From the NCBI GenBank assembly GCA_025965175.1, contig JAOPXL010000210.1:1-47626 (forward strand): DNA of 47,626 bases. Direction: 5' to 3'. Below the pieces are notes generated by a model that saw only the letters and a list, made by a program, of their open reading frames with translations, ran no database searches and was not told where the DNA came from. The translations under genes were made by a program, and so were the position numbers. This DNA is from Aeromicrobium sp. Lineage in GTDB: Bacteria; Actinomycetota; Actinomycetes; Propionibacteriales; Nocardioidaceae. Every line of letters begins with the position of its first letter. Position 1 is the stretch's first letter. Positions 1 to 47,626 of the stretch are shown piece after piece.

Positions 1-988
1 GAGCCAGCAGCTCTGCCTTGACCGGGTCCTTGATCTGGGGCTTGATCTTGCTCTTCCAGAACTCATACGTCAGCGCATTTGTCTCGGCATTGAACAGATA
101 GTCCGAGAAATTTCCCAACCAGAATGCGAATCCTCCCTTGTTCCACAGGCTCTCAAAGAGCGCATTGCGCTCTTCCTCCGGGGTTTCGACACCGCTCCGA
201 ATGTCAAAGTCGTAGTCGATCGCCGCGTGCGTTTCCCGGCATTTCGCCGCAACATCGGGCATTTTTTCCTTGATCGCAGCTTGTTCCTCGTCGTCCAAGT
301 GCTTCTGTTGCATGGGCAATGAAATATTCGGAGTGCGCTGGAAAACTGTGAGGTGTTCCACTACTGGGCCCGCTTCCTGCACCACCTGAACGGCACTTGC
401 GCCAGTTCCGATGATCGCGACCCGTTTGCCCGTCATATCCAGATCGGAACGCCAACGTGCAGTGTGAACGAGCTCTCCTCGGTATGCATCCATATCGGGG
501 ATGGATGGTACGTAGGGTTCTGTGGTCGACCCAGTCGCGAACACCACGAACCTCGCCCGAAAGGTGACTCCGTCCTGCGATTCGAGGGTCCACATCCGCT
601 GATCCTCGTCGAACGTCGCGTTCACGACCTTCGTGTTGAAACGACAGTCCTTGCTCAGGTCCAGCTTCGAATCGACATAAGCGAAATAGCGACGCATTTC
701 CTCATGGCCGGGGTACATCTCCGAGAAGTCCCAGTCCTTCCAGAGGTACTCGTCGGTGAACTGATACACCGGGGCGTGGCTGTCCACCCTCGCTCCTGGG
801 TAGCGATTGAGGCTCCAGGCGCCGCCGAAGCAGCCACTGGCTTCGAGGAGGACCACAGAGAATCCCCGGTCCCGAAGATGGCGCAATTGATAGATGCCAC
901 CGAAACCTCCGCCGACGACGATCACGTCGTAGGTGTTGGCTCCTGCAGACTGTTCCACGGCGTTCTCCAGAACGTCGGTTGCGGTCAT
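1..988 (-). CDS. Baeyer-Villiger monooxygenase (FAD/NADPH), N-terminal part, truncated by window edge
   Basis: The frame opens at ATG 988 and stays open to the left edge, giving about 329 of the roughly 540 residues usual for cyclohexanone-monooxygenase-type enzymes. Visible in order are the FAD Rossmann motif GGGFGG (residues 26-31), the Baeyer-Villiger fingerprint YRGELVHTARW (169-179, Tyr in place of the usual Phe), the NADPH motif GTGASA (194-199) and the segment VFQRTPN (215-221), typical of this class. Members insert one oxygen into ketones to give esters or lactones, using NADPH and O2. The C-terminal third is outside the window. A promoter and an inverted repeat lie upstream (1126-1178). 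The ketone substrate is unknown. Confidence 0.93.
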   Translation of the reverse strand, partial: MTATDVLENAVEQSAGANTYDVIVVGGGFGGIYQLRHLRDRGFSVVLLEASGCFGGAWSLNRYPGARVDSHAPVYQFTDEYLWKDWDFSEMYPGHEEMRRYFAYVDSKLDLSKDCRFNTKVVNATFDEDQRMWTLESQDGVTFRARFVVFATGSTTEPYVPSIPDMDAYRGELVHTARWRSDLDMTGKRVAIIGTGASAVQVVQEAGPVVEHLTVFQRTPNISLPMQQKHLDDEEQAAIKEKMPDVAAKCRETHAAIDYDFDIRSGVETPEEERNALFESLWNKGGFAFWLGNFSDYLFNAETNALTYEFWKSKIKPQIKDPVKAELLA

Positions 989-1125
989 TGATTGCACCTT
1001 TCAGGCGTCGAGATGGGGGCGGGCGGTCAGCTCGTTGCTGCCCTTCGGCGAGCGATCGGCCGAGCTTGAGAGTGGGAGACAGAGCCGCCTGGGCGTTCCC
1101 AGGCCTCCCGTGGTGTGTGATCTAC

Positions 1126-1154
1126 ACGATAGTTGCCGTGCTTGAAGTACGCAA
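1126..1154 (-). promoter_or_regulatory. Candidate promoter of the Baeyer-Villiger monooxygenase gene
   Basis: On the minus strand TTGCGT (1149-1154) and TATCGT (1126-1131) are separated by exactly 17 nt, a sigma-70-type arrangement with four of six matches in each box. The predicted start leaves a leader of roughly 130 nt before ATG 988. The inverted repeat at 1155-1178 directly abuts the -35 box. This is read from consensus only. Confidence 0.4.
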
Positions 1155-1178
1155 GTAGAAAAGAGATTTCTTATCTAC
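1155..1178. promoter_or_regulatory. 24-bp inverted repeat, candidate operator
   Basis: Plus strand GTAGAAAAGA, spacer GATT, then TCTTATCTAC. The 10-nt arms pair at 9 of 10 positions. It is an AT-rich patch in GC-rich DNA and sits immediately upstream of the -35 box proposed for the monooxygenase gene, a typical place for an activator site. The cognate regulator is not in view and may lie left of the window. Confidence 0.5.
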
Positions 1179-1199
1179 GTAAACTGAGGCGTCGCCGGG

Positions 1200-1895
1200 G
1201 GTCGGTTGATGCCGCGCACAGACGAGATGCGCCTGGAATTTGGGGCCGAACCCCAGCGACCGATACAGATCACCTCGATGAGTCCCGATGCACGGTCACG
1301 GTGCGCTGGCCCGGCTCGGGTGTGCTCCACGCCGTGCAGAGGGCCGTCGAGTGGTACGAAGCCGAACTGTGAGTGCTCGACGTAGAACCCAACCGCTTCC
1401 TCGCGCCGTTCACCTCTGGGTGTTCGCCGCCCCGGCGGTCTCCCTGGCCTACCTCACGCCTCTGGCCGCAGGGCTGCTGCCGGGACAGGCCCTCCTGTTC
1501 AGCCGCGTACGCCGGGATCCTCGTCCAGCCAGCCGCGGCCGCGCTCGTCCGCCGGGGGCGGCACGGTCATCGTCACCGCGTGGCCGTCCGTGGTCGTCGT
1601 CGGCAGGTGTGAGGTGCTGACCTACACCGGCTTGGCCGCACCCTTGTACTCTCCTCGCCCCCAGGAGCGCTCCGGCCTGGCGCCGGCGAACCTCCTGCTG
1701 AGGATGGCCGGCCTGGCCGCGCTCACGGCCGTGTTCCTGGTGCTGGGCGCGGCCCGCAGCCACGACACCCGTGCCGGGAGCGACGCCGCGGTCCTTGCGG
1801 GGTCCGCTGAGCGGCGCGGCAAGGACGGATGGGTCCGTCCAGTCCTCAGGAGCGTGCTGCCCCAATCTGGCCGGAAAGACGCAAGGTCCGACTGA
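1200..1895 (+). other. Region without an intact gene; possible decayed membrane-protein gene
   Basis: No frame here gives a recognisable protein. Hydrophobic stretches appear in succession in three plus-strand frames: WVFAAPAVSLAYLTPLAAGLL near 1420-1485, AYAGILVQPAAAALV near 1508-1552, and LLLRMAGLAALTAVFLVLGA near 1695-1755, the last in a frame that ends at 1895. This pattern would fit a membrane-protein gene broken by two or more frameshifts, but GC-rich non-coding DNA can mimic it. I see no RNA gene or clear promoter between 1180 and 2010. The span 1896-2018 also holds nothing I can support. Confidence 0.2.
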
Positions 1896-2034
1896 CTAAG
1901 GCTTGCCGCTACGCAGCTCGGTCAGGATCTGGCGCGTCATCCGCCGCGTTCAGACAAGACTGAATCCAGATGCGTTGGGCCTATGAACGTGTAGTTGCTG
2001 GCCGCGCGGCCGATATCTGGGGAAGCAGACTCAG

Positions 2035-2604
2035 ATGTGTCATTTGGGCGCTGACCGGGAATTACGTGGTGTGATGCATTCCGTGCGAGAACAACGCCTG
2101 GCCGACCTGTATGACCTGTGGGCTGCCAAGGTGCACGCCTACGCGCTTCGCCACTGCGGGGTGGAGGGCGCCGAGGATGTCGTGTCCGAGACGTTCATTG
2201 TGGCGTGGCGACGCATCGACGTCATACCTGAGAACGCGCTGCCGTGGTTGCTGGTGGTTGCGCGCAACACGATTGCCCACCGGCGGCGGTCGGCGGGACG
2301 ACGCGCGCGTCTCGATGACGCGTTGGCCGCTCGATCGCCCGACCAGCGCACGACCGAGGAGATCGCCACGTCTCGCCTGGAGACGCTTGAGGCTTTGCGG
2401 CACCTGAGCGCAAAGGAACGCGAGGCGGTGTTGCTCATCGCGTGGGACGGACTGACGATCACAGCGGCCGCCGACGTGGCGGGGTGTCGCGACCGCGCCT
2501 TCCGGGCCAGGTTGACACGAGCACGAGCCCACCTGCAGGCCGCACTGAATCCCCCCGCAACGCCCCTCCCCTTCGTTGAGCCCGCACAGGAGCCCACATC
2601 ATGA
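2035..2604 (+). CDS. ECF-type RNA polymerase sigma factor
   Basis: 189 residues. A sigma region 2 spans about residues 22-85 (LADLYDLWAAKVHAYALRH, then AEDVVSETFIVAWRRID), and a region 4 helix-turn-helix spans about 140-182 (HLSAKEREAVLLIAWDGL, then FRARLTRARAHL). It would direct RNA polymerase to a small regulon. The start is uncertain: ATG 2035 has GGGGAAG (2019-2025) at 9 nt, while GTG 2071 and ATG 2074 would also keep both domains. The stop overlaps the next start by 4 nt (ATGA), so the pair is translationally coupled. No classical zinc-binding anti-sigma gene is visible, and the downstream membrane protein takes that position. Confidence 0.85.
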   Translation: MCHLGADRELRGVMHSVREQRLADLYDLWAAKVHAYALRHCGVEGAEDVVSETFIVAWRRIDVIPENALPWLLVVARNTIAHRRRSAGRRARLDDALAARSPDQRTTEEIATSRLETLEALRHLSAKEREAVLLIAWDGLTITAAADVAGCRDRAFRARLTRARAHLQAALNPPATPLPFVEPAQEPTS

Positions 2605-3500
2605 CCATCGACACCCGTCTCCAAGAACTCGCTCCCGATCCTGCCTACTCCGCTGAACAGGTCGGTCTCATCCGCGCTCGGGTCCTCGACCGCGCCGCGG
2701 CGCTCGACGACACTTCTCGGCGCCGGACTCTGCCACGGCCGGGGCGTCGTTTGCTGGTGGGCGGCGCGCTGGCCCTGACCGTCGCTGGCGCGTTGATCAT
2801 CGGACCAGTGCTGGACCCGGCCCCCGGCCCGTTCGCAGCGAACGCCTTGACACCGTTGGCCCAAGCCGCACAGCGCACTGAAGTTCCACCCTTGTCCAAC
2901 GGACAAGTTCTGCACCGCACCACGGAGCACCGCATGACTGAGGCCGCGTCCGGAAAGGTCACCAACATGCGGCAAGAGGAGTGGACGCTCGGTGACGGAA
3001 CGTTTTATCGCCAAACGACAGTCGACGGCGAGGTCGGTCCGGTCGAGTACTCGGGCCCCTCTGCGTCGGACGACTTTACGCCCGGTGAAATCGCCGCCCT
3101 TCCGACGGACCCTGCTGAACTGCTCAAGGCAGTCAAAAACTCCCCTCAGGCCGCCTCCTACTGTGGAGATGGGTGCTCGGGCGAGCAGTCGCTGTTGGGC
3201 ACGATCATCTATCGCGGCTACGCACCGACCAAGGTCTGGGCCGCGGCCATTGAGGCCTACGGCAGCTTCGACGATGTGCAGGTTCGCGTCGATGAGGCAA
3301 AGCACCTCACGTACGTCACGGAGGTTGCCAAGGGCGGGCCTCTCACGATGCGCTTCGACAGCGCCACAGGGCGGCTGCTCGGCTACCACTCGACAAGTCC
3401 CCAGGACGGCGGTCGCACCGACACCATGAGAGCGCTTCTCTCCAAGGTAGAAAACGGCGTCCCGGCCCGAATCGTTGGCGACGCGAGACGGCAGGAGTGA
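2601..3500 (+). CDS. CU044_5270-family membrane-anchored protein paired with the sigma factor
   Basis: 299 residues. A short cytosolic N-terminus (about 1-48) is followed by one membrane segment (LLVGGALALTVAGALIIGPV, about 50-69) and a large extracytoplasmic domain with an isolated Cys pair (YCGDGCS). Layout and position match actinobacterial proteins annotated as CU044_5270 family, usually encoded just after an ECF sigma gene. Whether they act as anti-sigma factors or as sensors is not established. Translation is coupled to the sigma gene by ATGA. The stop at 3498-3500 lies less than 50 nt from the broken end of an IS3 element, so any gene that once followed may have been displaced. Confidence 0.75.
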   Translation: MTIDTRLQELAPDPAYSAEQVGLIRARVLDRAAALDDTSRRRTLPRPGRRLLVGGALALTVAGALIIGPVLDPAPGPFAANALTPLAQAAQRTEVPPLSNGQVLHRTTEHRMTEAASGKVTNMRQEEWTLGDGTFYRQTTVDGEVGPVEYSGPSASDDFTPGEIAALPTDPAELLKAVKNSPQAASYCGDGCSGEQSLLGTIIYRGYAPTKVWAAAIEAYGSFDDVQVRVDEAKHLTYVTEVAKGGPLTMRFDSATGRLLGYHSTSPQDGGRTDTMRALLSKVENGVPARIVGDARRQE

Positions 3501-3546
3501 TACCGCATCCCAACCCCTCTCTCGGCGAGGAACGCTCCGGTTCGTT

Positions 3547-3996
3547 CACGACCCGCCTGGAGTAGGCGTCCAGGATCGCGCAGCAGTAGATCTTGCCTTC
3601 ACGAGTCGGATGCTCCGTAATGTCCGTGACCCACAGCTGGTTCGGCCCCTGACGTCCGAAGTCGCGCTTGACCAGGTCGGTGGAGATGTCGTCGGCTCTG
3701 ATGCGCTTCCATTTGCGACGCCCGGAGATCCCCTGGATTCCTGCGCGGCGCATCAGCAGCTCGACCTGTCCATGGCCCACCACAACCCCTCTGCCAAGCG
3801 TCAGCACGGCATGCACTCGTCGGGCACCGTAGGTGCCGCGTGACTCCGTATGGATCTGGCTGATGAGATCGGTGAGCATCGCGTGCCGGACACCCCGTTC
3901 GGACGGCGCCCGATTGCGGTGTTCGTAGAACCCGGCCTCGGAGACACCCAGCACCCGGCAGGCGACCTGCACAGCATGATCTTCCGCGGCGATCAC
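3547..3996 (-). pseudogene. IS3-family transposase OrfB, 3' truncated
   Basis: The frame starts at ATG 3996, overlapping the OrfA stop by 4 nt as is common in IS3 elements. The N-terminal helix-turn-helix part has the HTH_21 type segment SRGTYGARRVHAVL. The retroviral-integrase-like core begins with NQLWVTDITEHP, where the Asp of TDIT is the first catalytic residue, and ends at DAYSRRVV. The second Asp and the Glu are missing; downstream residues come from an unrelated frame. About half of the usual roughly 280 residues remain, so the enzyme is dead. Confidence 0.88.
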
Positions 3997-4308
3997 TTCG
4001 ACCGCCGCGTACCGACTTTTGGGCTGGTCTCCTCCTTCAACAACTCGACCGCCCGACGTGCAATGGCCAGTTCGGTCTCGAGCTCGCGGATTCGCTTGTT
4101 CGCAGTCGCAAGCTCGCCCTTCTCAGCGCTGCTCAACCCTGGTGTCTCGCCTCGATCGACCCGGTCCTGTCGGCGCCAGTTGTAGATCGTCTGATCGCTG
4201 ATGTCCAAGTCGTGCGCGGCACTAGCGACGCTGCGCCCAAGCCGCCAGCAGGTCGAGGACCTTGCGTCTGAACTCCGCCGAACATCTGTTCCTCCTGATG
4301 TCAGACAC
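3993..4308 (-). pseudogene. IS3-family transposase OrfA, frameshifted
   Basis: The N-terminal part starts at GTG 4308 (VSDIRRNRCSAEFRRKVLDL) in one frame, and the rest (GRSVASAAHDLDISDQTIYN, then a leucine-zipper-like ELETELAIARRAVELLKEE) continues in another. The frames join if one base is removed at about 4239-4240, so a single-base insertion disrupts the gene. OrfA normally binds the IS ends and supplies the DNA-binding half of the OrfAB transposase. With OrfB also truncated, this is decay rather than programmed frameshifting. Confidence 0.82.
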
Positions 4309-4431
4309 CAGAATCCACAAATTTCGACTCCGTAGAACCCGGGACACACCAGAGCCTCCAGCAAACCCGGAGCGATTCAAGACGTTCATTGAGAGCCCAC
4401 ATGCCAGCACGGGTTGCACCGCACCGCAAAG

Positions 4432-5892
4432 TCAGCCGGCCGAAGTCACGCCGTCTGCTCGACGCGGTATGCGTTCAGGATTGTCGTCCCGCAACGCGGG
4501 AGGCAAGAGAGCCTGGGGGAAGTTCTGGTAGGCGACCGGACGCAGGAACCGGTCGATGGCCGCCGTGCCCACGGACGTGCTCCCGGGCACGCTGGTCGCG
4601 GGATACGGTCCGCCGTGCTGCTGCGCGTACGTGACGGAGACCCCGGTCGGCCACTGGTTCCAGAGCAGACGGCCGGCCCGTGTCGCGAGCAGGCGGACGA
4701 GGGCATGGACGTCGTCGCCCTCCTCACCAAGGATGGTGGCCGTGAGCTGGCCCTCCAGACCGGCCGCGAGTGCGACCAGCGATGCCTCGTCGCGGTAGGT
4801 GACGACCAGCGACGTCGGCCCGAAGCACTCGACCAAGAGCGCCGCCGGATCCTTGATGACCGCGTCGACGTCCGTAAGCAGGATGGTCGGCGCCGGAGGG
4901 GCGGCGTACGCACCCTCCTCGTCCGTCAGGGACACGACCGACTCATGTGACATCAGCCGTTCGAGCACCTCCACGTACCCCTCCTGGATGCGCTCGTTGA
5001 GCAGCTGACCCGCCGCCGGCCGCTCGGACGATCGGAGGAGCTGCGGGATGTCGGAGTCCTCCGGCACGACGAGCACTCCTGGCTTCGTGCACAGCTGGCC
5101 AGCACTCATCGACATCGACTCGAGATAGCCCGCGGCGATCTCCTGCGGTCGCGCGGCGGCCGCCGCCCGGGTCACGAAGGTCGGGTTGACGCTGCCCATC
5201 TCCGCGTAGAAGGGGATCGGCTCGGGCCGCGAGCCGGCAATGTCGAGTAGCGCGCGACCTCCGGCGATGGACCCCGTGAACGAGCCCGCCTTGATCCGCC
5301 CGTCAGTGAGCACGTCTTGCGCCGCCCGGGTGCCGGTCACCAGTGCGAACAGCCCCGTCGGCGCACCCGTCGACGCCAGCGCATCCCTCACGACCCGCGC
5401 GGTCGCCACCGAGAGGCGGGGATGGCCCGGGTGCACCTTGAGGACGACCGGGCACCCCGCGGCCAGCGCAGAGGCGGTGTCACCCCCGGCCACGCTGAAG
5501 GCGAACGGGAAGTTGCTCGCGGCGAAGACAACGACCGGGCCGATCGGCTCGAGGACGCGACGGAGGTCCGGTCTGGGCGCGCCCATCGGCCAGGCGTCGT
5601 CCGCTGGGTCGATGCGGGCATCCAGGTAGGACCCCTCCGTCAGGACGTCCGCGAAGAGGCGGAGCTGGAACGTCGTGCGACCGAGCTCGAACCGCAACCT
5701 CCCGTCCGGGATGTGCGTCTCGTCGTGGGCGAGCGGCACCAGCTCGTCCGCAGCGGCGTCGAGCGCGTCGGCCACTGCGACCAGACCCACGGCCCGGTCC
5801 GCTGCCGGCGTCGCCGCCCACAGCGGGGCGGCGATCGATGCCTCGGCAAGGATCTGCTCGACGAGCTCGGGGGTTGTCGTCTCGGATGTCAT
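4432..5892 (-). CDS. NADP-type aldehyde dehydrogenase, 2-oxoglutarate-semialdehyde dehydrogenase-like
   Basis: 486 residues of the ALDH superfamily. The Asn of FAASNFPFAFSV (N127), the general-base Glu in YAEMGSVNP (E231) and the nucleophile Cys in GQLCTKPG (C268) are present. The QLCTKPG context and the C-terminal FLRPVAYQNFPQALLPPALR are typical of 2,5-dioxovalerate (2-oxoglutarate semialdehyde) dehydrogenases, which end non-phosphorylative sugar-acid and hydroxyproline pathways by forming 2-oxoglutarate. This is the last gene of the 26-gene run, 43 nt after the Zn-ADH. A 2-keto-3-deoxy-acid dehydratase-like FAH protein (7887-8789) in the same operon supports the assignment. Other aldehyde substrates remain possible. 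Confidence 0.87.
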   Translation of the reverse strand: MTSETTTPELVEQILAEASIAAPLWAATPAADRAVGLVAVADALDAAADELVPLAHDETHIPDGRLRFELGRTTFQLRLFADVLTEGSYLDARIDPADDAWPMGAPRPDLRRVLEPIGPVVVFAASNFPFAFSVAGGDTASALAAGCPVVLKVHPGHPRLSVATARVVRDALASTGAPTGLFALVTGTRAAQDVLTDGRIKAGSFTGSIAGGRALLDIAGSRPEPIPFYAEMGSVNPTFVTRAAAAARPQEIAAGYLESMSMSAGQLCTKPGVLVVPEDSDIPQLLRSSERPAAGQLLNERIQEGYVEVLERLMSHESVVSLTDEEGAYAAPPAPTILLTDVDAVIKDPAALLVECFGPTSLVVTYRDEASLVALAAGLEGQLTATILGEEGDDVHALVRLLATRAGRLLWNQWPTGVSVTYAQQHGGPYPATSVPGSTSVGTAAIDRFLRPVAYQNFPQALLPPALRDDNPERIPRRADGVTSAG

Positions 5893-5935
5893 CAGAGGTC
5901 TCCTGTTGGTGGTGTGGTGAGACGTGGCAACGCGC

Positions 5936-7033
5936 TCACGTCATGCTGATCACGGCTCGACCGACAGCGCCACCGGCCAGCCCGGCCAGCGCGTCGTTCA
6001 CATCGTCGAGTCGGTAGGCGCGCCCACGGAGCCGGTCGAGCGGGATGCGGCCGGCGCGATAGAGATCGAGGATCCGCGGGAGCTGGACGCCGATGTTGGA
6101 CGAGCCGTAAAGACTGCCCTGGAGCGACTTCTCGGCCTGGACGAGGTTGTTGAGGGGGACGCTGAGCTGGTCCGCCGGACCCCCGAGCCCCACCATGAAG
6201 GTCGTGCCTCCCGGCCGCAGGCTCGCCATCGCCTGCGTCACGGTCTCCTGACGGCCGATCGCGTCGACCGCCCACTGGGCTCCCGTCCCCGTGATGGCCA
6301 GCACTTCCTGAGCGACGTCCTGGCGGCGTGAGTCGATCACGTGAGTCGCGCCGAGCTCGCGCGCCTTGTCGAGCTTCTCGTCAGAGATGTCGACGGCGAT
6401 GATCGGGTGCGCGCCCACGAGCTTCGCCCCGATGATCGCGGAGAGCCCGACCCCGCCCGCACCGATCACGAGGATGGCCTGCCCGGCCGCCCCCGGCATC
6501 CGGTTCAGGACCACCCCCATGCCCGTGACCACGGCGCATCCGACGATGGCGGCGATGTCCGACGGGATGTCGTCCGGGACACGCAGCACCGACTCCTGCG
6601 AGACCACGCACTCCTCGGCGAAGCAGGACAACCCCATCAGGTGGTGCACCTCCTCGTCGCCGGCGTGCAACCGCGTGCCGCCGCGGAGAAGCCCGTTGGA
6701 CTCGGCGTGGACGCGACCCCTGACGCACAACCCCGGGCGGCCACTCGAGCAGTACTCGCACTGCCCGCACCGGGGTCGCCAGGTCAGGACGACCTTGTCG
6801 CCGGGAGCAAGAGCCTCCACCCCCGGCCCGACCTCGACAACGACCCCGGCGCCCTCGTGGCCGAGGACTATTGGGACCCTCGAGGGCAGGTCTCCTCGTG
6901 CGTAGTGCAGGTCGCTGTGACACACACCCGTCGCCTCGATGCGTACGCGGACCTCCCCAGTTCTGGGCGCACCCAGCGTGAGGTCCTCGATCGTCAACGG
7001 GTGATGCGGCGACCGCAGGACGGCCGCCCTCAC
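5936..7033 (-). CDS. Zinc-dependent medium-chain alcohol dehydrogenase
   Basis: 365 residues. The catalytic zinc site is seen as GVCHSD (about 37-42) and GHEGAGVV (about 58-65). The structural zinc lobe is CGQCEYCSSGRPGLC (about 89-103). The NAD(P) Rossmann motif is VIGAGGVGLSA (about 194-204). It would oxidise an alcohol or reduce an aldehyde. GTG 7033 overlaps the preceding stop as GTGA, so it is coupled to the FAH gene upstream. The aldehyde dehydrogenase that follows could take the product, giving a plausible alcohol to aldehyde to acid pair. Confidence 0.9.
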   Translation of the reverse strand: MRAAVLRSPHHPLTIEDLTLGAPRTGEVRVRIEATGVCHSDLHYARGDLPSRVPIVLGHEGAGVVVEVGPGVEALAPGDKVVLTWRPRCGQCEYCSSGRPGLCVRGRVHAESNGLLRGGTRLHAGDEEVHHLMGLSCFAEECVVSQESVLRVPDDIPSDIAAIVGCAVVTGMGVVLNRMPGAAGQAILVIGAGGVGLSAIIGAKLVGAHPIIAVDISDEKLDKARELGATHVIDSRRQDVAQEVLAITGTGAQWAVDAIGRQETVTQAMASLRPGGTTFMVGLGGPADQLSVPLNNLVQAEKSLQGSLYGSSNIGVQLPRILDLYRAGRIPLDRLRGRAYRLDDVNDALAGLAGGAVGRAVISMT

Positions 7034-7890
7034 GGAGCGTTCACGAGCCGCTGTCGTTGGCTCCCGAGACCCTCGATGCCAAGCTCCATCACGTCACCGG
7101 CCACGAGGTAAGGGAACCTGCCGGACAGTGCCACGCCCTGGGGAGTGCCCGTATTGATCAGGTCGCCCGGCTCGAGCACCAGGAACTGCGACAGGTTCCA
7201 CACCAGCTCACGCACGGAGAACACCATGTCGGACGTCGACGAGTCCTGCCGCGGCTCGCCGTTGACGGTCGACCACAGCCGGAGGTTCTGCTCCGAGACG
7301 GTGTCGGCAGGCACGAGAGCCGGGCCGAGCGGGTTGAACGTCTCGCAGCACTTGCCCTTGGACCACTGCCCCAGCGACTCGTCCATCTGGTAGCTGCGCT
7401 CCGACACGTCGTTGCTGACCGTGTAGCCCGCGATCACCCCCGCAGCGTCGTCCGGGCTGTCCAGGTAGCGCGCACGGCGGCCGATGACGATGCCGAGCTC
7501 GACCTCCCAGTCGACCTTCTGCGCATGGGGTGGGACGTGGACGTCGTCGTTCGGTCCGACCACCGTGTTCGGGTGCTTGAAGAACAGGATCGGCTTGCTG
7601 GGAGGCGGATCGTTGGTCTCCGCGGCATGGGCGGCATAGTTCTGCCCAATGCACAGCACGGCCTGCGGACGGGCGATCGGTGCACCGATCCGGAGCGACT
7701 CCGCACCGTCGAGGACCGGCAGACGCCCCGCCGCCAGCGCGTCCCGTGCTCGTCCTATCCCGTTGTCGGCCAAGAATGCGCCGTCGATGTCAGTCGTCAG
7801 TGACGCCAGATCACGCACGACTCCTTCGTCGTCCCGAAGGGCCGCTCGTTCGGCTCCGGCAGCGCCTAGTCGCATGAGCTCCATAGTCAT
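7030..7890 (-). CDS. Fumarylacetoacetate hydrolase-family protein (2,4-diketo-3-deoxy acid hydrolase-like)
   Basis: 286 residues of the FAH fold. The core carries CIGQNYAAHAAE (about 78-89), the metal-site segment DWEVELGIVIG (about 124-134), VSNDVSERSYQ, and the C-terminal LEPGDLINTGTPQGV with a family-typical final GIEGLGSQRQ. These signatures and the N-terminal layout resemble 2,4-didehydro-3-deoxy-L-rhamnonate hydrolases, which cleave a 2,4-diketo acid to pyruvate and a hydroxy acid. That specificity is inferred from general resemblance only; isomerase or decarboxylase roles also occur in the family. ATGA coupling joins it to the FAH paralogue upstream, and GTGA joins it to the Zn-ADH downstream. 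Confidence 0.87.
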   Translation of the reverse strand: MTMELMRLGAAGAERAALRDDEGVVRDLASLTTDIDGAFLADNGIGRARDALAAGRLPVLDGAESLRIGAPIARPQAVLCIGQNYAAHAAETNDPPPSKPILFFKHPNTVVGPNDDVHVPPHAQKVDWEVELGIVIGRRARYLDSPDDAAGVIAGYTVSNDVSERSYQMDESLGQWSKGKCCETFNPLGPALVPADTVSEQNLRLWSTVNGEPRQDSSTSDMVFSVRELVWNLSQFLVLEPGDLINTGTPQGVALSGRFPYLVAGDVMELGIEGLGSQRQRLVNAP

Positions 7891-8789
7891 CGTGTCCTCT
7901 CGTAGTTGGTGGTTGATCGGGCCACTGCCACCGGCGAACCGGTCGATCCGATCGGGTTGGTGAGCGTCCCGACCTCAGAGATGCTGATGTGCACCTCGTC
8001 GCCGGGACGCGTGGAGAAATCCAGCTCCGGCACGATGCCCGTGCCGGTCGACAACATCGCACCCTGCGGCAGGGAGTAGCAGCGGAACAGGTGCTCCACG
8101 AGCTCCTCGAGCGGACGGACCAGCTGCTGCGTCGTGGTGCTGCCCCGCCAGACGGTCTCGGCGCCGCGACGGATCTCCATCGCGATCGACAGATCGAGGG
8201 AACCCGCGCCATCGAGCTCCCAAGCGGGTCGGATCGCAGACGACACCGCGAAGGATCCGTCGTAGATCTTGGCCTGTGGCAGATAGAGCGGGTTCTCACC
8301 CTCGATCGATCGTGAGCTCATGTCATTGCCCACGGCGTACCCGACGATCTCCGCGTGCGCGTTGACCATCAGCACGAGCTCCGGCTCCGGCACGTTGAGC
8401 ACCGAGTCGGCCCGCACGTTGAGGCGCTCGCCTTCCGTCAGGACGCGCCAGGCGACAGTCTTGAAGAACAGCTCTGGCCGCTCGGCGTCGTACACGAGCT
8501 CGTAGACGTCCTTAACGACAGACTCCTCGCGGCGCGCGTCGCGTGAGCGTGCATACGTCACTCCGCTCGCCCAGACCTCGGTCAGGCCATCGATCGGAGC
8601 CAGCAGCCAGCTCGCGTCCCAGTCCTCGGAGGGTCCCCGGGCCGTTGTCTCGACCAGCGCGCGGAGCTCGACGAGCGGCCACTGCAGAACCGCCCCGAGG
8701 GTCGGGACGGGCAGCGGCCACAGCCGCTCGCCGGAGACCACGCCGATGCGCGGAGATCCGCGGTCCTCATACCTGACGATGGCCGTCAC
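7887..8789 (-). CDS. FAH-family protein, 2-keto-3-deoxy sugar-acid dehydratase-like
   Basis: 300 residues from GTG 8789, chosen because AGGA lies 8 nt upstream and the protein then begins VTAIVRYED like its relatives. ATG 8828 would add 13 residues overlapping the MFS gene. Visible motifs are GVTYARSRDARREES, YDAERPELFFK, NVPEPELVLMVNAHAEIVGY, GNDMSSRSIEGENPLYLPQA and LSTGTGIVP. This set is characteristic of 2-keto-3-deoxyarabinonate/xylonate dehydratase-type FAH enzymes, which form 2-oxoglutarate semialdehyde. The matching semialdehyde dehydrogenase is encoded three genes downstream (4432-5892). The sequence is clearly distinct from the adjacent FAH paralogue. Confidence 0.85.
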   Translation of the reverse strand: MTAIVRYEDRGSPRIGVVSGERLWPLPVPTLGAVLQWPLVELRALVETTARGPSEDWDASWLLAPIDGLTEVWASGVTYARSRDARREESVVKDVYELVYDAERPELFFKTVAWRVLTEGERLNVRADSVLNVPEPELVLMVNAHAEIVGYAVGNDMSSRSIEGENPLYLPQAKIYDGSFAVSSAIRPAWELDGAGSLDLSIAMEIRRGAETVWRGSTTTQQLVRPLEELVEHLFRCYSLPQGAMLSTGTGIVPELDFSTRPGDEVHISISEVGTLTNPIGSTGSPVAVARSTTNYERTR

Positions 8790-10026
8790 GAGACGTGTCC
8801 TCTTCCGTGGGAGTGATTTTGCGGGCATTCGTCCGGACGAGCAGCAGCCCGGCGAGTGCCGCCGGCAGCGCGATGAGACCGAAGCCGAGCCCGAAGCCTG
8901 CGTACGCGATGAACGTGCCCATCACGAATGGCGTCACGCTGGCCATCAGGTAGTTGGCTGTGCTCTGTAGCCCCAGGGCTGTGCCGGTCTTCCCCGGAGC
9001 CGCCAGCTCGCCGGCCGCAGTGAACGCCAGCCCGTTCCAGCAGATGACGCACATGCCGACAGCGATCGACAAGGGCACCAGCAGCACCAGGGAACCGTCG
9101 ACGGCCAGCCCCAGCGCGACCGCTCCCAACGCCATGGCGAAGGACATGACCCTCAGCGGCGCGAGGCGGTCGGGCGTGAAGTCCGACCAGACACCGACGG
9201 CGATGCGCGCGCCAGCGCCACCGACCTGGGCCGCGGCGAACACCAGACCGGCGTCGCGCAGGCTCATGCCCCGATATCCGTGCAGCAGCTCCACGACGAA
9301 GGAGATGAAAACGGTCTGGCAGATCACCAGTGCGGTCCCGGCCAGGACGACGTCCCGGAACGACCGCCGCCGGGCCCGGCGCGCGGACATCGTCTCGGTC
9401 GCGTCGTCGAGCGCCGGGACGTCCGCTGGGTGGCTGACGATCGATGGCGGCTCACGGATCCAGGTCCACGACGCGATCGCACCCATGACACAGATCCCCG
9501 CCAAGGTTCGCATCCCGAACCCGAAGCCGCCCCGCGCCACCAAGCCGGGAAGGATCACCGCTGCCGCGGCCGCACCGACCGGCACCGACGTCTGACGCAG
9601 GCCCATCGCGAAGCCCCGTCGACTCCGCCTGAACCAGCGGAGGACGGCACGGCCGCTGGCGGCGTTGACGCTGGCACCGGCGGCGCCGGCCAGGCCCAGA
9701 CAGATGCACAGGGGCCACAGCCCCGTGACGAAGCTGGTCAGTAGGAGGAATGCCGCCGTCGCGGCCAGGCCAATCGTCATGACCGCGCGCTCGTCGAAGC
9801 GATCGGTCGCCGCTCCCCAGGCCAGGAGCGTCACCACGAACCCGGCCATCGGTGCACCCAGCAGGAGCCCAAGCTGGCCGAGGCTCAGTCCGTGCTGCGT
9901 ACGGATCGCGGGTCCGATCGCTCCGAGGCCCTGGAAGAACGTGCTGGTGCTGGCCTGCGCGAACATTCCCACGCCCAGGACGACCCATTTGTAGTTGTCC
10001 GACGCCACCGGCACCCGCGACCTCAC
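8767..10026 (-). CDS. MFS transporter
   Basis: About 419 residues with some 12 hydrophobic segments, starting DNYKWVVLGVGMFAQAST. The cytosolic loop between the first helices reads AAWGAATDRFDERAVM-like (GAATDRFDER), a typical MFS motif, and a polar central loop (about residues 195-225) separates the two halves. GTG 10026 overlaps the aldo/keto reductase stop as GTGA and is the likely start. GTG 10014, with GAGG 6 nt upstream, is an alternative giving 415 residues. The gene probably imports or exports a carboxylate handled by the operon. Its subfamily, resembling OFA/oxalate-formate or nitrate/carboxylate carriers, is not certain. Confidence 0.87.
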   Translation of the reverse strand: MRSRVPVASDNYKWVVLGVGMFAQASTSTFFQGLGAIGPAIRTQHGLSLGQLGLLLGAPMAGFVVTLLAWGAATDRFDERAVMTIGLAATAAFLLLTSFVTGLWPLCICLGLAGAAGASVNAASGRAVLRWFRRSRRGFAMGLRQTSVPVGAAAAAVILPGLVARGGFGFGMRTLAGICVMGAIASWTWIREPPSIVSHPADVPALDDATETMSARRARRRSFRDVVLAGTALVICQTVFISFVVELLHGYRGMSLRDAGLVFAAAQVGGAGARIAVGVWSDFTPDRLAPLRVMSFAMALGAVALGLAVDGSLVLLVPLSIAVGMCVICWNGLAFTAAGELAAPGKTGTALGLQSTANYLMASVTPFVMGTFIAYAGFGLGFGLIALPAALAGLLLVRTNARKITPTEEDTSRDGHRQV

Positions 10027-11012
10027 GTCTCCTCGCCGCGTTCGATCCGGCGCGACATCGCCTCGTCGTACCGCTCCCCCACGGCCGCGCCGCGGGGCGC
10101 GACGCGCTCGAGGTCGGCCAAGGTCACGCCGTCGAGCTCGACCGCCGCTGCCGAGATGTTCGACATCAGGTTCTGGACGCGCCGTGTGCCCGGGATGGGG
10201 ACGACGTCGTCGCCGCGGCTCAGTACCCACGCGAGTGCGAGCACCGCGGGCGGGATGTGCCGCGCCTCGGCGATGTCGAAGATCGCCCGGGCGAGAGCCA
10301 GATTCCGCTCCAGGTTCTGCTCGGAGTATCGGGGGTAGCGGGACCTCCTCGGGTCGTCGGCGGCGATGTCCGCCACCGACCGGAAGGTGCCGCCGAGGAA
10401 CCCCCGCCCCAGTGGACTGTACGCCACCAGACCGACTCCCAGCTCGCGCATCGTCGGCAGCAGGTCGACCTCCGGCTCCCTGGTGAAGAGGGAGTACTCC
10501 TGCTGGACGACGGCGACCGGGTGCACCGCGTGGGCATCACGCAACCGCGCGGCGCTGATCTCGGACAACCCGACGTGACGAATCTTGCCCTCTGCGACGA
10601 GCTCACCCAGCGCGCCCATCGAGTCCTCGATCGGGGTCGTCGGGTCGAACCGGTGCATGTAGTAGACGTCCAGATGGTCCGTGCCGAGGCGCCGCAACGA
10701 TGCCTCCAGCGCTGCGCGGACCCGGTCCGGCCGTCCCAGTCCCTCCCGCTGGATCCCGAACTTGGACGCCAGCACGATCTGGTCGCGGCGACCCGTCAGA
10801 GCCCTCCCGAGGAGCTGCTCGTTGTGGCCCTGGCCGTACGAGTCGGAGGTGTCGAAGAGCGTGACCCCCTCGTCGATCGCGCGATGGACCAGACGTACGG
10901 AGTCGTCGTCATCGACCTCTCCGTAGATCCCCGACAGTGCCATGGTCCCCAGGCCGACGGCCCCGACGAGCGGCCCGTCCGCCCCCAGACGGCGCTGTGG
11001 CAGGACGGTCAT
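10023..11012 (-). CDS. Aldo/keto reductase
   Basis: 329 residues of an (alpha/beta)8 AKR. The catalytic tetrad is readable as D54, Y59 (in FDTSDSYGQG), K84 (ASKFG) and H120 (YYMHR). The C-terminal NADPH site includes PIPGTRRVQNL. It follows the family pattern of reductases acting on aldehydes or ketones. It sits between an aldehyde dehydrogenase and the MFS gene with 4-nt overlaps on both sides, so it is translated with them. A role in interconverting a carbonyl intermediate is likely; the direction is unknown. Confidence 0.9.
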   Translation of the reverse strand: MTVLPQRRLGADGPLVGAVGLGTMALSGIYGEVDDDDSVRLVHRAIDEGVTLFDTSDSYGQGHNEQLLGRALTGRRDQIVLASKFGIQREGLGRPDRVRAALEASLRRLGTDHLDVYYMHRFDPTTPIEDSMGALGELVAEGKIRHVGLSEISAARLRDAHAVHPVAVVQQEYSLFTREPEVDLLPTMRELGVGLVAYSPLGRGFLGGTFRSVADIAADDPRRSRYPRYSEQNLERNLALARAIFDIAEARHIPPAVLALAWVLSRGDDVVPIPGTRRVQNLMSNISAAAVELDGVTLADLERVAPRGAAVGERYDEAMSRRIERGEET

Positions 11013-12466
11013 ACCGGTATCGCCAGGTACTTGGTCTCCAGGAACTCCTCGATGCCGACGTGCCCACCCTCGCGACCCAGCCCACTTTGCTTCATGCCCC
11101 CGAACGGCGCTGCGGGTTCGCTGGCGACGCCGCGATTGATCGCCACCATGCCCGACTCGAGGCGGGCTGCGATGCGCATCGCGCGCGCCTGGTCCGCGGA
11201 ATAGACGTACGCGATCAAGCCCATGTCGGTGTCGTTGGCCCAGTCGATCACCTCGTCCTCGGTGTCGAAGACCGCGATCGCGACGACCGGGCCGAAGATC
11301 TCACGCCGGGTGATGCTGTCTCCGTGGCGTACGCCCGTCAGGACGGTCGGGGGGTAGAACGCACCGGCGCCGTCGGGTCGGCGACCCCCGGAAAGAGCGA
11401 CAGCTCCTTCGTCGATCGCCAGGTCCACCAGGTCGGCGATCTTGTCACGCTCCGCGTCCGACACCATCGCCCCCACGCCGCTGTGCGGGTCGTCCCCGCG
11501 ACCGGCGACGAGCTCCTCCATGCGATCCGTCAGCAGCCGGGTGAACTCCTCGGCGATCGAGCGATGGACGTAGAACCTGTTGGCGGCCGTGCAGGCGGCG
11601 CCCCCGTTGCGCATCTTGGCGACCATCGCGCCCTCCACGGCGTCCTCGATGTCCGCATCGGCCAGCACGAGGAACGGGGCGTTGCCGCCGAGCTCCATCG
11701 AGCAGCTGATGACCTGGTCGGCCGCCTCGTGCAGGAGCAATCGACCGACCTCGGTCGAGCCGGTGAAGGACAGCTTGCGGACCAACCGGTGGTGCAGCAT
11801 TGCGCTGACCGCGGGCCCGGGCTCAGCCGGCGTCACGAGGTTGACGACACCGTCCGGCACGCCGGCACGGGTGAGCAGGTCGACAAGATAGGCGGCGGTC
11901 AGTGGCGTCTCCCCCGCCGGCTTGAGCACGACGGCGCAACCGGCAGCGAGAGCCGGCCCGATCTTGCGGGTCGCCATGGCCGCAGGGAAGTTCCACGGGG
12001 TGATCAGGACCGCGACGCCGATCGGTTGCGAGGTCACGACGATGCGCTTGTCCGCGTTCGGTGCCAGGCGGAAGTCGCCACCCACCCGGACCGCCTCCTC
12101 GGCGAACCACTGGAAGAACTCGGCGGCGTAGTCGACCTCGCCCAGTGCGTCCGCCAGCAGCTTTCCGTTCTCGCGGACGATCAGTCGGGCGATCACGTCG
12201 CGCTCGCGCTGCATCAGGTCGAACGCCCGACGCAGCACTCCCGCGCGCTCACGCGGCGTCGTGGCCGCCCACGCCGGCAAGGCACCGCTCGCCGCCTCGA
12301 CCGCGGCGAGGCACTCCACCACGGAGGTGTCACCGATCTCGCCGATGACGGACCCGTCTGCGGGGTCGCGGACCAGCTGGCCTCGCCCCGGCGCTACGGG
12401 CGCCCAGACGCCGCCGATGAATGTCCCGCTGAACACACTGTCGCGGTCGACTTCGCTCGTGGTCAT
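11009..12466 (-). CDS. NAD(P)-dependent aldehyde dehydrogenase, succinate-semialdehyde dehydrogenase-like
   Basis: 485 residues from ATG 12466, which has GGAGG 7 nt upstream; GTG 12469 would overlap the previous stop as GTGA. ALDH motifs are ITPWNFPAAMATRKIGPALA (about 155-174), KPAGETP, the base Glu in MELGGNAPFLV and the nucleophile Cys in GGAACTAANRFYV, then EIFGPVVAI near the C-terminus. The TAANR context after the Cys is typical of succinate semialdehyde dehydrogenases and their glutarate relatives. It is a second aldehyde dehydrogenase in the operon, clearly different from the one at 4432-5892, so two aldehyde intermediates are suggested. Confidence 0.88.
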   Translation of the reverse strand: MTTSEVDRDSVFSGTFIGGVWAPVAPGRGQLVRDPADGSVIGEIGDTSVVECLAAVEAASGALPAWAATTPRERAGVLRRAFDLMQRERDVIARLIVRENGKLLADALGEVDYAAEFFQWFAEEAVRVGGDFRLAPNADKRIVVTSQPIGVAVLITPWNFPAAMATRKIGPALAAGCAVVLKPAGETPLTAAYLVDLLTRAGVPDGVVNLVTPAEPGPAVSAMLHHRLVRKLSFTGSTEVGRLLLHEAADQVISCSMELGGNAPFLVLADADIEDAVEGAMVAKMRNGGAACTAANRFYVHRSIAEEFTRLLTDRMEELVAGRGDDPHSGVGAMVSDAERDKIADLVDLAIDEGAVALSGGRRPDGAGAFYPPTVLTGVRHGDSITRREIFGPVVAIAVFDTEDEVIDWANDTDMGLIAYVYSADQARAMRIAARLESGMVAINRGVASEPAAPFGGMKQSGLGREGGHVGIEEFLETKYLAIPV

Positions 12467-13341
12467 CACACAGCCTCCGGCAATCCGAGCAGCTCGCGCG
12501 GATTGTTGATCACGGTCCGGCGCAGCTGGTCCTCCGGGACACCCTGGTGCAGGAGGTTGTCGAGCAGCACGCGCAACGACTCGTGCGGTGAGGGCGTCTG
12601 GATCCCGCCACCGTCCGACGAGAGCACGACGTTGTCGGCACCGACGCGGTCAAAGATCTCGATCACGTTGCCGAGACCGATCCGGTCCCAGAACCCACTG
12701 ACCAGGACCGAGCAGACCTCGACCTTGGCCCCTCGCCGGACGACCTCCTCGATGAACTCGTAGTCGCAGTCGGGCATGTACATGACGTGGTTGACCAGGG
12801 TCCGCGCCCCGACCGTGGCCGCGTCGTCCAGCACCGCGAGGATCTCCGGCGGCGACAGGTGACTGGTCGCCAGGAGCGAGTCGGTTTCGGCGACGAGCCG
12901 GACGACCTGTCGTGCATCGTCGGTCAGCGCTCCGGAGTCGTCGAGGACCGTGAGGCCTGTTGCACCCTCGGGGTTGCGCATCCGCATGAAGTCGTTCCCC
13001 CAGCCACCGAGCGTGCCCGTGAGCTCGGCGTGGTAGGCCGAGTGCCCGCTGGGCATCCAGACGACCTTGCCGCCCAGCGCGAGACACGCGTGAACCGCGG
13101 TGGGGTTGATGCCACCGACCGGATAGTTCAGGGTGATACCGCCGTACATCGTGAAGTTGGGCACCATCTGGTTCACCAGGTGTGCCCGGACGGCGGTGCC
13201 TTCGAAGTGGCACTTGACGGCCATGCCGCTCATGCCGACCGACGCGCAGCCCCTGGCGATCGCGGCGTCGTCGCCGAGCCGCGGGAACAGGTCGGGTCCG
13301 GTGTGCACGTGCATGTCGATCGCGCCGGTCAGGTCGAACAC
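12466..13341 (-). CDS. DUF6282-family putative metal-dependent hydrolase
   Basis: 291 residues from GTG 13341, preceded by GAGGAGG at 4 nt. The N-terminal DMHVHTGPD is an HxH metal motif of the amidohydrolase superfamily. Later segments include GMAVKCHFEGT (Lys and His), TSHLSPPEI, LVNHVMYMPD and LSSDGGGIQTP, which offer further metal ligands in the usual order (Lys, His, His, Asp). This layout fits proteins annotated DUF6282, whose reaction is unknown. A cyclic amide, lactone or similar bond would be the expected target. It overlaps the upstream lipoprotein gene by 13 nt and the aldehyde dehydrogenase by 1 nt. Confidence 0.72.
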   Translation of the reverse strand: MFDLTGAIDMHVHTGPDLFPRLGDDAAIARGCASVGMSGMAVKCHFEGTAVRAHLVNQMVPNFTMYGGITLNYPVGGINPTAVHACLALGGKVVWMPSGHSAYHAELTGTLGGWGNDFMRMRNPEGATGLTVLDDSGALTDDARQVVRLVAETDSLLATSHLSPPEILAVLDDAATVGARTLVNHVMYMPDCDYEFIEEVVRRGAKVEVCSVLVSGFWDRIGLGNVIEIFDRVGADNVVLSSDGGGIQTPSPHESLRVLLDNLLHQGVPEDQLRRTVINNPRELLGLPEAV

Positions 13342-13907
13342 GGAGCCTCCTCGGTTGTGTCCAGCTGGGAAAAATCGGGTGTGACGGGAAGGACGTCGCG
13401 CAGTGCCTGCTCGTAGTCGCCCAGCGCCGCCGGGGACAGGTCGCCACTGAGCCGCAGGAGCACCGAGCCGCGCGTCAGCCGGTGCTCGGCCTGCAGCGGA
13501 CGGCCGCCTTCGTCGAAGCCGTACGACTGCGCGTCGAGCGACTGCCTGTCGAGCTCTCGCACCCTGGCGTCGACCGCGGAGCCGGAGCCAAGTACCTCCA
13601 CGACCCCGCCTTCGCGGATGACGTGACGATGGTCGTCCGTGCCCACGCGGGCGTCGTCGAAGGCCACCGCACGGGGCCGGGGATGTGACTGGGGCACCGG
13701 TGCCGGTGGCGTGCAGACCGCCACCGCCCCGATGGGCATGCCCCGCGCGCGCAGCCCGAGCACGACCTCCAGCGCCGTTGCTCGTGCGGTCGCCCCTTCC
13801 GCCGGCGCGCCACCCGCGGCCGATGGCGCCGGCGTGGCGCCACACGCACTCACCGCACCTGCCAGCGCCAGAGACGTGAGGAGCGCCGCAGCCCGCCGTG
13901 ACGTCAT
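13329..13907 (-). CDS. Secreted lipoprotein of unknown function inside the catabolic operon
   Basis: 192 residues. A lipoprotein signal peptide with an Arg pair (TSRRAAALLTSLALAGAVSAC) ends in the lipobox VSAC, Cys 22, followed by a low-complexity Ala/Gly linker. The mature part has LRARGMPIGAVAV, then a stretch ending GGVVEVLGSGSAVDARVREL and GSVLLRLSGDLSPAALGDYEQAL. The same general arrangement occurs in small actinobacterial lipoproteins of unknown function. ATG 13907 overlaps the Fe-ADH stop (ATGA), and its own stop overlaps the DUF6282 start. A surface protein between cytosolic enzymes is unusual. No enzyme or binding motif is visible. Confidence 0.7.
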   Translation of the reverse strand: MTSRRAAALLTSLALAGAVSACGATPAPSAAGGAPAEGATARATALEVVLGLRARGMPIGAVAVCTPPAPVPQSHPRPRAVAFDDARVGTDDHRHVIREGGVVEVLGSGSAVDARVRELDRQSLDAQSYGFDEGGRPLQAEHRLTRGSVLLRLSGDLSPAALGDYEQALRDVLPVTPDFSQLDTTEEAPCST

Positions 13908-15187
13908 CCTCGTGATCCTGGAACTGTGCGCAGCATGCCGCGGTCGCCCTCCCACGATGCCTCGAGCACGCGCAGGAGCAGGCGCTCGTCGGCCGCGACG
14001 GGAGAGTTGTCCACGAGACGACCGAATGTGCTGGTCTGGGCTGCGAAGGCCGGCAGGTCCGCACGTTCGACACCGATCTCGCGCAGGGTCTCGGGGATGC
14101 CGATGGCTCCGATGATGGACTGCACCTCGTCGATGGTGGCGTCGATGCGCCGGTCTGCGTCCGTGGCCGCGGCCACTCCGAGGGCGTCCGCCACCAGGAG
14201 AAGCTCCGCGGTGCAGGCGGGACGGCACACCTCGAGGACGTACGGCAGCAGCAGGCCGACCCCCAGTCCGTGCGACGTTTGCGTGGCAGCGCCGATGGAG
14301 TACTGCAGGGCGTGGCCGAGATGCGTGCCGGCGGAACCGAACGACATGGCCGCACACAGGCTCGCGTGCGCCATCGACGTGCGAGCGTCGCGGTCCTCCG
14401 GGGACACGACCACCTGGCGCAAGGAGGACCCGATGGCGGCGACGGCTTCGATCGCGAGCGTCTGGCCGAGCCGGTTGGCGCCGACGAAGACAGGAAGAGT
14501 CGACTGCCACGCCGGACGACGACGACCGGCCGTGAGCGACTCCAGAGCGTGCGCCAGCGCGTCGGCCCCGGAGTGCGCGCTCACGGTGACGGGGCAACCA
14601 TGTGTGAGATCGGGGTCCACGACTGCGTACTCCGGCACCAGGTAGGGACTCGAGATCCCCACCTTGAACTTCCGCTGAGGATCGGAGACCACCGCGACCG
14701 GCGTCACCTCGGATCCTGTTCCAGCGGTGGTCGGGACGGCCACGACCGGCAGGATCGGGCCGGGAACGAGGTTCTCCCCGTAGTACCTCTCCAGCGGACC
14801 CGGGTGCTCCAGGAGCAGCGCCGTGACCTTGGCCAGGTCCAGGCTGCTCCCTCCGCCGAAGCCGATGATGACGTCGGGGCGGGCCGTGCGAGCGTGCCGG
14901 AGCGAGGCGTCGACGACCGTCAGCGGGAGCTCCGGCACGCCGTCAGCGAACAGCGACACCTCGATGCCTGCGCCCTGGAGCGCAGCGCGAAGCGCGGCGA
15001 GACCGGGACTGGCCGCCATCGTCGCATCCGTGCAGATCAGGGCACGGCGCCCATGCGGCCGGACGAGGATGGGGACGGACTCCGCCGATCCTCGACCGAA
15101 CAGGATCTGCCGGGGAAGCCGGAGCACCCCAGTCGTCTCGGCCCCCACGCGGGTCTCAGCGTCGGGATAGGTGATCTCGGCAGTCAT
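13904..15187 (-). CDS. Iron-containing (group III) alcohol dehydrogenase
   Basis: 427 residues. The cofactor motif GFGGGSSLDLAK (about 109-120), VPTTAGTGSEVTPVAV (about 151-166) and the metal ligands in SAHSGADALAHALES and GTHLGHALQY...TSHGLGVGLLLP are all present. The family oxidises or reduces alcohols, including hydroxy acids and vinyl reductive partners such as maleylacetate. Here the active-site context is of the general Fe-ADH type, so the substrate cannot be assigned. ATGA overlaps link it to the Ldh2-type gene upstream and the lipoprotein gene downstream. Confidence 0.9.
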   Translation of the reverse strand: MTAEITYPDAETRVGAETTGVLRLPRQILFGRGSAESVPILVRPHGRRALICTDATMAASPGLAALRAALQGAGIEVSLFADGVPELPLTVVDASLRHARTARPDVIIGFGGGSSLDLAKVTALLLEHPGPLERYYGENLVPGPILPVVAVPTTAGTGSEVTPVAVVSDPQRKFKVGISSPYLVPEYAVVDPDLTHGCPVTVSAHSGADALAHALESLTAGRRRPAWQSTLPVFVGANRLGQTLAIEAVAAIGSSLRQVVVSPEDRDARTSMAHASLCAAMSFGSAGTHLGHALQYSIGAATQTSHGLGVGLLLPYVLEVCRPACTAELLLVADALGVAAATDADRRIDATIDEVQSIIGAIGIPETLREIGVERADLPAFAAQTSTFGRLVDNSPVAADERLLLRVLEASWEGDRGMLRTVPGSRG

Positions 15188-16191
15188 GTCAACAGCTCCT
15201 CAGCGGCGTTCCAGACGATGTCCTCGATGGGGATGCCGTGCGCCATCCGCTCAGCCCGGAGGCGCCGGGCACGGTCACCCGGCGCGTCGATCGACGTCGC
15301 ACCCGATGCGAGGGGGCTCGTGCGGATCTCGTCGAGATAGCTGCCCATGCGCTCGGCGACGGCGGAGAGCCCGAGGGCCTCGGGCGAGAACACCAGGAAG
15401 ACATCGCCCTTGTTGCAGACGGCGGCCGCGTCGAGCGTGCCGAGCACCCGCTCGCCGGTCTCTGAGCCCGTGAGGCCGGCGACCACGAGCTCGAGCGCGA
15501 GGCCCAGGGCATATCCCTTTGCGCCACCGAACGGCGAGATCGCGCCGTCGACGGCCCGGCCCGCATCGGCGGTCGGGGCCCCGTCGGCGTCGACGGCCCA
15601 ACCGTCCGGCAGCGGTCGACCGTCGCGCGCATACGCGAGGATCTTGCCCCTGGACACGGCGCCGGTGGACATGTCGAGGACGAATGGCTCCGCGGCGGTC
15701 GGGACCCCCACGGCGATGGGGTTGGTGCCGACCATCGCCCGGCGACCACCCCATGGGTGCACCAGGGCCTCGCTCGTCGTCAGCACGAGGCCAATCTGAC
15801 CCGCGGCCGCGATCCGTTCCACGTAGCCCGCGAGCATGCCGAGGTGGTTGCTGTTGTGCACGGCCCCGACGGCGAGGCCGACGTCACGCGCTCGACCGAT
15901 CAAGCGGTCCACCACGTCGAAGGCCACGACCGGGCCGAGCCCCCGTGCGCCGTCGACCTCGAGGAACGACTCCGAGACCCAGCGTGCGACGGGCACGGCG
16001 GTCGGGTCGGTCAGACCGTTGTCGATGCGACCCACGATGATCGGCAGGCGCTGCAGCCCATGCGAGTGCTGCCCACGCAGGTCTCCCTCCGCCAGGACCT
16101 CCGCCTGTGTCGCGGCGGCAGCGTCCGGCACGCCGTGCGCAGCGAGCACCCGGGAGACCAGGTCGATCTCACGATCATGCGTGACCATCAT
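15184..16191 (-). CDS. Malate/L-lactate (Ldh2-type) dehydrogenase
   Basis: 335 residues of the NAD(P)-dependent Ldh2/YlbC/YiaK fold, unrelated to Rossmann lactate dehydrogenases. Typical segments are DLRGQHSHGLQRLP (about 49-62), GAVHNSNHLGMLAGYVE with the active-site His, GTNPIAVGVPT, and PFGGAKGYALGLALELV. The family reduces 2-oxo acids or oxidises 2-hydroxy acids such as malate, sulfolactate, ureidoglycolate or 2,3-diketogulonate. ATG 16191 overlaps the racemase-family stop by 4 nt and was preferred to ATG 16188 for that reason. The neighbouring racemase-fold gene could supply the right hydroxy-acid stereoisomer. Confidence 0.9.
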   Translation of the reverse strand: MMVTHDREIDLVSRVLAAHGVPDAAAATQAEVLAEGDLRGQHSHGLQRLPIIVGRIDNGLTDPTAVPVARWVSESFLEVDGARGLGPVVAFDVVDRLIGRARDVGLAVGAVHNSNHLGMLAGYVERIAAAGQIGLVLTTSEALVHPWGGRRAMVGTNPIAVGVPTAAEPFVLDMSTGAVSRGKILAYARDGRPLPDGWAVDADGAPTADAGRAVDGAISPFGGAKGYALGLALELVVAGLTGSETGERVLGTLDAAAVCNKGDVFLVFSPEALGLSAVAERMGSYLDEIRTSPLASGATSIDAPGDRARRLRAERMAHGIPIEDIVWNAAEELLT

Positions 16192-17030
16192 CGGCGAGCA
16201 GCCACCGATGGCGGGTGACCTTCGAGCAGTGCGTGCCCGGTGGCCTGTGCGAAATGATCGATCGCGTCCGCGGGCGGTCGCCCGTACGCGCCAGCATGGC
16301 TGACGCGGAGGCCTGTGCTCCGACCGAGCCTGACGAGCGTCTCGGCATACCCGAGCAGCAGGCCGTACGCGTCCAGCACCGGCACACCGGCCAACGACCG
16401 GATGCCGCGGCGCACCAGCGAGGTGTTCAGCACGCCCTCCGACGGGATGATGAGGTCGGCTCCCGCGTCCACCGCGATCTGCGCTGCGCGTTCCAGCCGC
16501 ACCTGCAGGTCGCCTCCGCCATCGAAGGAACCCTCCAGCTCGGCCTCTGTGACGGGAGGATCGAGCGGCACCGTGGCAACGACCCGGTCGGTGGCTCCGT
16601 ACTGTCGGGCCAGATCGGCGAGGGCGAACGACTGCTCGTCCTGGAGACCGATCAGTCCGAAGCGGCCCCCGAGCGAGGTGCCGAGCATCAGGGCCGTCTC
16701 GCACATGCTCACGACGGGGATGTCGACCAGGCTCCTTGCCTCGCGCAGGCCTGGATCGAAGAAGCAGCTCAGCGCCACTGCGTCGTAGCCCTCACGCTCC
16801 GCCTGGACCGCGTTGTAGGCGATCTGGGTGGCGAGGACGTGGTTCGACCAGGGGAAACGGGTCGCCTCAATCGGGGTCATCGACGCCGGGTAGCTGCCCG
16901 GCCGAACGCCGTGCACCTCGACCGACGTGTCGGGCGCGCACACGAGCCCCGCGTGCTCACGCAGCATCGCGGCATACGACGGCAGCAGTTCCAGGTCGGT
17001 GAAGCTCTGGTGCCAGATACGGATCGGCAT
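16188..17030 (-). CDS. Asp/Glu/hydantoin racemase-family protein with a single catalytic-type cysteine
   Basis: 280 residues. N-terminal domain: IRIWHQSF, then the first cysteine in VALSCFFDPGLREA (about residues 86-99), followed by VDIPVVSMCETALMLG. In two-base racemases a second Cys lies in an LGCxG segment. Here the matching place reads LIIPSEGVLNTSL, with no cysteine. The protein may therefore be a one-base isomerase, a decarboxylase, or a lyase of this fold instead of a racemase. It starts 5 nt after an MmgE/PrpD gene and overlaps the Ldh2-type dehydrogenase, which suggests stereochemical or keto-enol handling of a 2-substituted acid. Confidence 0.82.
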   Translation of the reverse strand: MPIRIWHQSFTDLELLPSYAAMLREHAGLVCAPDTSVEVHGVRPGSYPASMTPIEATRFPWSNHVLATQIAYNAVQAEREGYDAVALSCFFDPGLREARSLVDIPVVSMCETALMLGTSLGGRFGLIGLQDEQSFALADLARQYGATDRVVATVPLDPPVTEAELEGSFDGGGDLQVRLERAAQIAVDAGADLIIPSEGVLNTSLVRRGIRSLAGVPVLDAYGLLLGYAETLVRLGRSTGLRVSHAGAYGRPPADAIDHFAQATGHALLEGHPPSVAARR

Positions 17031-17035
17031 GGCGC

Positions 17036-18406
17036 TCAGTGCTCCCGGAGTGACTTGAGGCCCGACACACGATCGACGCCGTCGATGTTCCACAGCTCGT
17101 CGAGGAGCGCTCGCGCGTCCCAGCCCTGGCCCGAGAACTCGCAGCAGTCGATGAACTTCGCCTCGAGGTCGTCGACCGACAGCGGCGCCCGCCGGTCGCC
17201 GCGCGGGACGTCGGTACGCATCTCGAGCCGGCCTGCAGGCGTCTCGACGGTGATCGCCGAGTAGGCCTGGTCCCACTCAGCCGGACCGAACGGCGGAACC
17301 TCCGCCGTCGCCCACGTGATCTTGGCGATCAGGGCCTGGATCTCGGGACGCTGCACCTGGTCATCGGTGAACGTCGCCAGCGTCACTCGTCCGTCGAGCA
17401 GCGCGGCGGCGATGACGTACTCGACGCTGAACTTGCCCTGCAGCCCGGTCTGCGGCCGATGGTGCAGCAGAGGATCGAAGCCGCCGGGCTCGAGCACCAC
17501 GTGGACGCTGTCGATCGAGGATGGATCGATTCCGCTGCGCTCGCGCAGGTCGAGTGTCGCGTCTGCGGTGCGATGCGTGTTGTAGCAACAGGGGTACTTC
17601 TTGACGTTGACGCCCGCCTCGAGGAAGGCATCGGTCCCCGAGAGCCGGCCCAGGGCCGCGTCGACGTCCGCACCCGGGGAGAACATCGAGAAGTACCCCA
17701 GGGCCGAGTCGAGCTGATCCACGTCCGCAGTGAATCCATTGGACGCGAGCCGCGCCGCCATCACGGCGCTCTCGGCCGCGAGGCCGGGATGCAACGGCTT
17801 CGTCATGGTGCCGAAGTTCTGGCGGCTGCCGCCTGCCATCGACGCCGCAAGACCGATCGCGCACCGCGTCTGGTCGTCATCGAGCCTCATCAGACGACTC
17901 ACGCCGGCGGCGGCGCCGATGACGCCGATCGTCGCCGTCGAGTGCCAGCCGGCACCGTAGTGGGCACGGACGTCCATCGCGCTGGCGAGCGCCACCTGCA
18001 CGCCAAATCCGACGACGAAGGCCTCCAGCATGGACCGTCCATCGGACCCCTCCTGCTCGGCCGCGGCGAAGATCGCCGGCCACAGAACGACGCTCGGGTG
18101 TCCGTACGTGATGTCCGTGACGTCGTCGAAGTCGAGGGCGTGCCCTGCCGTGCCGTTCAGCAGCGCCGCTGTGGTAGCGCTCGTCCTCGCGCCCGTCGCC
18201 CAGATCGTCGAAGGCCCCTCCGGCAGTGCGCCAAGCGTCCTCTCCAGGATCGTGACAGCGGGCTCCGCCCTGGCTGCAAGAGCGACACCGATGGTGTCGA
18301 CGAGCGTCCGCTTGGCGAGGCCCATGACCTCGTCGCTGACGGGTCCGAGTGGCGCACGCGCATACGCCGAGACGGCCTCGGTCAGTCGTGGAGCGGTGGT
18401 GGTCAT
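17036..18406 (-). CDS. MmgE/PrpD-family protein (first of two)
   Basis: 456 residues. Family signatures are RTLVDTIGVALAAR (about 30-43), the active-site stretch GTAGHALDFDDVTDITYGHPS (about 88-108), the GVSRLM and SMAGGSRQNFGTMTKPLHPG segments, and KKYPCCYNTHRTAD. Known members are 2-methylcitrate dehydratase, cis-aconitate decarboxylase and aconitate isomerase, so dehydration or decarboxylation of a tricarboxylate-like acid is the family expectation. ATG 18406 overlaps the aldolase stop (ATGA). It retains the H-D-F/D-D core, whereas the second copy at 26485-27831 is divergent there, so the two are not simple duplicates. Confidence 0.87.
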   Translation of the reverse strand: MTTTAPRLTEAVSAYARAPLGPVSDEVMGLAKRTLVDTIGVALAARAEPAVTILERTLGALPEGPSTIWATGARTSATTAALLNGTAGHALDFDDVTDITYGHPSVVLWPAIFAAAEQEGSDGRSMLEAFVVGFGVQVALASAMDVRAHYGAGWHSTATIGVIGAAAGVSRLMRLDDDQTRCAIGLAASMAGGSRQNFGTMTKPLHPGLAAESAVMAARLASNGFTADVDQLDSALGYFSMFSPGADVDAALGRLSGTDAFLEAGVNVKKYPCCYNTHRTADATLDLRERSGIDPSSIDSVHVVLEPGGFDPLLHHRPQTGLQGKFSVEYVIAAALLDGRVTLATFTDDQVQRPEIQALIAKITWATAEVPPFGPAEWDQAYSAITVETPAGRLEMRTDVPRGDRRAPLSVDDLEAKFIDCCEFSGQGWDARALLDELWNIDGVDRVSGLKSLREH

Positions 18407-19203
18407 CGTGTTGCCTTTCCGTGCGATGAGTGGTCGGGGACGCCTCGTGCCTCCGACACCGCAGCGGCGAAGCCGCGGGTCATGAGCGCGGTGTCCACCG
18501 ACAGGACGACGAGCTGGACGCCGACATTCAGCCACTTCTTGGCGTCCGCTGGAGTGGCTGCGAAGATCGAGGTGGACCGTCCGGCCGAGGCGGCGCGGGC
18601 AACGATGTTGAGTGCCGCGTCGGTGACGCGTGGGTCGGAGGGTGTCGCCCCCAGTCCCAGCGATGCCGCGAGGTCCATCGGGCCGACGAATATGGAGTCG
18701 AGCCCCTCGGTCGCGGTGATGTCGTCGAGGCGGGCATGGGCCTCCTGACCCTCGACCATCCCCAGCACCGCGACCGAGAGGTCGGCGGTCGTGACGTGAT
18801 CGGCGTCGGCACCGTAGTGGGCGTCGCGCACCCACAGGTGCACGGAGCGCTCCCCTGCTGGAGGGAACCGCGAGGCGGTGACGGCTCGCCGAGCCTCGGC
18901 ACCCGATCCGACGTGCGGGACCAGCAGGCCGTCCGCGCCGCAGTCGAGCACGGCGCCGATGGACTGCTCGTCATTGCCCGCTACCCGCACCACGGCGTAC
19001 ATCCCGGCACCGTGGGCGGCGGCGATCAGCGGGGAAAGCGCCTCCACGCCGAACGGTCCGTGCTCGAGGTCCAGCACGACCAGGTCGAAGCCGGCAGCCG
19101 CCGCGATCTCGACCACCTCGACGCGAGGGACGATCACGAACACGCCGAGCAGAGGGGACGCCCCTTCTTGCAGATGGCCACGCAGGCCCGCGAAGTCACT
19201 CAT
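18403..19203 (-). CDS. HpcH/HpaI-family class II aldolase/citrate lyase-type protein
   Basis: 266 residues. The TIM-barrel pattern is clear: VVLDLEHGPFGVEAL (about 40-54), the Arg in YAVVRVAGND, LVPHVGSGAEARRAV, the metal Glu in MVEGQEA and the metal Asp in IFVGPMDLAASLG. Family enzymes cleave 4-hydroxy-2-oxo acids such as 4-hydroxy-2-oxoheptanedioate or 2-keto-3-deoxyrhamnonate into pyruvate and an aldehyde. ATGA overlaps join it to the acyl-CoA synthetase and to the MmgE/PrpD gene. Together with the aldehyde dehydrogenases and FAH proteins it supports a 2-oxo-3-deoxy acid stage in the pathway. Confidence 0.88.
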   Translation of the reverse strand: MSDFAGLRGHLQEGASPLLGVFVIVPRVEVVEIAAAAGFDLVVLDLEHGPFGVEALSPLIAAAHGAGMYAVVRVAGNDEQSIGAVLDCGADGLLVPHVGSGAEARRAVTASRFPPAGERSVHLWVRDAHYGADADHVTTADLSVAVLGMVEGQEAHARLDDITATEGLDSIFVGPMDLAASLGLGATPSDPRVTDAALNIVARAASAGRSTSIFAATPADAKKWLNVGVQLVVLSVDTALMTRGFAAAVSEARGVPDHSSHGKATR

Positions 19204-21317
19204 GATGCCTCCACGACGAGCGCGTCGAGGACCGCTATGCCCTGTCCGTCGGGCAGGACCCTGACGGGATTGAGGTCGATCGCTTGCAGCGACGCGGCCT
19301 CGCGAACCGCAATCGCCGACATCTCCACGACCAGGCCGACCAGGGCATCGACGTCGGACGGGGGCGCGCCTCGGTATCCCGCCAGGAGTGCGGCGACCCG
19401 GGTGGACCGGATGAGGTCGAGCGCCTCCGCGGCGTCCAGCGGCGCGGGCGCGACGGCCACGTCGTCGAGCAGCTCGGTGAGCACCCCGCCGGCTCCGAGC
19501 ACGATCATCGGGCCGAAGTCGGGATCGATGGTGACCCCGAGGACCACCTCCACCCCGGGCCCGACGAACCGAGAGATGACGACGCCTTCGTATCCGAGCG
19601 GGTCGAGAACACGTCCGCGATGATCGAGATCGGTGAAGGCCTCCGTCAGCGCCGTCTCGTCCCCGACGTCGAGCACGACCAGGTTGTTCTCGGTCTTGTG
19701 CGTCAAGCCTGATCCTGCCGCCTTGAGCACCACGGGATAGCCGACTCTGTCGCCGGCGGCACAAGCCGACTCCACGTCGCTGACGACAATCTCGTCCGAG
19801 AACACGACCCCCCGAGTAGCGAGATAGCGCTTGCTGGCTGGTTCGGACAGCGGGCGGCCGACGACGGCCGCGGACGGCGTCGGAGCGGCAGCTGGTCGGC
19901 GATCGTAGCGATGCCCGGCACGCACCAGGGCACCGACAGTCGCGACGGCGTCGAGAAGGGACGGGATCACCGGTACGCCTGCTGCGGCATACGTCCCCGC
20001 CTCCTCGGCACCGATCGGCGCAGGGCTCACCACGAGGACCGGGAGGGTCGGATGGGCGCTCGCCGTGGCGGCCACACCGTCGGCGAGGGCCTGTCGCCAT
20101 GACTGGACGGGTACGGGCGTGAGGTAGAAGACCATGGCCCCCGTCCCGGCGTCGTCCGCGAGGGCCTTGAGGTTGTCCTCGATCGTCGTCGGTCCGGCCG
20201 CGCCGATGTCGAACGGGTTCATCACCCGGGCGAATCCCGCGATCGGTGCCATCACATTGACTGTCGTGGGCTGGAGGTCTGTCAGCGCCACGCCTTCGTG
20301 GCCCAGCGCATCAGCGAGCAGGATGCTGCCCGCTCCGGACGTGCTGAATCCGACGACAGCCGGTCCCCGGGCGGCCCTTCCGCCGGCCAGCACCGCGGCC
20401 GCGGCCGCGAGGGTCTCGAGCGTCGGGACCGCGACCACATCCTCGGCTGCGAACACCGCGTCGTAGGCGGCGTGAGCGCCCGCGAGTCTGGACGAGTGCG
20501 CCTGAGCAGCGCTCGTCCCCGAGGCCGTCTTGCCGAGCTTGAGCGCGACGATCGGCTTGCCGGCCGTCCGCGCTCGCGCGAGCGCGGATCGGAACGCAGG
20601 ACCGTCGTCGATGCCGTCCATGATCAACGCGATGACACGCGTGTGCTCGTCGTCGATGAAGTGGTCGATGTAGTCGATCAGCTCGAGGTCAACCTCGTTG
20701 CCGCACGACACGAAGGCGCTCAGCCCTGCGCCGTGCTGCTCGAGCAGCGGCACGAAACCACCGAGCATCGCTCCGCTGTGCGACACAAGCGCCACCGATC
20801 CCTGCTGAAGGAGCATCGAGTGCGTGTGGTTGTAACCGAGTGGCAGGGGAACCCGCGTCTCGTACACTCCGTTGCAGTTGGGACCGACGAGGCGTACCCC
20901 GGCCTCACGTCCCGCCAAGGCGAGCTCGTCCTGCAAACGTTGGCCCTCCGGCGTCCCCATCTCGGCGAAACCGCTCACCGCGATGATCGCCACCGAGACA
21001 CCCGCCGCGCCGAGAGCCCGGACAGTGTCGGGGCAGCTTGCTGCGGGGACCATCACCATCGCGACATCCGTGTCGGCCGGAAGGTCCGCGACGTCGGTGA
21101 AGGCAGTGATGCCGCCGACCTCACCGCCTCGCCGGTTGACGGGATGGATGCTGCCCGGGTAGCCGGCGGCCACCAGGTTGCGCAACGGCTGGCCGGAGAA
21201 CTTCGTCGCGTCGTTGCTGGCCCCGACGAGCGCGATTGCGCGCGGGGCGAGCAGGCGCGACACCGCTTCGGTGGAGGTGAGGGCCTCACGCGGGTGGGTC
21301 CGGAGCTGATCGGTCAT
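19200..21317 (-). CDS. ADP-forming acyl-CoA synthetase (acetate--CoA ligase family)
   Basis: 705 residues from ATG 21317, which overlaps the lyase stop as ATGA; an upstream ATG at 21353 is not needed. Domain order: CoA-binding domain (AIALVGASNDATKFSG, about 27-42), ligase domains with LVSHSGAML and the conserved His segment AQAHSSRLAGAHAAYD, then a C-terminal ATP-grasp domain (KRYLATRGVVFSD; YPVVLKAAGSGLTHKTE). These enzymes make a CoA thioester from an organic acid with ATP, giving ADP and phosphate, or run in reverse. In this operon it could activate the starting acid or conserve energy from a CoA product. Confidence 0.9.
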   Translation of the reverse strand: MTDQLRTHPREALTSTEAVSRLLAPRAIALVGASNDATKFSGQPLRNLVAAGYPGSIHPVNRRGGEVGGITAFTDVADLPADTDVAMVMVPAASCPDTVRALGAAGVSVAIIAVSGFAEMGTPEGQRLQDELALAGREAGVRLVGPNCNGVYETRVPLPLGYNHTHSMLLQQGSVALVSHSGAMLGGFVPLLEQHGAGLSAFVSCGNEVDLELIDYIDHFIDDEHTRVIALIMDGIDDGPAFRSALARARTAGKPIVALKLGKTASGTSAAQAHSSRLAGAHAAYDAVFAAEDVVAVPTLETLAAAAAVLAGGRAARGPAVVGFSTSGAGSILLADALGHEGVALTDLQPTTVNVMAPIAGFARVMNPFDIGAAGPTTIEDNLKALADDAGTGAMVFYLTPVPVQSWRQALADGVAATASAHPTLPVLVVSPAPIGAEEAGTYAAAGVPVIPSLLDAVATVGALVRAGHRYDRRPAAAPTPSAAVVGRPLSEPASKRYLATRGVVFSDEIVVSDVESACAAGDRVGYPVVLKAAGSGLTHKTENNLVVLDVGDETALTEAFTDLDHRGRVLDPLGYEGVVISRFVGPGVEVVLGVTIDPDFGPMIVLGAGGVLTELLDDVAVAPAPLDAAEALDLIRSTRVAALLAGYRGAPPSDVDALVGLVVEMSAIAVREAASLQAIDLNPVRVLPDGQGIAVLDALVVEAS

Positions 21318-22492
21318 AGCGGCCTCGCCGGGCTCGAGATGGGCTCTTTCCATGGCGACAGGGCTCCTTCGTACGCAGACGGGCCGACCCGGAAGTGCTG
21401 CGCCTGCTCAAGGGTCTCGACGAACGGCATGTCCATCGCATAGAGGTCGTCGCCCCGGGGGCGGCCGCCGGCCTTGGAGACGTGGCCGAACAACCGATGG
21501 CCCAGGACCTCCTCGGCGAGGACGACCACCTCGATGAGTGCAGGCAGGTCGACGCCGGTGTCGAAACCGGTCTCCTCGAGCAGGTAGATCAGGTCCTCGG
21601 TCGGGATGAGTCCTGCGGCGCGGCCGTTGCCGCAGTACGGGCACCCGCCCATGCCACCGATCGAGGCGTCGAGGATGACGGTGTGCCGGTGGTCGAGGAG
21701 CCGGATGGCCGAGTACGCGGAGATCGGCGCCATGCCCCGCGTGTTGTGCAGGTGCAGGTGAAAGGTATGGATCGACGGCCATCGCCGGACGATCTCGGCG
21801 AGGTCCTCCTCGACCTGGGCAGGGACGTGCCACCCCATCGGGTCGCCCATGAAGACCTTGGTGACAGGGATCCCTGCCGCGTCCCACAGGTCCATCTGCT
21901 GCTCAAGCTTGTCCATCCTCTCGGCGTGGCTGATGTCACCGATCCAGTTGGACCCCCAGGCGGCATTCACGCCGATCTGCGCCTCCGTGGCGCCCGACGC
22001 GACGGCGCTCGCGACGATGCCGGGCCAGGTGGCCATCTCGTCGGCCTGCGACCGGTTGGTGTTGCGACGCACGAAGACGTCGCAGAGGTGAACCAGGGTC
22101 GCGGGCGGCGATCCGTCCAGCGACAACGGCGGCATCCGCTCAGCGCGTCGCTCCACGCCCTTGGCGTTGAGGGCAAGGGCGGTGTAGATGACGCCCTCGA
22201 CCGGCTCGAACGAGTCGATGATCGTGTCGATGTTCGCCATCTGGGGCGTCCACTTCGGGCTCACGAAGCTGCCTGCGACGATCCGCTTCAGACCAGTACG
22301 CCCGATGCTGTCGAGGAGGCGGATCTTGGCCTCGACCGGCACGTCGGGGCTCTCGATCTGCAGCCCTTCGCGCAGTCCCTCCTCGACGACCACCACGGCC
22401 GGGAAACCTGCAGGCCCGACAGCCGCACCAGCGATCGTCGGCCTCGCCACCCGCGGATCGGTCCCGCTGCCACCTTCTGTCGCGCCGGTCAT
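21314..22492 (-). CDS. HMG-CoA lyase-like carbon-carbon lyase
   Basis: 392 residues of the DRE-TIM metallolyase family. An N-terminal extension of about 30 residues precedes VVVEEGLREGLQIE (35-47). The metal His pair lies in FHLHLHNTRGMA (H247, H249), and the loop Cys in GGMGGCPYCGNGRAAG (C284) matches the HMG-CoA lyase signature. HMG-CoA lyases split 3-hydroxy-3-methyl acyl-CoAs; relatives act on citramalyl-CoA-type substrates. It is encoded directly between the CoA-transferase and the acyl-CoA synthetase with 4-nt overlaps, so a retro-aldol or retro-Claisen cut of a CoA thioester is a strong inference. The exact thioester is unknown. Confidence 0.87.
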   Translation of the reverse strand: MTGATEGGSGTDPRVARPTIAGAAVGPAGFPAVVVVEEGLREGLQIESPDVPVEAKIRLLDSIGRTGLKRIVAGSFVSPKWTPQMANIDTIIDSFEPVEGVIYTALALNAKGVERRAERMPPLSLDGSPPATLVHLCDVFVRRNTNRSQADEMATWPGIVASAVASGATEAQIGVNAAWGSNWIGDISHAERMDKLEQQMDLWDAAGIPVTKVFMGDPMGWHVPAQVEEDLAEIVRRWPSIHTFHLHLHNTRGMAPISAYSAIRLLDHRHTVILDASIGGMGGCPYCGNGRAAGLIPTEDLIYLLEETGFDTGVDLPALIEVVVLAEEVLGHRLFGHVSKAGGRPRGDDLYAMDMPFVETLEQAQHFRVGPSAYEGALSPWKEPISSPARPL

Positions 22493-23658
22493 GAGACCTC
22501 CTTGACTGCCGCTACGGGCTCACGCTCGCCCAGCACTTCTACGTTGTGCTCCCCGAGGAGAGGAGGCACATGTCGGACCGCGGCGTACTCGCCGTCGATT
22601 TGGATCGGCAGGTTGACGATCCGGAAGTTCTCGATCCGCGGATGCGCCACATGCGGAAGGGCGCCGATGGCGGCGACCTGCTCGCTGGCGACCACTTGGT
22701 CCAGCGTCTGGATCAAGGTCGTGGGCACACCGGCATCGTTCAGGAGGTCGACCCAGCTCTGGCCGCTGGCGCCACGGGTCGTCGTGGCCAGCTCCTCGAA
22801 CAGCTCATCACGGTGCGCCACGCGATCTGGGTTGAGCAGGAACCGCGGGTCGCGCGTCAGCTCCTCTCGTCCTATGGCGCTGCACAGCAGCTGCCACAGG
22901 TTCTCGTTGCCCGCGGCGATGATGACCCAGTTGTCGGCCGTGGGGAACGCGGCGTACGGATAGATGCCCACGGTGCCCGACCCCAGCCGCGGGGGAATCA
23001 CCTCGTCAGCGAAGTAGCCCATCAGCTGGGCCGGCAACCACATCAGTGCCGTGTTGAGCAGCGACGTGTGGACGTGCGCACCCTCGCCGGTCCGCTCGCG
23101 GGTCCGCAACGCGTCCATGACCGCTATCGCGGTCCACATCCCGGTGCCCTGGTCGAGGATCGACGCCGGGATGCGGGCGGGTGCACGACCCTCCTCCCCG
23201 TTCAGGCTCATGAGGCCGCCGAACGCCTGCATCAACGGGTCGTACGCCGGCGACATGGCTTGCGGTCCCTCCATGCCGAACCCCGTCATGTCGCAGTAGA
23301 TCAGCCGAGGATTCAGTGCCCGCATCTCCTCGTGCCCGAGCCCCATGCGCGCCATGGACCCCGGGCGGAGGTTCTGCACGAACACGTCCGCCGTCGAGAT
23401 GAGCTCGACGAAAGCGGCCTTGTCCTCCTCCTGCTTCAGGTCCAGCACGACACTTCGCTTGTTGCGGTTCAGCCCGGCGAACGTGCAGCCTTCGCCCTCC
23501 CAGAAGGGCGGCCCCCAGCGCCGGGTGTCGTCGCCGACCTCCGGCCGCTCGATCTTGATGACGTCGGCGCCAAGGTCCCCGAGAATCTGCGTCGCGAAGG
23601 GACCCGCGACACTCATGGTCACGTCCACGACGCGCACGCCCTCCAGTGATCCGATCAT
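22489..23658 (-). CDS. Family III CoA-transferase (CaiB/BaiF type)
   Basis: 389 residues from ATG 23658. Typical segments: LEGVRVVDVTMSVAGPFATQ at the N-terminus, LGADVIKIERPEVGDDTR, NRNKRSVVLDLK, and AYDPLMQAFGG with the probable catalytic Asp at position 140. The C-terminal part has VPTTLIQTLDQV. Members pass CoA between carboxylates through an aspartyl-CoA thioester. It shares one base with the lactonase-like gene (TGATG) and four with the lyase gene. Placed before a CoA-thioester lyase, it probably activates the acid that the lyase cleaves, with a donor such as succinyl-CoA. Confidence 0.92.
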   Translation of the reverse strand: MIGSLEGVRVVDVTMSVAGPFATQILGDLGADVIKIERPEVGDDTRRWGPPFWEGEGCTFAGLNRNKRSVVLDLKQEEDKAAFVELISTADVFVQNLRPGSMARMGLGHEEMRALNPRLIYCDMTGFGMEGPQAMSPAYDPLMQAFGGLMSLNGEEGRAPARIPASILDQGTGMWTAIAVMDALRTRERTGEGAHVHTSLLNTALMWLPAQLMGYFADEVIPPRLGSGTVGIYPYAAFPTADNWVIIAAGNENLWQLLCSAIGREELTRDPRFLLNPDRVAHRDELFEELATTTRGASGQSWVDLLNDAGVPTTLIQTLDQVVASEQVAAIGALPHVAHPRIENFRIVNLPIQIDGEYAAVRHVPPLLGEHNVEVLGEREPVAAVKEVS

Positions 23659-24410
23659 CAGACGTACTCCCCTGTCTCGACAACCGCGAAGTCGTGGCTC
23701 GGGATGACGACGCACCCGAGATCCTCGATCTTGGTGAAGCTGTCCATGTAGTCGTGCAGGTTGGTGAACGAGCCGGACGGTATGTGGCTCAGCTTGGCGT
23801 CGCCGTCCCAGTTGGCGTGACTGTCGACGCAGTCGCCAGCCAGGAGGTACGACCGCTCCTCGCCCTGGACCAGGACCCCCTGCGATCCGGGGGTGTGGCC
23901 CGGCAAGTGCACGATCGACAGGCCGGGAGCGAGCTCCACGTCGCCACGGACGGCTGTGATGCGGTCCAGCGCGCGTACCCACGGCGGCACGAGGCCCGGC
24001 AGCCGCTCGAACGCGGCGAGGTTGGGCTCCAGCGGATCCAGCGCGTACGACAGCTCGTCCCGCTGGACGATTATCCGTGCGTTCGGGAACAGGTCGTTGT
24101 TCGAGCAGTGGTCCCAGTGCAGGTGAGTGTTGATGACGGTCCCGACGTCGGCGGGGTCCACCCCGGCACGCTCCAGCACCGCCAGCGGCTCCTGCTCGGG
24201 CGGGCGGACCAGCGTGTAGCCGTGATGCTGCCGGGTGAACTCGACCGACCCCGTGCCGGTGTCGACGATGACCGGGTGGTCGCCCCCCGTGATAAGGAAC
24301 ATGATCATCGCGACGTCGTGCACCTCGCCGAACCCGCGGTGATAGGTGATGGCGGCGGTCGGGAAGTCCTTCAGCGTGCCGACGTGCAGCGCCTGAATTC
24401 GCAGAGCCAT
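23658..24410 (-). CDS. Metallo-beta-lactamase-fold hydrolase (N-acyl homoserine lactonase family)
   Basis: 250 residues. The dinuclear metal motif HLHWDHC gives H96, H98, D100 and H101, followed by the His of LPGHTPGSQG, the bridging Asp in LLAGDCVDS and the final His in IPSHD. The fold and length match the AHL-lactonase family, which opens lactone rings. As it is locked by 1-nt overlaps between an SDR gene and a CoA-transferase gene, it more likely hydrolyses a lactone or thioester intermediate than a quorum signal. A lactone would fit with the Baeyer-Villiger enzyme at the left edge, although that gene is outside the IS border. Confidence 0.88.
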   Translation of the reverse strand: MALRIQALHVGTLKDFPTAAITYHRGFGEVHDVAMIMFLITGGDHPVIVDTGTGSVEFTRQHHGYTLVRPPEQEPLAVLERAGVDPADVGTVINTHLHWDHCSNNDLFPNARIIVQRDELSYALDPLEPNLAAFERLPGLVPPWVRALDRITAVRGDVELAPGLSIVHLPGHTPGSQGVLVQGEERSYLLAGDCVDSHANWDGDAKLSHIPSGSFTNLHDYMDSFTKIEDLGCVVIPSHDFAVVETGEYV

Positions 24411-25219
24411 CAGGACTTGTCCTCGCCCCCGTCGGCTACCAGGACGGCGCCGTTGATGAAGGTTGAACGGTCCGATGCTGCGAACACGATCAGGTTGCCG
24501 AGCTCTTCGGCGGTTCCCCACTCGTGGTCCGGACGGGCGATGTTGCGGCCCCACTCCTTGCGGGTGGCCTTGGCCGCCTCGTCGTCCAGCTCGGTCTTGG
24601 CCATCTCGCGCTCCCACTTGTCGAAGCGCTCGTCGGTGTAGACGAGACCCGGCACGACGCAGTTGACCCGGATGTTGTACTCACCGAGCTCGGTCGCCAA
24701 GACCTTGCTGAGCCGGATCTCCGCCGACTTGGCCGGCCCGGTGCAGGACGAGCGGAACGGCGGCGGCATCACCTTGATCCCGGTCTCCCCGGCCACGTTG
24801 ATGACCACGCCGAAGTGCTGCTCGATCATCATGGGAGTGAAGCGCTGCGTCAGCCGGAACTGGGCGAAGAAGTTGATCGCCATGCCGTGCGTCAGCTCCT
24901 CGTCGGTCACCTCCAGGAAGGGCTTGTACGTACCGGTGCCGGCGTTGTTGACCAGGATGTCGATGCGTCCGTAGGTGTCCTTCACGTACTTGACGAGGGT
25001 GTCGAGGTCCTCGACCTTGGTCACGTCGATCGAGATCGTGTCGACCATCGTGCCGGTGTCCTTCAGGATGCCCGCCGCGGCCTTGGCCAGCGCGTCCTCG
25101 CGACGACTGGCGATGACGACCCGAGCGCCTTCCTGCGCGAACAGCCGGCACGTCTCCAGGCCGATGCCCGCGCTGCCTCCTGTGACGACGACGACCTTGT
25201 CCTTGAGCTTGAGATCCAT
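24410..25219 (-). CDS. Short-chain dehydrogenase/reductase-fold protein with altered active site
   Basis: 269 residues. Cofactor motif TGGSAGIG (13-20), NNAG (91-94) and a C-terminal INGAVLVADGG are classical SDR features. However, the catalytic YxxxK reads TGPAK, so Tyr is replaced by Thr 160 with Lys 164 kept. The usual Ser region NxSS reads NVAGETG, so the catalytic Ser is also missing. GAAGGAG 6 nt before ATG 25219 supports the start. It may be a reductase with shifted residues (Ser 157/158 are near), a lyase or isomerase on this fold, or a structural partner. It lies 52 nt after the acyl-CoA dehydrogenase gene. Confidence 0.85.
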   Translation of the reverse strand: MDLKLKDKVVVVTGGSAGIGLETCRLFAQEGARVVIASRREDALAKAAAGILKDTGTMVDTISIDVTKVEDLDTLVKYVKDTYGRIDILVNNAGTGTYKPFLEVTDEELTHGMAINFFAQFRLTQRFTPMMIEQHFGVVINVAGETGIKVMPPPFRSSCTGPAKSAEIRLSKVLATELGEYNIRVNCVVPGLVYTDERFDKWEREMAKTELDDEAAKATRKEWGRNIARPDHEWGTAEELGNLIVFAASDRSTFINGAVLVADGGEDKS

Positions 25220-25271
25220 GTGGTGCTCCTTCGAGGTATGTGACGGCCGGGTCGGCCGGGGACGGGATGGG

Positions 25272-26432
25272 TCAGTACGACTTGGGCAGCCCGAGGGCGT
25301 GCTGGCCGATGTAGGCGAGGATCAGGTTGTTGTTGATGGGCGCCACCATGGGCAGCCGCGCCTCGCGGAACTTGCGCTCGATGCCGAACTCGACGGCCAG
25401 GCCGTAGCCACCAAAGGTGTCCATCGTGGCGTTGGCAGCCGCCCAGGTCGCCGTTGACGCAAGGAGCTTGGCGGCATTCGCCTCGAAGCCCGGGTTGCCC
25501 CCGGCGTCGTACAGCGCCGCCGCCTTGTTGCGCATCAGGGTCGCGGCCTCCAGATCGGCATACGCTCGTGCCAGCGGGAACGCCACCCCTTGGTTGGCGC
25601 CGATGGGACGACCGAACACCACGCGCTCGTTCGCGTACTGCGTGGCCTTGTTGATGAACCAGTACCCGTCACCGAGGCACTCCGACGCAACCAGCACGCG
25701 CTCGACGTTGAGTCCCGACAGGATGTAGCGGAACCCCTTACCCTCCTCCCCGATGCGGTTCTCGACCGGGACACGGAGGTTCTCGATGACGAGCTCGTTG
25801 GTCTCGTGCGCCGTCATGGTGCGGATTGGTCGGACCTTGATCGCATCGCCGGCTTCCTTGATGTCGACCAGCAGGATCGAGAGGCCGTCGGTCTTCTTCT
25901 CCACGTCCTCGAACTTGCTGGTCCGGCACAGGAGCAACAGGTAGTCGGAGTGCTGGAAACGAGACGTCCACATCTTCGAGCCGTTGACGACGTACTCGTC
26001 GCCGTCACGCCGTGCGAAGGTGCGGATCTTGGTGGTCTCCGACCCGGCGTCCGCCTCGGTGACACCGAACGCCTGGAGCCGGATTTCGTTGGTCGCGATG
26101 CGCGGAAGCAGTCGCTTCTTCTGCTCCTCGTTGCCGTGCCGGAGAATAGTGCCCATGGTGTACATCTGGGCGTGCGCCGGCACACCGCTGCCGCCGGACC
26201 TGTTGATGGTCTCCAGCACGACGGCCGCGTCCATGACGTTGCCGCCGCCTCCCCCGTACTCCTCCGGGATCAGCATCGACAGCCATCCGGCCTTGGCAAG
26301 CGCGTCGACGAAGGCCTCGGGGTAGGCAAGGGTGCGGTCGCACTCCTTCCAATAGTCCTCGTCGTACTGCGAGCAAAGGTCGGCGACCGACTCCTGGATC
26401 GACAGCTGGTCTTCGGTGAGCAAGAGGTTCAT
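25272..26432 (-). CDS. Acyl-CoA dehydrogenase
   Basis: 386 residues from ATG 26432, with GGAG 11 nt upstream; GTG 26444 would add four. Three ACAD domains are visible: an N-terminal helical part (LTEDQLSIQESVADL), the FAD beta-domain with AFGVTEADAGSETTKIRTFA and WTSRFQHSDYLLLL, and a C-terminal helical part with YANERVVFGRPIGANQGVAFPLA and FGGYGLAVEFGIERKFREAR. The usual Glu of the C-terminal EGT loop is absent (APINNNL). A Glu in GLNVERV sits where isovaleryl-CoA dehydrogenase has its base, which fits branched acyl-CoA substrates. It would make an enoyl-CoA for the hydratase at 32643-33422. Confidence 0.9.
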   Translation of the reverse strand: MNLLLTEDQLSIQESVADLCSQYDEDYWKECDRTLAYPEAFVDALAKAGWLSMLIPEEYGGGGGNVMDAAVVLETINRSGGSGVPAHAQMYTMGTILRHGNEEQKKRLLPRIATNEIRLQAFGVTEADAGSETTKIRTFARRDGDEYVVNGSKMWTSRFQHSDYLLLLCRTSKFEDVEKKTDGLSILLVDIKEAGDAIKVRPIRTMTAHETNELVIENLRVPVENRIGEEGKGFRYILSGLNVERVLVASECLGDGYWFINKATQYANERVVFGRPIGANQGVAFPLARAYADLEAATLMRNKAAALYDAGGNPGFEANAAKLLASTATWAAANATMDTFGGYGLAVEFGIERKFREARLPMVAPINNNLILAYIGQHALGLPKSY

Positions 26433-26484
26433 GTGTTCGTTCACTCCGTCGTTGGTGGTCGTGGTGATGGTCTGGCCCGGCGGC

Positions 26485-27831
26485 TCAGCGCTGCGCGTGA
26501 AACTCCCGCAGCGCCGGATGCAGCACCTCGCTGCAGGGGGTCGACTCGTCCGCGGCGAAAATCGCGTCCACGATCCCCGTGGCTCCGTTGCCGAGGAGCT
26601 CGCGCGTCACAGACCGCTGCTCGTCGGCGTCGCGGAAGTAGTAGGTCTCGGGCAGCTCGGAGGCCCGGCAGGTGTGCTCGACGCCGTTGCTGGTCACCGT
26701 GACGACCGCGTCCCGAAAGTCCAGGTCGCTGTCGGGGACTACCTCGAGCCGGTCGGCCAGTCCGCACACGGCACTGTCGTCCCGCTGCCTGTAGTCGTCG
26801 AACGTCAGGGTGCCGTGCGTCAGCAGCTGCGCCGTGGCGAAGCGGACGCTCGACAACGCCGAGGTGATGGACGGGTACGGCGGCTTGCTCTGCGTGCCGG
26901 GGAAGCGTGCGAAGTGCTCGTTCATGCGGACGGTCACCTGGTCGACGGGCGCGCCGGAGAGTCGCTGGTGGAGCTCGCGTGCGGCCAGGGCCACCGCCAT
27001 GTTGTCGCCCAGGGTCGGCAGCGCCTTCGTCCAGACGTCGCGGATCATGTGCTCGGTCGGCGCATGCTGCAGGGCGGCCGGCACGTCGTCCAGGTGCGCG
27101 AACATCCGCAGGAAGCCGTTGGTCGCGTCGAGCGCTCCCGGCCCGGCGGTCATCCCGGCCCGCGCCGCCAGTGCGTAGAGCAGGCCGTCGCGTGCCGCAC
27201 CGGGATTGTGCAGACGCCAGTCCTCGCCACCGGCGCCGACACTGTGGAGTGAGCCGCGACCGACCAGCAGTGCACCACTCACCGCGTGGGCGGTCTGCTC
27301 CGGTGTCAGCCGGGCTGCCCGGCTCGCCGCGGCCGCGGCACCGCCGGTCCCGAAGTTGGGGCTGGGCCGGCGACCCGTCGCCATCATCGCGAGCGCGATC
27401 TCTCCCTCGCCGCCCAGCCAGACCGTCATGGCGTAGCCCGCGATCAGGCCGTCGATGACCTCGCCGTACGTCGCGCCCGTCTCGATGCCAGCAGCGACGG
27501 CCGCCGGGACCACGAAGCTGCCGGGGTGGCTCCACGAGCTCATCTCGGTGTCGTCCTGGAAGCGGGCGCACACGGCCGCGGCATTGGCCTGGACGGCATC
27601 GGCCGCACCGAGGCCGCGCCCGCTGAACCACGCGACGTGGTCACCCTCGCCGGCGCCCAGCTCGAACAGCTCGGTCGACCCGGGGACTGTGTCTGCTGCG
27701 AGGGCGAGGGTGACGGCGTCCGCCAGCAGGACGCGCGCATAGGCACGGTTCCTCGGGTCCTCGAACGAGGCGCCAGCCACGAAGTTGGTAGCCGATCCCA
27801 GGGCGGTGGATGCTGCGATGACCGTGGTCAC
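26485..27831 (-). CDS. MmgE/PrpD-family protein (second, divergent)
   Basis: 448 residues. It follows the family plan, with LLADAVTLALAAD near the N-terminus, an active-site-region counterpart in QANAAAVCARFQDDTEMSSW and SHPGSFVVPAAVAAG, then NFGTGGAAAAASRAARL and HNPGAARDGLLYALAARAGM in the centre. The canonical H-x-x-D-F-D-D stretch is replaced by ARFQDDTE, so the reaction may differ from 2-methylcitrate dehydratase. It overlaps the LivF-like gene by 4 nt and precedes the acyl-CoA dehydrogenase by about 50 nt. Its place at the head of the enzyme part of the operon suggests an early step. Only the family is secure. Confidence 0.8.
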   Translation of the reverse strand: MTTVIAASTALGSATNFVAGASFEDPRNRAYARVLLADAVTLALAADTVPGSTELFELGAGEGDHVAWFSGRGLGAADAVQANAAAVCARFQDDTEMSSWSHPGSFVVPAAVAAGIETGATYGEVIDGLIAGYAMTVWLGGEGEIALAMMATGRRPSPNFGTGGAAAAASRAARLTPEQTAHAVSGALLVGRGSLHSVGAGGEDWRLHNPGAARDGLLYALAARAGMTAGPGALDATNGFLRMFAHLDDVPAALQHAPTEHMIRDVWTKALPTLGDNMAVALAARELHQRLSGAPVDQVTVRMNEHFARFPGTQSKPPYPSITSALSSVRFATAQLLTHGTLTFDDYRQRDDSAVCGLADRLEVVPDSDLDFRDAVVTVTSNGVEHTCRASELPETYYFRDADEQRSVTRELLGNGATGIVDAIFAADESTPCSEVLHPALREFHAQR

Positions 27832-28532
27832 AGGTAGTCCTCCGACAGTGCGAGCTCACGGATCTCGGCAACGTCTCCGCTGCGTCTCAGGGCGCCGGCG
27901 CGAAGGACGTAGCCTCGCGAGGCGAGCTTGAGCGCCGGCCGGGCCATCTGCTCGGAGATCAGCACCGCCATCCCCTGGGCCTGGACGACCGAGATGGCCG
28001 CACTGGTGTCGCCGATCGCCACCGGCGAGAGGCCGAGGAACGGCTCGTCGAGCAACAGCAGCTTGGGCCGGGCCGTCAGGGCGCGGGCGATCGCGACCAG
28101 CTGCTGCTGGCCGCCGCTGAGCGTGCCGGCCCGTGCGGTGCGCCGCTTCGAGAGGAGAGGGAAGGTGTCGAACAGCCAGGCGACGGACGCCTCGCGGTCC
28201 TTCGCGCCCATTGTGTAGCCGCCCGCGAGGATGTTCTCCTCGATCGTCAGGTTGGCGAACACCCGTCGGCCCTCCGGCGAGATCCGGATGCCCAGCTTGG
28301 CCCGGTCGGCCGTCGACATCGACGTGACCTCGCGACCGTCGAAGGTCATACGACCCTCTGCGGTGGGCACCATCCCCATGACGGCGTTCATGACGCTGGA
28401 CTTGCCCGCGCCGTTGGCGCCGACGATAACCACCGTCTCCCCCGTCGCGACCTCCATGTCGAGCGAGCGCACCGCCTCGATGCCGCCGTAGCGGACGCAG
28501 AGACCCTCGATCGTCAGCAGTGACTCAGCCAC
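27828..28532 (-). CDS. Branched-chain-type ABC transporter ATP-binding protein (LivF-like)
   Basis: 234 residues from GTG 28532, with GAGGAG 7 nt upstream. Walker A GANGAGKSS (38-46), Q-loop region ISPEGRRVFANLTIEENI, ABC signature LSGGQQQ, Walker B LLLLDEP and the switch His position changed to ISEQMA, as is common in LivF proteins. It powers import with the LivM-LivG fusion and LivH in this operon. Its first 8 nt overlap the fusion gene and its stop overlaps the MmgE/PrpD start, so transport and catabolism are translated together. Confidence 0.92.
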   Translation of the reverse strand: MAESLLTIEGLCVRYGGIEAVRSLDMEVATGETVVIVGANGAGKSSVMNAVMGMVPTAEGRMTFDGREVTSMSTADRAKLGIRISPEGRRVFANLTIEENILAGGYTMGAKDREASVAWLFDTFPLLSKRRTARAGTLSGGQQQLVAIARALTARPKLLLLDEPFLGLSPVAIGDTSAAISVVQAQGMAVLISEQMARPALKLASRGYVLRAGALRRSGDVAEIRELALSEDYL

Positions 28533-30444
28533 GGTGGATCTCCTCTTCGCGATGGGTTCCTGCCTCCGGTTCGGCCAGCACGGACGGCTCGACGAGGTCC
28601 GCGATGTCGGCCAGCTCCTCGTCGTCCGCGACACCGAGGTACGCGGTGATCACGTCGGGGTTGGTGAGGACGACCTCCGGGGTGCCGTGAGCGAGCTCCT
28701 TGCCGGTGTCCATGACCAGCAGGCGAGGGCAGATCCGTCGCACGAGGTCCATGTCGTGCTCGACGAGCAGCACGGCGCTGCCACGTTCCGCGGCCCACTC
28801 GACCAGCTGGTCGATCCGCCCACGCTCGGAGACCTCGAGGCCGGCGGCCGGCTCGTCGAGCAGCAGCACGGCCGGTCGAGTCGCCAGGGGCAGCAGCAGC
28901 CCGAGGAGCTTCTGGAGCCCGTACGGGAGATCGCCGGCGATGTCGTCCAGACGGGCGTCGAGGCCGGTCTCCCGGAGCAGCTCGTCGAGCTCCTCGTCGC
29001 TGACCCAGCGCTTGCTGAACGCCTCCGCGCGCCGCAGGTTCTCCCGCACGGTCGCGCCCGAGAAGACCGAGGTCTGCTGATAGCTGCGGGCGATGCCATG
29101 ACGGCTCATCGTCTGCGGTGAGCTGCCGGTGAGCGCCTTGCCCGAAAGCGTCACGCGCCCGCCGGACGGCACCATGGCGCCGGAGATCATGTTGATGAGC
29201 GTCGTCTTGCCCGCGCCGTTCGGGCCGATGACGCCGAGGATGTCGCCCTTGCGCAGCTCTAGGGAGACGCCGTCCACCGCGGCGACACCGCCGAAGCGCT
29301 TGGCCAGCGCGTCGACCGAGAGCACCACCTCCCCTGTCGTGACACTCTCGCGACGCGTGAGGGTGTTCGGGACCTGCGTCGTCGTGTCGCCCTCGGCGCT
29401 TCGCGGCTCTGCTCTGGCCCCGGTGTCCGGGGGACCGGGACGGGATACCGCACGGGCGAGGAACTTCGCCGCGTCAACGACGAGGCCGGTGAGTCCGCGC
29501 TTCGCAAAGAGCGTGACGAGGATCAACGCTGCTCCCAGAAGGAGCTGCGAGTACTGCGCCTGCGACGCAAAAACGTGAACGAGCCAGGCCAGGATTAAGG
29601 CGCCGACGGCAGGACCCAGGAAGGACGGCCCGCCGATCACGGACGCCGCTACGTGGTTGACGGCGCTCAGAGGGCCGAAGGAGTCCGGGTGCGCGTTGCC
29701 GAGCTGGTTGATCAGGATCAGACCGGCGAGTCCAGCCACACCGGCCGCACTCACGAAGGCATATGTCTTGTACCGCCACGGCTGGAGGCCGAGGCTCGCC
29801 GCGAGCGGCTCGTTCTCCTCGATGGCAGCGAAGTGGCGCCGCCACACGATTGACACGGTGGCCGCCAGGGCCATGCCCACCAGGGCCACGATGACGGAGA
29901 ATCGAACGAGATCTCCACCAGCGGCGAACTGGGTCGCGCCGAGCGTTGCCGGCGGGATCCCCGAGAGGCCGCTGCTTCCGCCGAGCGGACCCTCCGCTAT
30001 CACGACGATGAGGACGACCACCTGTGCGAGGACGAACGTAACTAAGGCGAAGTAGGTGCCGCGTAGTCGCAGGAGGACCAAGCCGAGCGGGATCGCGAGC
30101 ATGGCGGGGACCACCACGCAAGCCACGATGAGCACGATCGCGTTAGAGGTGACGTTCGTCGCCACGAGCGCAAGCACATACCCGCCCACCGCCATGAACG
30201 GCGGCGAGGCGAACGACAACAGGTTGACCCGCAGCAGGAGCCAGACGTGCATCGACGCCAGCATCGTGATCAGAACGGTCGGGACGAAGGAGATGAGGAA
30301 CGGGTCCGCCGTCAGCTTCGGGACGAAGAATCCCAGAGCGACCAGCAGGAGAGTGATTCCAGGGAGCAGCAGGACGTGCCGACTCCGACGCCGCACGGCA
30401 GAGCTCGTCGTAGACGTGGTCGAGGGTGCGAGGTTCTTAGGCAT
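28525..30444 (-). CDS. Fused ABC permease and ATP-binding protein (LivM-LivG fusion)
   Basis: 639 residues combining two subunits. Residues about 25-335 form a LivM-type permease with roughly ten hydrophobic segments and the EENEPLAASLGL cytosolic loop. A hydrophilic linker (about 336-370, RPGPPDTGARAEPRSAEG) joins it to a LivG-type ATPase with Walker A GPNGAGKTT (407-415), the LPYGLQKLLGL signature variant and LLLDEPAAGLE. Subunits are separate in the classical system. The fusion keeps one permease with one ATPase at fixed ratio. ATG 30444 overlaps livH by 8 nt. Confidence 0.92.
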   Translation of the reverse strand: MPKNLAPSTTSTTSSAVRRRSRHVLLLPGITLLLVALGFFVPKLTADPFLISFVPTVLITMLASMHVWLLLRVNLLSFASPPFMAVGGYVLALVATNVTSNAIVLIVACVVVPAMLAIPLGLVLLRLRGTYFALVTFVLAQVVVLIVVIAEGPLGGSSGLSGIPPATLGATQFAAGGDLVRFSVIVALVGMALAATVSIVWRRHFAAIEENEPLAASLGLQPWRYKTYAFVSAAGVAGLAGLILINQLGNAHPDSFGPLSAVNHVAASVIGGPSFLGPAVGALILAWLVHVFASQAQYSQLLLGAALILVTLFAKRGLTGLVVDAAKFLARAVSRPGPPDTGARAEPRSAEGDTTTQVPNTLTRRESVTTGEVVLSVDALAKRFGGVAAVDGVSLELRKGDILGVIGPNGAGKTTLINMISGAMVPSGGRVTLSGKALTGSSPQTMSRHGIARSYQQTSVFSGATVRENLRRAEAFSKRWVSDEELDELLRETGLDARLDDIAGDLPYGLQKLLGLLLPLATRPAVLLLDEPAAGLEVSERGRIDQLVEWAAERGSAVLLVEHDMDLVRRICPRLLVMDTGKELAHGTPEVVLTNPDVITAYLGVADDEELADIADLVEPSVLAEPEAGTHREEEIHRG

Positions 30445-31306
30445 CGATAATCGTCCTGTGTCCGAGAAGTCCCGAGGGCCGCGCGACGAGCAGCACGAGA
30501 ATCCCTGTGAAGAGAATGAGAGGAGCCCACGATCCGCCGACGTATGTCCCGACGAAGGCTTCGACGAGACCGACGAGCACCGAGGCGATGACGGCGCCGG
30601 GGAGGCTGCCGAGCCCTCCGAGGATGACCGCCAGGAACGAGATCATCAGCACGTGCTCGCCGACGAACGGCGCGAGCGAGAACTGGGGCGTGACAAGGGC
30701 GCCGGTCAAACCGGCGAGCCCCGTCGCGATGGCGAACGCCATGGGAAACAGCACCTTAGGACGCATGCCCATCGCCACGGCCATCTCGCGATCGTCAGTC
30801 AGCGCCCGCAAGGCGTTGCCGACCTGCGTCTTGTAGAGCAGGAGGTAGACCGCTGCGATTGCCAGCCCCGCTACGGCGATGATCATGACCCGCGCGTGCG
30901 GCACGAAGACGCCTCCAAAACGAAACGTGCCGGTCAGGCCGCCCTCGAACTGCGCGGCCTGTGCGCCGAAGAGCGAGAGCATCGCGGCGCCGCCGATCAA
31001 GGACGCACCGAGGGTCATCACGATGGTCGCCAGGTGGTCATCGATGCGTCGTTCGATGACAAACAGCTCGAACACGTACCCGATGGCCGCCGTCCCCAAC
31101 ACTGCGACGATGACGCCGAGCACATAGGGAAGGCCCACCTCATTGGTTATCCAGTACGCGAGGTAGCCACCGACGACGTAGAACGCGCCGTGAGCGAAGT
31201 TGATGACACGCAGGATGCCGAAGGCGAGTGAGAAACCAAGCGCCATGAGGGCGTACTGCGCGCCCAGGGTGAGACCACCGATCGTGGTCTGTATGAATTC
31301 ACCCAT
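30437..31306 (-). CDS. Branched-chain-type ABC transporter permease (LivH-like)
   Basis: 289 residues, almost entirely hydrophobic, with about eight membrane segments. It starts TTIGGLTLGAQYALMALGFSLAFG and includes the LivH-type loop NALRALTDDREMAVAMGM before FPMAFAIATGLAGLTGALV. AGGAGG lies just before ATG 31306. It forms the membrane channel with the LivM part of the fusion protein. Transporters of this class carry many carboxylates and aromatic acids besides amino acids, so the name does not fix the substrate. Confidence 0.93.
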   Translation of the reverse strand: MGEFIQTTIGGLTLGAQYALMALGFSLAFGILRVINFAHGAFYVVGGYLAYWITNEVGLPYVLGVIVAVLGTAAIGYVFELFVIERRIDDHLATIVMTLGASLIGGAAMLSLFGAQAAQFEGGLTGTFRFGGVFVPHARVMIIAVAGLAIAAVYLLLYKTQVGNALRALTDDREMAVAMGMRPKVLFPMAFAIATGLAGLTGALVTPQFSLAPFVGEHVLMISFLAVILGGLGSLPGAVIASVLVGLVEAFVGTYVGGSWAPLILFTGILVLLVARPSGLLGHRTIIDA

Positions 31307-31337
31307 GCTGAGTTCCTCCTTGAGGGCGTGGGGCGGA

Positions 31338-31373
31338 GGGGAGTCCAGCCCGACGGGCCGAGCCGGACTCCCC
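31338..31373 (-). promoter_or_regulatory. Stem-loop between the binding-protein gene and livH
   Basis: GGGGAGTCC (31338-31346) and GGACTCCCC (31365-31373) are perfect 9-nt complements around an 18-nt loop that can itself pair (GCCC with GGGC). It begins 6 nt after the binding-protein stop. No T-run follows on the minus strand, so it is better read as a transcript-stabilising or partial-termination hairpin that lifts binding-protein levels above the permease than as a full terminator. Confidence 0.5.
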
Positions 31374-31378
31374 CGGGA

Positions 31379-32581
31379 TCACTTGTTGGCTTCGAGCTGC
31401 GTGAAGGTGGCCGGCTGGCCACCCTTGATCACACCCATGTTGAACGGCCAGGACATCTCTTGGTTGACCCCGAACTCCTCCTCGCCGGTGTAGACGCCCT
31501 GTCCCAGCAGGTCGTCCTTGAGATCGTGGGAGCGCATCGCCTCGGCGACGGCCTTGGTGTCGTTGATCGTCCCGGCCTCGGTGATCGACTCCAGCAGGGT
31601 CCGCGCACCGGGGATCCACCCGAGCGAGATGCCGGTCGCTTCCATCCCGGTTGCCTTCTTGAATGCCGGCTGGATCTTCTTGACCTCGTCGCTGCCGAAG
31701 TTGACCGGGGCGTAGTAGAAAAAGTCCTTCATGTTGTTCAAGCCAGCGACCTTGGTGATTTCGCCCGTGCTGTCGCCACCGAGGCGGGCGAACGTTCCGT
31801 CGTACCCGGCCTGCCGCAGCTGCTTGATCATTGTTCCGACATCACCTGCGGGGCTCGACGCAAAGTCGATCAGGTCAGGCTTGCTGCGAAGGAGCCGCGA
31901 CACCACCGGAGCGAAGTCCTGCGTTCCTCGCTGGTAGGTGTCCCGGGCGACGTCGAGGCCGGCCTTCTTGTACTGCTGCTCGTCGACGATCGCGATGTCA
32001 TCACCGCTCTGGTCGTTCGGGGCGATGACCTTGACGTTCTTGAAGTTGAACTCCTTCTTGGCGGCCTCGATGATCGGCCCGGCCCAGACGAACGGCCCGG
32101 GTCCGAGGTGGAAGACCAGCGGGTACTTCTTCTCAAGCGCGTCGCGGCCGAATCCGTTGGCCGCCAGCAGCATGTCGTATCGCGCGGCGACAGGCTTCAT
32201 GCCGGTCAGCTCGGTCGCGCCCAGGGGGCCGATCACGAACTTGATGCCCTTGGAGGCGAACTCGGTCGCACCGGCTGCCGCACCCTGGCTGGTGTAGCCG
32301 GTGTCGTAGCTGGAGACCTGGACCTTGCATTTCTTGTCCCCGACCTCGAGACCACCCTCGGCGTTGGCCTCCGAGGCGACGAACTTGGCGGTCGCCTCCA
32401 TGGAGAGGCCGAAGTCGGCGGCCGGACCCGTCAGAGGTCCCAACGTGCCGATCTTCAGGACACAGTCACCCCCTGACGATCCGGACGCGCCCGACGTGGC
32501 ATCCGAGCCACAGGCAGCGAGCGCCGGTCCGGCGACGAGCGCCGCGGCCACCAACAGCAAACGCGTTCTGGTTGTTCTCAT
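31379..32581 (-). CDS. ABC transporter substrate-binding lipoprotein (LivK/Leu-Ile-Val-binding type)
   Basis: 400 residues. The signal peptide ends at the lipobox ALAAC (Cys 24), and the mature protein has the type I periplasmic-binding fold, starting CVLKIGTLGPLTGPAADFG and continuing VSSYDTGYTSQGAAAGATEF, IAPNDQSGDDI and FARLGGDSTGEI. AGGAGG lies 5 nt before ATG 32581. As the surface receptor of the operon's transporter it decides which compound enters. The pocket cannot be interpreted without a structure. It follows the enoyl-CoA hydratase gene by 61 nt and is followed by a strong stem-loop. Confidence 0.92.
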   Translation of the reverse strand: MRTTRTRLLLVAAALVAGPALAACGSDATSGASGSSGGDCVLKIGTLGPLTGPAADFGLSMEATAKFVASEANAEGGLEVGDKKCKVQVSSYDTGYTSQGAAAGATEFASKGIKFVIGPLGATELTGMKPVAARYDMLLAANGFGRDALEKKYPLVFHLGPGPFVWAGPIIEAAKKEFNFKNVKVIAPNDQSGDDIAIVDEQQYKKAGLDVARDTYQRGTQDFAPVVSRLLRSKPDLIDFASSPAGDVGTMIKQLRQAGYDGTFARLGGDSTGEITKVAGLNNMKDFFYYAPVNFGSDEVKKIQPAFKKATGMEATGISLGWIPGARTLLESITEAGTINDTKAVAEAMRSHDLKDDLLGQGVYTGEEEFGVNQEMSWPFNMGVIKGGQPATFTQLEANK

Positions 32582-32642
32582 GCGGTCCTCCTAAGGACTT
32601 CTTGCAAGGTGAGTTGAACTGGTGATTGCTCCTCTGGACCGG

Positions 32643-33422
32643 TCAGCGACCCGTCCAGCGCGGTTCCCGTTTCTCCACGAAGGCGCGAATGCCTTCCTGG
32701 CGGTCCTCGCTGAGGTAAGGATTCGGCCCGACGTTCAGCCGAAGCGCCTGATGCACCGAGAGCTCCCATCCCTTGGTGGTCATCTCCTTGTATCGCCGCA
32801 AGGTCAGGGGCGCGTTTGCGACGATCCCCCTGACGTACGTCTCGGCCTCGGCCCGCAACGACTCGCTGGGCACGACCTTGTTGAACAGTCCCCAGCGGAG
32901 CGCGTCCGCGGACGACAACGGCTCGCCGGTGTAGAGCATCTCGAGCGCGACGGCGCGTGGGATCAGTCGAGGCAGCAGCACCGTGGCGTAGTTGGCACCC
33001 ATACCGCGCTTGGCCTCGGGCATGCCGAGGTTGGCGTGATCCGCGGCGATGCGCAGGTCGCACGCCAACGCCAGCTCACAGCCGCCGGCGAGGACCGGAC
33101 CATTGATCGCGGCGATGACGGGCTTGTAGGTCTCGAGGACCACCTCGAAGAGATTGCGCTCCGCTCCGGTCATCGGCATCGGGAATCGACCGCCTCGCTT
33201 GGCGATGTCGTCGAATTCTTTGAGGTCGCCGCCAGCACAGAATGCCTTGTCGCCGGCGCCCGTCAGCAGGATCGCCCAGACGTCCGGGTCCTCCCCTGCC
33301 TCACAGAAGCGCTCGACGAGATCATGGGTGGCCGACAGGTTGAGCGCATTGCGCCGCTCCGGCCGGTTGATCGTCACGTAGGCCACGTGATCCCGGACCT
33401 CGTACAGAACTTCTTGATCCAC
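32643..33422 (-). CDS. Enoyl-CoA hydratase/isomerase (crotonase family)
   Basis: 259 residues from GTG 33422, with GAGG 7 nt upstream. Oxyanion-hole segments AFCAGGDLKEF and AGGCELALACDLR are present, and both catalytic glutamates of true hydratases appear to be kept (in MPEAKRG and in ALEMLYTG). It would add water to an enoyl-CoA, probably the product of the acyl-CoA dehydrogenase. It is the first gene of the 26-gene minus-strand run and faces the IclR gene across a 177-nt control region, so its promoter probably serves the entire run. Confidence 0.92.
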   Translation of the reverse strand: MDQEVLYEVRDHVAYVTINRPERRNALNLSATHDLVERFCEAGEDPDVWAILLTGAGDKAFCAGGDLKEFDDIAKRGGRFPMPMTGAERNLFEVVLETYKPVIAAINGPVLAGGCELALACDLRIAADHANLGMPEAKRGMGANYATVLLPRLIPRAVALEMLYTGEPLSSADALRWGLFNKVVPSESLRAEAETYVRGIVANAPLTLRRYKEMTTKGWELSVHQALRLNVGPNPYLSEDRQEGIRAFVEKREPRWTGR

Positions 33423-33509
33423 TGTCCAACCTCGTCTCGTGCTGTCCGCACGGTTGTCGATGACCCGGGTCACGTTATGAGCGCGGTCCGTTGCCCGCCC
33501 AGTTGACTT

Positions 33510-33536
33510 CCACATGTCGGAACTATTGATGTGTGG
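33510..33536. promoter_or_regulatory. Candidate IclR operator in the divergent control region
   Basis: CCACA (33510-33514) and TGTGG (33532-33536) are inverted, and CACAT/ATGTG form a second register with a 13-nt spacer. Between the arms is CGGAACTATTG, similar to CCGGAACAAATTG at 36111-36123 upstream of the aldehyde dehydrogenase/aldolase pair. A TTGACT at 33503-33508 may be a weak -35 box for the plus-strand IclR gene. Autoregulation plus control of the large minus-strand operon is the usual IclR arrangement, but the site is only predicted. Confidence 0.35.
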
Positions 33537-33599
33537 CAGGTCACGCGGTGTAAGGATCGGCACCAGCAAAGCAGAACCCCTACGAAGGATCGACGCCGT

Positions 33600-34400
33600 A
33601 TGCCGAATCACTCCTCCTCGCTCCTGCGCGGGCTGTCCGTGCTGGACGCGTTCCGCGCCGAGGACACCGAGCTCTCGTTGACCCAGATCGCAGCGCGCGG
33701 AGGAATGCCGCTGTCGACCGCGCACCGGCTCGTGAGCGATCTCGTGTCATGGGGCGGCTTGGTGCGCACACCCACGGGACTCCGTCTGGGCATGCGTCTG
33801 TTCGAGTTGGGACGCTTCGTACCAGTGCAGCGCGAGCTGGCCGACGTGGCCCGCCCCTTCCTGAACGACCTCTTCCAAATCACCCGGAAGACGGTCAACT
33901 TGGCTGTCCTGGACGGCAACGAGATCGTGTACGTCGAGAAGCTCGAGGCGCCGGACACGCCGACGGTCTCCCGATCCGGTGAGCGCTACCCGCTGCACTG
34001 CACCGCGCTGGGCAAGGCGATCCTGGCTTTCTCCCAGCCAGAGCTGGTCGACCGCACCATCGATGCCGGCCTCACCAAGGTGACTACCAAGAGCATTACG
34101 AACGGACACGTGTTCCGACGCGAGCTGGCCGCGGTGCGCAAGACCCGGCTGGGGTTCGACCGCGAGGAGCTGACCCTCGGCCTGTTCTGTATCGGGACAC
34201 CGATCTTCGACGGCGGGGGCACGCTCGTGGGAGCCATTTCGGTCTCGAGCCTTGAGTCCGTCGCCGGGGCGCGCAACCTCGGGCCGACCCTGCTCACGAT
34301 CGCCCGCGCCCTCTCACGCGATCTCGGCGACTCGCCGCACGTTGCGCCACGCGACCCCGGTCAGTCCGACCGATCACGAACCCTTCCGTGGTCCGCATGA
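33600..34400 (+). CDS. IclR-family transcriptional regulator (first)
   Basis: 266 residues from ATG 33600, with AAGGA 10 nt upstream. The N-terminal winged helix-turn-helix (about 8-65, SLTQIAARGGMPLSTAHRLV) is followed by the effector domain (about 80-250) with LHCTALGKAILAF and GLFCIGTPIFDGGGTLVGAIS, both typical of IclR. It lies divergent to the 26-gene operon across 177 nt and is coupled by ATGA to the DHDPS-family gene. It probably senses the substrate or an early intermediate; activation or repression cannot be told from sequence. Confidence 0.93.
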   Translation: MPNHSSSLLRGLSVLDAFRAEDTELSLTQIAARGGMPLSTAHRLVSDLVSWGGLVRTPTGLRLGMRLFELGRFVPVQRELADVARPFLNDLFQITRKTVNLAVLDGNEIVYVEKLEAPDTPTVSRSGERYPLHCTALGKAILAFSQPELVDRTIDAGLTKVTTKSITNGHVFRRELAAVRKTRLGFDREELTLGLFCIGTPIFDGGGTLVGAISVSSLESVAGARNLGPTLLTIARALSRDLGDSPHVAPRDPGQSDRSRTLPWSA

Positions 34401-35305
34401 TCAGCGGCGTCGTTCCGGTCGCCCCCACGGTCTTCCACCGAGGGGGTGACCTCGACCTGGCTGGCCAGCGGCGGGTCGTCGACTACGTCATCGACACCGG
34501 CAGCAGCGCGATGTGCCTGTTGGCCAACTACTCCGAGCAGTTCTCGTTGACCGACGCAGAGCGTCTGGACGTCACCACCGCCTCGCTCGACCAGGCGGCT
34601 GGTCGCATACCGGTGGTCATCACCACCAGTCATTACAGCGCGCGCGTGGCTGCTGAGCGCAGCCGAGAGGCACAGGATCTGGGGGCAGCCATGGTCATGC
34701 TGATGCCACCGTTCTTCGGCGCGACGCTGCAGGTCGTCCCCGAGGCAGTTCGCGCCTATTTCCATCACGTGGCTGAGGCGATCGACATACCGATCATGCT
34801 TCAAGATGCTCCGATGAGCACGACACCGATGTCGGTTGAGCTCATGGCATCGCTCGCGCGCGAGATCCCCCACCTGCAGTACGTGAAGGTCGAGACACCG
34901 CAGGCCGCCGACAAGCTCCGAGCCCTGCGAGCCGCGGCAGGGGACGACCTCCCTGGACTGTATGACGGCGAAGAGGGTGTGACCCTCATCCCCGACCTCG
35001 ACGCCGGAGCCCGGGGCACGATGACCAGCTGCATGGTGCCGGACGTCATGGGTCAGATCGTCCGAGATTACCTTGCCGGCGACCGTGAGGCTGCGAACCA
35101 GGCATGGGAGCAGGTTCTTCCGCTCGTCCACTTCGAGAACCGTCAGTGCGGTCTTCGCGCCGCGAAGGTGCTGCTCCACGAAGGTGGCATCATCGGAAGC
35201 CCTACGACCCGCGCGCCGTTCGGTGACCTCGGCGACGTCACCCGCTCGGCACTCGTCGCGCTGGCCCGCCGACAGGACGCCCTGATCCTCCGCTGGGCGT
35301 CGTGA
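34397..35305 (+). CDS. Dihydrodipicolinate synthase/N-acetylneuraminate lyase-family protein
   Basis: 302 residues from ATG 34397 (ATGA overlap with the IclR stop). The Schiff-base lysine is clear as K164 in LQYVKVETP. The usual catalytic Tyr of the YNxP motif is not there: the matching segment reads IMLQDAPMST, with Gln 136. The pyruvate-carboxylate motif of the TTSHYSARVA type replaces the canonical GTT. The protein may be a 2-keto-3-deoxy-acid dehydratase or aldolase of a Tyr-less subgroup. Placed between two IclR genes, it is co-expressed with them and likely makes or uses pyruvate or a 2-oxo acid. Confidence 0.87.
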   Translation: MISGVVPVAPTVFHRGGDLDLAGQRRVVDYVIDTGSSAMCLLANYSEQFSLTDAERLDVTTASLDQAAGRIPVVITTSHYSARVAAERSREAQDLGAAMVMLMPPFFGATLQVVPEAVRAYFHHVAEAIDIPIMLQDAPMSTTPMSVELMASLAREIPHLQYVKVETPQAADKLRALRAAAGDDLPGLYDGEEGVTLIPDLDAGARGTMTSCMVPDVMGQIVRDYLAGDREAANQAWEQVLPLVHFENRQCGLRAAKVLLHEGGIIGSPTTRAPFGDLGDVTRSALVALARRQDALILRWAS

Positions 35306-36093
35306 CGTCGTCGTCAGGGATACCTGACGAGCTTGACCCGCGCTCGGTCCTAGGCAAAGTCATGATTGTCCTGGGCGCCTTCGGACACGACGACAGGGGC
35401 GTCACGTTGGCCGAGCTCGGGCGCCGGACGGGGATCCCGAAAGGCACGCTCCACCGTGTCGCCGCTGACCTGGTCACCGCGCGTCTGCTCGACCGCAGCG
35501 GCCACCGCTATCGCCTCAGCACCCAGCTGTTCGAACTCGGCATGCGCGCCTCGGTCGAGCGCAGCCTGATCGACGTCGCCACGCCGTTCATGGAGGATCT
35601 GTACGAACTGACACATGAGACGGTCAATCTCGGCGTTCGCGCAGGCTTTGAAGTCATGTACGTGTCGAAAATCGGTGGCCATCAGCAGACGGGGACGCCT
35701 GCTCGAGTCGGCGGTCGCATGCCGTTGCACTCCACGGCCATCGGCAAGGTGCTACTGGCTCACGCATCGCCGCATTTCCGCGCGGAGTACCTCCACGGTC
35801 ACCTCGACCGCCTCTCGCCCCGGACGCTCGTAGCCCCCGGGATCCTCGAGCGGCACCTGCAGACCGTCGTCGAACGGGGTGTCGCATTCGAGTTCGAGGA
35901 GTCGCAGATGGGCATCGTCTGCGTCGGGGCGCCCATCGCGTTCCCGGACCAGGGCGTCCTCGCCGCCATCAGCGTGACGGGGCCCGTCCCGCGATTCGAC
36001 GCCACAAAGTACGGGAGTCGGGTCCGCGCCGCTGCGGCCGGCGTCAGCTCGACGATGGCCCGCCGGCAGGCCCTCTTCCAGCACCACTCGTAA
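35302..36093 (+). CDS. IclR-family transcriptional regulator (second)
   Basis: 263 residues from GTG 35302, which overlaps the previous stop as GTGA. The winged HTH (about 17-75, VTLAELGRRTGIPKGTLHRV) precedes the effector domain with MPLHSTAIGKVLLAH and GIVCVGAPIAFPDQGVLAAIS. It is clearly related to, but not a copy of, the first IclR protein. The 89 nt between its stop and the next gene contain a palindrome (36114-36126), so it may control the aldehyde dehydrogenase/aldolase pair. Two regulators of one family in one island suggest two effectors. Confidence 0.92.
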   Translation: MTSSSGIPDELDPRSVLGKVMIVLGAFGHDDRGVTLAELGRRTGIPKGTLHRVAADLVTARLLDRSGHRYRLSTQLFELGMRASVERSLIDVATPFMEDLYELTHETVNLGVRAGFEVMYVSKIGGHQQTGTPARVGGRMPLHSTAIGKVLLAHASPHFRAEYLHGHLDRLSPRTLVAPGILERHLQTVVERGVAFEFEESQMGIVCVGAPIAFPDQGVLAAISVTGPVPRFDATKYGSRVRAAAAGVSSTMARRQALFQHHS

Positions 36094-36100
36094 GGGACAC

Positions 36101-36126
36101 GTTCCAGTGACCGGAACAAATTGTTC
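36101..36126. promoter_or_regulatory. Candidate IclR operator upstream of the mhpF/mhpE-like pair
   Basis: GAACAAATTGTTC (36114-36126) is a perfect 13-bp palindrome around a central A. GTTCC (36101-36105) and GGAAC (36113-36117) add a second inverted pair, giving several GTTC/GAAC half-sites in 26 nt. It is AT-rich within GC-rich DNA and lies 57 nt before ATG 36183. The second IclR protein, encoded immediately upstream, is the natural candidate to bind it. Confidence 0.45.
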
Positions 36127-36182
36127 GTCTTCCGGAGGACCGCCCCACACACTTTCGAGTGCCATATAACGAGGGGAAGCAC

Positions 36183-37127
36183 ATGAAGCGCACGAAGGTC
36201 GCTGTAATCGGATCCGGCAACATCGGGACCGACCTGATGATGAAGGTGATACGCCTGTCCACATCACTCGAGATGGCCGTGCTCGTCGGCATCGACCCGG
36301 CGTCCGACGGTCTTGCGCGTGCCGAACGGCATGGCGTGTCGATCACGGCAGATGGGGTGGACGGGCTCATCGCGCATCCAGCCTTCGCGGACATCGAGAT
36401 CGTGTTCGATGCGACGTCTGCCGGAGCCCACGCATCCAACGCAGCCGCCCTGGCACCGCATGGCAAGCGTCTCGTCGACCTCACTCCCGCCGCCATCGGC
36501 CCGTACGTCGTTCCGCCGGTGAACCTTGACCAGCACCTCGATGCACCGAACGTCAACATGGTCACCTGCGGCGGTCAAGCCACTATCCCGGTCGTCGCGG
36601 CGATCTCCCGCATCACCCCGGTGCCCTACGCGGAAATCATTGCGTCCATCGCGTCAAGGTCCGCCGGACCCGGCACCCGCGCCAATATTGATGAATTCAC
36701 CGAGACGACCTCGTCGGCTATCGAAGCCGTCGGCGGCGCAAGCCGAGGCAAAGCGATCATCATCTTGAACCCGGCCGAGCCGCCGCTCATGATGCGTGAC
36801 ACCGTGATGGCCCTCATCGGCGAAGCCGACCACGACGCCATCCGTGAGTCGATCCGCACCATGGTCGAGCAGGTCGCCGCGTATGTCCCCGGTTACCGCC
36901 TCAAGCAGGAGATCCAGTTCCGCAAGCTCGAAGGGGACGAGCCGGTCCACACACTCACCCCCGAGGGTTCCCCGGTAGTGACCCACCAAGTCACCGTCTT
37001 TCTAGAGGTCGAAGGTGCCGCGCACTACCTTCCAGCCTATGCCGGCAATCTCGACATCATGACCTCTGCGGCCCTGCGGGTCGCGGAGTCGCTCGCCGCA
37101 CGCCTGCACATTCGAGAGGCTGTCTGA
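36183..37127 (+). CDS. mhpF: Acetaldehyde dehydrogenase (acylating), MhpF/DmpF-type
   Basis: 314 residues from ATG 36183, with GAGGGG just upstream. The NAD motif [15 protein letters not shown] (8-22) and the catalytic Cys 129 in [13 protein letters not shown] are characteristic, as is the C-terminal dimer/aldolase-contact region. It oxidises acetaldehyde with NAD and CoA to acetyl-CoA, receiving the aldehyde through a channel from its aldolase partner. The aldolase gene overlaps by one base (TGATG), as expected for this two-subunit complex. No 2-hydroxypentadienoate hydratase gene of the canonical MhpD type is adjacent. Confidence 0.95.
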
Positions 37128-38140
37128 TGACCAAAATCTTCGTCCAGGACGTCACTCTGCGCGACGGCATGCACGCGATCCGCCACCGCATCGATCCCGC
37201 CGACATCCGTCGCATCGTCATTGCCCTCGACGCAGCCGGTGTCGACGCGATAGAGATCGCCCACGGCGACGGACTCGCCGGGGGTTCGCTCAACTACGGT
37301 CCGAGCAGCCACACAGACTGGGAGTGGATCGAAGCCGCCGCGGAGGTTCTGCAGAACGCGCGCCTCACGACGCTTCTGCTGCCAGGTATCGGCACTATCC
37401 GCGAACTCAACCGGGCCCACGACCTCGGCGTCCGGTCGGTCCGCGTCGCCACGCACTGCACCGAGGCCGACGTGTCTGCGCAGCACATCGCCCACGCTCG
37501 CGAGCTGGGCATGGACGTCTCAGGGTTTCTGATGATGAGCCACATGGCTCCGCCCGAGAAACTCGCCGAGCAGGCCAAGTTGATGGAGTCCTATGGAGCT
37601 CACTGCGTCTACGTCACAGACTCCGGCGGACACCTGACAATGAAGGCCGTCGCCGAACGCGTCCGCGCCTACCGCAGTGTTCTGGATCCGGCGACCGAGA
37701 TCGGCATTCACGCTCACCAGAACCTCAGCCTGTCAGTCGCCAACAGCGTCGTCGCCGTTGAGGAAGGCGTGACACGGGTGGATGCCTCCCTTGCGGGACT
37801 CGGCGCTGGCGCCGGCAACTGCCCTATCGAGCCCTTCATCGCCGTCGCGAATCTTGAGGGCTGGGAGCACGGTTGCGACCTTGCCTCGCTCGAAGATGCC
37901 GCCGACGACATCGTTCGCCCCCTTATGGACCGCAACGTCCAAGTCGACCGCGAAACCCTCACGCTCGGCTATGCCGGCGTCTACTCCAGCTTCCTGCGCC
38001 ACGCCGAAAACGCCTCGACCCGGTACGGCATCGACGTCCGCGACATCCTCACCGAGGTCGGCCGGCGCCAACTCGTCGGTGGTCAGGAAGACATGATCAT
38101 CGACATCGCCCTCGACAAGCTTCGCGCCCAGTCGGCATGA
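37127..38140 (+). CDS. mhpE: 4-hydroxy-2-oxovalerate aldolase, MhpE/DmpG-type
   Basis: 337 residues. [12 protein letters not shown] (10-21) holds the metal Asp and the catalytic His 20, and GIHAHQNLS gives the metal His pair H195/H197. [13 protein letters not shown] follows as in the family. It splits 4-hydroxy-2-oxovalerate, or a longer homologue, into pyruvate and acetaldehyde or a related aldehyde. It forms a complex with the acylating dehydrogenase encoded just before. These two genes normally end aromatic meta-cleavage routes, but no ring-cleavage dioxygenase is present in the window, so here the hydroxy-oxo acid must come from another source. Confidence 0.95.
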
Positions 38141-38408
38141 CAACATCCGGCGTGGCCATTAGCCGGCGGCGTTGACGACGGCACGATGCCTGGTCCTAGA
38201 GGCTCTGTCACCCCCGGGAAAAGACTTGCGCGTCGATCGCCGAGCTCCCACTTTCTTGGCGTTCACAGGACTTCGGCATCGGCCACTTTCGATCAGCTAC
38301 CAGGGTCTGGTCGACTGGTCGCCAACGATGAGGATGCACGCCAGTTGGTCGTGATGACCGCCCTCGGTGTGCAGCGTCTGTACAAGCCCGGGCGGTTCAC
38401 CCTGATGC

Positions 38409-38597
38409 GTCACCCTGCGCGTCAACGGCACGATGCACCACATCGGGCTGGGGCGAACCCTCGCCCGAACCCACGTCCTGATCCTCACCCAGGACCTACA
38501 CGTCCGCGTCGCCAACGCCATCACCGGCGAACTCACCATCGACCCGGCCCGCAACTACCAACCCACCGGAGCCCCCAAAGGCCCCACCCGCAAATGA
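38409..38597 (+). pseudogene. IS481-family transposase, C-terminal fragment
   Basis: A 62-codon frame reads VTLRVNGTMHHIGLGRTLAR, then THVLILTQDLHVRVANAITG, then a DPARNYQPTG tail before a TGA at 38595-38597. This is the recognisable C-terminus of IS481 transposases. The DDE core is gone, and positions 38141-38408 carry no continuation that I can follow. The fragment ends only 55 nt from the 3' end of tRNA-Thr and marks the right border of the catabolic island. Confidence 0.8.
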
Positions 38598-38601
38598 GAA
38601 A

Positions 38602-38626
38602 ACCCGGACCAATCGTGGGTCCGGGT
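38602..38626 (-). terminator. Intrinsic terminator behind tRNA-Thr
   Basis: ACCCGGACC (38602-38610) and GGTCCGGGT (38618-38626) form a perfect 9-bp stem with a 7-nt loop. On the minus strand the stem is followed by TTTCTC. It lies 25 nt beyond the 3' end of the tRNA gene, a fitting place to end its transcript. Confidence 0.65.
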
Positions 38627-38651
38627 GCTTCCTATGTCCTGAGACATCGCG

Positions 38652-38727
38652 TGGAGCCGCCTGTCGGAATCGAACCGACGACCTTTTCATTACGAGTGAA
38701 ACGCTCTACCGACTGAGCTAAGGCGGC
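38652..38727 (-). tRNA. tRNA-Thr (anticodon CGT), CCA encoded
   Basis: The minus strand folds into a complete cloverleaf of 76 nt. The 7-bp acceptor stem pairs GCCGCCT with AGGCGGC. The D arm has AGCTCAGTCGGTAGAGC, the anticodon loop is CTCGTAA with anticodon CGT reading ACG, and the T arm carries GGTTCGATTCC. The discriminator base is U and CCA is encoded. It separates IS-rich accessory DNA on its left from core genes on its right. Confidence 0.96.
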
Positions 38728-38823
38728 CAAAGGCTCGCCGAGGATCGCCCGTCGAACCGTCACCAACTCTACCGGGTGGTCACGCGGACGTCGCACCGGC
38801 CTCTCACCCGTAGGATCAACCGG

Positions 38824-39111
38824 GTGACCGACACGACACAGGCCGAGCTCGACGAGATCCGCGCCAGCATCGACAACATCGACGCGGCGCTCATCCATGT
38901 GCTGGCCGAACGGTTCAAGTACACCAAACGGGTGGGGCGACTCAAGGCCGAGCACGACCTGCCGCCGGCGGATCCTGCGCGGGAGGAGCGCCAGATCACC
39001 CGTCTCAAGGCACTGGCCCTCGAGGCCGACCTGGACCCGGCGTTCGCCGAGAAGTTCCTCAACTTCATCATCGCCGAGGTCATCCGGCACCACGAGGACA
39101 TTCGCAGCTGA
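38824..39111 (+). CDS. Chorismate mutase (AroQ type, monofunctional)
   Basis: 95 residues from GTG 38824, with AGGA (38812-38815) 8 nt upstream. The all-helical AroQ pattern is seen: ELDEIRASIDNIDAALIHVLAERFK with the active-site Arg, then TKRVGRLKAEHDLPPADPAREERQ with Lys, Arg and Glu ligands, and FAEKFLNFIIAEVIRHHEDI at the end. It converts chorismate to prephenate for Phe/Tyr synthesis. It faces the tRNA gene across 96 nt and converges on the alpha/beta hydrolase gene. A TAGGAT at 38811-38816 could be a -10 box, which would make the mRNA leaderless. Confidence 0.9.
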   Translation: MTDTTQAELDEIRASIDNIDAALIHVLAERFKYTKRVGRLKAEHDLPPADPAREERQITRLKALALEADLDPAFAEKFLNFIIAEVIRHHEDIRS

Positions 39112-39166
39112 GGTCCGGGACGTCATCCCGTGTGAGCCGGATGCGGCACGTCCGAGATGGCGTCCG

Positions 39167-40705
39167 CTACTTGCAGGTCAGGCCGGCCTTCGGGACGACG
39201 CCCTTGACGAGGTAGGCGTCGATCGCCTTGACAATGCACGTGTTGCCCGACAGGTAGGCCGTGTGGCCGTCGCCCTCGCGGGTGACGAGCACTCCGGAGT
39301 CGAGCTGTGACCCCAGCGCCTCCGCCGACTCGTACGGCGTGGCTGGGTCGCGGGTCGTGCCGATCACGACGATCGGGGGCGCCCCCTTCGCGTCGATCGT
39401 GGGCAGCGGGCTGGTGGCCTTGATCGGCCAGTCGGTGCACCCGAGCGCACCCCAGGCCAATGCGCTGCCAAACACCGGCGACGCCTTCTGGAACCGCCTG
39501 ACCTGCGTCTGCGTCTCGGACAGGGTCAGGTCGTCCTTGGCGTCGAGGCAGCTGACGGCGTAGATCACCTGGCCACCGTTCGTCTTGTAAGACCCGTCCT
39601 CCTGCCGCTCGAAGTAGGCGTCGGACAGGATCTGCAGCACCGAGCCGTCGCCCTTGAGCGCCGCCGCGAGCCCCTGGCTGAGGTACTGCCACGTCTTCTG
39701 GTCGTAGAGCGTCACCGCGATCCCGTAGAACGCGTTGCCCTCCGTGAGCTGACGACCGTTGCCGGCCGGCAGGGGCTTGGCGTCGAGTTGTTGCAGGAGG
39801 TCGGCGACCTTCTGCACGCCCACCTCCGGGTCGGAGCCGATCGGGCACGACTCCTGCTTGGCGCAGTCCTTCGCGTAGGCCTCGATCGCTCGCTGGAAGC
39901 CCGTGGCCTGCGCGAAGCTGCCCTCCACGGAGTCCAACGAAGGGTCGACCGCGCCGTCGAGGACCATCCGTCCGACCTTGTCGGGGAACAGGTCGGCGTA
40001 GACGGCGCCGAGCTGGGTGCCGTACGACGCGCCGAACCAGTCCAGCTCCGAGCGGCCCAGCAGCGCCCGGACGACGTCCATGTCCTTGGCCGCCTCGACG
40101 GTCGACACGTGCGCCGCCAGCGAGCCCGAGTGCTTGACGCAGGCCCGGCCCAACTCGGTCATGCTCCGACGCAGCGCCGTGACCTCCGCCGGGTCGTCCG
40201 GGTCGGGATCGGTCTCGGTGAACGCGTCGAACTGCTTGTCGGACAGGCACTTCAGCGGCGAGCTCTCCCCGACGCCACGCGGGTCGACGCCCACGATGTC
40301 GTACGTCTTGAGGACGTCGGCGGCGAACGTGCTTTCCATCGTGTCGGCGAAGTCGAGGGCCGAACCGCCCGGACCGCCGGGGTTCACGAACAGGCTGCGG
40401 GTCGCGCCGTCGCTCGTCGCCGGGTGGATCTTGACCCGGATCCGGGTCGTCTCGCCCTTGGGGTCAGCGTAGTCGACCGGGACCTTGACCCACGTGCACC
40501 GGGCCGAGCCGCAGTCCTCGAAGGACAGCGGCTGGGTGTAGAACGCGCTGAGCCCGGCCGGTGCGGGGGTGGCGACCGGCTTGGGGGCGGCGAAGTCCCC
40601 GCCGTCGTCGGGGGCCGCCTTCGCGACCAGGTAGACGCCGAGCACCACCAGAGCGACCACGGCGATCCCGACGACCGACAGCAGGAGGGTCCGGGTACGA
40701 GTCAT
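39167..40705 (-). CDS. Exported alpha/beta hydrolase, tripeptidyl-aminopeptidase-like
   Basis: 512 residues. An uncleaved signal anchor or signal peptide (about 6-30) precedes a serine-hydrolase domain with oxyanion motif VNPGGPGGS (about 107-115), DPRGVGES (about 141-148), nucleophile Ser 227 in FGASYGTQ, and the C-terminal acid and His in TTRDPATPYESA and GDGHTAYL. A TAP-like C-terminal region with paired cysteines (SCLDAK, GCTDWP) supports the secreted peptidase subgroup common in Actinobacteria. ATG 40705 overlaps the holB stop by 4 nt, so it is co-translated with a replication gene without a clear functional link. Confidence 0.9.
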   Translation of the reverse strand: MTRTRTLLLSVVGIAVVALVVLGVYLVAKAAPDDGGDFAAPKPVATPAPAGLSAFYTQPLSFEDCGSARCTWVKVPVDYADPKGETTRIRVKIHPATSDGATRSLFVNPGGPGGSALDFADTMESTFAADVLKTYDIVGVDPRGVGESSPLKCLSDKQFDAFTETDPDPDDPAEVTALRRSMTELGRACVKHSGSLAAHVSTVEAAKDMDVVRALLGRSELDWFGASYGTQLGAVYADLFPDKVGRMVLDGAVDPSLDSVEGSFAQATGFQRAIEAYAKDCAKQESCPIGSDPEVGVQKVADLLQQLDAKPLPAGNGRQLTEGNAFYGIAVTLYDQKTWQYLSQGLAAALKGDGSVLQILSDAYFERQEDGSYKTNGGQVIYAVSCLDAKDDLTLSETQTQVRRFQKASPVFGSALAWGALGCTDWPIKATSPLPTIDAKGAPPIVVIGTTRDPATPYESAEALGSQLDSGVLVTREGDGHTAYLSGNTCIVKAIDAYLVKGVVPKAGLTCK

Positions 40706-41844
40706 CGACGAAGTCCGATCATCATGCGTTCGAGGGCGAGCAGCGGGGCGGCGTTGGCGGTCAGGGCCGTTCGACACTCGACGATGGCATCGATCGCCCG
40801 GATGGTCGACTCGGGCGTCCACACCCGGGCCATCTCGGTGATGTCCTCGGCGACGTCGGCGTTGACGAGCTCGACGCCGCGGGCGCACTGCACGGCCAGC
40901 ACGTCACGGCAGAACGACAGCAGGTCCAGCAGGACGCCGTCGATCGCGTCCCGAGTCAGCCGGGTGCGGCGCCGCTTCTGGTCCTTCTCCAGCGCCGAGG
41001 CGGCTCCCGCGTAGCCAGCCGGCCGGCGGCCGCGCTCCTCGACGCCCCAGCCCTGACGGAGCTCGGCGAGCTCCTTCTCGTCGGCGGCGTCGCAGAAGCT
41101 CGAGGCACGGGTCGTTGCCTCATCACTGATCCGCTGCGCAGCGGTCATGCAGTCGCCGAGGGAGTGGATCGACACCGGGATCGAGAGGATCGCCCGGCGC
41201 CGCTCCCGCGCCCCCGCGTCCCGGGCCAGTCCCCGGGCCCGGCCGATGTGACCTTGCGAGGCCGCAGCGACAGCGTGGGCCATGCCCGGCTCGATCCCGT
41301 CCCGGTCGACCAGCAGGCCGGCGATCGCGGCGGTGCCGGGGGTGCGGAGGATGACCGACCGGGACCGCGACCGCAGCGTGATCATGACGTCGTCGGCGGC
41401 GGGGGCGCAAAGGATCCACACGGTATGCCTCGACGGCTCCTCGATCGCCTTGAGCAGGGCCGCGGCGGCTTGGTCGGTCAGCCGGTCGGCGTCCTCGACG
41501 ATGAGCACTTGCCAGCGGCCCAGCGCGGGTCGCAACGATGACGCGCGGACGTACTCCCGGATCCCGTCGACGCCGATCGTCAGGCCCTCGGTCGAGATGC
41601 CCGTGATGTCGGGGTGGCTGCCGGCGCGCGCCGTCGTGCAGGAGTGGCACTCGCCGCACCCGCCCTGCTCGCACTGCAGGGCCGCGGCGAAGGCCTGGGC
41701 GGCGTTGGACCGACCCGAGCCGGGCGGACCCGTGAAGAGCCACGCGTGGGTCATCGACCGGCCTTCACCACCGGCAGACGCGACCGCCGCCTGCAGCGTC
41801 TCGACGACGGGCTCCTGGCCGACCAGGTCCGACCAGACGGTCAC
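40702..41844 (-). CDS. holB: DNA polymerase III subunit delta'
   Basis: 380 residues from GTG 41844, chosen because VWSDLVGQEPVVETL is the normal N-terminus. Walker A GPPGSGRS (39-46), the zinc knuckle C58, C63, C66 and C69 (LQCEQGGCGECHSC), and VLIVEDADRLT with ALLKAIEEPS identify the clamp-loader subunit. It helps load the sliding clamp during replication. The gene follows tmk by 10 nt, a gene order widespread in Actinobacteria and Firmicutes. Confidence 0.93.
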   Translation of the reverse strand: MTVWSDLVGQEPVVETLQAAVASAGGEGRSMTHAWLFTGPPGSGRSNAAQAFAAALQCEQGGCGECHSCTTARAGSHPDITGISTEGLTIGVDGIREYVRASSLRPALGRWQVLIVEDADRLTDQAAAALLKAIEEPSRHTVWILCAPAADDVMITLRSRSRSVILRTPGTAAIAGLLVDRDGIEPGMAHAVAAASQGHIGRARGLARDAGARERRRAILSIPVSIHSLGDCMTAAQRISDEATTRASSFCDAADEKELAELRQGWGVEERGRRPAGYAGAASALEKDQKRRRTRLTRDAIDGVLLDLLSFCRDVLAVQCARGVELVNADVAEDITEMARVWTPESTIRAIDAIVECRTALTANAAPLLALERMMIGLRR

Positions 41845-41854
41845 GCGGTCTCGC

Positions 41855-42496
41855 TCATCCCGACGCCTGGCCCAGCCACGGCTCGACGCCGACGCGGATC
41901 CGCTGGTGGATCTGTTCGGGCGTGCCGTCATGGGTCACGACGAGGTAGTGCGCCGGATCGGCGGCCGCGAGGTCCAGGAAGTGCTGGCGGACCCGACGGT
42001 GGAAGTCCAGCGGCTCGGCCTCGATCCGGTCGGCCCCCTCGAACCGGGTGTGGCCGATCTCGGGATCGATGTCCAGGACGATCGTCAGGTGCGGGCGCAG
42101 CGAGGACGTCGCCCACCGGGCCACCCACTCCAGCTCGGACGACTCCAGGGCTCGTCCTGCGCCCTGGTAGGCCAGGGTCGAGTCGACGTAGCGGTCGGTC
42201 AGCACGATCTGGCCCGCGGCGAGGCTCGGCAGCACGACGCTGTCGACGTGCTCGGCCTTGTCGGCGGCGTAGATCAGCGCCTCGGTGCGCGGTGACAGCT
42301 CGCCGGTGTCGTTGTCGAGCACGATCTGCCGCAGGATCTTGCCGACCTCGGTGCCGCCCGGCTCGCGGGTCAGCAGGACCCGGTGCCCCAGGCCCTCCAG
42401 CCACGTGACGAGCAGCTGGGCCTGGGTCGACTTGCCGGCACCCTCCCCACCCTCCAGGGCGAGGAAGACCCCGGTCTCGGTGAAGAGTGGTTCCAT
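41855..42496 (-). CDS. tmk: Thymidylate kinase
   Basis: 213 residues. P-loop LEGGEGAGKST (14-24), the DR(Y/H) motif in VLTDRYVDSTLAYQGAGR, LTREPGGTEVG with the catalytic Arg region, and the C-terminal lid with RIEAEPLDFHRRVR. It phosphorylates dTMP to dTDP. It is followed directly by holB and lies 10 nt downstream of the LtrA-type gene on the same strand. Confidence 0.96.
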   Translation of the reverse strand: MEPLFTETGVFLALEGGEGAGKSTQAQLLVTWLEGLGHRVLLTREPGGTEVGKILRQIVLDNDTGELSPRTEALIYAADKAEHVDSVVLPSLAAGQIVLTDRYVDSTLAYQGAGRALESSELEWVARWATSSLRPHLTIVLDIDPEIGHTRFEGADRIEAEPLDFHRRVRQHFLDLAAADPAHYLVVTHDGTPEQIHQRIRVGVEPWLGQASG

Positions 42497-42506
42497 GGCC
42501 TCGATC

Positions 42507-43676
42507 CTAGGCGGTAGGACCCACAGGTTCGTCCGAGGCGGCTGTCAGCCGCAGCTCGACGACCAGCAGTGCCGCGAGGACCAGCCCGGTCCACAGCTCC
42601 GACACCGGCACGAACGTCGCGGCGACGATGGCCAGGACCGCGGCGAGGAATGGTCCGAGTGTCCGCATCGACGAGTCGTGCAGCCGGATCGAGACGACCC
42701 AGAGCGCGATCAGCGCGACCGCCGACGGGCCCGTCACGAACGCGCTGCTGACCAGGTCCGAGACCTCGGCGTGGTGCCCGTAGTACGCGATGCGGGCCGC
42801 CAGCCCGGCGCCGATCGCGGCCGCCGACCCGAAGATCAGGTAGTGCCCGAACCCCCAGACGTACCCGACGTCGTTGCCGGTCAGGATGTTGGCGTTGTCG
42901 CGGGAGAAGTACAGCCACCACGAGCAGAACGTGATGAGGACACCGCCGACCACGACGTACCAGAGCTCCACCGGCGGGTGGTCCTCGTCGAAGGCGACCT
43001 GCAGCGCCAGCGTGACCGACAGGATCGTCTCGCCCAGCACGATGATGAAGAACAGTCCGTAGCGCTCGGCGATGTGGTGCGGGTGCCATGGCGTCGTCCC
43101 GGCCAGCTCGGCGACGAACGGGACACCGAAGTCGAGCGCGACCCCGACCGCGAACAACCACAGCGGCAGGTGCCCGCCGGTGACCAGCAGCGCGACGACC
43201 CAGCCGATCTGCACTCCGATGAGCCCGTACGCGTACCGCATCGCGGTGGTGCGGCGCTGGGGATGGCCCGCGGCGGCGCGCAGCCACATCAGCACCAGGC
43301 CGATCCGCATGATGACGTAGCCGACGATCCCGAGGGTGAAGTCCTCGTCGAAGATCCGCGGGACGCCGGCGGCCAGGACGAGCGAGCCGAAGACCTGCAG
43401 CAGCGTCAGAAGCCGGTGGATCGTGTCGTCGGAGTCGTACGCGGAGTTGAACCACACGAAGTTGAGCCACGCCCAGAACGTCGCGAAGAACGCGACCGCG
43501 AACCACACCAGCCCGTGCCCCGCGCGGCCCTCGACGATCTCGTGCTCGAGCGTCAGCGCGGCCTGCGCGATCGCGACGACGTAGCAGAGGTCGGTAAAGA
43601 GCTCGAGCGGCGTCGCGACCCGGTGCTCCTCGTGCGGGTCACGGGGTGCCAGCGGACGGACGAGTCGCGCGATCAT
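42507..43676 (-). CDS. Low temperature requirement protein A (LtrA) family membrane protein
   Basis: 389 residues with about ten membrane segments. The family start TPLELFTDLCYVVAIAQAA and FFATFWAWLNFVWFNSAYDSDD, plus HIAERYGLFFIIVLGETILS in the second half, are characteristic of LtrA. ATG 43676 is the likely start because the conserved region begins 21 residues later; longer frames run into the neighbouring gene. Its biochemical role is unknown in bacteria. No regulatory element is visible. Confidence 0.9.
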   Translation of the reverse strand: MIARLVRPLAPRDPHEEHRVATPLELFTDLCYVVAIAQAALTLEHEIVEGRAGHGLVWFAVAFFATFWAWLNFVWFNSAYDSDDTIHRLLTLLQVFGSLVLAAGVPRIFDEDFTLGIVGYVIMRIGLVLMWLRAAAGHPQRRTTAMRYAYGLIGVQIGWVVALLVTGGHLPLWLFAVGVALDFGVPFVAELAGTTPWHPHHIAERYGLFFIIVLGETILSVTLALQVAFDEDHPPVELWYVVVGGVLITFCSWWLYFSRDNANILTGNDVGYVWGFGHYLIFGSAAAIGAGLAARIAYYGHHAEVSDLVSSAFVTGPSAVALIALWVVSIRLHDSSMRTLGPFLAAVLAIVAATFVPVSELWTGLVLAALLVVELRLTAASDEPVGPTA

Positions 43677-43713
43677 GCCCACGATTCTGGCAGGCACCGC
43701 AGGGGCGCACCGC

Positions 43714-44870
43714 TCACGACAGCCCGTTGAGCTGGTCCACGACCTGCAGCAGGTCACCTTGGTCGTAGTTGTCGACGGCCACGAAGTTGGGCAGCTGCCC
43801 GCGCTCGTCCTCGCACTCACGGACCCGCGGCAGCAGCAGGTCCTCGGCGTTGACCTTCGCAGCGTCGGTGACCCGCGAGTCGAAGTTGCTGAGCCAGTGG
43901 TTGATGAGGAACAGCGGCGCATCGGCCGGTCCGCGGAACCGCTCGCAGCTGAACTGCGAGGCCTTGGTGAAGCTGTACGGGGGTGTCCTGCACCGCCTGG
44001 CGCGAGTCGATGAGCCAGGGGGCGTCCGGGCCGCCGCTCGCGTTCTCGAGCAGGAACACGACCCGGTGGCCCGACGAGATCATCTCCTCAAGCGTCGGCC
44101 ACGGCTCGCCGGGCTTCGGAGTGTGGACGTACGGCTTGAGGCCCGCCCGCTCGACGAGGGCCGCGGTGTCCGCCGGGGACACCTGGTCCTGGACGTTGAA
44201 CGTGAAGACCTCCCGCGGGTGCTGGTCGAGCCAGCCCTTGACCTGCACCATCAACGGCTCCCACTCGGTGGACCCGAGCTCGCACAGCGCGTGGCAGAGA
44301 TAGGGACGCACGGGCCCGGACGGCGTCAGATTGAGGGAGTCGCGGATGCGCAGCGCGCTCTGCACGACGCTCGCGCCGCACGTCCGCTCGGCCTCCGCGG
44401 CCGCCTTCTCCCGGTCGCCGCCAGCATTGGGGGGTGAAGGACTGCCACCCGCGGGCCGCCAGCGACGACGGCTCGAGGTCGAGGCCCGGGCTCGCCACGA
44501 CCCGCAACAGGAAGCCCGCCGCCGCGACGATGCCCGCCGCGAGCCAGAACGAGCGGTCCAGCTCCCGCCAGGTTGCAGCACCGAGCGCTCCGCCGAGCGT
44601 GTGCTCGTCGAGTCGAGCAGCCAGGAAGCTGCCGACCACGAGCAGCACGATCAGGGCCCCCGCCGCGGCGAGCGCACCGGACCCCACCGCCTGGACGACG
44701 CCGCGCCAACCACTGCGACGCAGGGCCCCCACCACAGCGAGGAGCAGCAGCCCGAGCACCGGCAGGAGCCAGGCGAGCAGGATCACGGCGTCGGTCAGCC
44801 GAATGAGGTCACTGGTCGTCTCATGGCCCCCGATCGAGGCGAGCGTGACGTCGAGGTCGGCCGCCGCCAT
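43714..44870 (-). pseudogene. Membrane-anchored PI-PLC-like phosphodiesterase, disrupted
   Basis: Three frames together spell one protein. Frame one (from ATG 44870) has three membrane segments and ends near SLAARGWQSFTP. Frame two has the PLC-like part (RPYLCHALCELG, HPREVFTFNVQDQV, RVVFLLENASG). Frame three has SFTKASQFSCERFRG, PLFLINHWLSNFDSRV and the end NFVAVDNYDQGDLLQVVDQL. The frames join if one G is removed from the runs at 44429-44434 and 43979-43983. The early HN catalytic motif that normally precedes YLCH is not found, so a deletion near 44430 is also possible. It starts 4 nt after topA. Confidence 0.72.
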
Positions 44871-44874
44871 CGCC

Positions 44875-47625
<2,751 letters not shown>

Positions 47626-47626
47626 G

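Follow-up and report, generated by a model that had tools for sequence, protein, structure and literature searches.

The window analyzed here, 47,626 nucleotides of Aeromicrobium sp. (GCA_025965175.1, contig JAOPXL010000210.1, positions 1-47,626, forward-strand numbering), probably carries a long minus-strand operon for a branched, C4-backbone acid, which would be imported, attached to CoA, oxidized, hydrated and cleaved by an unusual relative of HMG-CoA lyase. On balance, we favor a 2-substituted succinate as the compound imported and degraded, with the lyase cleaving 2-hydroxy-2-R-succinyl-CoA to acetyl-CoA and R-CO-COOH. The toolkit is probably a variant of an already known kind of pathway. 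Gene order, families, conserved residues, co-occurrence and tree placement were computed; all reactions, the substrate class and R we infer. CoA activation followed by cleavage of a branched acid, as put forward in an earlier note on this DNA, is well supported.

Organization of the operon

Along the minus strand, a crotonase-type enoyl-CoA hydratase (32643-33422; ECH_1, 196 bits), the proposed 2-R-fumaryl-CoA hydratase, is separated from the remaining enzymes by four ABC-transporter genes. These encode a periplasmic binding protein of the branched-chain type (31379-32581; Peripla_BP_6), a permease (30437-31306; BPD_transp_2), a permease fused to an ATPase (28525-30444; domain match) and a second ATPase (27828-28532; domain match, start chosen by us). 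They are followed by PrpD2, a divergent MmgE/PrpD protein (26485-27831), an acyl-CoA dehydrogenase proposed to act on 2-R-succinyl-CoA (25272-26444), a short-chain dehydrogenase/reductase (24410-25219; domain match) and a metallo-beta-lactamase-fold hydrolase (23658-24410), whose nearest relatives are lactonases (AiiA, 4-pyridoxolactonase), all far under the cut-off. Next come a family III CoA-transferase (CaiB/BaiF; 22489-23658), a divergent lyase of the HMG-CoA-lyase type (HMGL-type; 21314-22492; HMGL-like, 50.9 bits) and an ADP-forming acyl-CoA synthetase (19200-21353, or with its start at 21317; ATP-grasp_5 and Succ_CoA_lig). No gene lies between these three; the overlap is 4 bases between CaiB and lyase and 40 between lyase and synthetase (4 if the synthetase starts at 21317). 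The coordinates thus bear out the earlier description of them as consecutive and overlapping, and of dehydrogenase and hydratase as members of the same run.

Further along lie an HpcH/HpaI aldolase (18403-19203), PrpD1, a second MmgE/PrpD protein (17036-18406), an Asp/Glu/hydantoin racemase family member (16188-17030; family match), an Ldh_2 family 2-hydroxyacid dehydrogenase (15184-16191; domain match), an iron-type alcohol dehydrogenase (13904-15187; domain match), a small ORF with no family match (13329-13763), a DUF6282 protein (12466-13341; domain match) and an aldehyde dehydrogenase nearest the succinate-semialdehyde type (11009-12469; model score below cut-off). No carboxylase was found among the scanned genes of the run. 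On the plus strand, genes for an acetylating acetaldehyde dehydrogenase and a 4-hydroxy-2-oxovalerate aldolase occupy 36159-38140, both above cut-off.

The arrangement is not due to chance, since the stretch of 18 genes that starts with the substrate-binding protein and ends with DUF6282 has the same order in Planosporangium mesophilum (L030). Seventeen of them are 57-84% identical to those of the window, and the small ORF is 48% identical over 116 residues. Homologs of the acetaldehyde dehydrogenase and the 4-hydroxy-2-oxovalerate aldolase come after DUF6282 in L030, the aldolase as a partial match at the end of the locus.

A divergent HMG-CoA-lyase-type lyase

The best model for the lyase is HMG-CoA lyase (PRK05692), with 155.3 bits against a cut-off of 246, while homocitrate synthase gives 20.8 bits. 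Its predicted structure matches HMG-CoA lyases with Z scores of 28.5-31.9; the homocitrate, isopropylmalate and related synthases listed reach at most 22.8. It belongs to a separate branch adjoining the HMG-CoA lyases (100/100). In a tree where the synthase side consists of NifV homocitrate synthases only, it joins the HMG-CoA lyases and excludes NifV with a support of 93/96 (just under the tool's star). LeuA matches of the genome itself were fragments or citramalate synthase, and were left out of the comparisons. A grouping with homocitrate or isopropylmalate synthases, which the earlier note had set against its own proposal, did not appear, and such an identity was rejected on models, fold and tree (NifV only).

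The residues Arg41, D204, His233, His235, Cys266 and E279 of HMG-CoA lyase are kept in the window lyase and in 85/85 relatives. Compared with HMG-CoA lyases (human HMGCL, A. baumannii 6NDS), with which it shares the fold, it has a two-residue insertion in the GGCPY loop, a C-terminal extension, and E, V and L at the positions of Asp42, Glu72 and Asn275. None of the 85 members of the branch retains human E72 or N275, and D42 is changed to E in 67 of them, whereas proteins from classical HMG-CoA-lyase loci retain all three (15/15). These counts cover 85 rows, 83 loci and 84 distinct sequences, from 78 of the 80 loci described below (L034 and L036 out) together with L022, L023, L109, L110 and L111; L023 duplicates L029, and L109 and L036 are one contig. 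Judged by its sequence, the protein is not a plain HMG-CoA lyase, because its score of 155 bits falls short of the cut-off (246) and two active-site positions are lost. Another HMG-CoA lyase of the genome, whose genome match counted one TGA, falls among the classical ones in the tree. No branch member with an established activity was found, and the open-licence literature searched yielded no paper recognized as concerning HMGL-type lyases in this kind of cluster.

Glu in place of Asp42, as found in homocitrate synthase, and the common fold are points in favor of a protein that, like isopropylmalate, citramalate or homocitrate synthase, runs in the synthetic direction or acts as an aldolase on a free acid. 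This is very improbable, as the protein groups with HMG-CoA lyases, Cys284 is invariant in the 85 rows, and the setting, with a CoA-transferase, is catabolic.

A glutarate backbone, as in leucine- or mevalonate-like routes, has more in its favor. A 3-hydroxy-3-alkylglutarate would be activated by CaiB or made by the block, and the lyase would release a 3-oxo acid in the manner of an ordinary HMG-CoA lyase. Both by sequence and by fold, the lyase is closest to HMG-CoA lyases, and the nearest solved relative of CaiB is succinate-hydroxymethylglutarate CoA-transferase (252 bits). The Rv2498c-type bifunctional lyase, a CitE-like enzyme of a different family from the window lyase, is also relevant. 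It can use both (R)-HMG-CoA and (S)-citramalyl-CoA (PMC6689899), a precedent for one enzyme with both substrates, and therefore substrate overlap is possible. We nevertheless regard a glutarate backbone as unlikely, given the replacement of E72 and N275 throughout the branch, the lack of a carboxylase among the scanned genes of the run, the separate classical HMG-CoA lyase, the benzoylformate-decarboxylase-type neighbors in one clade, and PrpD1 residues that match those of enzymes with known succinate-backbone substrates (PMC12290011). In view of the PrpD1 evidence and of the two active-site positions that the lyase has lost, the plain leucine/HMG-CoA reading is no longer our first choice. Of the two known routes whose logic had been invoked earlier, itaconate/citramalate was the right one; leucine is not needed, with no carboxylase among the genes of the run that were scanned and a classical HMG-CoA lyase elsewhere in the genome.

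PrpD1 and the other enzymes of the run

PrpD1, the proposed 2-substituted-succinate isomerase, is the gene that best identifies the pathway. It has all seven catalytic residues of IDS epimerase (H85, D88, H99, Y145, H150, K198 and K266), including the His99 and Tyr145 pair of two-base MmgE/PrpD epimerases; PrpD2 (PF03972, 80.8 bits) has two of the seven and only the His of the pair. All 10 PrpD1-type proteins examined from core clusters have the seven residues (L030, L033, L038, L039, L040, L042, L043, L059, L069 and the lyase-adjacent PrpD of L084). Y145 and K198 are missing in the methylcitrate-dehydratase-like proteins of L051, L062 and L095, and elsewhere the Tyr is replaced by Arg (L048, L055, L080), His (L107) or Phe (second PrpD of L084). 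The PrpD1 isomerase was absent from the earlier note.

The CaiB protein belongs to the family III CoA-transferases by its CoA_transf_3 match (421.7 bits) and by Asp140 in a YD motif, which we take to be the catalytic aspartate. Both glutamates claimed earlier for the hydratase are present, E116 in GGCELAL and E136 in MPEAK, presumably the corresponding ones of the rat enzyme. The dehydrogenase has Glu248 in NVERV, which we assume, as the earlier note did, to be the position of the base in isovaleryl-CoA dehydrogenase, and Pro369 at the position that the Glu of YEGT occupies in 3pfd, an aligned dehydrogenase. This base does not point to isovaleryl-CoA, because it is common to the dehydrogenases of the CitE-type clusters in Rhodococcus and Paraburkholderia. 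Dehydrogenases adjoining CaiB in these two genera and in Sphingobium are 56-59% identical to that of the window. The HpcH/HpaI gene was considered as the missing CitE-type lyase and rejected; it is not counted as a citramalyl-CoA lyase since its four listed models are all HpaI/GarL-like aldolases and none is CitE.

Proposed pathway and comparison with known clusters

The substrate would be a 2-substituted succinate, R-CH(COOH)-CH2-COOH, which may arrive as a lactone. PrpD1 would interconvert its stereoisomers, CaiB would transfer CoA onto it from succinyl-CoA, and the dehydrogenase would form a 2-R-fumaryl-type, mesaconyl-C4-CoA-like ester. Hydration by the crotonase would give a tertiary alcohol, 2-hydroxy-2-R-succinyl-CoA, similar to citramalyl-CoA, which the lyase, with the HMG-CoA-lyase machinery of Arg41, metal, His247/His249 and Cys284, would cleave to acetyl-CoA and the 2-oxo acid R-CO-COOH. 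Whatever R brings would be handled by the HpaI-type aldolase and by the oxidoreductases encoded downstream.

The characterized itaconate/methylsuccinate cluster of Cupriavidus necator and Pseudomonas aeruginosa comprises Ict, Mcd, Msi, Ich and Ccl (PMC12290011). Compared by role and family, it likewise holds a CoA-transferase, an acyl-CoA dehydrogenase, an MmgE/PrpD isomerase with the same catalytic residues, a hydratase and a C-C lyase together (PMC12290011). By analogy, each of its five roles (PMC12290011) has a counterpart in the run. Two steps appear replaced, in that the run has a crotonase where the known cluster has a MaoC-type hydratase, and an HMGL-type lyase where it has one of the CitE type (PMC12290011); equivalence to Ich and Ccl rests on position and chemistry, because the window enzymes are not homologous to them. 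No RipB/Ich MaoC-type hydratase was found in the window (the best match in the draft genome, on another contig, has 66.5 bits against 340), and no CitE-type citramalyl-CoA lyase in the run, where the sole HpcH/HpaI gene is of the HpaI/GarL type. The window operon is also much longer and has a different transporter, and its aldolase, Ldh_2, alcohol and aldehyde dehydrogenases and DUF6282 protein are unaccounted for by methylsuccinate. The P. aeruginosa cluster has been proposed to include a lactonase (PMC12290011), and the window has its lactonase-like hydrolase. This hydrolase and the downstream genes are only hints as to R.

A plasmid of Rhodococcus rhodochrous GD02 (L121) has CitE, PrpD, CaiB, MaoC and acyl-CoA dehydrogenase genes consecutively, with identities to the window of 56% for the dehydrogenase, 43% for PrpD (7/7 residues) and 38% for CaiB. 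It differs in its CitE-type lyase and MaoC hydratase, and no HMGL-type match occurs in 19 kb. Paraburkholderia largidicola has MaoC, dehydrogenase (58%), CaiB and CitE, again with no HMGL-type match at the locus; both clusters are known here from genes alone. A Sphingobium plasmid locus has the dehydrogenase and CaiB, and no lyase-annotated gene in 25 kb. A Caballeronia locus, which carries no annotation, was left out of the comparison.

Co-occurrence among relatives

Two peptide patterns retrieved 205 relatives of the lyase, and the best 80 loci were compared (one, L029, being a near-identical congener), so that the counts apply to close relatives. With thresholds set by us after the first maps, at least three of seven core partners occur in 16/80 lyase-branch loci and in 0/20 classical-HMGL control loci; 64/80 fall below three. 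No CaiB match is seen in 17/80 loci, and 38/80 have CaiB without ECH or ACAD matches, some contigs being short. When the thresholds are loosened, CaiB is accompanied by PrpD in 15/80 loci and 0/20 controls, which have a loose ECH match in 8/20 and CaiB in 1/20. The branch is found in Actinomycetota, Chloroflexota, Pseudomonadota, Acidobacteriota and Rokuibacteriota. On a Rhodococcus USK10 plasmid, set aside here, the lyase is 53% identical and the core otherwise has only a 35% CaiB and a 29% ACAD.

The 16 loci and L084 make up 17 core clusters. Fifteen of them have no CitE-type match and 13 have neither CitE- nor HpaI-type matches, which leaves the HMGL-type lyase as candidate for C-C cleavage. 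A CitE-type gene accompanies the HMGL-type lyase in L043 and L084, and a RipB/Ich-type hydratase the crotonase in L031, L032 and L034.

It may be that pathways are mixed, CaiB and lyase serving one acid, dehydrogenase and hydratase another, and the downstream genes a sugar-acid-like pathway. Four transporter genes part the hydratase from the other enzymes in the window, and there are the 38/80 loci with CaiB lacking ECH or ACAD matches. We find this improbable, however, because the crotonase gene adjoins the lyase gene in L031, L032, L033 and L034 (as it does in L111), the same set occurs in altered orders in other families, and the Rhodococcus unit holds the same roles.

Equally doubtful is a tricarballylate- or methylcitrate-like acid, which the ADP-forming synthetase would activate and which would pass through a citryl-CoA-type ester to acetyl-CoA and a 2-oxo diacid; chemically, this is the favored route with R = carboxymethyl. 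The synthetase overlaps the lyase, and a methylisocitrate-lyase-like gene is nearby in 12/80 loci. However, the synthetase is matched in only 4/17 core clusters, and PrpD1 is epimerase-like rather than methylcitrate-dehydratase-like (60.6 bits, cut-off 950).

For the favored cleavage of 2-hydroxy-2-R-succinyl-CoA, benzoylformate-decarboxylase-type genes near the lyase in 4/5 loci of one clade suggest a 2-oxo-acid product and are consistent with an arylglyoxylate. LeuC/LeuD-type dehydratase genes accompany CaiB and the lyase in 5/80 loci, also in line with the favored reading. On the other side, two of the four benzoylformate-decarboxylase-type genes score 447 and 408, below the family cut-off of 493, weak matches (24-29%) occur in three more loci outside the clade, and the methylisocitrate-lyase-like genes of 12/80 loci stand in place of such a decarboxylase.

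Implications

We tentatively propose, as a somewhat less than even possibility, that the whole HMG-CoA-lyase-scoring branch consists of 2-alkyl- or 2-arylmalyl-CoA lyases with an altered metal site, which arrived independently at the step carried out by CitE-type citramalyl-CoA lyases, and that the benzoylformate-decarboxylase clade represents an aerobic arylsuccinate route via arylglyoxylate. If so, many genes likely now named hydroxymethylglutaryl-CoA lyase would be misnamed, and a family of enzymes whose HMG-CoA-lyase metal site has changed would become directly testable. The recently described methylsuccinate pathway would then have a parallel version, in which other enzyme families perform two of the steps and the substrate range is perhaps wider.

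Organization of the operon

The window makes up contig C170 in a draft genome of 2.96 Mb. On its minus strand, a dense series of genes runs from 33422 down to 4432, with many overlaps of 1-4 bases. The series opens with a crotonase, four ABC-transporter genes, the MmgE/PrpD-family gene PrpD2 (26485-27831), an acyl-CoA dehydrogenase, an SDR, an MBL-fold hydrolase, the family III CoA-transferase CaiB (22489-23658) and a divergent HMG-CoA-lyase-type (HMGL-type) lyase (21314-22492). An ADP-forming synthetase, HpcH/HpaI, PrpD1 (17036-18406), an Asp/Glu racemase, Ldh_2, an iron alcohol dehydrogenase and a small ORF (13329-13763) follow. Next are a DUF6282 protein (12466-13341), an aldehyde dehydrogenase, an aldo/keto reductase, an MFS protein and two FAH-family proteins; a zinc alcohol dehydrogenase and a second aldehyde dehydrogenase come last. 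An earlier note had proposed a CoA block here that activates and cleaves a branched acid, and the gene scan and alignments located the genes and residues it named as it described them.

The MBL-fold hydrolase is lactonase-like, being nearest to AiiA and 4-pyridoxolactonase, and a 2-hydroxyparaconate lactonase is proposed for the Pseudomonas aeruginosa cluster (PMC12290011). The substrate might arrive as a lactone formed by a hydroxylated 2-substituted succinate. The DUF6282 protein shares 75% identity with its counterpart at the same operon position in Planosporangium mesophilum. A Pfam search with the small ORF, which sits between the iron alcohol dehydrogenase and DUF6282, gave no match.

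The HMGL-type lyase

The best curated model for the lyase is hydroxymethylglutaryl-CoA lyase (155 bits, under the cut-off of 246), while homocitrate synthase reaches 20.8. The predicted structure (mean pLDDT 93.3) has as its top match the HMG-CoA lyase of Acinetobacter baumannii in complex with CoA and 3-methylmalate (Z 31.9); other HMG-CoA lyases follow with Z of at least 28.5, and homocitrate synthase comes next at 22.8. A tree of 103 rows splits the lyase branch (86 rows) from 17 classical HMG-CoA lyases with support of 100/100, and the branch remains with the HMG-CoA lyases (93/96) in a second tree that includes three NifV homocitrate synthases. The grouping with homocitrate synthases that the earlier note had raised thus did not occur, since models, fold and tree all join the protein to HMG-CoA lyases.

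The positions of human Arg41, both metal His, Cys266 (C284 in the window), D204 and E279 are conserved in 85 of 85 branch lyases. In the same 85 proteins the E72 position is always V, A, N, I or H, and the N275 position M, L or Q. The D42 position is E in 67 and D in 18. The window lyase itself has E, V and L (L295) at the D42, E72 and N275 positions. Unlike the 17 classical enzymes, the window lyase has a two-residue insertion in the GGCPY loop and a C-terminal extension.

Comparison with the methylsuccinate pathway

PMC12290011 shows that in Cupriavidus necator and P. aeruginosa the gene clusters for itaconate act on methylsuccinate. There an MmgE/PrpD protein serves as (S)-(R)-methylsuccinate isomerase; oxidation to mesaconyl-C4-CoA by an acyl-CoA dehydrogenase follows, and the last two enzymes, a hydratase and a citramalyl-CoA lyase, release acetyl-CoA and pyruvate. 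On the basis of family matches, the PrpD1 residues and CaiB, which is nearest to succinate-hydroxymethylglutarate CoA-transferase, all five pathway roles are filled by putative counterparts in the window. In contrast to those clusters, the window has a crotonase in the hydratase role and an HMGL-type enzyme in the lyase role.

The nearest solved relative of PrpD1 is IDS epimerase (247 bits), for which PMC12290011 names H85, D88, H99, H150, K198 and K266 as conserved residues and assigns the second base to a Tyr. PrpD1 holds all seven residues. So do the PrpD1-type proteins examined from related core clusters (10 of 10) and the PrpD proteins of relatives' loci L047 and L096. The Tyr is missing in those of L048, L055, L080 and L107 and in the second PrpD of L084. 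PrpD2 is a divergent family member with just two of the seven, and could serve a novel function or one without catalysis. In its Planosporangium counterpart the other five positions are replaced identically, by C, F, M, R and E.

Clusters with a CitE-type lyase

Clusters with a CitE-type lyase in Rhodococcus and Paraburkholderia give independent support to the pathway reading. A Rhodococcus rhodochrous plasmid has a CoA ester lyase, MmgE/PrpD, CaiB, MaoC and acyl-CoA dehydrogenase in succession; identity to the window is 56% for the dehydrogenase, 43% for PrpD, which holds the seven IDS-epimerase residues, and 38% for CaiB. An HMGL-type lyase was not found in 19 kb of this plasmid. Paraburkholderia largidicola combines MaoC, a dehydrogenase (58% identical to the window's), CaiB and a CitE-type lyase. 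Among seven aligned dehydrogenases, the NxER Glu and an API motif at the usual base position occur together in five (window, Rhodococcus, Paraburkholderia, Sphingobium and locus L039); the Halobaculum enzyme has the Glu with VPV, and that of L031 has Asp with APG.

A CitE-type gene was not found in 15 of 17 HMGL-type core clusters and is present in L043 and L084. From the contents of both kinds of cluster, we read the two lyases as probably replacing each other at one pathway step. In L043 (2962-7335) and L084 (3-3579) a second module with CaiB-type, CitE-type, cyclase-family and further PrpD-family genes adjoins the HMGL-type core. The loci L031, L032 and L034 (Mycolicibacterium, Jiangella and Mycobacterium) are a mixed form of both toolkits, with lyase and crotonase beside tripartite tricarboxylate transporter genes and a RipB/Ich-type hydratase.

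Inheritance and distribution

Planosporangium mesophilum has 18 genes, from the ABC transporter's binding protein (31379-32581 in the window) to DUF6282, in the order of the window; 17 are 57-84% identical and the small ORF 48%. The gene set is passed on as one unit. A 21-kb locus of Pseudonocardia alaniniphila holds the crotonase, transporter, dehydrogenase, SDR, MBL, CaiB, lyase and PrpD1, with no match in that stretch to the other genes of the set, and this subset was taken as the core. At thresholds of our choosing, at least three of the seven core partners of the lyase occur in 16 of 80 lyase-branch loci (the best 80 of 205 relatives), a near-identical congener included. None of 20 classical HMG-CoA lyase loci in related genomes (20 kb each) reaches three. 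Two Dehalococcoidia-type Chloroflexota loci (L096 and L106) carry a branch lyase, accompanied by few of the core partners within the sequence covered.

Among 58 genomes searched as relatives, the lyase was found at E < 1e-200 in the window's own genome and one other (G003), and G049 has a branch member 52% identical; it was not found in the remaining 35 same-genus genomes, several of them incomplete. Of 396 genomes drawn from across the phylum, 4 pass 1e-60, the window's own among them. This marks the cluster as accessory and rare. The lyase gene has its closest named relative, at 95% identity, in the Aeromicrobium metagenome bin RYN_213. A tRNA-Thr gene (38652-38727) lies past one flank and a transposase-like ORF (3343-3996) at the opposite end; together with presence of the lyase in 1 of 36 same-genus genomes apart from the window's own, this makes a genomic island possible.

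Neighbouring genes and the possible product

A methylisocitrate-lyase-like gene lies near the lyase in twelve loci (the sole one scored, in L095, has 396 bits, above cut-off) and is neutral for the pathway reading. Five betaproteobacterial loci (L057, L066, L078, L090 and L092) have LeuC/LeuD-type dehydratase genes with lyase and CaiB, an arrangement that fits 2-R-malates; L052 has no more than a remote 29% match. Of five loci that form one clade, four (L039, L040, L069 and L084) have a benzoylformate-decarboxylase-type gene upstream of the core on the same strand; none was found in the fifth, L043. Carriers of such a gene include Citricoccus sp. CH26A and Streptomyces sp. NTH33. L039 (677 bits) and L040 (686) pass the model cut-off of 493, and L069 (447) and L084 (408) fall short; three further loci with 24-29% matches were left out of the count. 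A 3-hydroxybenzoate-6-monooxygenase-like gene is found in L039, L043, L069 and L084, and gentisate-dioxygenase-like and FAH-family genes in L069 and L084, all below cut-off where scored. An arylglyoxylate derived from an arylmalyl-CoA would supply these neighbouring enzymes.
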